Assembly: GCA_905250025.1 (NCBI GenBank)
Contig: CAJNOJ010000256.1
Span: 62,001-126,000, forward strand
Source of the DNA: Adineta ricciae
Taxonomy: Eukaryota > Rotifera > Eurotatoria > Adinetida > Adinetidae
DNA length: 64,000 bases
Direction: 5' to 3'
In this document: positions 1 to 64,000 of the stretch, piece after piece
Position numbering within the stretch: the first letter of the stretch is position 1
How the letters are laid out: every line of letters begins with the position of its first letter
Notes under the pieces: model-generated
The model's database searches: none
The model's input: only the letters and a program-made list of their open reading frames with translations
What the model was told of the DNA's origin: nothing
Position numbers and translations under genes: made by a program

Positions 1-1956
1 GATCCTCTTCAACTGGATTGTTTGTAGACGAAACTTTTTCTTTGTCGTTCGGTTCGTGTAATGAATGCTCTATATGGTCAAACCTTCTCTTATAATCTTC
101 TTGTATATCTTCTTGTTGTACGCGATCCCAGTAACTGTTTTCTTTTGGAAAATATTCAATAAGTAAACTGTAGGATTTCTCTATTACGCGAAGTAGTTCT
201 TTCGATGGAATGTCAGTACCCTCTTCATTCTTTTGTTTTTGACAAAAGTAGCTGAGAGCTGTTCGAAGTGTATGTTGAAAGTATTGAAATGAACGATTCG
301 CTTTCATGGTGTAGCATAAATTTCGACTGAGTGATGTCGGATCTGAATGGAAGGATAATCCTACAAGTTTTCTCTGTCCCAGTTAAAAACTCACCCAAGC
401 AAAAGAGTTTGTGGTTGTGTATTTGTCTTCCAATTTTTATAACAGGCATTCGTGTTTGTATACAAACGACAAATCGTTTTTTATGGAATTTTTCAGTGTA
501 GAAGGAGAGTAATTGAAGAAAGAGCAACTCAGTGGATGCGCTATTTTTTGATTTCCATTGATCGACGTATGCATTGCATTTTTGAAAAAAAACCGGATAT
601 TGGTCATTATTCAATATGAATGGCACTTTCTCTATGCCGTATACCTTGTTTTCCCAATAAATAACAACAGATCTACTTTTTCAGCAGACAAAATTCACTT
701 ACATATTCATGAAGGCATGGGACAACGCATGGATCGAGCTGTTGAAGAAAATAAATGACCAGAAAGTCGAAGACCATTGGATGAAAAGTTCCAAGATCAG
801 GTTTATCTGTATTACATATCTGAATAGTTAAAATAGTGAGAGTTATTATCCTCCTTTCGATTCAGTAGAACTGACTTTTGCTAAGATTCGAAAGAGACGC
901 AGTAATGGAAGTACACGTTGATCAAACTTTGTATAGATTCGAATTATTTGGGACAATCGAACGGCTCGTGTATTGTTTGCCGTCAATCGCACTAGTATAT
1001 TTGAGTTGATTACCGATAAATCTACTGATAACGGGTCGCAATCGGTGTTGAGATGAGCATTTTTGAAGTGTACTAAAAGTTGCAGACGATAATTTGATTG
1101 TTAGACAAAACGACATTAATTCTATACCTGAACGAGGAACAATTTCGAGTAATTCTTTCAAGGTTTTATAAGGTAAAGTTTCCTTAAATTCAATATCAAT
1201 CTCGATAGTATTCTCCTCTTTTAAACAACATTCGCATGATGATGGGCCATATAAATTGATCTGCGCGTCTGTTTCAATAGTTAATGGTTTATTGATTTAT
1301 AGAAGAGAACTCTTTGTTCTTAATTACCTGGTCTTTCGCTAAGGATAATCTCCCGTAAACGATCGTAAATTATCATATGTTGCTCGTGATCCGTTTTCGG
1401 CAAGCAATGTTCATGAAGAGCTCTCTCAAAAGTAGCTTTTATTGCTCCAAGATGTTCCGTGCTTAGTTCTTTCAACACGGTCGGCGGCTTCTTCTTTTTA
1501 TTCTAGAATGCAGGGAAAGATTCTGTGATAAGCTCAATATGGAATGCATTCAATGACATACTGTAGAATTTCGTGAAGTAGTGTTCTTAATCCTTGGCTG
1601 ACTTTGCTTCGGTTGTGCTATAGTACGAACAAATAACAATATAGATACATGATTTTTTTAGATAGATTTATACCCGAAACTGGTCTTTTGTTTCCATTTC
1701 GCCTATGTGTGTAATGGTGTGATATATTCGATGCTTCATTGGGTACGGATATTGGAATTGACGATGGTGTAGGGATAATGATCAACGGCTTTCTGATCAC
1801 TGGTATGGATTGTATTGATGGAGGATGCTGATTATGATAGTTGAATTGCCATTGATGGTGTGAATCATTAATCGGAAAGTTGCTTATAGGCTGCTGAATA
1901 GGATTCAGAGGTACACCATAATTATTGGTGTTTATTTCGCTCGGTGAACTCATCAT
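1..1956 (-). CDS. TUT4/TUT7-like terminal uridylyltransferase, N-terminal half (partial, runs off left edge)
   Basis: Eight exons join in one frame: 1956-1674, 1617-1562, 1502-1328, 1268-1128, 1072-876, 819-703, 644-395 and 360-1 (open at the left edge). Introns are GT-AG and 34-59 nt. An ATG pair opens the gene, followed by a Pro/Asn/Ser-rich leader. Exons 3-5 carry a nucleotidyltransferase-like core with LYGPSSC in place of the usual G-S motif, followed by ENTIEIDIEF where active enzymes have D-x-D. Exons 5-6 carry RVLPLLRLFRILAKICNTDK and a PAP-associated segment (VFDFLVIYFLQQ), the pattern of the TUT4/7 N-terminal module. Known members uridylate RNA 3' ends, and their N-terminal module is catalytically dead. 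The first catalytic Asp is missing here too, so this half is probably a non-catalytic scaffold and the active half would lie beyond position 1. The family call rests on motif recall; exon 7/8 borders are less certain than the rest. Confidence 0.72.
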
Positions 1957-2190
1957 ATATCGTCGATTAGTGTATATCCGTGATGGGTGATTTACAAAGA
2001 AACTATATTCATTAGTAAGATGGATATGATTGGTAGTAAAATAATCTGAAATAAAACCTGGATATACTATTTAATGGACATTTGCGGTTAACTCAAGTTT
2101 CAAGTTGCTTTTGCAATTAACGTGTAGAAAAAAAACAACAGTATTGGTTGAGGGAAAATACACAATGTAAGAAAAATAAATGCTACTACT

Positions 2191-2450
2191 TTATCGTCTA
2201 TTCAGGTAAAACATTATTTTTTCTTTTCTGTCGCGTGGTAAATTTTCATGCTGTTCTTGCATACCAACGTGCAGTTGACAAAACAGAAGCAAGCAGTTAT
2301 TATAATGGATGATGATGAATTTTGCCACTATTGAACTTTGCCCATCCGAAAGCAGATCCAATCGTTTCACATAGTCATAGAATTCTAGCGACAGATTTAC
2401 GCTAAATTGTGTTCGGAGAAATGTCAATTCTTTGCTGTTAATGCTATGTG
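2191..2450 (-). other. Possible isolated coding exon, unassigned
   Basis: The minus strand is open over about 85 codons and contains FYDYVKRLDLLSDGQSSIV, followed by a hydrophobic stretch and a candidate donor (gtatgc) near 2258. The composition looks protein-like, and the helix pattern faintly resembles a nuclear-receptor ligand-binding domain. No partner exon could be joined convincingly on either side. It could be a relic, an exon of a gene otherwise lost, or chance. Confidence 0.25.
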
Positions 2451-2459
2451 CATTACGAC

Positions 2460-4830
2460 TTCACGCATCTATGAAACAAATCAACCTGCAGTCATAAGAA
2501 GAAATCGTTCACTCCGTGCTAAGCTGCTTTTACGAATATTTTCCTTGTGTCACTTGCTTTTGATGTTGTACATTGTTTTCAAAACGGGCTATGTTTCCCA
2601 AGTAACAATGGCTATCCATGACAAGGACAGCGGGTACTCAAACAAGTGTTTAATTAGATTTTTCATCTATTTCAGGTGACACTTAGGAAACTGTTAGAGA
2701 AATATACTTGTGATACTTTCTGAGTTGATATAGAACATCAAAGTATAATGTATATTCTCGTATATATGGCAAAGGAAAATGAGAAATGAAACAAAGAGAT
2801 AATATACGTTGGAGAGTGATAAGCACGTGTTCGATTATGACGCGAGCATCGATTCAAAGACGATTAGAAAAGAAGAGAAGATCGAAAATGAAAGTATTTT
2901 GACTATAAATATAAATAGTGAAATATATAGAAAAAGGAAAAGATAAAGCGTACAATAATTTAAGTGACCTCGCAATATCAGGAACATATAAACACTGTTT
3001 TTCACTGTGCTACAAAGAACGGCAATGAACAGCGCGATACATTTAGTTATCGCGTAATCGTACGGTAAACATCTGCCATAGGCAAAATTAAACTTAGTCA
3101 AAATTCGTTCATTATAAGAGACGCAAAGTTAGAATAGAAGAAAAACAAAGTTCTCTGTTGGTTCCATAAGATTCTAAACATAATTTATTTCATCCACTTT
3201 CTCATTGACATCTATCTCTAGTGCATGAATCGTTAATGATACGAAGAAAAACACGGACTATTTAACCAATTCAATTTATATATAGAAAGCTTTTTTTCAC
3301 TTACGAAATTTTTACTAAAAGGAAAAATTATCAAAAAGTGGATGTCGGTGAATGATGTGAGAAGAACAATGCCCACCGCTCTCGGCTTCCCCTATCGGTC
3401 GGAAAACTAAGTTTTACATATGATTAAGTGCGTTAATGGTCATTTATAAAATAGCGCTAGAACGTGGACTCTGTATTATTATCTTGACATCTTGGAAATG
3501 TTGATCATCATGGGGAAGTGAAAAGCGGATATTATTTGTATGCTCTGAAGTTCATTAGGAGTGTCGATAATGGATCGCGACGATGAAGTTAAAAAAAGTG
3601 CTTCTGTGAACAAGCTAATCTGCACATTTCGTTGCTAAGTATAAGATTTCGTGAAAAGTGTGTTGTAAGAGAAACAATTCTATGCGGCATAGAGTCGAAA
3701 AATCAGTTTTTCTTTATGACAGTAGTATGCAATTGTTCAACATTTCCTGTAAACCTTCAACTGAAAATGTCATAAAAAGTTGCATCTAATCTTATTCTTT
3801 CCTCAGATTCAAAGTGGATTGTATAGAAAACAACTAGCGCATTATGCATCCTCTCAAAATAAATTTCATTAGTCAGCACTTCTTTCAAACATTTACTTTC
3901 ACTCTTTGTGTTCTCATCGTTTTAAATTCAAAATCAACTTTGTCTAAAACTTAATTCTACCTGTTGCATAGGTTTTACGTTTGTCGTTCAGTTTTCTCTC
4001 TCTTCACACTCCTTTCCGGCTACGATAGACATTTTCTTTCTTCGCTGTGGAAGGAGGGTGTAGGTGTGGGTGTGAGATCACATGTGTGAATGTGACTGAG
4101 AATCAGTTCCCTTTGGCGTAATCTGAGTCTCAGCAACAAATGTCGCTGGTGCATCTTTGACAGATTCACTGAAAGAGTTAGCGGATTTTTTTTAGTTGAT
4201 GTTTAAAATGGATCGTGATTGAAAACTAAGTACACTGAAGTGAAGTATAACCGTTCTTTATTGAACAATGCTTTTCTCCATCATTCTAATTTGACAAAAG
4301 TGCATCATAATTTATTGAAAGGTTCTCAGTTTATGTGAATAATGCTTTTTCACACATCGAAATGGTTTTTTTTTTGAAGCATAGAAGAAGAGGAGGAGGA
4401 GAGACAGAAAAATATGACATACTAACGTGAGAACTTTGTTTAACTATTGATTGTTATACAAAATTCTTTGAAATCCTGTAGAAAAAATGTAAATGTTTTT
4501 ATAATAGACAACTGTTTTATATTCTACCAGTTATGTTTTTAAAACGTCTTGTATTGTTTTATGAAAACTCTATCTATTGTAACAACGACACAATCAGTCC
4601 GCTGGAATATACAAGAAATAATGAGAAGAGCAGTCTGAATAAGAACAAAAAATTATTAATTCATAACTCCTGAAAAAAAAATCTTGTCTTTTTTCCTCAT
4701 TAGGCTAAAAGAACGTTGCAAAATAGAGAGAATTGTTTTCTAACTAATATTGAGGACAAATCAAAAGTAGTGACGGAGGTGCCTTTTTTGCGAAGCAAAC
4801 GGTCGAGAACAATTCCTTTTTTTAACAGTA
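2460..4830. other. Non-coding stretch
   Basis: No reading frame with convincing protein character on either strand. The sequence is AT-rich, with a GA-rich patch near 4381-4408 (gaagaagaggaggaggagag) and a GT-rich patch near 4051-4098. It separates the terminal uridylyltransferase promoter side from the mariner relic. Confidence 0.5.
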
Positions 4831-4832
4831 GA

Positions 4833-4962
4833 TAGAGCGTGGTCTGCTCTATCTATTTATTGTATTCGATAGGTCCTCGCTCTCTTCTACGTCAGAAAAA
4901 CTTTATGAAAAGGTACTTTTGTCCAGAACTCGCTGGTGCAAAAGCTGATTTTTTTCTTTCTT
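4833..4962. repeat. Inverted partial copy of the mariner relic (left arm; right arm 5434-5557)
   Basis: Plus-strand bases 4833-4962 closely match the minus strand of 5557-5434. Both contain attcgata, ctcttctacgt-like and ccagaactcgctggt blocks in the same order. The arms are diverged but alignable over about 125 bp and flank the transposase C-terminal remnant, so the element carries an inverted internal duplication. Confidence 0.65.
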
Positions 4963-4963
4963 T

Positions 4964-5680
4964 TCTTATGATGTCCTCAAATGTTCAAAATAATGTCTGT
5001 GATTATCGACACAGAGCTGCATTTTTTCGATTCATTTCTCGAAAGTCTTTTTATACTCTCGATGATTTCTGGAGTGCATGAAATTGACCGTAGCATCATG
5101 TAACGAATCTGGATTGTTTTGCTTGATCAGATTATCATTGATAAAATCAAATAATCAGAAGTAACAAGGCGATAAATCTAGAGAACTTCGTGGATGAGAT
5201 ATTGATACAAGACAGTAAAATTTCATATAATCGGTTACATTACTATGCACATGTGGTCTAACATTATGAAAAAGAAGTTTTAATACAATCAGTATCGCAC
5301 GAAGATATTTAGCTGTTTGATTTTGGGCAATCAAAGGTCGTAAACATTAGTTGATATAATAGGGATGATCAATGATGTAACCATGTTCGACACGACGGAT
5401 TAGCACAGACCTGGTCGATTTGGACAAAAATCTAAGAAAAATCAGTTTTTGTACCAGCGAGTTCTGGGCAAAAGTATTTTTTCACAAAATTTCACTAACG
5501 TAGAAAAGAGAACCTGGACTTATCGAATACGATAAATAAATAGAATGGAACACGCTCTGTTTATTGGTAAAGAAAGCAATTACCTTCGATCTTTTTCTCG
5601 CGAAATAAAGCATCTGCTTCGCTACTTTTGGATTGCTCCAAGTATTTCGTAGCGGTTTGTTTAGAAACATGACTAAATCA
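4964..5680 (-). mobile_element. Mariner-family transposase pseudogene
   Basis: Read on the minus strand, fragments in several frames follow mariner transposase order. A middle part near 5670-5480 (TWSNPKVAKQM) comes first. Next is LLFHNVRPHV near 5285-5255, matching the family's HDNARPHV block, then SHPRSSLDLSPC near 5205-5170, the degenerate counterpart of PYSPDLAPSD. The end is FEK-stop-IEKMQLCVDNHRHYFEHL near 5040-4975, the typical C-terminus. Stops and frameshifts interrupt it throughout, and the catalytic Asp positions in the HDN and SPD blocks are altered, so it cannot be active. No terminal inverted repeats were identified by eye. It is probably an old Tc1/mariner copy. Confidence 0.72.
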
Positions 5681-5902
5681 AGTAATTTCTTTTTAAAACT
5701 TAATGATTGTAGAAACTAATTTTCTGATTAAATGAGAACTTTTCAAATTACAGCTTTTTTGCATGTGACTTTGTAGGAATTAAAGTTATAAAAATAAGAA
5801 AGCACTTATAGTAAATGCAATTTTAGCTGTGTTTTAAATATACGATACATTTCTTACACAAATCGTCATTCTTTCTTTTCAACACATTGTGAACGCCCTA
5901 CA

Positions 5903-7469
5903 ATGAGACATTTTCACCAAACATACTCACTTCTTGTTGGATTATTGTTTCTGCTACAATCAAGTATGCAAATTCAGTCGGTATATGATATCAGTAATAT
6001 GGGTACAGAGTTTATACCTATGGACAATTCTTTTCCTCCTTTGCTGACATTTCAGGCAAAAAGCTTCATAAGATGTGGCCTTCAATGTAATATACGCATA
6101 GATTGTCGAGTATTCGACTTTGATGTTGATTCACAGCAATGTCGTCTGTGGGGCGCTGATTTAACGGCTGGTACTATTAGTCTATCGTCTTCAAAACCTC
6201 GATCATCTGTTGGTAGTGTTAAATTATCACCCAATATTTATGCTAATAGTCACAACCAGTCATGTGATAAATGTTTTCAAAGTCGATACGAAATATGTAA
6301 TATGAACAGTAGTACTTGCCAATGTCCTTCGAACACATTCTGGAATGGTTTAGTATGTCAATCACAACTTTTTCAAAATCAAATTTGTGCACAGGCAGAT
6401 GCATGTCGATCTGATCTTAATCTTACTTGCCAACCAAATTGTGATTTCACATATCGATGTTCAAGCCGTAAGTGAATTTTATTTAACTTGTATCCGAGTA
6501 TTTCTTCTTTACTATCAGTATAATATTTTCTTTTTCATTATTGTAGTTCCTGCCATAGGTATTGGCCAAACAGTGGCCGGTTATTGTAATAATACTAGTG
6601 GTAATGCCACCATATTGAATGGACCTTGGGGACTGTACGTTTCTCCAGTGGATGGAACTCTGTACGTTGCCGATGAATATAGTCGAAGTTTTTTAGCTTT
6701 TTCACCATTTTCGCGCAAAGAACGTATACTATTGTCCAGCGGTTTAAGTCAACCTATGGATATATTTGTTGACAACTCGAATACCATTTATATGACCGAT
6801 CGACAGCTTAACGGTGGTACTCTGCTTGTTCAACAAAAAGGGACTATCGTTAAAAGCTTTCCAGCCCCTGGATATTCGACAAGTTCTTGTCTACTCAACG
6901 GGCTCTATCAAGCGTACGGCGTAGCAGTCGATCGTTCTGGTAATATATTTGTAGCATCGTGGACGTGTTCTGTAGTGGTAAAATTGGCACCGAATGCTAC
7001 GAATGTAACGGTCGTTGCGGGGAAAATGGGAACTTTAGGCTCTACGAATAATGAACTCTATAATCCTCGCTTTGTGCATTTAGACGAAGATCGAGGTGTA
7101 TTTTATGTCAGTGATTCCCGCAACCATCGAATTCAGAAGTTCATCATCGGTGGTAATGGAACAGGAACGACAGTAGCAGGCGGTAATGGTGCAGGAACAG
7201 GTTTGAACCAGTTGTATAGCCCTGCAGGACTTTGTATCACTCGTGACGGTCAAACTCTCTACATTGCTGACCGTGACAATAATCGTGTCATGAAATGGGC
7301 GATCGGTGCCAATGTAGGGTCATTTGTAGCTGGCGATGTAAATGGAGCGACAGGTTCTAGTGATCGGCTTTTCAATGGTCTGGGTGATGTGGCTCTCGAT
7401 CCCAGCGAAACTTATCTATACGTTGCAGATGAGGAAAATCATCGAATTCAGCGATTCCGTCTTCAATAA
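5903..7469 (+). CDS. Secreted PAN/EGF-like and NHL-repeat propeller protein
   Basis: Two exons: 5903-6467 and 6547-7469, with a gtaagt...tgtag intron of 79 nt. The phases match and give 495 residues. Residues about 5-26 form a hydrophobic signal peptide (LLVGLLFLLQSS). An N-terminal cysteine-containing module (FIRCGLQCNIRIDCRVFDFD) resembles a PAN/Apple domain. A cysteine-rich EGF/EB-like segment follows (CDKCFQSRYEICNMNSSTC). Exon 2 encodes about six NHL repeats with the Y-V-A-D / N-x-R-I-Q-K-F pattern, for example LYIADRDNNRVMKW and FYVSDSRNHRIQKF, forming one beta-propeller. Such extracellular NHL proteins are abundant in bdelloids and presumably bind ligands; the ligand is unknown. aataaa at 7499 is a plausible polyadenylation signal. 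Confidence 0.85.
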
Positions 7470-9458
7470 TTGCTTACAAAATTGGTGACATCACATGCAA
7501 TAAAACTAATTACAAGTAACGCTCGTTGAGAACGACTCGCTTTGCCTTCGATTGAATGCTTTTCAAAATAAACGTCACATAATGGAATATTCTTTCAAAA
7601 CGCTTTTTATATTGAGAAATTGAAGATAATATTTGCATAAAAAATAAGGCTAGTTTACAACTGACAATCTGAATTACAAGAGACGAAAATAAGTTTGATA
7701 ATGACGAATGGAAAGCTCCTTCACCTTTGATTACACATAGAAATAAAACAACACTTGTCGAAGCAGACTCGTTTAGTCCTTCACAGATTTTCTTGTCACT
7801 CCACGGTTTTTATAAAAACTTTTCAAAAGATGAATCAAAACATTCATCTCGCAGTCGGCTGTCAGCGTCTCTTCGGTTCGCCACTCCCGACAGCTCGATA
7901 TAGCGCATTTCATATACATTCGATTTAAAAGGTATGCTTCTTTCTCACCGGGCACATCGTAAACAATCGAGCTACTTCAATGCCATCATATATAATGAAA
8001 ACTTTCAGTTGGAAACAAGCTTTCATTTACTAGGGATTATAAGAGAAAACTCGTGCTGGTTCTCATCTATAGACTCATACCAAAAATCGTCCAAGATATT
8101 CGATGACTGATTTGTCGATTCATTCCTCATAGATATCCAATTTGTCAGCTTATGTGTTCGATCACTTTTAGAGTCCACTATAGTTTTTCCCTTTATCTAA
8201 AATCAATTTGAAGTTTTGCAATACGAAAGCACTTTCATTCATACCTTCGCATTCATTATAGACACTAATTCCACACCTAACGCCGTCAACATTATCCTAC
8301 ATGTCACCATGATTTACTTGAGAATACCCACGACGAGTCTATCACTTTTGAAAACATCGACAACAAAAGGCGTGCGTAATTGGAAGAAAAAAATTTTCAA
8401 ATTATAAATTTGTTCATCTGTGCCTTATATGAACGTCTAATGCGGCAACGGGGTGTGTTAATGCCACGCGTATCGGAAAGAACTGGAATAAATCGAGTAT
8501 TTTCCTATCGACTAGTTTAATTGATTGAGAAATTCATTTTGTGTGAATCTGATCAATCGAGAATAATCATAGCAGAATGATATATTGGATGGCACTGAAT
8601 CCGTGCGATAAAGATCCAAACATAATGAGCATCAGTGAAGTTGGTATAGTAAGATGTATTGAATGCAATTGAACTTTAGTAATTGTTTGAGCGTTGTCAA
8701 AAACTTCATATTTATGAGATAATGTATCTCCGGCATCATCAGAAGAGTTGGAAATGGTTCCATACATTAGCCTAAAGTTCTATTGTGGATGGAAAACAAT
8801 GAGGCGAATATGTCTTACCGTCACGTAAATATGGTGCGTTATCTGTGAAGGAAGAGTTTGCCGAAAATTCCCTTTGCGAATCGTAAATGAGAATGATAAA
8901 TTAATCATTCTTCACGTCTATGTGAATGCAGAATTTACACGATATTTTCTTTATCTGTGAACTATTTTCGTATGTCGTCGAAGTAAAAGGCGACTATTCT
9001 TGAACAACCAGTCTCTTCATCATTTCGATTGATACGTCACAATGTTAAGTAGTACGATGATAAGCGAACTATTCGCTCCTGTCGTCACTGTTTATTTCCT
9101 AACAGACGATTAGCACAAATATGCTTTCAAAGTAATCGTAGCATCCACCTATGTCATACCATCCTATTGTCGAATAAAACTATTTCGTTTCATTTTTCCA
9201 GAAACTTACACAAGGAACTATAATGCATTCACGTAAATTTCACCTTCTAAATCTCACTTGAAGAAATATCTTCGAGCATATCGACAGCAAAGCATGATGA
9301 AGTTTGAAGAATCTGAAATACTTGTCTACAGTCAGAATTCATCTTGAATATCAATAGTCTTTTCTCGAACAGATCTCGCTGTTCTCGATATTATACTATG
9401 TCATTATTGTACGCAACTCAACCAATAAAAGTCTATCTTTGGATCATCTCTTCTTGGT
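7470..9458. other. Long intergenic stretch with no convincing gene
   Basis: Only short unsupported frames are present. A 60-codon frame at 7773-7955 (minus) and a 66-codon frame at 8567-8767 (minus) have no recognisable domain and no good exon partners. The region may contain decayed material upstream of the receptor relic that starts near 9490. Confidence 0.45.
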
Positions 9459-9489
9459 ATGGGTCTTACTGTTAATAACATCGATACTT

Positions 9490-9893
9490 TCATTTTTTTT
9501 TCTTCTTCAGTTGTCTCTTATCGACGAACTCCTTCGTCTTTCTGTTTATTAATTGCTGTTATAGTTAATAATATCACTATTCTAAATAGCCTGATGATTC
9601 GTATTGTCAATGTAGTTTATGGACTTGATTTAATATTCAGTTCACGAATCTGGTGTCAAATACAATATTATCTCTATCTCACGCTCTACGCTCCCGATCT
9701 TCTGCTTGGAATACCAGTGATTATTCTGTTTACATCTGGGTATTTAACCCACAAAAACATTCACCAAATACGATTTCTACGTAAAACACGTGTCGATCGT
9801 CAGTTAACTAAAATGATTTCCTTCCAGTTGATTCTCCTTATTATAAGCATTGTCCCCATCGGGATCTTTAGTCTATATCTCAGTCACCAATAG
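9490..9893 (+). pseudogene. Seven-TM receptor relic (rhodopsin-like, bdelloid type), internal deletion
   Basis: One open frame carries a recognisable but shortened receptor. RRTPSSFCLLIAVIVNN corresponds to the intracellular loop 1/TM2 border, WCQIQYYLYLTLY to the start of TM3, and VDRQLTKMISFQLILLIISI to intracellular loop 3/TM6. Between TYRAL-like TM3 and the TM5 tail (IPVIILFTSGYLTHKNIHQI), TM4 and most of TM5 are missing, and TM7 is absent. Roughly half of a normal receptor of about 300-350 residues is left. The likeliest reading is a pseudogene; a receptor with extra undetected exons is less likely. Confidence 0.6.
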
Positions 9894-10192
9894 TTTCCCT
9901 AAAAGCTTCGACACTGAGCAAAGAATATTTTCTCACTCATATCTCATACATACTTTGCAGTAAATCTGTTCATTTTTGTGTGAAACGAGGTGCATGCATT
10001 GTTTCTTGCTCTTTTATCTAGGGAAGCGTTTACATATATTTTCTCGCGTCCAATCGCTATTAACGGATAATTTTACGAAAAATATCCTGTCTTTATAGTC
10101 GACAAAATTAAATCAATCCCATTTTAAGCCGTGCACGAGTACAACTTAGCGATGAAGTTCTCAACTAGGTTCATATTTATTCAAAATCAATT

Positions 10193-12136
10193 CTACAACC
10201 ATAAATACAATTTTCCATTAAAAACTTTAAGAACATAATCACGAAGAAGCTTTTTTGATTTAATCAAACTTTGTAATGTTCTCACTAAGTCATTACGTTG
10301 TTTGGAAATACATAAAGCAGACAAATGGCGCGCATTTGTAAGTAAATATTGAGCTATAGGTTTCAAATCTGGAAAAAATAAATTAATCGTAAGATCTTCC
10401 ATACGAGGAAAAGCGGCAATGACCAATCGCATTTTTTCTAATGTAATCTCTTTACTGATGGTTATCTTTCGTACTGAATTGGCTTTTGATACCGACTGAA
10501 AGACTTCATTTCGTTGAATTGAACTTGCATCAGCTCGATAAAGAACTATAGAATCGAGTGTCAACGTCTGGACATTCGTTGTAAACCGAAAAAGTTCGAT
10601 CAATTGATGAAAAGCAAAATGATGACATTGGATCGATAAGTTCGTCAGTTGTTGCAGTGGAAAAGCGCGATTTAAGCCATTTACAATCGGTAGCCGTGGT
10701 ACTTCAAAAGTTTCGCACAGTGTTAGCTTAGTGGCATATGGAAATTGACCTATAGGTTTGTCGAATATCGATGTCCGATGGACACAAATATGATGAGTAG
10801 GATCTGCATTCAAATCAAAACGAGTTGACCAGATATTTTCGGTTAGTTCATCATGTAGTACATAGTTTTTCCTTCTAAAAATAAACACTAGATGAGAATC
10901 ATATTGGAAAAATTCGACTTTACTGGTAGGGATTTCGTGAGTAGAAGATGACAGCGTTGGACCATGTCTTTTTATGATAATGCCGATCGAAGAACCATTG
11001 TCGATCGGTCCAAAACTTGGCATTAAACTTATTGGTTAGAGTTTCAAATGTTTGATACTCAACATTGTAATCAATGCCACGGTATGAATATCGGAAATCA
11101 AAAACACGTAAGTTCGGCATAGAACTTGTGATTAACCGTTGCCATCGAGTTGCATTGATAAATTCTCGATCGTCGAGACCAAATCCAATAAACTGTACTT
11201 CAACGTTTAAAACGTCTACTTGATGAAAACAATTGCTAACTAAAGCCTCGAATTCATCAAAAGAAATATTGCGATGGACATTCGACTTGAGAGAAACGTT
11301 TATTAGATGAGGTAAGCTAATAGAACACTTTCCTATTAGATTAGTTCTCGATTCTTTCAAATTGCCAATCGATAGACGACGTATTTGCGGAACGCAAGGT
11401 AAAAGAATAAACAATTGATCAATTGAGATCTCATGATTGATAACAAAATGTTCGATATGTGTAGCAGCAACGAATGATTTTGGACATTGTAATGTTTCGA
11501 TACATATTTCGCAATATTTCATATTCGGTAAAGGCAATAACTTTGCATAAATATTACTCTTGTCGGTAAGATGGTTAATCGACACGAGGGTCAAGGAAGA
11601 TAAAACAGGTAGAGACTGCAAGTGAATGAGAAGCTTTTCGACATGGTTCGCATCGATATGATTGAGGACAAGTGTTGAAAGTTGAGTGAATTTCTTCATC
11701 AACGGAACAAATAATGAACATAAATCGATGCATGGATTCGATAAGCGAAAGGATTCGATTCGAGAAGTACAAGGTTTGATGATTTGTGAGACGTAATGCT
11801 GAAGAGCTGCTTTCGATATCGATGAAATATTGATGTGAATTGGAAAATTCGAATGAAGAAAAAGACTTTGAAATCGATTGTTAAGATCATAAAAGGCTTG
11901 AAATGCATGATGATCGAGAAGATAATCGAAGATTTCGTAGAAAAGTTCATTGGAAAGATCTTCGAGTGAAGAGATACGCTTGTGACTTGATAAATTGGTT
12001 TCAATTGCTGATGCTAGAAAAACAAAGAAATACAATCCTACAAGATTCGAATCGGAATTTTACTGTCTGATTTTTGTCTTTTGTTGTTATTATAATCGAC
12101 AGAAGTATCAGTTCGTGGTCGTTTATTTCGTCTCAT
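10193..12136 (-). CDS. F-box and leucine-rich-repeat-like protein
   Basis: Three exons: 12136-12064, 12013-10924 and 10874-10193. Introns are GT-AG, 50 and 49 nt; phases agree and give 614 residues. The start is the ATG of MRRNKRPRTD, a basic leader that resembles a nuclear-localisation signal. The F-box follows at about residues 35-75 (LEDLSNELFYEIFDYL). The remainder is a long irregular LRR-like region (LSTLVLNHID, IRRLSIGNLK, LTNLSIQCHH). Known F-box proteins recruit targets to SCF ubiquitin ligases through Skp1, while the LRR part binds the substrate. The second intron explains an apparent frame change near 10900: the codon split at the border reads NPYQ-RKNY. A second, truncated allele lies at 15816-16193. 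Confidence 0.8.
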
Positions 12137-12352
12137 TCTAAAAATCGAAAGAATAAGTGTTTGTTTGAAATCGCGAAAAGAGAAAATGAACATGCACGTC
12201 GATTTATTTCGATATATATATATAGATACATACGCAGAACGAGCAAGAAAATCGTACAGAGAGAAAGTAGCAGAAGTCGGTCGTCAGCAGTGAATCGAAC
12301 GCGATTAGGAGCTATTCTATCTATTCGTATCTTGTGACTTCTGTCGTTAATT

Positions 12353-13780
12353 CTAATCTCTTTGACTATTGTGTCGTTCATTTGCAGAAGTGGAGGAGAT
12401 GCGTGTAGACATCCCATTATTCAAGATAACATAGACTGGTTCTGGCGGTGGAAGCAGAGGAGCAGGACCTGGTGTAGGAAAATTCTCGCCAAGTTCTTTG
12501 ACATATTGTTCAACATTATTCATATAATGTGCCATTTCTTCCTTTTGATCGTGTCTGATGGCAAATGCTTTGAAATAAACATCTACTTCGTCTGGACTTG
12601 GTGTACGGTCTGTTGGAGATTGGTTTTCTGCTAACATCAGACGATACATAGTAAGGACGTTGATAACGTGTGCGAGCGTAGGCATAGTCATGAAATCCGA
12701 AGAGAGTAGCGCCTCTCCGCCTGACAATAGATACAAATGGCTCATTGTCCAAGGAAACCACTCCGACTGAATCGCTACGTATCCATGTTCAACGTGTTCG
12801 CCGAAGTTGTTATAATCATTATGTTGCTTGATCCAGTCTTCAATTGTGAATGGCCCGTCAGAAGAAGAGTTAATAGCATACGCCGGATCGATGACCATTG
12901 GCCCTTTATCATCGATATTCACACATAAGGCAACATGTGGTATTCGTATAGAATCCAGAAGAGAAATCATATTTCTTCGAAAAGGTACCCGAAAACCATT
13001 AGACGTTTCCATATAAAATGGCCGATATAGAGAAGCGTAGTAGTCGGGCCTGTTCATCTTAGAGGACGACCTAGGAGATCCTTGGAGTCCGATGAACGAT
13101 ATGTAGGCTAGCGCTCCAGATGCTCCTGGAATTTCAGAACAGATTGTTTCGCCCATTGCACGCATCAGTACTGCACGATACGCACAAATTGCATCACCAT
13201 GCGCTTCATGCCAATGGTAGAGTGGATGATTCTTGATGGTTGTATAGATACCGTCGACTAGATCTTTTCTCATACTACTGCTAAAGCAACTCCTTCTACT
13301 TGGATCATAGTTGATAGACACAGATCGTGTTTTCACATCTTCCGTTGGGTGAAGTACGACTTGTATTTGCAAGAGATTGGAGCGTTTTGAAGATGGTTTT
13401 TTTGTTAAAAAACTCTCATTTTTCTTCTTCGTCGACGATTCATCGGTGCTTTTGTGTACGTTAGACAAGATTTTGCTCATACATTTGTAATATTTTATGA
13501 AACACACACGTCCATCTTCATCGGCATCCAATTGATGCAATAAATGTTCAATAATTGGCTTTATTGATTGTCGATTTGCTTTTATCAAACATCTCTTTAG
13601 TTGATCTTTGCGGATGTAACCAGTTCTATTTCGATCAAGCTCTTGAAAAAAACGAACTATTTCCAATAACTCAGGTTGTTTGCCTACGGACACAAAAGGC
13701 ACGACGTTGTGACAGTTATCAATGTGTTTTCGTTGCATTACTTCGATATTTGATTTGTGTAATGTATCTAGCATTCCCAT
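12353..13780 (-). CDS. EF-hand protein with an unrecognised C-terminal domain (haplotype 1)
   Basis: Single exon, 475 residues, in-frame ATG. Two EF-hand loops are visible: DRNRTGYIRKDQ (residues 49-60) and DADEDGRVCFIK (85-96). Both are calcium-loop shaped but have Gln and Lys instead of Glu at the twelfth position, so binding may be weak. A Ser/Lys-rich linker follows. Residues about 135-440 form a large unknown domain with GDAICAYRA (Cys199), PHVALCVN (His282) and VIDPAY (Asp298). The order Cys-His-Asp in such contexts is typical of papain/transglutaminase-like folds, so a hydrolase is possible but unproven. The tail is proline-rich. It lies 216 bp upstream of the F-box gene on the same strand. 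The allele at 16402-17823 conserves all these residues. Confidence 0.75.
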   Translation of the reverse strand: MGMLDTLHKSNIEVMQRKHIDNCHNVVPFVSVGKQPELLEIVRFFQELDRNRTGYIRKDQLKRCLIKANRQSIKPIIEHLLHQLDADEDGRVCFIKYYKCMSKILSNVHKSTDESSTKKKNESFLTKKPSSKRSNLLQIQVVLHPTEDVKTRSVSINYDPSRRSCFSSSMRKDLVDGIYTTIKNHPLYHWHEAHGDAICAYRAVLMRAMGETICSEIPGASGALAYISFIGLQGSPRSSSKMNRPDYYASLYRPFYMETSNGFRVPFRRNMISLLDSIRIPHVALCVNIDDKGPMVIDPAYAINSSSDGPFTIEDWIKQHNDYNNFGEHVEHGYVAIQSEWFPWTMSHLYLLSGGEALLSSDFMTMPTLAHVINVLTMYRLMLAENQSPTDRTPSPDEVDVYFKAFAIRHDQKEEMAHYMNNVEQYVKELGENFPTPGPAPLLPPPEPVYVILNNGMSTRISSTSANERHNSQRD

Positions 13781-15332
13781 TTTATACCTCTAATTTGCCA
13801 TGCGTGCAGAGAAAGAACGTGTGTTAGTTGTAACTATTAGAAAATGATGTGGACATTTCACCAATGACATCATCGACGGTATGAACTATGTGTTCTTCAG
13901 TGGTAGAAGAAGTGCATTTTGTTTTTTATAGTATGGATGAATTTGGCCGCGATGGCAATTATTTCGATTCGATTTAGTTTCTCTCTCGGTGGTGAAGAAT
14001 GGTAATATGAATAAGATGATGGAAGCAAAGAAGTAAAAGGGTTTATTAGATAAAGGCAAATGTAGTTGGCACGACGTTGCCTTTGCATACATCTATGGAA
14101 AAATATGACAAAACACTTATGCGCTATAATGATCGACATAACGACTGTTGATGCGTTTATGACAATAAGAAAATCCGATAAGTATTTTTATCTGGAAGTG
14201 CAAAACCGATACGGGACAAGAAGAATTTGACATTCGGCTGCCGACATCAAATAATCGGTTCCTCGAGTTTATTTGAGATCAAAATCTCTTCCCAATGCTT
14301 TTGTTCTTCTGTACGAAAATCAATATTTTATGCCCTTTCGATCCTTTCCATTATTATTATTAGCTATGGCATCATGTTTCAATTGAAGCACAAGATTAAA
14401 TATGGAATCCTATTCCTTTCTCTTTATTTGTACATACAAGGTAGCGAGTGTTGATTTTCTTCGATTATGTCATGTCATCTTGGTTTCGTATGAAAAGGCA
14501 CTATACATATGTCACGCTTCTCCATTGGACACGATTGTTCGCACGCCAGTTTTAGCAACTATCCGTTGTTGAACGACGCTATCGGTCAGTTTCTCACCTT
14601 CCATTCTGATCTCATCCGAACAATCTTACTTTATATAAATTAATTTAGTATTCACATGGAAGGTACACTGTTGGTTATAGTATTAATATTTTCCACTTGA
14701 AGGACACATTTTCTTTACGTGTATTATGGATACAGACGAAGCATTTTGTCTCCAACGTGATGGAGAATATGAGGAAAATCAGGCAAATAATGCCATTTTC
14801 TGAGCGCCTGCTTTTCTCTGGTTCTATTTCCCTGTCTTCGGCTATACATCACGCAACGTAAGTCATTTCAATCCGGTAACTACAACTTCTTCCTAACACG
14901 AAAAGTATATAATCAACGTCCGTATTTCACCCGGCACCTATGCAACAATGGTAATTAGTCAATCGATCGCTTTCGTATTTCCTAAGCTCAATATTAATAT
15001 TTGTAGTTATATCCATTCGATTATTCATTCAATCGGCATATATCAAATCCATCACATTTTCCCTAAGATTCCTCCATAAAATCTAAGTACAAAAAAGATC
15101 GTCCTAAAACACTACGAATAGTATCTTTTGATATTTTTCTTTTTTTCAGAGGAAACTACCGGTCATTTTCGAAAAGCATTACCACATCTTGTTCATTTAG
15201 ACGTATGAGTAAAAAATTTGCTCATCAAAGATACATCGGACGTGATGTACATGTCTTTACATATAAGAGCGATTAAAATGACAAATAAATTTCACATTAC
15301 AATATAAAATACATTTGATTGCTTTCTTATCT
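13781..15332. other. Intergenic region with haplotype-specific indels
   Basis: No supported gene. The counterpart at 17824-19025 is collinear but lacks about 300 bp (around 14041-14349) and about 50 bp near 14940-14990. Outside those gaps the two copies agree closely, including patches such as gttgaacgac. Short frames here do not stay open in both copies, which argues against coding. Confidence 0.55.
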
Positions 15333-15814
15333 TTATGTACTGCTGGATCTTAAATTTTCTAAAGACTTCTTAATTCGTTTTATGCCTGTAGGAGAAACTA
15401 ATTTCATAGTTTGTAACAAATTCAATGCTTTTATAAAACAATTACGAGCCAACACTTTATCATTGTAATGTACATAAATATTTCCAAATAATTCGTAATT
15501 GTCCACCATTGAAGAATGTGTCGTTGAATATGATGAATTTTTAGCTATTTCAATTGATTTATGACAATATTCATAAGCTGTATCGTATGCAGCACACATG
15601 TAATAACAATATCCCAATTGATTGTTTAAAAATATCATTTCCGATTTTCTATCAACTGCAGTATGATTTTCCTGTATTTCTAATGCTTGTTGAAAATGTT
15701 CAATAGCTGAATGATGTTTTTCTTGTTGACCGAAAGCGTGAGCAGCAGTTATATGCAAACGGTACAGAGAAGGATGGCTTGATATTTTCATACTCATAAA
15801 GAATCCTAAAGCCA
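15333..15814 (-). CDS. ART-TPR gene, 3' end only (haplotype 1, cut by assembly junction)
   Basis: The frame matches the last about 160 codons of the complete gene at 19026-23231 and ends at the same stop. It includes TPR helices such as AIEHFQQALEIQE. It lacks three codons (Gln-Asp-Asn) found in the other copy and has a few substitutions. At 15815 it stops at an 'n', beyond which F-box gene sequence begins. The truncation is therefore likely an assembly boundary, not a broken gene. Confidence 0.75.
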
Positions 15815-15815
15815 N
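15815..15815. other. Single-N assembly junction
   Basis: One ambiguous base joins the middle of the TPR gene to the middle of the F-box gene. Left of it the sequence is collinear with 19026-19517; right of it, with about 11758 onwards. It marks a switch between two homologous copies. Confidence 0.8.
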
Positions 15816-16193
15816 TTCGAGAAGTACAAGGTTTGATGATTTGTGAGACGTAATGCTGAAGAGCTGCTTTCGATATCGATGAAATATTGATGTGAATTGG
15901 AAAATTCGAATGAAGAAAAAGACTTTGAAATCGATTATTAAGGTCGTAAAAGGCTAGAAATGCATGATGATCGAGAAGATAATCGAAGATTTCGTAGAAA
16001 AGTTCATTGGAAAGATCTTCGAGTGAAGAGACACGCTTGTGACCTGATAAGTTGGTTTCAATTGCTGATGCTAGAAAAACAAAGAAATACAATCCTACAA
16101 GATTCGAATCGGAATTTTACTGTCTGATTTTTGTTTTTTGTTGTTATTATAATCGACTGAAGTATCGGTTCGTGGTCGTTTATTTCGCCTCAT
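15816..16193 (-). CDS. F-box protein, 5' end only (haplotype 2)
   Basis: Exon 1 at 16193-16121 and the first 255 bases of exon 2 (16070-15816) match the gene at 10193-12136, with scattered substitutions. The intron has the same position and length. The F-box core is kept (LEDLSNELFYEIFDYL). The gene is cut by the 'n' at 15815 after the segment containing IIKPCTSR. It is probably the allelic copy, not a second gene. Confidence 0.75.
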
Positions 16194-16401
16194 TCTAAAA
16201 ATCGAAAGATTAAGTGTTTGTTTGAAATCGTGAAAAGAGAAAATGAATATGCACGTCGATTTATTTCGATATATATATATACGCAGAACGAGCAAGAAAA
16301 TCGTACAGAGAGAAAGTAGTAGAAGTCGGTCGTCAGCAGCGAATCGAACGTGATTAGAAGCTATTCTATCTATTCGTATCTCGCGACTTCTGCCGTTAAT
16401 T

Positions 16402-17823
16402 CTAATCTCTTTGTCTGTTGCGTCTCTCATTTGTAGAAGTACAGGAGATGCGTGTAGACATCCCATTACTCAAGATGACATAGACTGGTTCTGGTGGTGG
16501 AAGAAGAGGAGCAGGACCTGGTGGAGGAAAATTCTCGCCAAGTTCTTTGACATATTGTTCAACATTATTCATATAATGTACCATGTCTTCCTTTTGATCG
16601 TGTCTGATGGCAAATGCTTTGAAATAAACATCGACTTCGTCTGGACTTGGTGTACGGTCTGCTGGACATTGGTTTTCTGCTAACATCAGACAATACATAG
16701 TAAGGACGTTGATAACGTGTGCGAGCGTAGGCATAGCCATGAAATCCGAAGAGAGTAGTGCCTCTCCGCCTGACAATAGATACAAATGGCTCATTGCCCA
16801 AGGAAACCACTCTGACTGAATCGCTACATATCCATGTTCAACGTGTTCGCCGAAGTTGTTATAATCATTGTGTTGCTTGATCCAGTCTTCAATTGTGAAT
16901 GGACCGTCAGAAGATGAGTCAATAGCATACGCTGGATCGATGACTACTGGCCCTTTATCATCTATATTCACACATAAGGCAACATGTGGTATTCGTATAG
17001 AATCCAGAAGAGAAATCATATTTCTTCGGAAAGGTACCCGAAAACCATTGGACGTTTCCATATAAAATGGCCGATATTGAGAAGCGTAGTAGTCGGGCCT
17101 GTTCATCTTAGAGGACGATCTGGGAGATCCCTGGAGTCCGACGAACGATATGTAGGCTAGCGCTCCAGATGCTCCTGGCATTTCAGAACAGATTGTTTCG
17201 GCCATTGCACGCATCAGTACTGCACGATACGCACAAATTGCATCGCCATGCGCTTCATGCCAATGGTAGAGTGGATGGTTCTTGATGGTTGCATAGATAC
17301 TGTCGACTAGATCTTTTCTCATACTACTGCTAAAGCAACTCCTTCTACTTGGAACATAGTTGATAGACACAGATCGTGTTTTCACATCTTCCGTTGGATG
17401 AAGTACGACTTGTATTTGCAAGAGACTGGAGTGTTTTGAAGGTGGATTTTTTGATACAAAACTCTCATCTTTCGCCTTCGTCGATGATTCATCGGTGCTT
17501 TTGTGTACGTTAGACAAGATTTTGCTCATACATTCGTAATATTTAATGAAACACACACGCCCATCTTCATCGGCATCCAATTGATGCAGCAAATGTTTAA
17601 TAATTGGCTTTATTGATTGACGATTTGCTTTTATCAAACATCTCTTTAGTTGACCTTTGCGGATGTAACCAGTCTTATTTCGATCGAGCTCTTGAAAAAA
17701 ACGTACTATTTCCAATAACTCAGGTTGTTTGCCTACGGACACAAACGGCGCGACATTGTGATAGTTATCAACGCGTTTTCGTTGCATTCCTTCGATGTTT
17801 GATTTGTGTAATGTATCTAGCAT
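16402..17823 (-). CDS. EF-hand protein with an unrecognised C-terminal domain (haplotype 2)
   Basis: An intact single-exon frame of 473 residues, homologous over its full length to 12353-13780. It starts two codons later because the upstream ATG is shifted out of frame. Both EF-hand loops and the candidate Cys (GDAICAYRA), His (PHVALCVN) and Asp (VIDPAY) are retained. Differences are scattered, many of them conservative or synonymous, as expected for two alleles under selection. The proline-rich tail is also conserved, and the gene sits directly upstream of the truncated F-box copy. Confidence 0.75.
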   Translation of the reverse strand: MLDTLHKSNIEGMQRKRVDNYHNVAPFVSVGKQPELLEIVRFFQELDRNKTGYIRKGQLKRCLIKANRQSIKPIIKHLLHQLDADEDGRVCFIKYYECMSKILSNVHKSTDESSTKAKDESFVSKNPPSKHSSLLQIQVVLHPTEDVKTRSVSINYVPSRRSCFSSSMRKDLVDSIYATIKNHPLYHWHEAHGDAICAYRAVLMRAMAETICSEMPGASGALAYISFVGLQGSPRSSSKMNRPDYYASQYRPFYMETSNGFRVPFRRNMISLLDSIRIPHVALCVNIDDKGPVVIDPAYAIDSSSDGPFTIEDWIKQHNDYNNFGEHVEHGYVAIQSEWFPWAMSHLYLLSGGEALLSSDFMAMPTLAHVINVLTMYCLMLAENQCPADRTPSPDEVDVYFKAFAIRHDQKEDMVHYMNNVEQYVKELGENFPPPGPAPLLPPPEPVYVILSNGMSTRISCTSTNERRNRQRD

Positions 17824-19025
17824 TCCATTTATATACCTCTAATTTGCCATGCGTGCAGAAAAAGAACGTGTGTAAGTTGTAACTATTAGAAAATGATGTG
17901 GACATTTCACCAATGACATCATCGACGGTATGAACTATGTGTTCTTCAGTGGTAGAAGAAGTGCGTTTTGTTTTTTATAGTATGGATGAATTTGGCCGCG
18001 ATGGCAATTATTTCGATTCGATTTAGTTTCTCTCTCGGTGGTGAAGAATGGTAATATGAATAAGATGATGTAAGCAAAGACGTAGAAGGGTTTCATTATT
18101 ATTATTAGCTATGTCATCATGTTTCAATTGGAGCACAAGATTAAATATGGATTTCTATTCCTTTCTCTTTATTTGTACATACAATGTAGCGAATGTTGAT
18201 TTTCCTCGATTATGCCATGTCATCTTCGTTTCGTATAAAAGGCACTCTATACAAGCCACTCTTCGTCATTGGACACGATTGTTCGCAGGCCAGTTTTAGC
18301 AACTATCCGTTGTTGAACGACACAATCGGTCAGTTTCTGACCTTCCATTCTGATCTCATCAAAACAATCTTGTTTTATTTAAAGTACTTTAGTATTCACA
18401 TGGAAGGTACGCTGTTAGTTATAGCATTAATATTTTTCACTCGAGCAACACATTTTCTTTACGCGTATTGTGGATACAGACGAAGCATTTTGTCCCCAAC
18501 GTGATGGAGAATATGAGGAAAATCAAGCAAATAATGCCATTTTCTGAGCGCCTGCTTTTCTCTGGTTCTATTTCCTTGTCTTCGGCTATACATCACGCAA
18601 CGTAAGTCATTCCAATTCGGTAACTACACCTTCTTCCTAACACGAAAAGTACATAATCAACGTCTGTATTTCACCCGGCACCTAAATATTAATATTTGTA
18701 GCTATATCCATTCGATTATTCATTCAATCGGCACATATCAAATCCATCAGATTTTCCCTGAGATTCCTCCTTATAATCTAAATACAAACAATCATCCTAA
18801 AACACTACGAATAGTATCTCTTCATATTTTTCTTTTTTTCAGAGGAAACTACCGGCCACTTTCGAAAAGCATTACCACATCTTGTTCATTTAGACGTATG
18901 AGTAAAAAATTTGTTCATCAAAGATACATCGGACGTGATGTACATGTCTTTACATATAGGAGCGATTGAAATGACAAATAAATTTCACGTAATAATATAA
19001 AATAAATTTGATTACTTTCTTATAT
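17824..19025. other. Intergenic region (haplotype 2 counterpart of 13781-15332)
   Basis: Collinear with the haplotype 1 stretch but shorter, through a deletion at about 18091 (or an insertion in the other copy) and a second one near 18682. I see no gene. Confidence 0.5.
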
Positions 19026-22000
19026 TTACATGCTGCTGGATCTTAAATTTTCTAAAGACTTCTTAATTCGTTTTAAGTCTGTAGGAGAAACTGATTTCCT
19101 GGTTTGTAACAAATTCAATACTTTCACAAAACAATTACGAGCCAACACTTTATCATTGTAATGTACATAAATATTTCCAAATAATTCGTAATTGTCCACC
19201 ATTGAAGAATGTGTCGTTGAATATGATGAATTTTTAGCTACTTCAATTGATTTATGACAATATTCATAAGCTGTATCGTATGCAGCACACATGTAATAAC
19301 AATATCCCAATTGATTGTTTAAAAATATCATTTCCGATTTTCTATCTACTGCAGTATGATTGTCTTGATTTTCCTGTATTTCTAATGCTTGTTGAAAATG
19401 TTCAATAGCTGAATGATGTTTTTCTTGTTGACCGAAAGCGTGAGCAGCAGTTATATGCAAACGGTACAGAGAAGGATGGCTTGATATTTTCATACTCATA
19501 AAGAATCCTAAAGCCAATGTACAATATTCAACAGACGACTTCCAATCTTCTAAATTACAGAAACAAAAAGCCATTTCAGCATACAAATCAACTACTCTAA
19601 TGTTGAACATGTTTTGCTGTGCTGATTGTCGTTCAGCTTTTTGAAAGTACTCAATAGCAGAAGGATAATTTTCCATTTTGTTATAACACAGTCCAATTCG
19701 GTAAAACAAGTCAAATATTAGCTTTTCATTTAAAAACGGTAACATTTTCAAACTAGATTCATAATGATCTATGGCTACGCCCCAAACTTCTTTCGCCTGA
19801 TACAATCGGGCAATTCTCCAATTTAGATCGGCCGTCTTTCGCCTTTCTCCAACATTCGGTTGAACAATTTCTAGGTATATTTTCAGAGCTTGTTCGTAAT
19901 AATCAAGAGATAAATCAGGTAAAAGTTTCTCTTGATAACATTTACCAATGCGAACATACGAGTCAGCAATATCACACTTCTTCTCTCCCGTATCTAGTTG
20001 AATGTTTAACATTTTTTGAAAATACTCGATGGCTAAGTCATACATGTTCTCATGTTGATGAAACCATCCTAATTCGAAATAAATATCCATTAATTGCATA
20101 AAATTATCGTTCGATTGATTATCTTCATAGACTCGAAGAGCTGCTTCAAAGTGACGAATACATAAATCATTTTCTTCTTTCATTTTATAACAAGTCCCAA
20201 TCTTATAATGAAATTGAGCAGTTTCTGTGGGAGATATTTGTTCTAGTATATTCAAACCTTTCACATAGGAATCGATAGCTAAATCATATTGATAATCTTC
20301 ACAATATGAATCGGCGACTATTTCATACATATATACACTGTCGTCGGATTCCTCAGCGCTTATCGAAGAATGTTTTTGAATCTCCACACATTCCCTATAA
20401 TAGGTGAGAGCGAAATCATCATTTTCTAATTCTGAGTAACATTTCGCGATCGAATAGGTCAAATTAAAGATGTCTTGTTCGTGCTGATCACTATTCAGAT
20501 TTCTAATGAAAGACAAGCCTTCCTTCTGCTTTTCAATAGCTAAAGTATACTCCTTTAACTCATAGTACAAATTCCCAATAGATTCGTAGGATTGAATAGC
20601 AAAATCGATTGAATACTTCTGATTAGATTCTGAAACACTGTCCAAAATTGCCTGATATTGATTAATAGCTAAATGATAATTTTTATCTTTTTCGTATAAC
20701 CACGCAATACGGGTATAGATGACCAAAATGAACTTGTCTTTCTCAGAAATATCCGATTGTATCTCGATATCCTTTAACATATATCTAAACTGTCGAACAC
20801 CCAATTGAAATTGTTTCGTTTTCAAATATATTAATGAAATACTCATTATAAGTCGATGGAAATCATTGTAACTTAGATGCCCATCAATGAATACATATTT
20901 CCTGTAGAAATTCGATAAAACTTCCATATTTTGCTCAGCATGTTCTTCATTGATCAGATAAGTCATAGTCGAGACATATTTCGAACAGGCTGTTTTCATG
21001 ACTTCGTAATTATTACATTCCATTGCTCTGCTCACTAATTTTGCATAATAGTCCATGCTTAGGTGGAATTTGCGTTGTTCGTCGTAAATTTCACCCATTA
21101 GTACATAGGAAATCTCGATATCTTCAATATTTGATGAAGATTTATTGATATTCAATGATAAATTAGCATGTTTAAGCGCTAAATCATGAGAATTTAACTG
21201 AAGATAACAGCATGCTATCGAAGCATGCAATCTACCGAGTTCTCCATCGTTTTCATTGTATTTTTTATGTTCCAATACGTCGAGATATTGATTCAGTGCT
21301 AATTGATGCATCCCAGCTAACTGATAAGCTTCGCCAAGACTGTGACATGTTTGTATTTGTAGCAGATGAGATCTCGAATAAATATTTTGTTGACAGACTA
21401 AAGCTTTTTGATAAGAGTCAATAGCCATGTCAGTATTTGATTGTTTTCGGAAAATATGACCCATAAGATGATAGATTTCCGCATTGGCAATCGAATTTCT
21501 CGTTTCACCAAACTTTTCCAATGCTTGTTGGCAATGTTCTAATGCATCAGAGTATCTCTTTTGTTTAAAATAACATCGACTCATACAGAAATGAAGTGCA
21601 CCAAGTAGCTGAACGTTACAATGATCAGATAAAGTACGAAACGCTTCTTCAACGAAATCGTATGCTAGTTGAACTTGTTCAATAGCTAGATATATCAAAC
21701 TTAACCTTAGTAAACTAGCAGCTATTGGCGTTGAATAATTATGACGAAAATTCTTCTGTGTTTCGTAAGACTCGAAAGCGTATTTCAAAGCGAAATCATA
21801 TTGTTGAATACCTCCATATGCATCCGCAAGATTTCCGGTGATAATATAAATTTCATAATCTCTTAGTAAGGGGTCCTTATTACATGCTAAACAGTTTTTA
21901 TACAACTCCTCATAATAAGCAATTGCCTTTTTATGGGAGCCAATAATTGACAGAAATTTGCCGAAAAACGAATGGGCATTAATGTTTGAAAGAACGTTAT

Positions 22001-23231
22001 CATCCAAATTTTCTTGTAGATATTCTCGTTCAACTTGAAAGTAATCATTTTTTAAATAATCAATGTCATTACTAACACCAATCATTGAGATAGTATATTT
22101 CTTATTTATGTATTGGACGTCGACGATTTGAAAAACAGCACCGAGATCGATTAGAACTTCATCTTCGGACGGATTAATACTCATTCGGGAGACATAAGCG
22201 TAGACGATATTGTTTAGGTCTGTATCGATTTTAATCTCGAAAATGACGTTCGCGCTGAACATTTCTGCAACATCTCGTTTAAACGTTGTCGACAGAAATC
22301 CATTCGTTGAGATGTATTTTCCAATCGATTGTCTTAATTGATCGATAACCGATAACGGTAATGTTAAACCACGATAAACTGTGATTGATTCCATTGCAAT
22401 TTGAAATGTTTCGAGATTGTCATCAAATATCGATTTTAAGTTTTTACAAAGGTCTTTAATGAAATACCTTAAACGATACAACGTTTCGATATCTTCTGTT
22501 CTCAACGCTTTATTTACAAATCGATATAGAAAGCAATCTTTCGTATACCAATAAATCGCATCCGATGCTTTATATGTCTGATCGAATAACTTGATTTGTT
22601 CTAAGAATTTCTCATTTGATCGATAATATGATCGGCAAACATCGATTAATTCCTGCTTGCATCGGTCATTTTCTGTTTCCATTGTCATTAATGTATCACG
22701 CAATAATTGATACCATAAATAACTAGCTGACTCATGTTCTAGTTCACGTATTGGCTTATCAATACGACTAAACAAGTTGAATATAGACAAATGTTTCAAT
22801 AAACAATGAATTTGTTTCTCTAAAGCAGTAAATAATGCTTGGTATTCTGTGTATATACCGAGTAATTTGGGGTATTGATTTCCTTCGAGAAGATCTTCAT
22901 AGTATGAACGATTAAAACAGAATATATAAATCGAGTCAATTACGTCGTGAATATGAACTGAAGATAATGCTTGACGAGAATACCGTCCGGCAACAATTAA
23001 AATGATTTTTTCATTGATAATATTATCCAAAACAGTAATTAATTCGTTCAATGAATAACAAATTTGAGTGTGATCACAGGAATGTTCGAGAAGAAGTCGG
23101 ATACTGTCATCGAGTTGATCATCGTACCATATTACTGTTAGGTCTTCGTCGGTATTAAACGTAAAAACAGCTTTTGATATGGCAATTTCTTCGTGTGTTA
23201 TGGTACGTTTTATGTCTAACGGCGTCTCCAT
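19026..23231 (-). CDS. ADP-ribosyltransferase-like plus multi-TPR protein, 1401 residues
   Basis: Single exon; start chosen at the ATG of METPLDIKRT. Residues about 30-150 form an alpha/beta domain beginning VIWYDDQ, seen in related bdelloid TPR proteins. Residues about 225-385 carry an R-S-E type mono-ADP-ribosyltransferase fold: TVYRGLTLP (Arg287), NGFLSTTF (Ser314) and SEDEVLIDLG (Glu356-x-Glu358), the ExE motif that in known enzymes directs transfer to arginine. From about residue 400 to the end there are roughly 20-25 TPR helices of kinesin-light-chain type (for example LALNQYLDVLEHKK), a protein-binding superhelix. No signal peptide or TM segment is seen, so it is probably cytosolic. 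All the ART key residues are present, so activity is plausible. Substrate and partner are unknown. Confidence 0.85.
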   Translation of the reverse strand: METPLDIKRTITHEEIAISKAVFTFNTDEDLTVIWYDDQLDDSIRLLLEHSCDHTQICYSLNELITVLDNIINEKIILIVAGRYSRQALSSVHIHDVIDSIYIFCFNRSYYEDLLEGNQYPKLLGIYTEYQALFTALEKQIHCLLKHLSIFNLFSRIDKPIRELEHESASYLWYQLLRDTLMTMETENDRCKQELIDVCRSYYRSNEKFLEQIKLFDQTYKASDAIYWYTKDCFLYRFVNKALRTEDIETLYRLRYFIKDLCKNLKSIFDDNLETFQIAMESITVYRGLTLPLSVIDQLRQSIGKYISTNGFLSTTFKRDVAEMFSANVIFEIKIDTDLNNIVYAYVSRMSINPSEDEVLIDLGAVFQIVDVQYINKKYTISMIGVSNDIDYLKNDYFQVEREYLQENLDDNVLSNINAHSFFGKFLSIIGSHKKAIAYYEELYKNCLACNKDPLLRDYEIYIITGNLADAYGGIQQYDFALKYAFESYETQKNFRHNYSTPIAASLLRLSLIYLAIEQVQLAYDFVEEAFRTLSDHCNVQLLGALHFCMSRCYFKQKRYSDALEHCQQALEKFGETRNSIANAEIYHLMGHIFRKQSNTDMAIDSYQKALVCQQNIYSRSHLLQIQTCHSLGEAYQLAGMHQLALNQYLDVLEHKKYNENDGELGRLHASIACCYLQLNSHDLALKHANLSLNINKSSSNIEDIEISYVLMGEIYDEQRKFHLSMDYYAKLVSRAMECNNYEVMKTACSKYVSTMTYLINEEHAEQNMEVLSNFYRKYVFIDGHLSYNDFHRLIMSISLIYLKTKQFQLGVRQFRYMLKDIEIQSDISEKDKFILVIYTRIAWLYEKDKNYHLAINQYQAILDSVSESNQKYSIDFAIQSYESIGNLYYELKEYTLAIEKQKEGLSFIRNLNSDQHEQDIFNLTYSIAKCYSELENDDFALTYYRECVEIQKHSSISAEESDDSVYMYEIVADSYCEDYQYDLAIDSYVKGLNILEQISPTETAQFHYKIGTCYKMKEENDLCIRHFEAALRVYEDNQSNDNFMQLMDIYFELGWFHQHENMYDLAIEYFQKMLNIQLDTGEKKCDIADSYVRIGKCYQEKLLPDLSLDYYEQALKIYLEIVQPNVGERRKTADLNWRIARLYQAKEVWGVAIDHYESSLKMLPFLNEKLIFDLFYRIGLCYNKMENYPSAIEYFQKAERQSAQQNMFNIRVVDLYAEMAFCFCNLEDWKSSVEYCTLALGFFMSMKISSHPSLYRLHITAAHAFGQQEKHHSAIEHFQQALEIQENQDNHTAVDRKSEMIFLNNQLGYCYYMCAAYDTAYEYCHKSIEVAKNSSYSTTHSSMVDNYELFGNIYVHYNDKVLARNCFVKVLNLLQTRKSVSPTDLKRIKKSLENLRSSSM

Positions 23232-23714
23232 GTGCAATGTATTGCTGTAACGAGAAAAAAAGTATGTTAGTAAACTTTTGATGTTGGTTTTTTTTCAACT
23301 TTTTTCTTTCCTTTTACAAGCAAATGTGTTAGTGCTTGACAATTTCAGCTAATGTCCACAGAAAAAGAATAATAGACTACATAGTGCTCCGTCTTCGTGT
23401 AGAGACGAAAGTATACAGTACAAAGTATCTCAAACGAGTACATTTCAATATTAGAAAGATATGAGCGATAAAACGAATCTATGTAAAGAGTCTTTTTAAT
23501 TTAGAAAAATAGTCGTATATATTTCTTCGTATCCTTAATGCGCTCAAAGTTTCACCGGTGACCATTTATTTGCTATCAATTCTATATATCTCGCGAAACA
23601 TTGCAATAATTATCGCCATTGACATTGTCAGTCATCTGTAATAAGTATGGATTAATTTCTTGTCAGCTATCAAATTTAACTAACGATCACGACATCGATG
23701 AGATGTATTCCATA
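23232..23714. other. Intergenic, upstream of the ART-TPR gene
   Basis: Likely promoter and 5' untranslated side of the minus-strand ART-TPR gene. It is closely repeated at 25535-26020 and holds no open frame of note. No specific promoter motif can be assigned. Confidence 0.45.
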
Positions 23715-24056
23715 TCATCGCGTTGTCGATGGTGCCGCTGATATTAGTATTATGGTGAAGACGAAATTTTCGATGCTTGTCAATTTAGTGATTCCACTCG
23801 ATTCAGTGTTATTCGCCCGTCGTGATCGCGGATAGATCTTCACCGTGCGATGAGAAAGTAGATGAAGCGTTTTCATATACGAAAAATATTGTGGCATTAA
23901 TAACATTTCCAGAGATATGTAGTCGGGATGCTCTACATCAAAGTTAGATCCAGAAAAATGAAACCGACGAAAGTAATTGCCATTCATGGCCATGTGATAA
24001 TCCATACACACGTTGTGATGGTGAGTCAATGTTCGAATGGTCTTGATGAAGTCCAT
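23715..24056 (-). CDS. Hypothetical ORF or 3' exon (haplotype 2)
   Basis: 113 codons open from MDFIKTIRTL to a stop at 23715; no domain recognised. The frame contains MLLMPQYFSYMKTLHLL and a basic patch (KIYPRSRR). The homologous region at 26021-26360 has a Glu-to-stop change in the same frame. This could be a decaying gene, a terminal exon, or a chance frame. Confidence 0.3.
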   Translation of the reverse strand: MDFIKTIRTLTHHHNVCMDYHMAMNGNYFRRFHFSGSNFDVEHPDYISLEMLLMPQYFSYMKTLHLLSHRTVKIYPRSRRANNTESSGITKLTSIENFVFTIILISAAPSTTR

Positions 24057-24388
24057 TGTCCGACTTCGGGCCGATTCCGCAAAATCTCTTTCTATAACGG
24101 AATGCGGAGCCTAAGTGAATACTATTTCGCATGAAAGAATAAGAAATACATTCACTTCGATGACCTTTGCGCGTTAGCTCCCACCGGAATCTGCCGCCAC
24201 CTCTGAACAACGAGCCGTGCCTCTACAGTTTGAAATCGTGTGCTTTATCGTCTGAAAAGTAGTGAGAGTGTCTGTGATCTGCCACCCTCACCCCACCCTC
24301 AAGATGGCACTCGATTCTATCCTTAGTTACCAAATAAAACCCAACATTTCCATTCATCAGCAGTGATAGACCATCAAAATAAGTACGA

Positions 24389-25038
24389 TGTTCAATGTAA
24401 TCATCTTAGTTTTAGTACTGATCAATGGTTTACTGTCATTGTTAACGTTTACTAGTCGGGACAGGAAACTATTTATTTGTTCTGTCGATTACATCCACAG
24501 TAACAATTATTTTATTGACGTTAAAGTTAGGTTTATTGCTCTATAGTCAGTCGTCTGGTGTTATCAAACACGCGAGTTTTGACAAGAAGAAAAGTCAAAA
24601 GGTATCGAAATGGATGATTATGGCTATGTTTGTTGCCGTAACTGCAACGCATATCTCATGAACCTTTTTATCGTCATTTGAATGATGATATCGATATCGA
24701 CGAGCATCGAGTTTGGCGTCTATTTCAAGATCCTTCATCGATGCGCATCTATAATTCATTTATGACTTTAATACATTATATACGTCCGGTTTTAATCAAT
24801 CTTATTTCCGCTCTTTGGATTATTTCTATCGATGTCTCAGTTGACCATATTATTCATTAGTAGTAGATACATGCGATCGCCGCAAGAGCCTTGGGTTTAT
24901 CTTATCACTTATTTTCTTTTCATTTATTCCGTCAATATTAACATTCACTCTCAATGTCATCCTGTCAAAACATTACAAAAGTGAATTCAATACTGTTTAC
25001 GAAAGAACAGTTGGTCGATTTCGTATCACTGGAATATG
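24389..25038 (+). pseudogene. Seven-TM receptor pseudogene (haplotype 2)
   Basis: Frame-shifted pieces follow the order of a bdelloid receptor family. They are: a TM1-like start (MFNVIILVLVLINGLLSLL), a TM2-like segment, then directly KKKSQKVSKWMIMAMFV (TM4 border), then DEHRVWRLFQDPSSMRIYNS (extracellular loop 2) and PVLINLISALWIISI (TM5). A TM7-like end follows, with SKHYKSEFNT-type and ERTVGRFR-like tails. TM3 and the third cytoplasmic loop are missing, and stops interrupt the frame. The copy at 26660-27346 has the same deletions, so the decay predates the split of the two haplotypes. Confidence 0.65.
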
Positions 25039-25056
25039 ATGGAAAATGCAAAAGCA

Positions 25057-25415
25057 TCAAGCAGGAATTTTGTAAAATCTCAGGACACCTTGTTTTTGTC
25101 TGCCGCAACCCGTAACTGCTCCGACGAGAAGGCAGGTATTATTGCAGACAAATCGCATTCGAATAGAAACATTCTCAATCGCTTGAACTTCATCTGTTCG
25201 TATTGGTACCATACTTTTATCATTTGGATCAGCCGATATTTTGTAACATTGATTCTTGTCGTTGATAACTATCCATGTTTCTCGTCCGAATGGAATTTGC
25301 ATTCTGTGATGCAATGGGAATGAATTGTTTGGTTTTGGAATTCGTTTCATCAAAGTTAGTTGATCGTCATATTTTCTTAAATCGACAAATTCGACACGAT
25401 CATTGCATCGAATAT
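25057..25415 (-). CDS. Coiled-coil/propeller protein, 3' end only (haplotype 2)
   Basis: About 118 codons up to the stop match the C-terminus of the gene at 27363-29026 (VEFVDLRKYDDQLTLMKR, GVLRFYKIPA). It differs by substitutions such as CGR for NSK. It is cut on its 5' side by the 'n' at 25416. It ends about 20 bp from the oppositely oriented receptor relic. Confidence 0.75.
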
Positions 25416-25416
25416 N
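25416..25416. other. Single-N assembly junction
   Basis: Left of it the sequence matches 27363-27722; right of it a short inverted repeat leads into a copy of the ART-TPR gene start. It marks the switch from haplotype 2 back to haplotype 1. Confidence 0.8.
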
Positions 25417-25429
25417 CTTCAGTTCATAT

Positions 25430-25529
25430 GGCGCCGTTAGACATAAAACGTACCATAACACACGTAAAAACAGCTTTTGATATGGCAATTTCTTCGTGTG
25501 TTATGGTACGTTTTATGTCTAACGGCGCC
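25430..25529. repeat. Perfect 35-bp inverted repeat with a 30-bp loop
   Basis: Arms 25430-25464 and 25495-25529 are exact reverse complements, bounded by ggcgcc at the outer ends. The right arm is coding sequence of the ART-TPR gene start, present once at about 23190-23226. The left arm exists only at this contig edge, so a fold-back artefact is likely. Confidence 0.85.
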
Positions 25530-25534
25530 TCCAT
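25465..25534 (-). CDS. ART-TPR gene, first codons (haplotype 1)
   Basis: An ATG at 25534 opens the same N-terminus as the complete gene (MEAPLDIKRTIT against METPLDIKRTIT). After about 23 codons it runs into the inverted repeat and the 'n' at 25416. With the 3' fragment at 15333-15814 it represents the two ends of one haplotype 1 allele whose middle is absent from the window. Confidence 0.6.
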
Positions 25535-26020
25535 GTGCAATGTATTGCTGTTACGAGAAAAAAAGTGTGTTAGTAAACTTTTGATGTTGGTTTTTTTTTT
25601 CAACTTTTTTCTTTCCTTTTACAAGCAAACGTGTTAGTGCTTGACAATTTCAGCTAATGTCGACAGAAAAAGAATAATAGACCACATAGTGCTCTGTCTT
25701 CGTGTAGAGACGAAAGTGTACAGTACAAAGTATCTCAAACGAGTACACTTCAATATTAGAAAAGATGTGAACGATAAAACGAGTCTATGTAAAGAGTCTT
25801 TTTAATTTAGAAAAATAGTCGTATATATTTCTTCGTATCCTTGATGCGCTCAGAGTTTCACCGTTGACCATTTATTTGCCACCAATTCTATATATCTCGC
25901 GAAATATTGCAATAGTTATCGCCATTGACATTGTCAGTCATCTGTAATAAGTATGGATTAATTTGTTGTCAGCTATCAAATTTAACAAACGATCACGACA
26001 TCGATGACATGTATTCCATA

Positions 26021-26360
26021 TCATGGCGTTGTCGATGGTGCCACTGATATTATTATTATGGTGAAGACGAAATTTTCGATGCTTGTCAATTTAGTGATTC
26101 CACTCGATTCAGTGTTATTCGCCCGTCGTGATCGCGGATAGATCTTCACAGTGCGATGATAAAGTAGATGAAGCGTTTTCATATACGAAAAATATTGTGG
26201 CATTAAAAACATTTCCACAGATATGTAGTCGGGATGCTACACATCAAAGTTTGATCCAGAAAAATGAAACCGACGAAAGTAATTGCCATTCATGACCATG
26301 TGATAATCCATACACACGTTGTGATGGTGAGCCAATGTTCGAATGGCCTTGATGAAGTCC
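26021..26360 (-). pseudogene. Hypothetical ORF, haplotype 1 copy with a stop codon
   Basis: Aligned to 23715-24056, but the frame is interrupted after NFDV by TAG where the other copy has GAG. The remaining 3' part (MLLMPQYF-like to the stop at 26021) is open. If the ORF was ever a gene, this allele is truncated. Confidence 0.35.
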
Positions 26361-26659
26361 ATTGTCCGACTTCGGGCCGATTCCGCAAAATCTCTTTCTA
26401 TAATGGAACGCGGAACCTAAGAGAATACTATTTCGCATGAAAGAATAAGAAATGCATTCACTTCGATGACCTTTGCGCGTTAGCTCCCACCGAAATCTGT
26501 CGCCACCTCTACAGTTTGAAATCGTTTGCTTTATCATCTGAAAAGTGGTGAGGGTGTCTGTGATCTGCCACCCTCATCCCACCCTCAAGATGGCACTCGA
26601 TTCGATCCTTAGTTACCATATAAAACCCAACATTTCCATTCATCAGCAGTGATAGACCA

Positions 26660-27346
26660 TGGAAATAAGTACGATGTTCAATGTAATCATCTTAGTTTTA
26701 GGACTGATCAATGGTTTACTGTCATTGTTAACGTTTACTCAAAAAGTCGTAAGATCATAGTCGGAACAGGAAACTATTTATTTGTTCTGTCGATTACATC
26801 CATACTAACAATTATTTTATTGACATTAAAGTTAGGTTTATTGATCTATAGTCAATCGTCTGGTGTTATCAAACCCGCGAGTTTTGACAAGAAGAAAAGT
26901 CAAACGGTATCGAAGTGGATGATTATGGCTGTGTTTGTTGCCGTAACTGCAACGCATATCCCATGAACCTTTTTATCGCCATTTGACTGATGATATCGAC
27001 ATCAACGAGCATCGAGTTTGGCGTCTAGTTCAAGATCCTTCATCGATGCGTATCTATAATTCATTTATGACTTTAATACATTATTATATACGTCCGGTTT
27101 TAATCAATCTTATTTACGCTCTTTGGATTATTTCTATTGATGCCTCATTTGACCATATTATTCATTAGTAGTAGATACATGCGATCGCCGCGTGAGTCTT
27201 GGATTTATCGTATCGCTTATTTTCTTTTCATTTATTCCGTCAATATTAACATTCACTCTCAATGTCATCCCGTCAAAACATTACAAAAGTGAATTCAATA
27301 CTGTTTACGAAAGAACAGTTCGTCGATTTCGTATTACTGGAATGTT
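26660..27346 (+). pseudogene. Seven-TM receptor pseudogene (haplotype 1)
   Basis: Collinear with 24389-25038 and carries the same family blocks: INGLLSLLTFTQK (TM1 end), LFVLSITSILTIILLTLKLG (TM2), KWMIMAVFVAVTAT (TM4), DEHRVWRLVQDPSSMRIYNS (loop 2) and YERTVRRFRI (C-tail). TM3 and much of TM5-TM6 are deleted, and a stop follows the first intracellular loop. It ends tail-to-tail with the coiled-coil/propeller gene, 16 bp from that gene's stop codon. Confidence 0.65.
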
Positions 27347-27362
27347 GGAAAATGAAACAGCA

Positions 27363-29026
27363 TCAAGCAGGAATTTTGTAAAATTTCAGGACACCTTGTT
27401 TTTGTTTGCTGTTACCCGTAACTGCTCCGACGAGAAGGTAGGTATTATTGCAGACAAATCGCATTCGAATAGAAACATTCTCAATTGCTTGAACTTCATC
27501 TGTTCGTATTGGTACCATACTTTTATCATTTGGATCAGCCGATATTTTGTAACATTGATTCTTGTCGTTGATAACTAACCATGTTTCTCGTCCGAATGGA
27601 ATTTGCATTCTGTGATCCAATGGGAATGAATTATTTGCTTTTGGAATTCGTTTCATCAAAGTTAGTTGATCGTCATATTTTCTTAAATCGACAAATTCGA
27701 CACGATCATTGCATCGAATATTCATTGCTAAATAGGTACCAGCAAGATTTAATGTTATTAATCGGATTTCATCGTTTTCTTCATAGTCCAAGTCTACTTT
27801 CGACCATCCTCTTTTCATCATCCATGAATTAGTGTTGATTAACTCAATGCGACGATAGCCACGATTGAGAAATAAATAATCAGGCAAACCGGGCGATGTT
27901 GTAATAAAACGAAAGAATTCTGCAGCTTTGCTACACCGTTGTGTCACGTCGTATTTCAAAGAATAAACATGTATCGATTTAATATAAATAAAATCACCAA
28001 ATTTCACTTGCGGTGTTTGCTGATCGATTTCTAACGATAGGGTATACAATCTGTACCGATAAAGGACCAGAAAGCAGTCCATAAATGAACACCAATGAAT
28101 ACAAGTTGCAAAATTGTTGTGTTGAGGTTCACCCCAAGGACGTTCATCGATTTGTTTTTCATGATCAAATAGCCTTAATTTCTTGTCGTCTTTTAGTAGA
28201 ATAACATTATATTTGTCGCAAACATCAAAAACTCCATATTGAATTTCATCCGTTGGCAATTCAATCTGTTTTTCGCAAGGCGTACACAGAGCTTTCTCTA
28301 TCCGAATAGCATCTTCATTGGATTCTTCATACTCGCCTAAAATAAATAAATAAATATATAGCTTCAGCTATAAATCAAGACTATGAGTATCTACCATTTG
28401 CTGCATATTGTTGAATGACGGTTGTCTCGTTTTCTTGCATCTCCTTATCTTGCACTTCGACATTGACTAGACGTTGTTGAATAGTGGCAAGTTGACTTTC
28501 GATAGTCTCGGTTTTGTGACTTATTTTCGCAAAGTTTTGCTGACAACTATCAATGCGTTCGATGCATTCCTTATTGTTTGACTCTACCAGATAGCAGCGT
28601 TCATCGAAATCTTTAGCCAGTTGATCAAGATCTGGAATTGTAATTGAGTGCGACGCATCTGAGTTTGTAGAAGGTGATCGCTGTTCAACTTGACAGATAC
28701 GTGACTCGAGTTCTCGATTTTGTGAGCGTAGGCGACCTTGCTCTTCCTGAAGGTTCCGAACTTTTGATTTCAGATCTTGATTTTCAGCTTTTATTGCCTG
28801 GAACTCTGCGCGCATACGATTGAAATTTTCTTCAAGTCTTTGACTGTCGAACTCCGATCGACCTAGGATAGACAATACAAAAAATATCCGATAATTTAAA
28901 GTCCAGATCCATACTGTCAGCTCGAAAGCCACGTCGATCACTAGAAGAATTCGATTGACGAGACGATCTTCGTTTTCGAGAAGAACGACTCGATATTCCG
29001 CTGTAGTGTCCACCATTTGAATCCAT
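27363..29026 (-). CDS. Coiled-coil protein with a C-terminal propeller-like region
   Basis: Three exons: 29026-28915, 28862-28395 and 28336-27363. Introns are 52 and 58 nt with matching phases, giving 517 residues. The N-terminus is Ser/Arg-rich (SSRSSRKRRSSRQS), possibly a phosphorylated nuclear segment. Residues about 40-190 form a long coiled coil (FQAIKAENQDLKSKVRNLQE), with a second helical stretch ending near QENETTVIQQY. Exon 3 gives a beta-rich region with WD-like strands (KLRLFDHEK, VEFVDLRKYDD, WLVINDKNQCYKIS), probably a divergent propeller. No catalytic motif is seen. The layout suggests an adaptor or scaffold; the family is not identified. Confidence 0.75.
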
Positions 29027-29237
29027 GTGTATGAGTCTGTTTCAAGTTAACGACTGGGTAAAAATGATTGTGATGAAGAAAACAAATGCAAACCTTTACG
29101 CACGCCACAATGCAGACTGTGAATAAAAGAGAAGAACAGAAAAATCTACTTGAGTTGTTTCCTGTGAAATTTATTTAAAAACAAAAACATCATGCATCAC
29201 ATTCACATATAGCACAAGAGAAAGAAAGAGTACTTCT

Positions 29238-31936
29238 TTAAGCTATTTGTTGAGAAACATGGTTTATTAGCAGTTCGAGTTTGGTCTGATCTCCCTCAAG
29301 TAGTTCTAGAACTCGTTTTCGACCTTTGTTTGCTAATGTTTGCCACAGTGTCTTGTTCGAAGCACAACGCTTCTCCAGTATAACTATTGCTAAGACCGTT
29401 GTGATAATCATCTGTTGAGTACTGTTGTCTATCGTAAAAAATTGCGATGGAATGAAATCACTGAGCGATTTGTTAGTTAATTTCTTAATATCGTCGTCTG
29501 TTAATTTCCATAATCCATCGTACTGCTGTTTCTCAATGAAGCGTTCAATCAGCTGTTGTTCATCTGTTGGCCAATTTACAGCGAGATCTCGATGATTAGT
29601 TGATAATGTTTCTTTCGTATCAATAGAAACAGATTTTTTTGTAAAAAACGACGAAGCAAAATTAGCAATTGGCTTGAAGATAGAACCAACATTCGTACTA
29701 GATTTCTTGTAAAACATTGCAGACTCCAACATCAAACAGTCAGCTTGCGCCGCCAACGAATCAAGACGTTCGCTTCTAGTCAACGCACATTGCACATTTG
29801 CACTCATCAAACTACGAACGGCATCAACATCAGTTTGCAATATGCCAAGCGTAGGAAACCCAGCTGAAGATCCATAGCCTCCCGGTTGATTGAGTAAGTT
29901 TTGGTATGTAGGCCCAGGCATAATTGATATTTCACGTAATTCCATATTTGTATTACTTTCCTTGTTGGCATCGAGCCGTTTCTCAACACCAATGAAAGCC
30001 GTGTATGGACAAAGTATACCGTATTTGGTGGAAAGATCAATTAGCAATTCCTTAGGTGTATCGTTCGAAGTATGTTGAAGCTTGCGAAGGATTGCTTTGG
30101 CAGCTAAACGTGTGATCGTTTGTGAACTGTTATTTGACATCGGCTGTTGAATCGAAACTATACTGATTGGATCTGAGTATTCTTTCGATGATAGTTCAAC
30201 TGTTGTTTTCTCATCAAAGGGTATGGATTCATCAAGCAGCGCATAAAACAGCATTCGATCACCGATGAAGACAGGAAATGGACGTTCCGACAGACTGTGA
30301 AGCACTGTTTGGTTGGTTTTCCATTTGACGCTCATATTCGACAGACCCGAACGAAGAGCACGGGTCAGTTGCTCTGCTACATGGATATCAACATTGGTGT
30401 TCGGTGGAATAAAAGTAGAATGACCGTTCGTTGCATGTGCCAAACCCTTAACAAGCGCACGACTCGGCTAAGAGAAACAAAAGATCATTTTCGTAATGCA
30501 TAGTAGACAAATCGACTGATAATCTTACCGAGTGACCAAGACCGAATGAGAAAATTCGTGTGTATTCAGCCATTGCTTTGCAAACATTCGTTACTTGATC
30601 AACATTTGACACTTCTCCATCGGTGAGTAGAAATATTTGTCTCATACGCCCTTCAGCTGGTTTATTTTCCGTAAGCCAAGTCAATGGTCTAAGTAATTCC
30701 GTTCCACCCAAATCAGCAGACATGTTTTTAATCAATGTTTCTGCCTGATCCATCGTTTTCTCATTATACTGCACCGACACCTGTGTATCGAAGAGCGGTA
30801 TAAATGACGATCCAAAGCGAATAATGTTGAAATAACAATGAACCGGTAGACTTTTCAAGAAAAGTAACATCGCTTTACGTGCAAGACCTATTTTGTTTTC
30901 ATCTTGCATCGAGCCACTACAGTCGATTACAAATAGAAATTCATCAGTTGTGTTGTCCTTGTTCTGTCGACAATCCTGTTCATTGGGCATGAATGAAATC
31001 ATCAGAGCGCTCTTTTCAGCAGCAGCGATTATACTTGTTTTCGTTTGTGATAATTCAACATCAATAATAATATCACGACTAAAATGCAACACGCACTTTT
31101 TTTTAGAAAAGGAGATGTTTTCCTCGTAGATGGTAACTTACTCTAGTTGAACTGATTGTTGACTGAATTGAATAAGAAAATTGTCGGGATTGCTCATGTC
31201 TATTTTGATCGGATGCGATGGTGATGAAACACCACTGACGTTTTGAGCTAATCGATCCACACGACATTGTAAATCGATGGCATAAGGAACTGATTCAGCG
31301 TATTGAGCTTGAGTTCCGCCTGGTGATGAAATACCTTTGTGTTCAGGAGAATAACGTGGTGCAATTGTAGTAGGAATGACAAAACGAATGATTGGCTTTT
31401 CATTTCCATGCAAAAGATCAAGTTCGCTGACGTAACTAATAGTAATACGACATTTACTCTTTGGTTTCAGTCTACAATGGAATTGAAGAAGGTCAATATG
31501 TAACGCGATGTCTCGAAAGATACGTACGCTCCTACACTAACAATGAATATATCCTTGGAAGCTTCATCTTGCTCAAGCAAGTAAGCACCATGACCTGAAG
31601 CCAATGCTTCTGAATACTCTTGTTGTGCTACTTTCTTTTCTTTCAGTTCGGCAATGATTTCACGTTCGTCATCTATGTGAGCCATGAACGCATAGATAGC
31701 AGCATTTTCTTCAACTGGAAAACTGAAAAACAAGAAAATGTAGATGTTATAATCTACTTGTTTTTCTATTACCAGTAGACCGCTTCAATTGGCACGGATT
31801 CGTCATTTTGAAACAATTGAGTGATAGTGACATCAGCAGCGAACGAATTTATGTGAACATTGACGGAGACTTCTCTTAGAGGAACTAGTTCTTTCGAAAT
31901 AGATGAAGAAGCGTTCTCCTTTTTAATGTAAAGCAT
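29238..31936 (-). CDS. VIT and von Willebrand factor A domain protein (VWA5-like), complete
   Basis: Five exons: 31936-31773, 31722-31528, 31471-31142, 31078-30529 and 30467-29238; introns are 50-63 nt and phases agree, giving 822 residues. The VIT domain fills residues about 1-130 (VPIEAVYCFPVEENAA). The VWA domain starts near residue 275 with an intact MIDAS: FVIDCSGSMQ (D-x-S-x-S), GGTELLRPL (Thr) and LLTDGEVSN (Asp). The C-terminal region has no assigned domain. It resembles VWA5A/5B and the inter-alpha-inhibitor heavy chain. No signal peptide is seen, so it is probably cytosolic like VWA5A, binding partners through the metal site. A 3'-truncated allele lies at 41141-42213. Confidence 0.87.
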
Positions 31937-32724
31937 TGCTATACTTTTGACGTTGTGTTGTGTAATATTTAGTATCTATCAGTCTTTTATAGGGTAGGTG
32001 AGAAACAGAAAATCGTATGAGTCAGCAAGGTAGCTGCGTGTCAAAGAAAAAAAAGTCGATGAATCATCGCAAACGTGTATATTACCATGCGATTGTGCAA
32101 GTATAGGAAAAAATTACTCACATGCGACTGGGGATAGTTTTTATTAAAATAAGTCGCAATACCTGGCTGACTCAATACTGATTCATCATACATTTGAGTA
32201 GTATTATCTGTTACAATTTTTATGAGAGATAAGTCGACGTTATATTGTTTTAATATTTACATCGTCCATCGTATCATAAATTATTCTTCTTCATAGTTTT
32301 CAACTTGTATATTTGTAAATCAACCATTCCGTACGTTTTACTCTATCAGTAAAATTGAATAGTCAGTTTTTATTTATTTTAAAATAATTTATATGAAAGA
32401 GTGTGCACTCTTCATTTTTTTTCTGATTCAATGACAACCAAACACTTTCGTTTATTTCACAATGACACGATCAGAAGCAATTGTGTACACCCACTACTAT
32501 GCGACTGTCGCGATGTGTTCGATTGTTGGCAGGGTAGAATAGATGCACAACAAAAGAGAATGTTGCTGACGTAACAAATTACTGTTTACATATACACCTA
32601 TACTCTATTGAAAAGTAGAAAGAGCGATGAAAGTAGCTTACTTGTTGATCAGAAGTACTCTAGCTCAATTGTTAGTAGTAGTCATTTACTCTTTCACTCG
32701 CAAAAGATTGTCACTATTCATCAG
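31937..32724. promoter_or_regulatory. Shared divergent promoter region
   Basis: This 0.8-kb gap lies between the head of the minus-strand VIT-VWA gene and the head of a plus-strand membrane protein gene. The counterpart 42214-43002 is conserved nearly throughout, with short indels only. No core promoter element can be named with confidence. Confidence 0.4.
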
Positions 32725-33878
32725 ATGTCCGTGTCGAATTCTGTACCGCATCGCTTTGCTGTGCATAGAAGGGTAGGGCAATGGTAGATTGAACAATTCT
32801 AGCATTTACTATCGCTCTAATTTAGATCCCAAACGCAACCTATATTCACACACGCCCAAGGATAGTGTCAGTTTCTCAGCCACTACAACCACCACTAACG
32901 AGTATAGCTTATATTAACATACTTCCAAGATCGGTACCAATTGTTCGCTCGCCACCAGTACTCGAAACTCCGACACAGTCAGCACCAGAACTTTCTGTTT
33001 CGCCTACACTCTCCACATCAAAAGAAGCATTCGTTGTCAAGGACGGCCTATCAGAAACCGATCCATTTTGGACACGATGCTATGCGAAGTAAGCCATTTT
33101 TGTTTAGCAGCATCAAAGAAAATCTCTTGGCGTGTTTCAGATGCGGACTTTTTTGTTGCACGCCATGGTGTTGGGCTATTTCAGCGGTAATCTTAGGTGG
33201 CGCCATTGGAGCGATCATATTTTTTGCACTACGAAACAGTAAGCTAAAGATAAAAATACCTTGTAATTGCTCTATATGTGTGATTATAATTAGCCGCTGC
33301 GATAACAACCGGAACAACAACAACAACCATCAGCACAACGACTATCTATGTGCCAAGTGGTAAGTTCTTTCGCAAGAAAAAGAAGGAAATTCACTTAAAA
33401 TTTTTATCTAGCGATATTGAACAATACATGCACATCGATAGTCAGTAATTCACCTACTGTTCTAGTGTACCTAACAAACTCAACGTCGTTCTCCTACACG
33501 TTCTATCAATATACATATGTCGCTGCATCGACGACGACAACTATGATGTTAGCTATGCGTCAAGATCCTAGTTACTGGTGTCTCGATGATATTTCTGTAA
33601 CCTACAATGGTGTACAAATGTGGCAAAATGGCGGTTTTGAATTGAGTCCGTTAACAACATATTATACTTATTGTAATCCAAACGGGGCAGCTTCTAGCGG
33701 TAATATATCACCATCATGTCCCAATTCTGGAAGCTATAGTTTTAAAGATGGTTCAGTAACATATTCCGATTATATCAGTCAATCGTTTTCCACGGTAGTT
33801 GGTGGAACGTACAATATCAGTTTTTGGCTATCGAACTTAGGTGCTCCTACGAATAGTTTTATTATCATCATCGGTTAA
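32725..33878 (+). CDS. Single-pass membrane protein with carbohydrate-binding-like ectodomain (haplotype 1)
   Basis: Five exons: 32725-32772, 32826-33088, 33141-33238, 33294-33359 and 33412-33878; phases agree, giving 313 residues. The N-terminal about 105 residues are Pro/Ser-rich and probably cytosolic. A cysteine pair (KCGLFCCTPWCW) precedes one TM helix (ISAVILGGAIGAIIFFAL), which implies a type II protein. A short Thr-rich stalk follows. The ectodomain (WCLDDISVTYN, NGGFE, GSYSFKDGSVTYSDYISQSF) has the look of a galactose-binding/DUF642-like jelly roll; the ligand is unknown. The first exon and start are the weakest part of the model. The gene is convergent with the UAS/F-box gene, 101 bp away. 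Confidence 0.75.
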
Positions 33879-33979
33879 TGGACAGTTCTCGAATGTGACT
33901 GCTATAGAAGCAAATATACTCGATGATGAAACACAATATTTATGATTCTTGTTTTATTGTTTGAATATTTTGAAAAATA

Positions 33980-35732
33980 CTACTGAAATATAACTCGAAA
34001 TTTGATTGTGTGTCGCACGTCACGTAGTCTTTCCTGAATGGTTGCTATCGTAACCAACGGGTGCTCCATTTCTTCTTTTACTCGTAGCACGATCGTATTC
34101 AATTGTCGACAACAATGCATTAATCGTTGCCATTGTTGCCAATCTAGCAATTGTACTGTTTCGGCTTCATTAACCACTAATTCAACATGTCGAAGATTGC
34201 ACATATTGCTAATCAGCTCAATTAGCGTTCTCCACAAGCACGACTGATAAGGTTGTCGGCAACTGTCTGAATTTGGATTTGTATAATGATCAATTTCAAG
34301 TAAAAAACGTTTGATTGTAACGTTTCGTATGTCTCCTGTAAGGTTTGGAAGATTACAACCATGTTTACATTTTGACTGAGTGCAATGTATTTCAAATTTT
34401 TCTACCGTGTTTGAAACGTGTCCGAAAATGTAATGGAATGCATACAAATTGACTCCACAGGTGTACCGAAGTGACAGGCGACTTAGATCAGGAAAAAAGA
34501 CATTCCATTGTTCGATTTCTTTTATTGACTCGAGGTTGTCCAGTGTTAGTGAAAGAACATTTGGGAGCATCACCAAAGTGTTCGATATTTGCGTTATTGG
34601 AAACTGACTCGTATCAAAATGTACGGATGCGATTTGTTTTGACTTGAGCTGCCGAAAAATCGTGTTAATAAAACTCGTCGAAGGATTCGATAACTGTACT
34701 TTCATGTTGATTTCCGACAGTGTCAAAAGAATACTATCGTGGGAAGTGTTAATCATATCGTTGAGTGTTAAATATTGACAAATTTCCAAAACGACATCCC
34801 AACGGAGATCACGTTGCTCGCGAAGATCAAATGCCTACAAACGAAATAGAAAACGGAGTATGTATTAAAGTAGTGGAAAAGCTTTTTTTCTTTTGACCCA
34901 CCAAGTCTTGCTCGTTCTTGTCAAATTCATCTTTGAAATCGAACAATTTGCGATATAAAATTCCACGAAGCACGGTATAATCGGTTCTTATTACTATATC
35001 ATGTTCAATCATTTCTTCGAATACATATTGTGACTCTCGATACCAATGTTGATTTGATGCTAGCCGTCGTTTAATACCAATAAACATGGGACATCGTTCC
35101 ATAGAAAAATCAGGCAACAATTCCGTCGAAAAGATCTCTTTCCACACTTGTACCAACCTATTTCAAGTACTATAATCACGATCAAACAATTCTTAATGAA
35201 TATTTACTTTTTGCGATTGCCTTCGATAGTGATATCCCAAGGCCATACGAGATAATTTTCCAATAAGTAATCAATGATAGTCTCTGCGCAGAAGACTTTT
35301 TTGCAAATCATATTGATCGAGTCGTTTTTGTCATGGTGAATGTAGACTAGTACTGGACGACGCTAAAAAGGAAGAAAACTGTTTTCTTAAGTGTGATAAC
35401 TAGACAAACAGACGTCTTTTATTTCAAGTGGACTGAACGCTGCGTCACAAGTATCTTGTAGAGAGCCTGCAAAGAACTCTGGTCTGCAATTGTAACGTCT
35501 ATAAAAACATGAAGCAAATGACTCAATAGCATTAGCGTCGTTTTGGTATTGTGTTGGAACTGGAATAAACACAAGCAAACTTTTATTTCTTAAATAAGGA
35601 GTAGACATCAATATACTTGGACTAAGATTATCAAAAAGAATTTCATCGACATTAACATCATCACTCGTCGTTGTATCATCATCCTATGGAATTACAGTAA
35701 GACAGATATGTACGTAGTTATCTTACATTCAT
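33980..35732 (-). CDS. UAS-domain and F-box/LRR-like fusion protein (haplotype 1)
   Basis: Exons: 35732-35727 (minimal start), 35683-35414, 35362-35208, 35157-34902 and 34834-33980, about 513 residues. Exons 2-4 encode a thioredoxin-like UAS domain as in FAF1: SFASCFYRRYNCRPEFF, then RRPVLVYIHHDKND, VFCAETIIDYLLENYLVWPW and FIGIKRR. Exon 5 opens with AFDLREQRDLRWDVVLEICQ, which reads as an F-box, followed by LRR-like strands (VLSLTLDNLE, LSRLSLRYT). Known UAS proteins act with p97/VCP, and F-box proteins act in SCF ligases, so the fusion suggests a ubiquitin-pathway adaptor. No UBX domain is visible. The first exon is uncertain and may extend upstream. Confidence 0.75.
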
Positions 35733-36081
35733 AGGAACACTACCATTGCGCTTGTTTCTTAGAAGAAAATGTTGGAAATTTCAACCGTCGCTGTAATATA
35801 GTGTATGTTCCTCATATAGTGGGTTTTTTCCTTAGAAAAGTTAACATTATTTTTTATGCCTTTTGCGTTTTCTTTTACCGTCTGTCGCTATCCACACGCG
35901 TAAATGTGTTTTTTTTCTCCCGAGTACTCTACGGCTTTCTTCCTACGCGTGAAGTGCTATTATCATTCATCGTGGTTTGCTTCTCAATACCTTTTACTGA
36001 ACACATCATGTTTAAATTCCAACCAACACCCTATATGATCTTCTTTGTTATGATTCTGAATAAATTAAGATTTAATTTTAT

Positions 36082-37372
36082 TCATTCTTGAGACAGAGAA
36101 GCTATGCGAATGAAACGCCGTACAAGCGGTTCATTTTTCAAACTACGTCGCTCAGTATTGTCTAAATTCTTTCGATAGATTTTGTATCGAATGTGTTGCC
36201 GTTCTCTCCAAGTTACGTCCATGCGAAAAAGATACTTCAATACGTCGAGCACGACGATAAAACCAGCAGCGATTGAAATGATGAGAATAGTAATGAATGT
36301 AAAACTTTTAGTAACATATTGACGGACGATCACATGTGTTTCAATTGTTTCGCAATGCCGCCCAGAAATACCCGAAAAACATTCACATTTGTAATCAAGT
36401 AACAATGGCCGACAAACACCGTTATCCATACATGTAATATTTGTACAATAGTTAATCGCGTTTTGACAGTGATCACCTGTGTATCCTTGACTACAGTTAC
36501 AGAAGAAACTTGTCAAATTCATTTCGATGCATTTACCTAAATTAGAGAATGAGATATTCGATAATTTGTCATCAAAACAGACTGTTGTAAAGACAAGTAT
36601 CTGGTCTACAGATTTGATAATCGTATTCACAATTGCTGCCATTAAAGTTTGATAAACAACGACAGGAATATCCACCTGTCAGACTGGAATTTTCGATACA
36701 TGTTCCATTATTCTCGCAAGGTTGAGTATTGCATAAATTCACTGATATATTGCAAAAACTTCCGACATAACTTGAGTTACACTGAGGAGGAGCGAACGGG
36801 ATAGGTGGTAATATACCTGTTGAATATAGATTACATGGATCACCGTTAATTATTACTTTCACCTACTTAAATACGTGGTTGTCGACGCAGGTGAAGTACT
36901 TGAAGCTATAGAACAAAAGGATATTTGATTCACTTGCGATATAAAAATTACCTGAAACAGACGAAGATGAACATCCAGTTGACGAAGTTAAATATGCTAC
37001 AATCGTAGAATCCATCTCAAGCAACCATACATTGCTGACCCATTTCCACCATCCAAAATATTGATTTTTTTGATAAATGATTCTGTTCCAATACGCCAGT
37101 TGTATAACATTTGATGTCGATGTAAGTGCTTGTCCATTCATCTCGACTTTCCCATTGAGACGAATACCCCATTTGTCATTATTTTTATCAATAATAACAT
37201 TATTAGTTCCAACGAGAACAACCGCACCATTACAGGATTCTCCATTTACTGAACGGACAAAGGATTCACTAATACTAATCTGTATTATAAATGCATATAC
37301 AAGCTTACCAAGAAGATCTCCACGAAAATAGAGATAGACAATAACGAGTAACTTGGTGTAGGAAGTTGACAT
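36082..37372 (-). CDS. EGF-repeat single-pass membrane protein (haplotype 1)
   Basis: Four exons: 37372-36952, 36905-36867, 36816-36583 and 36536-36082; phases agree, giving 382 residues. The N-terminus is hydrophobic (KLLVIVYLYF), a possible signal peptide. Exon 1 then encodes a repeat-like module (NDKWGIRLNGKVEMNGQA, WNRIIYQKNQYFGWW) resembling a small extracellular beta domain. After a Ser/Thr linker come about three EGF-like units: CNTQPCENNGTCIEN, CRPDTCLYNSKCIEMNL and CTNITCMDNGVCRPL. One TM helix (FITILIISIAAGFIVVL) and a basic tail follow. It is a type I cell-surface protein, probably for adhesion or ligand binding. Confidence 0.8.
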
Positions 37373-37479
37373 TGATCGGAATTGAGATTTTTTGAATGGA
37401 ACGAGAGAATGAATATTATGAGCTTCTCTCCGTGAATGCACTCTAATCAAAGGTTGATTGAACATTGTCAGGACTCTGC

Positions 37480-38940
37480 ACTCATAGCATGTAGAGGTAC
37501 GATGTTTGTTGACATGATCTTTTCAAACGAGAAGTTATGGTTTTTCCTTATTCAATGAATAAATATTACGGCAACAGAAGTTTTCATTCTTTTTATTCTA
37601 TACGCGTAGAAAACAATCTATAGTTAAATATTAGCGAGCACGTGAACAAACAAATCTCGTTGCTTGCACAAACTTATTCAATAGTTTATTTTTCGCAACA
37701 ATAATCACAGAATTAACAAACCAATAGGTAATATACGGACATCGGAGATTTAGGTTGTAATTAATCGTTTCAATTAGCTCAGCAATTGATAGTCGTCAGA
37801 AATGTAGTTTCCCCTCTTTTGATAGAACTCGACAAGAGTGATTTCACAGAACGCTATCTTCAAGACGAGCTAAATCGCTATTGTTCAAGTCAAGAAAATC
37901 AGCCTATTGACTGTATTGACATTTAACATTACACGAGAAGATTTATAGTACGAAATACCAATATGTTACAGCTAAGATCCCGGTTCAACAAGTACTAGAC
38001 ATTGCTGAAACCAATGCCCATTTACCAATGGTTGATGCCTGTCGGAAATGCATCTCGTTCATATGTGAAAGTTATGGACGATACAAACATGACAAAACGA
38101 AACTCGAAGTCCTCAACATTATGTTCGTGCTGTGACCAACAAAAAGAAATAATGATAAGAGAAATAAGCGTATGTAGAAGAAATAACGATTGAATTATGT
38201 AATTATTCGGGTATTCAGACCACTAGCAATGCCAATTTCGTTGAGTTGACCTCGTATTCAATGTGTATGTATGCTTATCGATTGTACATACGCTTTCTTG
38301 TTTTGTTAACATTGCATATGCACGAAATCCAACGATTACCAAAAAACACTTGAAAAAGGTATAAGATCTCATGTTTGTTCTTCAACAAACTAAGCGATAG
38401 AAACATCACTTTTTTCCCATAACTACTTGAATAGGTTGCCATGCGCACAGATATATATCATACAGCATATTATTTCAGCCCCTTACATAGTGTCACTAGA
38501 TCAGGTTGCCATTTCTAGAAGACGATGATGAATTAATGCAAAAGAATGAAAATGCAGCAACATTTGATTTCAAACTGATTGGATGAGACAAAAGAATCGA
38601 GCAGTATTCTTACAAATATTCTGATAAAAGCATTGCATTGAGGAATAGATTTAATCCAAGAGAAAAACAATAATTGAGAGCTACTTTTATATCAACCGTG
38701 CTAAATTGCAATTAATTATAAAAATATTCTTGGGATTGACTATACATTACAAGGCATATGTTCGAGCGTTTTTGTCACTCACGATTGGTTCCTTTATAAC
38801 TCGATCATAGAATGGCCAGAACTTGATCTACGTATAGATTTTCAACAAACAGCTAAATTTCTCTTTAAAATATTACACGCACTTTGGGACTTGGCTAATC
38901 AAACTATCCTGAGCAATTTAAATTAAATCAATATGTTAGC
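37480..38940. other. Decayed coding zone
   Basis: Short plus-strand pieces such as QQVLDIAETNAHLPMVDAC sit in different frames separated by stops. The counterpart at 48049-48760 shows the same decay with a different set of open pieces (RVTVELCNYLGIQTTSNANF). The ancestral gene is not identified. Confidence 0.4.
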
Positions 38941-38946
38941 GCAACC

Positions 38947-39660
38947 ATGATATCTCTGATGCTGTTTGAAACATCCGTTGATAAATTTGTTCGTCAGCTC
39001 CTCTCATTAATAACAAGCAATTTTCTTCTTCTACTCGACATTGTACGATCATCAACGCATAGTAATACGCTCTTTACAGCTCTACAAACAAACTACTATC
39101 TGGAATACGACTTTAATAAAACGTCTCATCGTAGAGAGTTCCTACAATATTCCAGATGTTCTTGCAAAACATCAGAAAAATGCATTACACAACATATAAT
39201 CTCTAACAATGCGAATTTACCGTTCTTAATGACTATGCCGGGCCTTTACCATGGATGTTACAATGTGGAAGTGCTTCTTCGACCGTCCCTCGAATGTTTC
39301 TATAATCAAGGATGCAGGCAACACCTGCAATCATACTTGAACTCTTCTCTTCTCACTAGTGTTCCATCTCTCAATGCATCAGCCTTATCGTAGAACAAGT
39401 GCTCAGTTAACTCAACTATCGAACAATTCTTTCACGCGCTTTCCATTGATTAATGGAACGTGATGAAGAAATAGAACAGTTATTGTAATTCCTGTCAGCC
39501 TATCGAATGCATCTATATTCATGAAGCAAAACGTGGTATAGACTATATTACAACAACATTGTTTAGTCTTGCAGGTAGGACGATAACTGTGCTGAAAACC
39601 ACTGTAAGAGTACTTGTCAGGGTTGTTGTATGGATTTTTGAGAAATGTCGACGACGGGTG
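38947..39660 (+). pseudogene. Relic of a lineage-typical membrane protein family (haplotype 1)
   Basis: The first piece (38947-39393) keeps an extracellular cysteine pattern: SSTHSNTLFTALQTNYY, CSCKTSEKC, IPGICCG-type block (MPGLYHGCYNVEVL), LECFYNQGC. A second frame near 39520-39660 holds a TM-like helix (ITTTLFSLAGRTITVLKTT) that normally follows. I recognise the layout from a large bdelloid family of unknown function. Frame breaks separate the pieces. Confidence 0.5.
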
Positions 39661-40542
39661 CATCCGTGAATATCAACTGATCGTCACAAGTGCCCTTACA
39701 GAGAGTGAATCGACTTGCTTCGCTTCGCTTCTTAACCAGTAATAAAAATCAGTTTCAAATGGATCACGCTTTTTAATTGGTTCATTAGTAGATTTGTCTG
39801 GAAGTGTACATTTCAAGTGACTCGTTGACCAAAACCTCAGTCAGTTGCTGATTGCCGTGCTGAAAAGGCACATGGATACTGCCTATTTTTGGTATAGGTG
39901 CACCTAAATAATCAGTATCTATTAATTTATAAGTGTTTTCAACCTTACGCTCTAATCATTCCCAGTGAACTGTGTATTTTAGCGGACTTACCGAGATAAT
40001 ATTATTGGCAATTCTTTTACATTTGTGGTAAAAAAAGTCTATCTCTTAAAAATTTGATGAAAAAGCGAGACGTTGCTTTCTACTTCAGTTCGTCTCGTTT
40101 TAGGTTCTGATATCCAACGTATTTAGCCATAATGCGGACAATAAACATTTACAAATACTGGACTATTTCTATGAAGAGTTGCAAACACGTCATACATTGT
40201 TTATGCTTAACAGATCTAGATTTTGAAAATCAGAAGAAATAACCTTCACATTGACGAAGTACATGTCAGTATAAAACAAAAAACATGATTAGAAGCAAAT
40301 GTTCCTGAGCGCAGGTCATCTTAGCACAGTGTGTTTATTGTGCATGAAAAAAATGGATAAAAGTGATTAAAGCAAACAGAAAAAAGCTCTTTGTTTTGAG
40401 AGCTTTCTTTCATTAGCTGCGAAAGAAATCAAAGTGAAAATTCTGTTGTTGATACTCGAAAATTAAATATTTTCATAATACGCAAATCGAACGCACTTTT
40501 TTTCACTAGAATACTTACAGGTAAGATTGATTCACCAACGCG

Positions 40543-40548
40543 TATAAA
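40543..40548 (+). promoter_or_regulatory. TATA-like box of the mucin-like gene (haplotype 1)
   Basis: tataaa lies about 70 bp upstream of the ATG at 40618. The same place in the other copy has tataaaaa (50273-50280). Confidence 0.5.
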
Positions 40549-40617
40549 CAGACGAGCATACAAGTCAGTTTTCATTTCATATTGTTTCAATCGAAACAAC
40601 AGTTATATACTAATACT

Positions 40618-41139
40618 ATGGTACAAACTGCGTGTCTCGCGTTGTTCCTATTGTGCATGTCATACGGCATAATCGATGGAACACATTTTCGTGGTGGTAT
40701 TATTTCATGGTACGTCTCATTCACTATTGTCTTATTACCATCCGTTTGTTATTTCTTTTCCTTTTAGGCGTCCGTTGAATAGTACACCATCGGGTAGTAA
40801 TGCGGATATTCTCATACATCAACGATACTTTTTTGATCGACAAGCGGGCTATTTTGGTGGTCCACCTTATTGTACGGAGGCATATGTCACTGCTCAAACA
40901 ACTATTCCAGTCGGTGGTACGATGAGCTGTATGGCAAATTGCTCAAGTTCTACTTATTCCGGACTTTCGATTGCTGTGCAAACTACAGATTGTAACACGC
41001 TTCCAATTATTTCATCATGGGGTGGTGAACGTTACGATTTAGTATCATTGCCATTGACAACATCGATTGCAATGGGCTTTGCCGGAAGTGCATGGTTGAC
41101 TGCTCTGTATGGCGGTGGTTCTGGTTGGTCAGTTGTTAA
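40618..41139 (+). CDS. Mucin-like membrane protein, first exons (haplotype 1; continues after 51427)
   Basis: Exon 1 (40618-40709) encodes a signal peptide (ACLALFLLCMSYGIIDG). Exon 2 starts at 40768 after a 58-nt intron and is cut by the 'n' at 41140 in the segment GGGSGWSVV. The last 279 bases (40861-41139) are identical to 51428-51706. Continuing from 41139 at 51707 preserves the frame and gives exon 2 the same 815-nt length as in the other copy. The gene is therefore split in the assembly, not broken in the genome. Confidence 0.8.
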
Positions 41140-41140
41140 N
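41140..41140. other. Single-N assembly junction
   Basis: Switches from the plus-strand mucin-like gene to the middle of exon 4 of a minus-strand VIT-VWA copy, with no biological boundary at the point. Confidence 0.85.
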
Positions 41141-42213
41141 GTAACATCGCTTTACGTGCAAGACCTATTTTGTTTTCATCTTGCATCGAGCCACTACAGT
41201 CGATTACAAATAGAAATTCATCAGTTGTGTTGTCCTTGTTCTGTCGACAATCCTGTTCATTTGGCATGAATGAAATCATCAGAGCGCTCTTTTCAACAGC
41301 AGCAATTATACTTGTTTTCGTTTGTGATAATTCAACATCGATAATAATATCACGACTAAAATGCAACACGCACTTATTTTTAGAAAAGGAGATGTTTTCT
41401 TTGCAACTGGTAACTTACTCTAGTTGAGCTGCTTGTTGGCTGAACTGAATAAGAAAATTGTCGGGATTGCTCATGTCGATTTTGATCGGATGCGATGGTG
41501 ATGAAACGCCACTGACATTTTGAGCTAATCGATCCACACGACATTGTAAATCGATGGTATAAGGAACTGATTCAGCGTATTGAGCTTGAGTTCCGCCTGG
41601 TGATGAAATACCTTTGCGTTCAGGAGAATAACGTGGTGCAATTGTAGTAGGAATGACAAAACGAATGATTGGCTTTTCATTTCCATGCAAAAGGTCAAGT
41701 TCGCTGACGTAACTAATAGTAATACGACATTTACTCTTTGGTTTCAGTCTACAATGGAATTGAAGAAGGTTAATATGTAATGCGATGTCTCGAAAGATAC
41801 GTACGCTCCTACACTAACAATGAATATATCGTTAGAAGCTTCATCTTGCTCAAGCAGGTAAGCACCATGGCCTGAAGCCAATGCTTCTGAATACTCTTGT
41901 TGTGCTACTTTCTTTTCTTTCAATTCGGCAATGATTTCACGTTCGTCATCTATGTGAGCCATGAACGCATAGATGGCAGCATTTTCTTCAACTGGAAAAC
42001 TGAAAAGCAAGAGAATATTGTTGCTATGATCAACTTGTTTTTCTGTTACCAGTAGACCGCTTCAATTGGCACGGATTCGTCATTTTGAAACAATTGAGTG
42101 ATGGTGACATCGGCAGCGAACGAATTTATGTGAACATCGACAGAGACTTCTCGTAAAGGAACTAGTTCTTTCGAAATTGATGAAGAAGCGTTCTCCTTTT
42201 TAATGTAAAGCAT
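41141..42213 (-). CDS. VIT-VWA protein, 5' part only (haplotype 2)
   Basis: Exons 42213-42050, 41999-41805, 41748-41419 and 41355-41141 correspond one-to-one with the complete gene at 29238-31936, with identical intron positions (constant offset 10277). The VIT domain and the start of the VWA domain up to DCSGSMQDENK are present. The rest is lost at the 'n'. Differences are few, and all splice sites are kept, so the allele looked functional at this end. Confidence 0.8.
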
Positions 42214-43002
42214 TGCTATACTTTTGACGTTGTGTTCTGTAATATTTAGGATCTATTAGTCTTTTATAGGGTAGGTGAGAAACAGAAAATTGTATGAGTC
42301 ATCAAGGTAGCTGCGTGTCAAAGAAAAAAATGTCGATGAATCATCGCAAACGTGTATATTACCATGAGATTGTGCAAGTATGGGAAAAAATTACTCACAT
42401 GCGGCTGGGGATAGTTTTATTAAAATAAATCGCAATACCTGACTGACTCAACACTGATTCATCATACACTGGGTAGTATTATCTGTTACAATTTTTATGA
42501 GATAAAGCGACGTTATATTGTTTTAATATTTACATCGCCAAACGTGTCATAAATTATTATTCTCCATCGTTTATAACTTCTATATTTGTAGATCGATCAA
42601 TCATTCCGTACGTTTTACGCTATCAGCGACATTGAACAGTCAGTTTTTATTTATTTTAAAATAATTTATATGAAAGACTGTGCACTCTTCATTTTTTTCT
42701 GATTCAATGACAAGCAAACACTTTCGTTTATTTCACAATGACACGATCAGAAGCAATTGTATACACCCATTACTATGCGACTGTCGCGATGTGTTCGATT
42801 GTTGGCAGGGTAGAATAGATGCACGACAAAAGAGAATGTTGCTGATGTAACAAATTACTGTTTACATATATACACCTATACTCTGTTGAAAAGTAGAAAG
42901 AGCGATGAAAGTAGCTTACTTGTTGATCAGAAGTACTCTAACTCAATTGTTAGTAGTAGTCATTTACTCTTTCACTCGCAAAAGATTGACACTATTCATC
43001 AG

Positions 43003-44129
43003 ATGTCCGTGTCGAATTCTGTGCCGCATCGCTTTGCTGTGCCTAGAAGAGTAGGACAATGGTCGATTGAACAATTCTAGCACTCACTGTCGCTCTGATT
43101 TAGGTGCCAAACGCAACCTATACTTACGCACGCCCAACGATAGTGTCAGTTCCTCAGCCACTACAACCGCCACTAACGAGGATAGCTTATATTAACATAC
43201 TTCCAAGAGCGGTGCCAAGTGTTCACTCACCACCGGAACTTTCTGTTTCGCCTACGCTCTCTATATCGAAAGAAGCATTCATTGCCAAGGACGGCCTTTC
43301 AGAAACCGATTCATTTTGGACACGATGCTATGCGAAGTAAGCCATTTCTGTTTAGCAGCATCAAAGAAAATCTCTTGGGCGTGTTTCAGATGCGGTCTTT
43401 TTTGTTGCATGCCATGGTGTTGGACTATTTCAGCAGTAATCTTAGGTGGTGCCATTGGAACGATCATATTTTTTGCACTACAAAACAGTAAGCTAAAAAT
43501 AAAAATACCTTGTAATTGCTCCACATGTTTGATTATAATTAGCCGCTACGGTAACAACCGGAACACCAACGACAACCATCAGCAAGACGACCATCTATGT
43601 GCCAAGTCGTAAGTTCTTTCGCAAGAAAAACAAAAGGAAATTCTCTTAAAATTTTTATCTAGCGATATTGAACAATACCTGCACATCGGTAGTCAGTGAT
43701 TCACCTACTGTTCTAGTGTACCTCACAAACTCAACGTCGTTCTCCTATACGTTCTATCAATATACATATGTCGCTGCATCGACGATGACAACTATGATGT
43801 TAGCTATGCGTCAAAATCCTAGTTACTGGTGTCTCGATGATATTTCTGTAACCTACAATGGCGTACAAATGTGGCAAAATGGCGGTTTTGAATTGAGCCC
43901 GTTAACTAAATATTATACTTATTGTAATCCAAACGGGGCAGCTTCCAGCGGTAGTATATCACCATCATGTCCCAGATCTGGAAGCTATAGTTTTAAAGAC
44001 GGTTCAGTAACATATTCCGATTATATCAGTCAATCGTTTTCCACGGTAGTTGGTGGAATGTACAATATCAGTTTCTGGTTATCGAACTTAGGTGCTCCTA
44101 CGAATAGTTTTATTATCATCATCGGTTAA
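43003..44129 (+). CDS. Single-pass membrane protein with carbohydrate-binding-like ectodomain (haplotype 2)
   Basis: Exons: 43003-43050, 43104-43336, 43390-43487, 43543-43608 and 43663-44129, giving 303 residues. It has the same organisation as 32725-33878, with exons 1 and 3-5 of equal length. Exon 2 lacks ten codons in the Pro-rich cytosolic part (VHSPPELSVS against a longer haplotype 1 version). The TM helix and ectodomain blocks (WCLDDISVTYN, NGGFELSPL) are retained. Confidence 0.75.
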
Positions 44130-44230
44130 TGGACAGTTCTTGAACGTGACTGCTATAGAAGCAAATATACTCGATGATCAAACACAATGTTTATGATTCT
44201 TGTTTTATTGTTTGAATATTTTGAAAAATA

Positions 44231-46103
44231 CTACTGAAATATAACTCGAAATTTGATTGTGTGCCGCACGTCTCGTAGTCTTTCCTGAATGGTTGCTATC
44301 GTAACCAACGGGTGCACCATTTCTCCTTTTACTCGTAGCACGATGGTATTCAGTTGTCGACAACAATGCATTACTTGTTGCCATTGATACCAATCTAGCA
44401 ATTGTACTGCTTCAGCTTCGTTAACTACTAATTCAACATGTCGAAGATTGCACATGTTGCTAATCAGCTCAATTAGCGTTCTCCACAAGCACGACTGATA
44501 AGATCGTCGGCAACTGTCTGAATCTGGATTTGTATAATGATCAATTTCAAGTAAAAAGCGTTTGATTGTAATGTTTCGTGTGTCTTCTGTAGGGTTTGGA
44601 AGACTCCAACCATGTTTACATTTTGACTGGGTGCAATGTATTTCAAACTTTTTTACCGAGTTTGAAATGTGCCCGAAAATGTAATGGAATGCATACAAAT
44701 TGACCTCATCGGTGTACCGAAGTGACAGGCGACTTAGATCAGGAAAAAAGGCATTCCATTGTTCGATTTCTTTTATTGACTTAAGGTTGTCCAACGTTAG
44801 TGAAAGGACATTAGGAAGCATCGCCAAAGTGTTCGATATTTTCGTTATTGGAAACGTACTCGCATCAAAATGTACGGATGCGATTTGTTTTGGCCTGAGC
44901 TGCCGAAAAATCATATTAATAACACTCGTCGAAGGATTCGATAACTGCACTTTCATGTTGATTTCCGACAGTGTCGAAAGAATACTATCGTGGAAAGTGT
45001 TAATCATATCGTTGAGTGTCAAATATTGACAAATTTCCAAAATGACATCCCAGCAGAGATCATGTTGCTCGCGAAGGTCAAATGCCTACAAACGAAATAG
45101 ATACCGGAGTATGCATCAAAGAAGTGGGAAAGCTTTTCTATTTTGACCCACCAAGTCTTGTTCGTTCTTGTCAAATTTGTCTTTAAATTCGAGCAATTTG
45201 CGATATAAAATTTCACGAATCGCGGTATAATCAATTCCTACTACTGTATTATTTTTAATCATTTCTTCGAATACGTATTGTGACTGTCGGTACCAATGTT
45301 TGTTTGATGCTAGCCGTCGTGTAATACCAATAAACATAGGACATTTTTCCTTAGAAAAATCAAGCAACAATTCCGTCGGAAAGATCTCTTTCCACACTTG
45401 TACCAACCTATTTCAAGTATCATAGTCACGATCAAACTATTCTTAATGAATATTTACTTGTTGCGATTGCCTTCGATAGTGATATCCCAAGGCCATACGA
45501 GATAATTTTCCAATAAGTAATCAATGATTATTTCTGAACAGAAGACTTTTTTGCAAATCATATTGATCGTGTCGTTTTTGTCATGGTGAATGTAGACTAG
45601 TACTGGACGACGCTAAAAAGGAAGAAAACTGTTTTCTTAAGTGTGATAGCTAGACAAGCAGACGTCTTTTATTTCAAGTGGACTGAACGCTGCGTCACAA
45701 GTATCTTGNCAGAAGACTTTTTTGCAAATCATATTGATCGTGTCGTTTTTGTCATGGTGAATGTAGACTAGTACTGGACGACGCTAAAAAGGAAGAAAAC
45801 TGTTTTCTTAAGTGTGATAGCTAGACAAGCAGACGTCTTTTATTTCAAGTGGACTGAACGCTGCGTCACAAGTATCTTGTAGAGAGCCTGGAAAGAACTC
45901 TGGTCTGCAATTGTAACGTCTATAAAAACATGAAGCAAATGACTCAATAGCATTAGCGTCGTTTTGGTATTGTGTTGGTACTAGAATAAACATAAACAAA
46001 CTTTTACTTCTTAAATAAGGAGTAGACATCAACCTACTTGGACTAAGATTATCAAAAAAATTTCGTCGACATTAACATCATCACTCGTCGTTGTATCATT
46101 ATC
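44231..46103 (-). pseudogene. UAS/F-box fusion, haplotype 2 copy with a frameshift and an assembly duplication
   Basis: Exon 5 (45085-44231), exon 4 (45407-45152) and exon 3 (45612-45458) match the haplotype 1 gene exactly in length and phase. Exon 2 is interrupted by the 'n' at 45709, behind which 170 bases are repeated. After removing that repeat, exon 2 (45835-46103) is 269 nt instead of 270. One base is missing in an A-run near 46052-46058, which throws the N-terminal part out of frame and leads to a stop. The UAS domain could still be translated from an internal start. The single-base loss could be a sequencing error in the homopolymer. Confidence 0.6.
45539..45879. repeat. Exact 170-bp direct repeat around a single N
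   Basis: Bases 45539-45708 and 45710-45879 are identical, separated only by the 'n' at 45709. An exact repeat of exon 3/intron/exon 2 sequence at this place is best explained as two overlapping contig ends that were not merged. Confidence 0.9.
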
Positions 46104-46489
46104 CTACGGAATTACAGTAAGACAGATACGTACGTACGTCGTTATTTTATATTCATAGAAACATTACCATTGTGCTCGTTTCTTAGAAAAACATGTTGGA
46201 AATTTAAACCGCCGCTGATGTAATATAGTGTATGTTCCTCATATAGTGGGTTTTTTTCTTGGAAATGATGACATCATTTTTATGCCTTTTGCGTTCTCTT
46301 TTACCGTCTGTCGCTATCGACACGCGTAAATGTGTTTTTTCTCCCGAGTACTCTACGGCTTTCTTCCTATGCGTGAAGTGCTATCATCATTCATCGTAGT
46401 TTGCTTCTCAATACTTTTTACTGCACAGATCATGTTTTTATTCCAACCAACACTCTATATAATCTTTTTTTTTTATGATTCTGAATAAA

Positions 46490-47795
46490 TTAAGATTTGA
46501 TTTTATTCATTCTTGAGACAGAAGCTATACGAATGAACCGTCGTACAAGCGGTTCATTTTTCAAACTACGTCGCTCAACATCGTCTAAAGTCTTTCGATA
46601 GGTTTTGTATCGAATCTGTTGCCGTTCTTTCCAAGTTACGTCCATGCGGAAAAGATACTTCAATACGTCGAGAACGACGATAAAACCAGCAGCGATTGAA
46701 ATGGCGAGAATAGAAATAAACATAAAACTTTTAGCAACATATTGACGGACGATCACATGTGTTTCAATTGTTTCGCAATGCCGCCCAGAAATACCCGAAA
46801 AACATTCACATTTGTAATCAAGTAACAATGGCCGACAAACACCATTATTCATACATGTAACATTTGTACAATAGTTAATCGCGCTTTGACAGTGATCACC
46901 TGTATATCCTTGACTACAGTTACAGAAGAAACTTGTCAAATTCATTTCGATGCATCTACCTAAAGTAGAGAATGGAGTATTCGATAATTTGTCGTCAAAA
47001 CAGACTGTTGTAAAGACAAGTATCTGGTCTACAGATTTGATGATCGTATTCACAATTGCTACCATTAAAATTTGATAAACAACGACAGAAATATCCGCTT
47101 GTCAGACTAGAGTTTTTGATACATGTTCCATTATTCTCGCAAGGTTGAGTATTGCATAAGTTCACTGAAATATTGCAAAAGCTTCCGACATAACTTGAGT
47201 TACACTGGCTGGGAGTGAACGGGATACGCGGTGATGTACCTGTTGAGTATAGATTACATGGATCATCGTTAATTATTACTTGCACCTACTTGAATACGTG
47301 GTTGTCGACGCAGGTGAAGTACTTGAAGCTATAGAAGAAAAGGATATTTGATTCAATTACGATATAAGAATTACCTGAAACAGACGAAGATGAACATCCA
47401 CTTGACGAAGTTAAATATGCTATAATCGTAGAATTCAACTCAGGCCACCATGTATTACTGACCCATTTCCACCATACAAGATATTGATTTTCTTGATAAA
47501 TGATCCTGTTCCAATACACCAATCGTATAACATTTGATGTCAACCCAAGTACTTTTCCATTTATCTCGATTTTCCCATTAAGACGAATACCCCATTGGTC
47601 ATTATTTTTATCAGTAATAACATCTTTAGTTCCAACGAGAACAACCGCACCATTACAGGATTCTCCATTTACTGAACGGACAAAGGATTCACTAATACTA
47701 ATCTATATTATAAATGTATATACAAGCTTACCAAGAAGATCTCCATGAAAATAGAGACAGACAATTACGAGTAACTGAGTGCAAGAAGTTGACAT
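46490..47795 (-). CDS. EGF-repeat single-pass membrane protein (haplotype 2)
   Basis: Exons 47795-47375, 47328-47290, 47239-47006 and 46959-46490 align with the haplotype 1 gene at 36082-37372. Exons 1-3 have the same lengths. The last exon is 15 nt longer and ends ...RMNKIKS. EGF cysteines and the TM helix are conserved. In exon 1 a TAG (47703-47705) replaces the CAG of haplotype 1 directly after the signal-like segment, in the frame that is otherwise open. Unless a short intron removes it, this allele makes no membrane protein. Confidence 0.6.
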
Positions 47796-48048
47796 TGATC
47801 TGAGTTAATATTTTTTGAATGGAACGAGAGAATAGATACTACGAGCTTCTCTCCGCGAATACACTCTAATCAAATATTGATTGAAAATTGTCAGGAATCT
47901 GCACTCATAGCATGTAAAGATACGATGTTTTTTAGCATGGTCTTTTCAAACGAGAAATTAAGTTTTTTTTTCTTATTCAATGAATAAATATTACGGCAAC
48001 AGAAGTTTTTATTCTTTTTATTCTATACGCGTAGAAAACCATCTATAG

Positions 48049-48760
48049 TTAAATATTAGCGAGCACGTGAACAAACAAATAGGTAATATACGGACATCGG
48101 AGAATTAGGTTGTAATTAATCGTTTCAATTAGCTCAACAATTGATAGTCGTCGGAAATGCAGTTTCCCCTCTTTTGATAGAAATCGACAAGAGTGATTTC
48201 GCAGAACGCTATCTTCAAGACGAGCTAAATCGCTATTGCTCAAGTCAAGAAAATCAGCCTATTGAGTGTATGGACATTTACCATTACACGAGAAGATTTA
48301 TAGTACGAAATCCAATATGCTACAGCTAAGATCCTGGTTCAACAAGTACTAGACATTGCTGAAATCAATCCCCATTTACCAATGGTTGATGCCTGTCAGA
48401 AATTCATCTCGTTCATATGTGAAAATATGAATGATACAAACATCACAAAACGAAACTCGAAGTCCTCAACATTGTGTTCGTGCTGTGACCAACAAAAAGA
48501 AATAATGATAAGAGAAATAAGCGTATGTGGAACGAGTAACGGTTGAATTATGTAATTATTTGGGTATTCAAACCACTAGCAATGCCAATTTCGCTGATTT
48601 GATCACGTATTCAATGTGTATGTATGCTTATCGATTGCACATGCTCTTTCTTGTTTTGTTAATACTGCATGTGCATGAAATCGAACATTACCGAAAAATA
48701 TTTGAAAAAGGTATAAGATCTCAAATTCCTCAACAAACTAAGCGATAGAAACATCACTTT
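48049..48760. other. Decayed coding zone (haplotype 2)
   Basis: Counterpart of 37621-38400. Plus-strand fragments LLIEIDKSDFAERYLQDEL and RVTVELCNYLGIQTTSNANF remain in separate frames. No function is assigned. Confidence 0.4.
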
Positions 48761-49353
48761 TTTCCCCATAACTACTTGAATAGGTTGCCATTTCTAGAAG
48801 ATGAGGCTGGATTAATGCAAAAGAATGAAAATGCAGCAACATTTGGTTTCAAACTGATTGGATGAGACAAAAGAATCGAGCAGTATTCTGATGAAAACAT
48901 TGCATTGAGGAATAGATTTAATCCACGAGAAAAACAATGATTGTGATCTTTTACGATCTGTATCGTCTTCAATTGGAGAACATGAATTTCAAAATTAACG
49001 TATACCAACAAGATTATTCATTTTCTTATTCATCTTATCATCGACGATGCTTCTCCTGTACAATTCCTTTATTATTTTTATGTAAATAGACACTTCGAAA
49101 AGCCCGACTTTCAATGAGTACTACCAACCATTCCGATTATATTCCGACGCATTCTCGTATCCATGCAAGAAAATTGCAATTAATTATAAAAATATTCTTT
49201 GGGATTGACTATACATTGCAAGGCGTATGTTCCCTTGATCGATATATAGATTTTCGACAAACAGCTAAATTTCTCTTTTAAAGATTACACACACTTTGGG
49301 ACTTGGCTAATCAAATCAATATGTTACCGCAACCATGGCATCCTTGATGCTGT

Positions 49354-49818
49354 TTGAAACGCCCATTGATAACAAGCAATTTCCTTCTTTTATTCGACGT
49401 TGTACGATCATCAACGCACAGTAATACGCTCTTGACAGCTCTACAAACAAACTACTATCTGGAATACGACTTTAACAAAACGTCTCATCGTAGAGAGCCG
49501 CTACAATATTCCAAATGTTCTTGCAAAACATCTGGCAAATGCACCACGCAACATATAATCTCTAACAATACGAGTTTACCGCTCAGAATGACTATACCGG
49601 GCATTTGCTGTGGGTGTTATAATTTGGAAGTGCTTCCTCGACCGTCTCTCGAATGTTTCTATAATCAAGGATGCATGCAACACCTGCCATCATACTTAAA
49701 ATATTCTCTTCTCACTACGTTTCATCTCTCAACGCATCACCCTTATCATCAAACAAGTGCTCAGTTAACTCAACTATCGAACAATTCTTTCACGATCGAA
49801 CTTTTCATTAATCAATAG
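49354..49818 (+). pseudogene. Relic of a lineage-typical membrane protein family (haplotype 2)
   Basis: Homologous to 38947-39393, with the cysteine blocks CSCKTSGKC, IPGICCGCYNLEVL and LECFYNQGC. It starts later and lacks the following TM segment. About 0.6 kb present in haplotype 1 (about 39500-40150) is absent here. Confidence 0.5.
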
Positions 49819-50272
49819 ATCGTGATGAAGAAATAATACTGGTGTTATTGTAATCCGTGTCAGCCTATCGAAAACATTCATAAATACTAGAATATTTCTA
49901 TGAATAGTTGCAAACACATCGCACACTGTTATGTTTAACAAAGCTAGATTTTGAAAATCAGAAGAAATAACCTTCACATTGACGAAGTACATGTCAGTGT
50001 AAAACAAAAAAAGATGATTAGAAACAAGTGTTCCTGAACGCAGGTCATCTGTGGTACAGTGTGTTTATTGTGCATGAAAAAAAAATGGGTGGAAGTGATT
50101 AAAGCAAACAGAAAAAAGCTCTTTGTTTTGAGAGCTTTCTTTCATTAGTTGCGAAAGAAATCAAAGTGAAAATTCTGTTGTTGATACTCGAAAATTAAAT
50201 ATTTTCATAATACGCAAAACGAACGCACTTTTTCAGTTGAATGCTTACAGGTAAGATTGATTCACCTACGCA

Positions 50273-50280
50273 TATAAAAA
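50273..50280 (+). promoter_or_regulatory. TATA-like box of the mucin-like gene (haplotype 2)
   Basis: tataaaaa lies 68-75 bp upstream of the ATG at 50348, at the same position as the box in the other copy. Confidence 0.5.
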
Positions 50281-50347
50281 GGCGAGCATACAACTCAGTT
50301 TTCATTTCGTATAGTTTCAATCGAAACAACAGTTATACACTAGTACT

Positions 50348-51426
50348 ATGGTACAAACTGCGTGTCTTGTGTTGTTCCTATTGTGCATGTCATATAGCAT
50401 AATCGATGGCTCACATTTTCGTGGTGGTATTATTTCATGGTACGTCTCATTCACTATATTGTCTTATTACCATCCGTTTGTTATTTCTTTTCTTTTTAGG
50501 CGCCCGTTGAATAGTACACCATCGGGTAGCAGTGCGGATATTCTCATACATCAACGATACTTTTTTGATCGAAGAGCGGCCTATTTCGGTGGTGCACCTT
50601 ATTGTACGGAGGCAGATGTTACTGCTCAAACAACCATTCCGGTCGGTGGTACGATGAGCTGTATGGCAAATTGCTCAAGCTCTACTTATTCTGGACTTTC
50701 GATTGCTGTACAAACTACAGATTGTAACACGCTTCCAATTATTTCATCGTGGGGTGGTGAACGATACGACTTAGTATCATTGCCGTTGACAACATCGATT
50801 GCAATGGGCTTTGCCGGAAGTGCATGGTTGAGTGCTCTGTATGGCGGTGGTAATGGTTGGTCAGTTGTTAATCGATTGAACTTAGGTTTGAGACCCGATG
50901 GTTTTATCAATAGTAGTCCAGTGACAACGACGTTACCGGTGGTGTTTTATCCAATAAACACGCGAATTACTCATATTATACAAATGGCAGATAATGATGG
51001 TACTGACATATTACAATGTCGCTGGTCTAATTCAAATAGTGGAAGCAATTACAATCGAGCAGATGAATGTTCAGGTGTTTGCAGTGCATTGCCACCTGGA
51101 TATGTCTTAACTGGATCCAATTGTACTGTTTCTTTCACTCTGCCAACTGCTAATCTATATTATGCATGCTCCGTTCAAATTGAAGATTATTATAACAGTG
51201 CTGCTACAAGTCCAATGAGCTCTGTTCCAATCGTCTTTTTATTCTATGGATATGTAGCTTCTAGTACTGCATGTTCACAACGTCCTCAAATCATTGGTGT
51301 ACGACCAAACCGAGGTATGAACTAAGCTGAAATACTCATTAACTCTATTATTTCTTTTCATTTATTTTATTCTATAGCCTGTATTGGTGTTCCAATTGGT
51401 AAGTTTAGCTAATGAAGATTTTTTTT
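50348..51426 (+). CDS. Mucin-like membrane protein, first three exons (haplotype 2)
   Basis: Exons 50348-50439, 50500-51314 and 51378-51398 are in phase. The signal peptide is ACLVLFLLCMSYSIIDG. Exon 2 is a cysteine-containing ectodomain with blocks such as TIPVGGTMSCMANCSSS, ALYGGGNGWSVVNRL and ITHIIQMADNDGTDILQCRW. The copy is cut by the 'n' at 51427 inside intron 3. Residue differences from the haplotype 1 copy are scattered. Confidence 0.8.
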
Positions 51427-51427
51427 N
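51427..51427. other. Single-N assembly junction
   Basis: Right of it, 279 bases repeat exactly the end of the segment that stopped at 41139. It closes the inserted haplotype 2 block. Confidence 0.88.
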
Positions 51428-53702
51428 TCCACCTTATTGTACGGAGGCATATGTCACTGCTCAAACAACTATTCCAGTCGGTGGTACGATGAGCTGTATG
51501 GCAAATTGCTCAAGTTCTACTTATTCCGGACTTTCGATTGCTGTGCAAACTACAGATTGTAACACGCTTCCAATTATTTCATCATGGGGTGGTGAACGTT
51601 ACGATTTAGTATCATTGCCATTGACAACATCGATTGCAATGGGCTTTGCCGGAAGTGCATGGTTGACTGCTCTGTATGGCGGTGGTTCTGGTTGGTCAGT
51701 TGTTAATCGACTGAACTTAGGTTTGAGACCCGATGGTTTTATCAATAGTAGTCCAGTGACAACGACACTACCGGTAGTATTTTATCCTATAGCCACACGA
51801 ATTACTCATATTATACAAATGGCAGATAATGATGGCACTGACATATTACAATGTCGTTGGTCTACTTCAAATAGTGGAACTAATTACAATCGAGCAGATG
51901 AATGCTCAGGTGTTTGCAGTGCATTGCCAACTGGATATGTCTTAACTGGATCCAATTGTACAGTGTCTTTCACTCTACCAACTGCTAACCTGTACTATGC
52001 GTGCTCCATTCAAATTGAAGATTACTATAATAGTGCTGCTACAAGTCCAATGAGTTCTGTTCCAATCGTATTTTTATTCTACGGATATGTAGCTTCTGGT
52101 ACTGCATGTTCACAACGGCCTCAAATCATTGGTGTACGACCAAATCGAGGTATGAACTAAAACTGAAATACTCATTAATTCTATTATTTCTTTGCATTTA
52201 TTTTATTCTATAGCCTGTATTGGTGTTCCAATTGGTCAGTATCGCTAATGAAGATATTTTGTCTTTGTTCTAATCGCTTGAATTTCTATTTCAGGTGTTC
52301 AACTGAATGAAACAATAATTGTTGAAACATTTTGTCCCAACCAAGCTATTGTTGATTTCGTTACTAGTTCACCACTTGGAATGCAGCATAGCACCATTCT
52401 TAACCCAAGTGCTAGTACGTAATCAACCTTAAACAATAAGAATGGAAAAGCTTTGGAATCTAAAATTTGAAAAAATATTTTAGATACATGGACAATGGTG
52501 TTGACATGGACACCACAAGCGTCACAAGCTGGTCCGCAAGGTTTTTGTGCTGGTGCCGTCGACAATAGTAGTTTACAATCAGATCCATGGTGTATAACAT
52601 ATCTAGTTGACTATACATCACCAAACATCATCCGTCCTACAGTTGTCCAAGGATCTGCAAGTCCAGTCGGCACTGTCTTTGCAAATCAATCAATGTTTTC
52701 CATTCAAGGTGAGTCGGTTTGGTTGAGTTTGTGCGTTAATCGTTCATAATGGTTCTATTTTAGCAACAAGTTTAGTTGGTCGTCCAACTCGTAATAACAC
52801 AAACGTTTGCTTTCGTAATGCTACTTCGAACGCATCAGTTCTATGTTACGATGCTGGATATTCACCGAATGTGATCTACACAGGATACACCATTGTTATT
52901 GTTACAAATATCACATGGACAGCCGGTGCATTCTACTATGTAACAATGGATAGTGGTTTTGCAAGTGGAAGTGTATTTTGTCGTAAGTTATTTGATTTTA
53001 CGTGAAAACGAAATTAGTAGAATGACTTTGACTTGAAAAGATGCGGAGTCAGCACCGATCACAGATCCGACGTTTTGGGTATTCAATATTTGGAATCCGG
53101 CAGTTTCCAGCACGACCACAACGACGACGACACCCTTCACAACTGCAACAGTGACAACAAAACCAACATCAACAACCAGTATCAATACTCTTGTAAGTTC
53201 ATGTGTATATCATTGATATCTCATATTCGTTTATCTATTGATATAACTAGTTGACAACAACTGGTATTGTTGTAACAACAACAACACCTATCACAACTAA
53301 TGCAACAACGACAACTACATCACCTCCAACTACAGCTGGTGAGCAGGAATTTTTTACTATTGATACAATTTCAATTTTTCTTCTTTCTTTTTAGCTCCAA
53401 CAACAGCAGGTCCAACGACATCAGGCGCAACAACTGAATCTACAGTTGCTGTGATGTACCCCAAAGATTTCGTAAGTTACTTATCCACTTTCAAGTATGA
53501 CTAAACACATAAATCGATCGAATAGGAAGATGCTTGCAAACAAACTGTTGGCACTATGACAGCTGTCTTCTCAGTTGTATTGATGCCTGTTTATGCTTTA
53601 GCCATGTATGCTACATTCACCAAAGTGGCAAATACATTCAATCCTGTCAAGATTCAGGCCAATACTCGACACAAACTACGAATGAAACGCATTCTTCATT
53701 AA
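51428..53702 (+). CDS. Mucin-like type I membrane protein, remainder of gene (haplotype 1)
   Basis: The exons are: exon 2 remainder to 52149, then 52214-52234, 52295-52414, 52484-52708, 52764-52982, 53041-53192, 53251-53338, 53395-53471 and 53526-53702; all phases agree. With 40618-41139 the protein is 661 residues. The ectodomain has several Cys and N-glycosylation sites. The late exons form a Thr-rich stalk (STTTTTTPFTTATVTTKPTS and following), typical of an O-glycosylated mucin stalk. A TM helix (MTAVFSVVLMPVYALAMYA) and a short basic tail end it. The domain family is not recognised. It is probably a surface-coat or receptor glycoprotein. Confidence 0.82.
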
Positions 53703-56574
53703 TGGAAGAAAGAAAAATTTACATTTATCTTGAAAAACAGTTCGACATTTTCTTCCCTACATTTCTTTTATTTAGCTCTCCTTCCATAATGCACGTCCGC
53801 ATCGTTTTCTCCGTGTGTGATTTTGATTAAAAATAAAATTTACCGATGTTGGTGATGTCACCCTATTTTTTATTCTCTTCGACAAACTACACCTACAGTT
53901 CCTCTATAGATAAATGACGAAGCGTGAAAATAAAAGTTTCCTCACTTGTTTCCTCCTTCCACCAGCAAACATTTTGATTTTTTCTGGTATATACGTATAT
54001 TTATTCTTAGTTGATACTCTTATAGATCCGATTTCTGATAATCAAACGAGAATATAGCTGATGTCTTTTTATTCATTTTTCTCAACCTTTCAAGATTTGT
54101 TCAAATGCAATCGTTTGATTACTCTGGCTTGTATTTGTTTCATCAATTTTGTAAATTATTTACGGTAATGTCTTGATGAGAAAACAAATATGGTTAGAGT
54201 GAGCATGGGAGGAATAAGTGAGAGGAAATATCCCATCAAAGACAACCAGACATCATTGGCCAATTTCATACAAGTCGAAATAAATGAAAAGAACAAACGT
54301 GGTGCTACTAACTGACGAGAATAATTGGTGCACCAAGCAGATGTTTACGCTCTCGAATCTGTGTAAACACTATTTGCTGATAAATCGGATCCGTGCGCAT
54401 ACAGTTTGACGTTGCCGTGCTGTCATCCTAATAATAATCAATACTAATATGACATTGATCGTAAACTAGGTTGATAACTGAACCGAACATCCATACTTGT
54501 GATGAGTAATTAACAATGCAACAAATCCATTCTTCCATTTCATTGTCATCATGTAATTTGATCGTTGAAACAACGTCAAATTTGTCGGTTGATATATTGT
54601 TTTTCATAAAACTTATGAACTATTTCAGTTAATGATGTATAATTATAGTCAGTTATATGTACGGAGTATTGGCATTGTGGATAGAATCTTGGCGATGTAC
54701 AGTTGTAAAGCACACATCGTTGTTCATCGTTATGCGTCGCAGATTAGAATAGAATTCATGACGTTCAGTGGCATCAAGGGACGTCGACCAATGATACAAC
54801 TGTTTGTAAGTCACATGCTGATCGTAGATCTAATCGCAAGTGATAACTCGACCGAATCTGTTGAGTGTAATATTCCATCCCAATGATGATTTTCAGTGTC
54901 ATATGTTCGATCAGTGGGATCGAGATTGTTGTTCAGCCAAGCAACAAATAAATGTAATTATGATGATGAAATAGACTAAACTTTTGATCACGGGTACGAT
55001 TTTGTAGGTTTTGAAGTCAGTTTAAATGATATTCAATGTAATACGTCAGCAAAATGATAAACTTTTTTTTTGCACATCAGTCTCGGTTATTTCTCTTATC
55101 GTATTATGTACGTTATAAATTTATAAATAGAAAGTCTCTCCACGAGTTGTCTATGACTTAATACGTAGATGAGAAATCTTTGTAATAAAGAACCGATATG
55201 ATCATTTCTAAGATTTTCTACAAACGAGCAGAATGACAATACCTGCTAAACTGACGAACTCAAGCTGTGTGGAAAGTAGTATTAATGTCAGATTTGGAAG
55301 AAACTTCTTCGATCACGTTTATTTTAACTCGAACAAACATATTTAATGTCTTCAGAAAGTATAACTGTTTTGACCCATTGTAACATATTTCTTCTGGTAT
55401 AAATCAGCTTTATAATGTCATTATTATTGCAAACGATCCGTATAACTACTGCAATGATTAAAATCAAATCTTCCTTTCAGAATATTGATTGGGGTCTATA
55501 CCTTTGATTTAGTTACGAATTTTGCGAATAAAATTCAACTGGAAACAAAGGAAGAAACGTCATTCGTGTTTTATCAGCTAAAGCCACCTATATCGTATTT
55601 CTACAAATCGATGAAATTTATTTATTTAAAAGGCAAAAGTCGGGGTCAAGTACATTTGATTGTTAGGATGAAGCTATTGCCGCAAAAAATAATGTACTAT
55701 GAAAATGTTCATTATCGTAACGAGAATTGAGTGTGCGAGTTGTTGTATAAAAAAGGCGACGTTATACATGGAATCTAAAAAGTAACCTTCAAACAGAAAC
55801 ACAAAAGAAGCAGACGAAACTCTCCGTACTGTAATTGAAAGTGGTGACAGAAAAATAGCTATTTTATGACCAGCATGCAGCCCGAATACGATTATGAAGA
55901 TGAAAACGCATGTACTTATTATAAATATGATGAGACATTCAAGCGACACACTGACCATCTGCAGTGTAACCAGTGCAATAGTTACTAAGAATACGTTTGG
56001 TCAACATCGTTGTGTCCAACACAATCACCACGCATCTGAAAATGTCTTTATAAACGCGATCCTAGATCATCGACACCCTTGTGAAAGTTGGGACACGGCT
56101 GACTAGCAAGCCATTGAAAACGAATACCTTTTCATCCCTCGTACAAATCACACTGCCAGTGTGCGAAAAAATATTGGAAAATAGTTGTAATTAGTGTATA
56201 CGTATTATGAGATATACGGACAAAAACCGATGTGTGATCAACTAGGTGTCAGAAAATACTGAGAAAAAGTCTCAATGTGTGTACATGTTTTGAGCGTAAG
56301 AAGTACATGATTATTGCAGATGTCGTCTTGAATTAATATCTCTCTCAATTATACAAACGGCGGACATGTGTCTATTAGTCGAAAATATTGATTGGATCAC
56401 GTATGTAAAATGGGCAAAGAAGCCAATGTTCATTGTTCACTGATTGCCTATAAATATCGCATTCATCATATCAACGTTCGTTATCTGACAGACTACCAAG
56501 AAATCCTCCACGGTATGTCCTAAATCTGCAAATAAAATTGTTTTATATTCAGTTCTTTAGTATTACTTTGAATT
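53703..56574. other. Intergenic region, no supported gene
   Basis: Several short frames exist: 54632-54886 plus, 55485-55730 plus, and 55674-55958 minus with a hydrophobic stretch LECLIIFIISTCVFIFIIVF. None has a recognisable domain or exon partner. The minus-strand hydrophobic frame may be a receptor relic. A probable 5'-UTR intron (gtatgtcc...ttcag) precedes the gene at 56575. Confidence 0.45.
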
Positions 56575-56835
56575 ATGAAAATCTCAATTTTCATTTTGTT
56601 TCTGGTTATTCTGAGCACTGTGACTATTGTCGGAATACCGCTATTATGTGATCTAAGAGGTTACATCCACAGATATCGTACAACGGCTGAAATTAAGGAA
56701 ATGAATGCGGAAGATATACGGAATACGATCATCACTGAAGTACACAAAGCAACAAATTATTCTATTCCGGAAATTCAAGCGAAAGATAACTGTCAACTTC
56801 ATCGAATGCTCGATCGTATAATCGAGCCTGGTTAA
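56575..56835 (+). CDS. Small secreted or membrane-anchored protein, 86 residues
   Basis: Intact frame from ATG to TAA. Residues 1-25 are hydrophobic (FILFLVILSTVTIVGIPLL), a signal peptide or anchor. The mature part is charged and helical (TAEIKEMNAEDIRNTIITEV) with one Cys after the leader and one near residue 76. A GT-AG intron appears to lie in the 5' untranslated region just upstream (about 56513-56549). No family is recognised. Neighbouring sequence is non-coding. Confidence 0.5.
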   Translation: MKISIFILFLVILSTVTIVGIPLLCDLRGYIHRYRTTAEIKEMNAEDIRNTIITEVHKATNYSIPEIQAKDNCQLHRMLDRIIEPG

Positions 56836-57052
56836 ATTTTTCTTACGTGAAAAACGACACTTATGACGAACTCTTAATCATTGTTAAATAAAAATACAGA
56901 TTAGGATAATAGAATGTCTATTCTTCTAGTACGATTTGCGCGTACACATTCGCCCGAAAACAGTTTTTCTTATTTAGTAGACAATCATAAAACGAATCCT
57001 TTTTGTGTTTTTTGCTATTGGTCGAAGTTTGTCGTTGCCAATTGTTGACAGA

Positions 57053-57316
57053 TCAGTGCCGTAAGTCAAGCCTCTTCAGCGAACGATTACGCTCTATCAG
57101 AATGGCTACTGAATCGACGCTTTCATCATTGATATCAGTGCTTGCGCTTAAATTAAAAATTTCGAGATGTGTATCGTCGTATGCAAGCGCTTCTACTAAT
57201 TTGTTCATGCCATGACTACTTATTTGACTCAGCTTTAAGAATAAGTCAAGTAACGTAGTGTTTATTTCGAGCGATTTTTCTAAATGTTCTACACCAGTAT
57301 TACCTATATCGTCCAC
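57053..57316 (-). pseudogene. Leucine-rich repeat fragment (ribonuclease-inhibitor type)
   Basis: The frame contains repeat units of NLR/RNH-type LRRs: GVEHLEKSLEINTTLLDLFL, HGMNKLVEALAYDDTHLEIF and SVDSVAILIERNRSLKRLDL. Three units at about 28 residues each are visible, with no flanking domain and no start or splice context. Probably a gene remnant. Confidence 0.5.
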
Positions 57317-57463
57317 TCTCTACTATAAAGAGCAAATCTAGTTGATCGATCCATTTCGAAAGATTAGAAGCATGAATATGTTTAAAACAAGGATTAAATG
57401 GATTAACAATGTCTTCTACGCGGTGTCCATCCAGAAGTTTCCATCTTGAGGGTGTTGATTACT

Positions 57464-58295
57464 ATGTTTGCTGAGTATGTAATCGCGCGAATCATTGACG
57501 CTCTCAAAGCAGGTAGAAGTGAGCTCGTCACAGCAGACCAGTTACCGCCACAACTTTGGTTGTATGTTGCAAAGAAAAATGTCATGAACCAGGGAACATC
57601 TGTCGAAGTGATCGATGCTGTTGGCCTTTCAGTCGGACAACAAAAAATCCTTTTGAAGGTTCAAAGTTCGTTTGGCAAAGACGAACAAAAGCAAGCACAG
57701 CCACGTCATCTCATTGGTTATGTGTCTGTTCTTAGTAGTAATGGTCACATCCTAACGAGATTCGACAAAATAGCTCTGCATGCCCAGACTTATGTCGATC
57801 AAATTAAGTATTGATGTTCCACATGAAGATATTCAACCGAAAATTCAATTTTATCAAGTATCGATCGAAGCAGAGGTCAATCAAAAGGCAGTTGCTAAAG
57901 AAATTCATCGATACTACGAGAAAACACGGCAAGAATTAAACGAGCAATTTCAAAATGTGCAACAGCACCTGGAAAAATTTGTGGATGATCGTTTGGGTGA
58001 AATTGAAAAGTGTAGAGAGGAAAAAAGCATGATCTGACTCATATATCGCCGTAGCACAATCAGGTCGAACTAGTGAAATAGCTCAGCAAACTGCACTTAT
58101 TTGTGAGCGTCATTTAAAGCTAGTCGAACAGAAATCTCAAGACTCTCAGGAGACAATCCAAATTTGCGACACTACAATCAAGTAGAAAGTGATAGGGCGG
58201 TTGCTGAGGCGAAGCGAGCTGGAAATGCAGCAGCAGAAACATTGGACAAAGTCGAAAAAGTACTTAAACAAATGCAGAAAGAAACGAGAATGTGA
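57464..58295 (+). pseudogene. Disrupted coiled-coil protein gene
   Basis: Coding character runs through at least four frame segments: 57464-about 57795 (QLPPQLWLYVAKKNVMNQ), about 57790-58035 (YYEKTRQELNEQFQNVQQHL), about 58036-58180 (ICERHLKLVEQKSQDSQ) and about 58181-58295 (AVAEAKRAGNAAAETLDK). The pieces form one order: a globular start followed by a coiled coil. No GT-AG intron restores the frame at the breaks that I tested, so it is most likely a pseudogene. The family is unknown. Confidence 0.5.
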
Positions 58296-58917
58296 AAATC
58301 AAGTAGCTATATTATACAAGAACGTTTACGAACACTGCCGTTTTTTATCAGTTATTTTCAAGATTTCATACAACTGCATCGTTAATTTGTCTTAGAATAT
58401 TAAGTTTATATTCAAGAAAAAGTCGAGGTTGGTTGTTTTATGTTGCTTGTTTTTCGTTCTGTAATTTTTGTCTGTTCTCTAACCATGAATAATTTATAGA
58501 CTTACATTCTTTCTTTTAAACTATAAACACATTGCGAAAGTTTTTTTGTCAGGAGAAGAAAAATACATCTCTGTTGCAAATGAAGGAAAAATAATCGAAT
58601 GTTCTTCGTCACAATCTTACGTGCGTAGTTATGTAGTCGCGTAAAGAATGTATTTATATATGAAGTTTATTTGAAAGTTCTCTTTTCATTTCCGTATCTT
58701 AGCTAGTATTTAACTAGAAGATTGATAATGTCAAAATCAAAAGATTTCTTTTTCTTGAGCAGTATTTTGACTTTTTTTTCAGATTATTTCTGAGATTTTC
58801 TAGGTTTACTATCATTGACTCGTTGGCATTCACTGTAAACGAAGAAAATCCAAATATTTACGGTGAAGAATACGCGAGGAGCGACGAAAATACTTCGACT
58901 TTTGTATTTCTGAACAT
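58296..58917. other. Intergenic, nothing recognised
   Basis: AT-rich, without open frames of note. It includes the likely promoter of the SEC11-like gene. Confidence 0.45.
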
Positions 58918-59650
58918 ATGGATAAGAGAAAGGTAATTAATATATACTTAGCTAGGCTTTGCTTGATTAATAACTATATGTGAAGATTTTAAGAGAATTA
59001 TTTCAATTCATGATACCGACTTTAACAGTGTTGATGCTCTGGAAGAGCTTTATGTTGTGTACGAATTGTCAATCTCCAATTGCTTTCATGACCGAGTTTG
59101 TTATTGTCATCCTTTTTTGCTTTTACATTAATGATCTGCTTCATCATAGAGATGCGAATGCAACTTCTCTTAGGCGTGGTGATCTTCTTTTAGTAACGAA
59201 TTATGTTCAAGACTCCTTTCGTGCTGATGATCTCATATTATTGAACATAGAAAATGAAAAATATTTTGTGGCAGGTCGAATAGTCACAGTTTCAAAACAG
59301 TGAGTCACTTCCGTGAATCTCAAGAAGGAAAGTAATATTTTTTCTTGATTCTTCAATTCAGAAATGATGCTGGCATAACAATTACGTATCAAAGTGTATG
59401 TTCACAAACGGGTGAATGTCCATCGAAAGAATCCTTTATCGAGAAAAAGGATATTATTGGCAAAATAAGAGGGTAAGCAAATTCCTCGCTATTGCTTTCT
59501 GTCTATTATTTGTATAGACGTCTTCCATACATTGGACTGTTGATCATCTGGTTCAAAGGCTATTTTCTATACGGATGTATCATTTACATAATATTCACAG
59601 GAATCCAGCGTGAGGACAATACCGATCGTCGTAACACAAATCGATTATAA
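58918..59650 (+). CDS. SEC11-like signal peptidase paralogue lacking catalytic residues
   Basis: Five exons: 58918-58932, 58986-59095, 59150-59299, 59362-59472 and 59518-59650; phases agree and give 172 residues, the normal SEC11 length. The TM anchor is FMIPTLTVLMLWKSFMLC. SPIAFMTEDANATSLRRGDL aligns without gaps to the SEC11 block S-P-I...S-G-S-M-E-P...R-G-D. The catalytic Ser is Ala44 here. KYFVAGRIV takes the place of the IVHRV block, so the catalytic His is Gly84, and the GDNN block is missing. The C-terminus keeps EKKDIIGKIRGRLPYIGLL. Known SEC11 is the ER signal-peptidase subunit; this looks like a pseudoenzyme. Intron 2 is 54 nt and in frame; if retained it adds 18 residues without restoring the Ser. 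Confidence 0.78.
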
Positions 59651-60429
59651 GAGCAAGCAACGATCAAAACAGAATTGAAAGACTATACGAGTGTCGATGT
59701 GAATTTTAGTTTTGCATCATGATCAAAGACTAAAGCTATAAGCTGAATTTTCATATTGAAGAATAACGAAGATGTTCGATGTAACTACTTACGAGTGTAA
59801 TCGGAAAAATGATATTACGAATTATCGCACTCAAAACAAGTATTGAATTCCTTTTCGTTGAATGTTTTCAATTATAAAAAGCGTTGAAGAATTAAGTGAT
59901 AGGACTACAATAAATCTGTTGAAAAGTTACGAAACAGGAAATGTCACGAAGGAAAGATTCGTGATAAAGCGTTCTCAGATGTTATAATGAAGTGTGCATA
60001 TGTCAGATATCTTCGTAAGAAAAAAATTGGTAACATTGACTCATTTCTTCCATCGTTCTCATGCAACGCAGTGTCATGTTAATCATGAAAAGTTTAGAAG
60101 TGGAAGTTGAGAGAATTGCAGCAACGACAATGACGACATTTTCGCAAGAATGTCATATAGCCGTCAATCTGGTGCTTGTTTATAGAGCTCTTTCAATAAA
60201 TGAAAATGGTTTGTTCCGAGTGTCGCATTCTAAATCTTAAATAAACATAAATACATTTCTCATTTTTACCAAGGAAGAAAGATTTATAAAACACGTGAAA
60301 TTCTGTGTCAGGGAGTGAATGAATCATCACAAGGAAGTTGTCAAATCATTTCCAACAACAACAGAATTCTCAGAAGTATAAAAGCACCAAGTGAAATCGT
60401 AAAAGAAAAGGAAAAGTTTGAAATTAGTG
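59651..60429. other. Intergenic, nothing recognised
   Basis: Repetitive-looking A-rich stretches and no supported frame. It contains the 3' side of the SEC11-like gene and the 5' side of the next one. Confidence 0.45.
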
Positions 60430-60870
60430 ATGGCACTTTTTCAACGAAATCAAATCGGTTTTAAAGAAGAGCAACATGGTACTGTAACACCAGCCAATGA
60501 TCTTGCTCGACTTATGTATTATTTTAATTGTGTATGCTATGTCATTCAATACAATGATTCTGATGTTAGTCGACTTCGAAATTGCCATAATTGGGCATCT
60601 TTATCAGCTGCAGAGATTCGTCTTCTTCTTGCTCTCTGCTCGACGCTTTCGCCTGATGTTTTTAATAACAAGGTGTTCTTTCAGTCGGATGCTTTATGTG
60701 GCAGCAGCCAAAACAAATTCTTTGAAATAAGTCAAGTTAGTAATCAGTTATTAGCTGTCGATTCCATTATCATCGCTGGTCGACGATATCGAGTGAACAA
60801 GATTATGACATATAAAATGTCTTGGATGTATAATAATTATATAAATCCAATGCAACGAATTGCACAATAA
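60430..60870 (+). CDS. Orphan protein, 146 residues
   Basis: Intact single frame; the ATG of MALFQRNQIG was chosen because the codons before it look like untranslated leader. Blocks: NDLARLMYYFNCVCYVIQYN, LSAAEIRLLLALCSTLSP and VDSIIIAGRRYRVNKIMTYK. There is no signal peptide and no TM helix. The alternation of helices and strands suggests a small globular cytosolic protein. I do not recognise the family. It is convergent with the Kelch gene, 201 bp apart. Confidence 0.55.
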   Translation: MALFQRNQIGFKEEQHGTVTPANDLARLMYYFNCVCYVIQYNDSDVSRLRNCHNWASLSAAEIRLLLALCSTLSPDVFNNKVFFQSDALCGSSQNKFFEISQVSNQLLAVDSIIIAGRRYRVNKIMTYKMSWMYNNYINPMQRIAQ

Positions 60871-61071
60871 CTGAATACAAGAACTTCGAATTCCTCTGCA
60901 TGTGTCATCTCGTAAGAATAAACAAATAAACTATTTAGCATGTTTTACATTCAATTGTAATGAGCAAACAAAATAGGAATCACAATTTTTGAAATAATAT
61001 TCGTTTCAATGAACGTATATTCATTTTTCTCATAATTAAGCTACGAAGGAAAAAAACAATAAAACGAAGAT

Positions 61072-62139
61072 TCATAGTTCCGTTCGATCTTGATCATCTT
61101 TCGTGTATGGGATGTAGAGCTCAGCACTACTTTGAAGTTTATTTCCATAACCACCAGTGACTAATACTCTACCATTGTTTAATACAGATATTGTGTGTCC
61201 ATCACGTGCGTAATTTAAATTGTTAGTCAATGTCCATGTCTCTGTTAATGGATCGTATAACTCGGCAGTGTTCATCGGTGTAGCGTTGTTTGCTTGCCCA
61301 CCAATGACTAAAACTTGTCCGTTAGCTAAAAGGCATGCTCCTGGGAACATGCGCGCTTCATTTAAATCACCAGCCGTAGTCCAATGACCCGTCGATGGAT
61401 CGTACAATTCAGAGGTGTACAGCAATTCATGCTCATCATCCGATCCGCCGATAATCAAAACTTTTCCGTCGGTTAATACAGCTGCTGTATGGTAAGTTCG
61501 TGGATAATTTAAATTACCAGAAGGAGTCCACATGTTCGTTGATGGATCATATAATTCAGTAACGATAACATATTCACCAGCAGCATTACTTCCTCCAACG
61601 ATCAACACTTTTCCATTATTCAATACAGAAGCTGTATGCCAGTTCCGTGCATGATTCATTGGAGTAGTAACAGTCCAACTACCCGTGGATGGATCGTACA
61701 ATTCAGCAGTGTTTAGAAGTGTACCTCCTCCAACTATTCCACCAGTCACCAAAACTCTACCATCGTTTAACACGACTGCTGTATGCATTCGTCGCGGATA
61801 CTTCACATCGGCACCTGCCGTCCATTTCCCTGTCGACGGATCATATAATTCAGTGCTATTCGAATCACCGCTACCAGCGACTACTAAAACTTTTCCATTG
61901 TTTAATACAGATGCTGTATGCAAGTTTCGTGCGTAAATCATGTTTCCAGTGGCTGACCATTTGCTTGTTGATGGATTGTATAATTCAGCAGTTGCAGGTC
62001 CATCGCCTTCGCCACCAACTACTAAGACCTTTCCACTGGGTAACTTCAGTGCTGTATGAAACGCTCGTACGTGTTTCATACTACCGATCTTTATCCATCC
62101 TGAAGAGAAGTTATACCGAGTTAATATAGGCTGTTCCAT
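61072..62139 (-). CDS. Kelch-repeat beta-propeller protein, seven repeats
   Basis: Single exon, 355 residues, no signal peptide. Seven regular repeats have the pattern LNYARDGHTISVLNNGRVLV, then GG, then TAELYDPSTGKW. The spacing of about 47 residues and the double glycines are those of a Kelch propeller of the galactose-oxidase type. The blades are very similar to one another, and no F-box, BTB or catalytic domain is attached. Stand-alone Kelch proteins of this kind are common in bacteria and in bdelloids. The absence of introns, against split neighbours, fits acquisition by transfer but does not prove it. Confidence 0.85.
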   Translation of the reverse strand: MEQPILTRYNFSSGWIKIGSMKHVRAFHTALKLPSGKVLVVGGEGDGPATAELYNPSTSKWSATGNMIYARNLHTASVLNNGKVLVVAGSGDSNSTELYDPSTGKWTAGADVKYPRRMHTAVVLNDGRVLVTGGIVGGGTLLNTAELYDPSTGSWTVTTPMNHARNWHTASVLNNGKVLIVGGSNAAGEYVIVTELYDPSTNMWTPSGNLNYPRTYHTAAVLTDGKVLIIGGSDDEHELLYTSELYDPSTGHWTTAGDLNEARMFPGACLLANGQVLVIGGQANNATPMNTAELYDPLTETWTLTNNLNYARDGHTISVLNNGRVLVTGGYGNKLQSSAELYIPYTKDDQDRTEL

Positions 62140-62774
62140 TATTATTTAATCTATTACTTACTATTGGTCTGTGAAGTATTACATAGTATCTGGTCAATGA
62201 CAAAATAAAAAATGCTTATATAAATATTGATTTGCATACTCTGATTTGACTGCTGTATTCACTTTGCAAAGAAGAATCACTTTTGAAAGGCTCGATCGAT
62301 AATGTTCTTTTACCAAATGAAAATCACCTGTGATTGTTCTCATCGTTCTTTCTTTTATTATATCTTCATTCTATTCATACAGATATACAGTAAAACTTAT
62401 GAATATCCAGAATAAAAATATAATCCTTTTTTTCTCTTTGGAAAAATTGTTACTGAGTGTACTTTATAATCGATGGTTCGATGATACTCTCGTATTAGAT
62501 CCGAATATGTTCTTCTACTTGAATTAGCTAATATTAGTTTAACTGTCGGCTAAATATCATCTGATTAGTATTGACTAGAAAACCACCTTGCACTTTATCT
62601 TCATTTGTAGTTACTTCGCATTGTTGCAACCGATTCATGGAATAGAAAGGAACTGTTGTGAGGTTTTTATGAGATTTATTTGAGAAATAATAACTGGTAT
62701 GTCGCATAGAAATTGTGTTACATCTTTTAAATAAAGTCGCTTTAATTTCTTGGAAATTCTCTGCGCCGTAATAC
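62140..62774. other. Intergenic between Kelch gene and TPR gene
   Basis: No supported frame. It holds the promoter side of the minus-strand Kelch gene and the 3' side of the TPR gene. Confidence 0.45.
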
Positions 62775-64000
62775 TCATAGATACGGGCTGTCGAAATGAA
62801 GCTGTTGTTGCTTATGTAGTTTCAACGTAATCATGTTTTTTCTGTATAGCTCGGCAGTTGATCTTGAGAAAATTGAATCTCGTACCCTTTTCTCAGGCTT
62901 TTTTATGTCAAAGAGTGAATCATCATCATCATTGGTTTCAACCTCTCTGGTGAATCTGGTAAATTCATAGTAATCGGAATCATAATAAGTTTTAAGACGT
63001 TCGTAATCATTTTCCGGAAACACTTCAAGTTGCACTCGGACACTAACTATTACACTAGTTGGATCTGTACCAGAGTCTGTTCGAATCAATTTGACACAGC
63101 CGTTGCTTACATTTTGTTGTCGCAGGGTTGTCCAAAGGATTGGGATTTCTTCATTCAAATAATGGCACGTGCGGTATCTTTCATCTACTTCCTGTTCAGT
63201 GCTAAAGTGACTTTCAATGGCCTTCATGCTAATTGGTTTAACGTCCCAAAGAAGATGCTGTAGTTCATTTTTCAGATATGATAACACACACTTTTTATAA
63301 TACAGATTGGCTTCCTCCGATCTTTCACATAGCTTGGCTATATCGTAGTAAGACAGAGCAATCATGTTATTATATGTGCTTGCATTGTGTTCATTGTGTG
63401 ATCGCACCTCGACTTCATTCCAGCAGAGTTTTGTCTGAGATATGCGTAGCTGGAGAAAATTTATTTGCCACAACTCACTGTCGATGTTGCACACCTCAAT
63501 TTTGGGTATTGCAAGTTCCATATCACGTGATTGTAGATTATGTTCGTCCTTCAATAACATCTCGACAAATCTTTTGTGCCATTCTATAGCTAAAGGAACT
63601 TTTTCGCCTCCTTGCTTTGCGTATAATAAAGCAATATGTCGCGGTGTGATGAGGTAATTGTGTGACATAAGTTGCGAGAACATCATACCAGTCTCAAACG
63701 CTTTCTCAAACCATTCTATTGTCGAATTCAGATCGCCTTTTTCTTCATATAAACAACCGATCTTTTTATACAAGAAAGGTACATTACTGTAATGATATTG
63801 CTTCTTCTGAGTAATACATTTGCCGGATTTCGATTCAATTTCTATAAGCTTCTTCAAACAATCAATGGCAAAATCGTAGTTTTTGCGCGAAACAGCCAGC
63901 TCGACGATATGCACGTATGAATAGACAATAAACCCATATAGTGATGGTAGATATTGTATGGCATAGTCAAGAAAGCGTTTACGATTTTCTATAGTATCAT
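62775..64000 (-). CDS. TPR-like protein, C-terminal part (partial, runs off right edge)
   Basis: The frame is open from the right edge to a stop at 62775, about 407 codons. TPR-type helix pairs are seen at YDFAIDCLKKLIEIES, PFLYKKIGCLYEEKGD and NSTIEWFEKAFETG, followed by weaker helices (YNNMIALSYYDIAKLCERSE). The last about 120 residues are non-TPR, acidic then basic (ETNDDDDSLFDIKKPEKR), and may be a regulatory tail. The start and any N-terminal domain lie outside the window. It may belong to the same broad TPR group as the ART-TPR gene, but no ART motif is in the visible part. Confidence 0.65.
   Translation of the reverse strand, partial: DTIENRKRFLDYAIQYLPSLYGFIVYSYVHIVELAVSRKNYDFAIDCLKKLIEIESKSGKCITQKKQYHYSNVPFLYKKIGCLYEEKGDLNSTIEWFEKAFETGMMFSQLMSHNYLITPRHIALLYAKQGGEKVPLAIEWHKRFVEMLLKDEHNLQSRDMELAIPKIEVCNIDSELWQINFLQLRISQTKLCWNEVEVRSHNEHNASTYNNMIALSYYDIAKLCERSEEANLYYKKCVLSYLKNELQHLLWDVKPISMKAIESHFSTEQEVDERYRTCHYLNEEIPILWTTLRQQNVSNGCVKLIRTDSGTDPTSVIVSVRVQLEVFPENDYERLKTYYDSDYYEFTRFTREVETNDDDDSLFDIKKPEKRVRDSIFSRSTAELYRKNMITLKLHKQQQLHFDSPYL

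Follow-up and report, generated by a model that had tools for sequence, protein, structure and literature searches.

A 64,000-base stretch of the Adineta ricciae genome (hereafter the window; bases 62001-126000 of the 146,178-base scaffold C256) consists largely of direct repeats separated by single ambiguous bases, an arrangement that with high probability represents false heterotype duplications, together with homotype overlaps, left by the scaffolding of two uncollapsed haplotypes. As such, it is almost certainly a known kind of assembly error and not biology. This reading rests on the collinearity of the copies, the divergence between them, the presence of an N between the copies of each long repeat, a copy number that almost nowhere in the duplicated sequence exceeds two, and the protein P0004 described below. 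The scaffold belongs to ARIC003 (GCA_905250025.1), an assembly of 135.6 Mb in 4,302 sequences with an N50 of 283.8 kb, an L50 of 129, and a GC content of 35.5% (PMC7943196). The GC content of the window is 36.4%.

Ambiguous bases in the window number five, all of them isolated Ns, and each of its large direct repeats is interrupted at one of them (Table 1). The sequence-only reading, which noted that the large repeats break at five single Ns, had named these same positions, and alignment places a repeat end at or near every one. On the left side, the copied stretch ends no more than 2 bases from the N at all five positions; on the right side, it begins no more than 2 bases away at four of the five and 45 bases away at 25416. 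At each of the five joins, the sequence steps back within the locus. Within the repeat that pairs 35289-41139 with 45710-50871, identity falls to 81-86% in a few short pieces located at 38.4-39.5 kb. In all, 45,705 of the 64,000 window bases have a second copy within C256. The pattern had been assigned to 11758..51706, and it is indeed present there, but its extent is wider, covering the whole of C256; for example, the copy of window positions 1-10965 is situated upstream of the window. A palindrome (84%) is located at 25430-25529, just after the N at 25416.

Table 1. Pieces, joins, overlaps, repeats, and genes of the window; haplotypes and false joins are named according to the reading favored in the text.
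Feature	Position	Strand	Remarks
Haplotype 1, piece 1	1..15814	+	starts upstream of the window at C256:56915; right end cuts the ART-TPR gene
False join, single N	15815	.	step back of 4,056 bases; next piece resumes at 11759
Haplotype 2, piece 1	15816..25415	+	19517-23158 without second copy in C256
False join, single N	25416	.	step back of ~2.26 kb
Haplotype 1, piece 2	25417..41139	+	27722-30863 without second copy in C256; right end cuts a gene in mid frame
False join, single N	41140	.	step back of ~10.3 kb
Haplotype 2, piece 2	41141..45708	+	
Single N between two haplotype 2 pieces	45709	.	170-base identical overlap; step back of 170 bases
Haplotype 2, piece 3	45710..51426	+	
False join, single N	51427	.	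haplotype 2 to haplotype 1; step back of ~0.83 kb
Haplotype 1, piece 3	51428..64000	+	extends to C256:132989; 52261-60279 without second copy in C256
Same-haplotype overlap	40861..41139 = 51428-51706	+	279/279 identical; end of haplotype 1 piece 2 = start of piece 3
Homotype overlap, haplotype 2	45539..45708 = 45710-45879	+	170/170 identical
Direct repeat	11759-14048 / 15816-18098		90-95% identity
Direct repeat	14346-15814 / 18091-19516		90-95% identity
Direct repeat	23159-25415 / 25462-27721		90-95% identity
Direct repeat	30861-35458 / 41138-45708		90-95% identity
Direct repeat	35289-37655 / 45710-48080, then in pieces up to 40143-41139 / 49872-50871		90-95% identity
Direct repeat	50595-51424 / 51430-52260		90-95% identity
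Complete ART-TPR open frame, haplotype 2	19026-23294	-	
ART-TPR fragment, haplotype 1	15336..15812	-	last 159 residues; cut by N 15815
EF-hand protein, haplotype 1 copy	12356..13738	-	identical to P0001, 461/461
EF-hand protein, haplotype 2 copy	16405..17787	-	91.8% identity to P0001

C256 carries 12 runs of N, all of length 1. Cutting the scaffold at these Ns yields 13 segments. Among these are 11 heterotype pairs, defined as collinear copies that overlap and whose substitutions exceed 2%; five further overlaps, 170-279 bases long, are near-exact. The resulting segment graph has two color classes with no conflict among the heterotype pairs, and these classes match the two collinear series into which the sequence-only reading had sorted the segments. 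Four of the five near-exact overlaps connect segments of like class; the fifth (99.5%) clashes with a 100% overlap at the same spot. When direct copies in other segments are counted (at least 78% identity), 112,201 bases of C256 have one other copy, 2,536 bases, in 13 stretches of 5-279 bases, have two, and 31,441 have none. No base has three other copies, and thus a dispersed repeat is ruled out as the cause. Copies lie within 60 bases on both sides of all five window Ns and of 7 of the 12 Ns in C256, versus none of 40 random positions, which rules out a chance meeting of Ns and repeat ends. Touches on one side only are frequent among random positions (8 and 22 of 40), because much of C256 is duplicated.

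The same pattern is seen beyond this scaffold. A survey took in 249,967 bases from seven scaffolds, divided into 25 N-free pieces; only 40,000 of these bases (four 10-kb stretches) are from scaffolds selected irrespective of their likeness to C256. Each of the 18 N runs surveyed is a single base long, and at thresholds of at least 300 bp and at least 85% identity, all 28 direct repeats (BLAST pieces, not independent events) have an N between their copies; in none of the 28 is there a tandem junction in gap-free sequence. Scaffolds C183 and C121 also contain tandem homologous copies around single Ns. Near-exact overlaps of 164 and 173 bases are present in C121 and C290, and homotype overlaps elsewhere than at 45709 measure 164-221 bases. 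Three Ns do not fit the pattern and count against the haplotype reading. At C256:8977 and C256:132990, both outside the window, homologous flanks are present, but the alignments end at a distance of 172-1,119 bases. With 3.4 and 6.6 kb of sequence available on its two sides, the single N of the stretch taken from C409 shows no flanking homology. Inverted sequences also meet Ns: C256:8664-8976, which ends at an N, is a 95% match to its own reverse complement, and C256:20660-20792, likewise ending at an N, recurs in inverted orientation at 32088-32220 (98%).

Aligned pairwise, as the earlier reading had proposed, the 11 heterotype blocks contain 3,326 substitutions in 57,110 aligned bases, or 5.82% (3.37-7.45% per block). 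The copies are therefore about as divergent as the two haplotypes of A. ricciae, for which an allelic heterozygosity of 5.5% is published (2.4% for A. vaga) (PMC7953838); the 2018 genome paper gives ~4% for A. ricciae (PMC5916493). This agreement, the presence of two copies, and the lack of any N-free junction all uphold the earlier view that two haplotypes laid end to end best explain the window. For five pairs of open frames, dN is 0.025-0.059 and dS is 0.10-0.24. Along the sequence, the variance-to-mean ratio of divergence is 2.96, above Poisson, and none of the 214 windows of 250 bases is free of differences.

At one of the five window joins, the N at 15815, the continuation beyond the join is found in another assembled contig, at the level of protein only. 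P0004, a full-length A. ricciae ART-TPR protein (1,398 residues), is assigned to a contig with a listed length of 36,823 bases. The fragment that is cut by this N matches residues 1240-1398 of P0004 without a difference (159/159), and overall P0004 shares 98% identity with the complete gene at 19032-23231. The EF-hand protein P0001 is likewise assigned to a contig of that length, although its source is not named; because of this shared length, P0001 and P0004 very probably lie on the same contig. Since both the fragment and the haplotype 1 EF-hand copy are identical to these proteins, haplotype 1 very probably continues past 15815 into an intact ART-TPR gene, the course that the sequence-only reading had predicted. 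A second long copy of the ART-TPR gene is absent from the 1,033 contigs (130,461,839 bases) of the assembly that were searched; thus, the 36,823-base contig comes either from another assembly or from contigs outside this set. P0004 and the haplotype 2 protein have 26 aligned differences, 17 at residues 558-857, 8 at residues 1328-1398, and one at residue 455, so that just one difference separates P0004 from haplotype 2 across residues 1-557 and 858-1327 together. Because the differences are clustered in this way, the contig encoding P0004 may switch haplotype upstream. A protein search with window positions 33980-34834 gave no match.

A simple series of steps would generate such an arrangement. 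The two homologous copies of a single bdelloid locus, ~6% apart, would have been assembled as separate contigs, and the scaffolder would then have set the contigs of both haplotypes in succession, in a zig-zag, with one N per join. Read links common to both haplotypes may have led to the joining of these contigs, and the single N would mark a join whose gap was estimated at zero or below. Scaffolders such as SSPACE insert a single N at joins of this type. A search for a statement of this habit, which took in passages of PMC6733440, found none, and section 17 and the first part of section 5 of PMC7943196 do not give the procedure used to scaffold ARIC003. Most of the repeats would thus be allele placed beside allele (false heterotype duplications), while the two exact repeats (170 and 279 bases) would be false homotype duplications, in which contig ends of the same haplotype are given twice. 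The sequence-only reading is widened by these same-haplotype overlaps, at 45709 and at 41140/51427. The 279-base overlap links pieces that are not neighbors because haplotype 2 pieces are inserted between them. A 98.2% copy of these 279 bases is present at C183:189611-189889 and ends exactly at the single N of C183. Contigs from two loci therefore break off at a common point, which is probably a shared repeat.

Real tandem duplication of multi-gene blocks along one chromosome, with gaps at the junctions since repeats assemble poorly, would also give a single scaffold with copies in direct order, and assemblies are indeed known to break at repeats. In addition, homologous blocks on one scaffold have been reported, with two tandem cases in A. 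ricciae and 2 tandem plus 23 palindromic cases in A. vaga (PMC5916493). Yet copies that differ by ~6% are easily told apart, and still every one of the 28 junctions contains an N. Staggered joins leave two copies of the duplicated sequence and hardly ever three, and copies on different scaffolds show the same identity as those within one (C129 and C74, 95%). Furthermore, the gene cut at 15815 is whole in P0004, with the same final residues, and exact overlaps of 279 and 170 bases link pieces of one series. Consequently, we consider tandem duplication extremely improbable. The same slight probability is given to homologous copies that are truly interleaved in tandem on one chromosome, in a region that is not divisible into two haploid sets.

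A different objection accepts the two series and holds that the copies are not the alleles of one clone but ohnologues from an ancient tetraploidy or variants among pooled animals. Bdelloids are degenerate tetraploids (PMC5916493), the DNA for ARIC003 was obtained from ~200 animals (PMC7943196), and some relatives of window positions 52200-59046, on C183 and C121, are 86-94% identical. Ohnologues of A. vaga, however, differ by a median of 24.9% (PMC5916493), and the relatives of 19500-23200 and 27700-30900 that lie outside C256 have identities of 70-79%, grounds on which ohnologous copies are rejected. The ~200 animals all descend from one individual (PMC7943196), and the 5.8% divergence matches allelic heterozygosity. 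We therefore regard this objection as a whole as very unlikely to be correct, if a little less so than tandem duplication. The reading as two haplotypes of one clone remains strongly favored.

Positions 20001-30000 of four other scaffolds (C129, C290, C409, and C171) were also compared with the rest of the assembly. With 4.5-kb pieces as queries, the C129 stretch has a copy on a different scaffold, C74 (95% over 4.5 kb), the C290 stretch has a copy on its own scaffold (94%), and the C171 stretch has no close second copy for the 4.5 kb searched. Parts of the C409 stretch, for which the query was ~10 kb and missing matches carry no meaning, match other scaffolds, chiefly C425 (93-96%), and another part matches C409 itself at 95%. 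From the placements for C129, C290, and C409, it follows that the two haplotypes occupy separate scaffolds in some cases and share a scaffold in others. The C183 relative of window positions 52200-59046 falls outside a simple two-haplotype tiling of C256 and thus argues against the favored reading. Here, 52261-59046, which is single-copy in C256, has a collinear copy of 86-94% identity at C183:208082-213789, the very end of that scaffold, and the adjacent C183:206715-208081 matches positions 50059-51426 of haplotype 2 at 93%. The end of C183 could represent the part of haplotype 2 that C256 lacks, wrongly attached to a different locus, or it could be a recent duplicate. Two more copies of window 40.6-53.7 kb (81-87%) are found, inverted, at C121:198319-213831, where they form a tandem pair around single Ns.

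Heterotype false duplication, in which divergent haplotype contigs are brought into one scaffold, frequently with gaps between them, and are taken for duplications, has been described by the Vertebrate Genomes Project [Rhie et al. 2021 (PMC8081667)]; its homotype counterpart consists of overlapping contig ends of about read length (PMC8081667). The marks of false duplication are half depth, gaps between copies, discordant pairs, and one-copy k-mers (Genome Biol. 2022, PMC9516828). C256 resembles the heterotype cases in having divergent haplotype contigs on one scaffold and, of the marks just named, in the gap between copies, which is present in 28 of 28 surveyed repeats. Unlike the vertebrate cases, it has 12 joins in a row within 146 kb, its gaps are single Ns, and the heterozygosity exceeds that of the vertebrates described (0.1-1.6%, PMC8081667). 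The near-identical overlaps at contig boundaries are those of homotype false duplication, as exemplified by the 170 bases across the N at 45709; unlike that class, the 279-base overlap joins non-neighboring pieces. The arrangement is also like the homologous blocks of Adineta described by Nowell et al. 2018 (PMC5916493), which are collinear, on one scaffold, and in direct order, often with gaps near the breaks. The same authors warn that some breaks of collinearity in bdelloid assemblies may be scaffolding errors. Their count was of blocks of at least five genes, and many blocks here are shorter and might escape it. Uncollapsed haplotypes in assemblies of A. vaga are the subject of PMC8178825.

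According to PMC5916493, the linkage of alleles on one bdelloid scaffold was formerly interpreted as supporting life without meiosis. C256 illustrates how such linkage can come from the scaffolding of uncollapsed haplotypes at ~6% divergence. False gene copies and cut genes are the result: the ART-TPR gene is interrupted at 15815, and another gene is interrupted in mid frame at 41140 and 51427. Consequently, the assembly needs to be unfolded or purged before gene families or tandem duplications are counted in it.

Repeats of other kinds are also present. Window positions 4762-4953 and 5437-5630 form an inverted repeat pair of ~195 bases (78%), with related copies on other scaffolds. A dispersed repeat of ~340 bases within C409 (L039:5107-5460) has at least 38 matches of 83-94% on many scaffolds, with scores for 39 of 473 candidates. 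Finally, a single open frame at 61072-62145 of the window encodes a kelch-repeat protein, and its internal DNA repeats are 67-75% identical.
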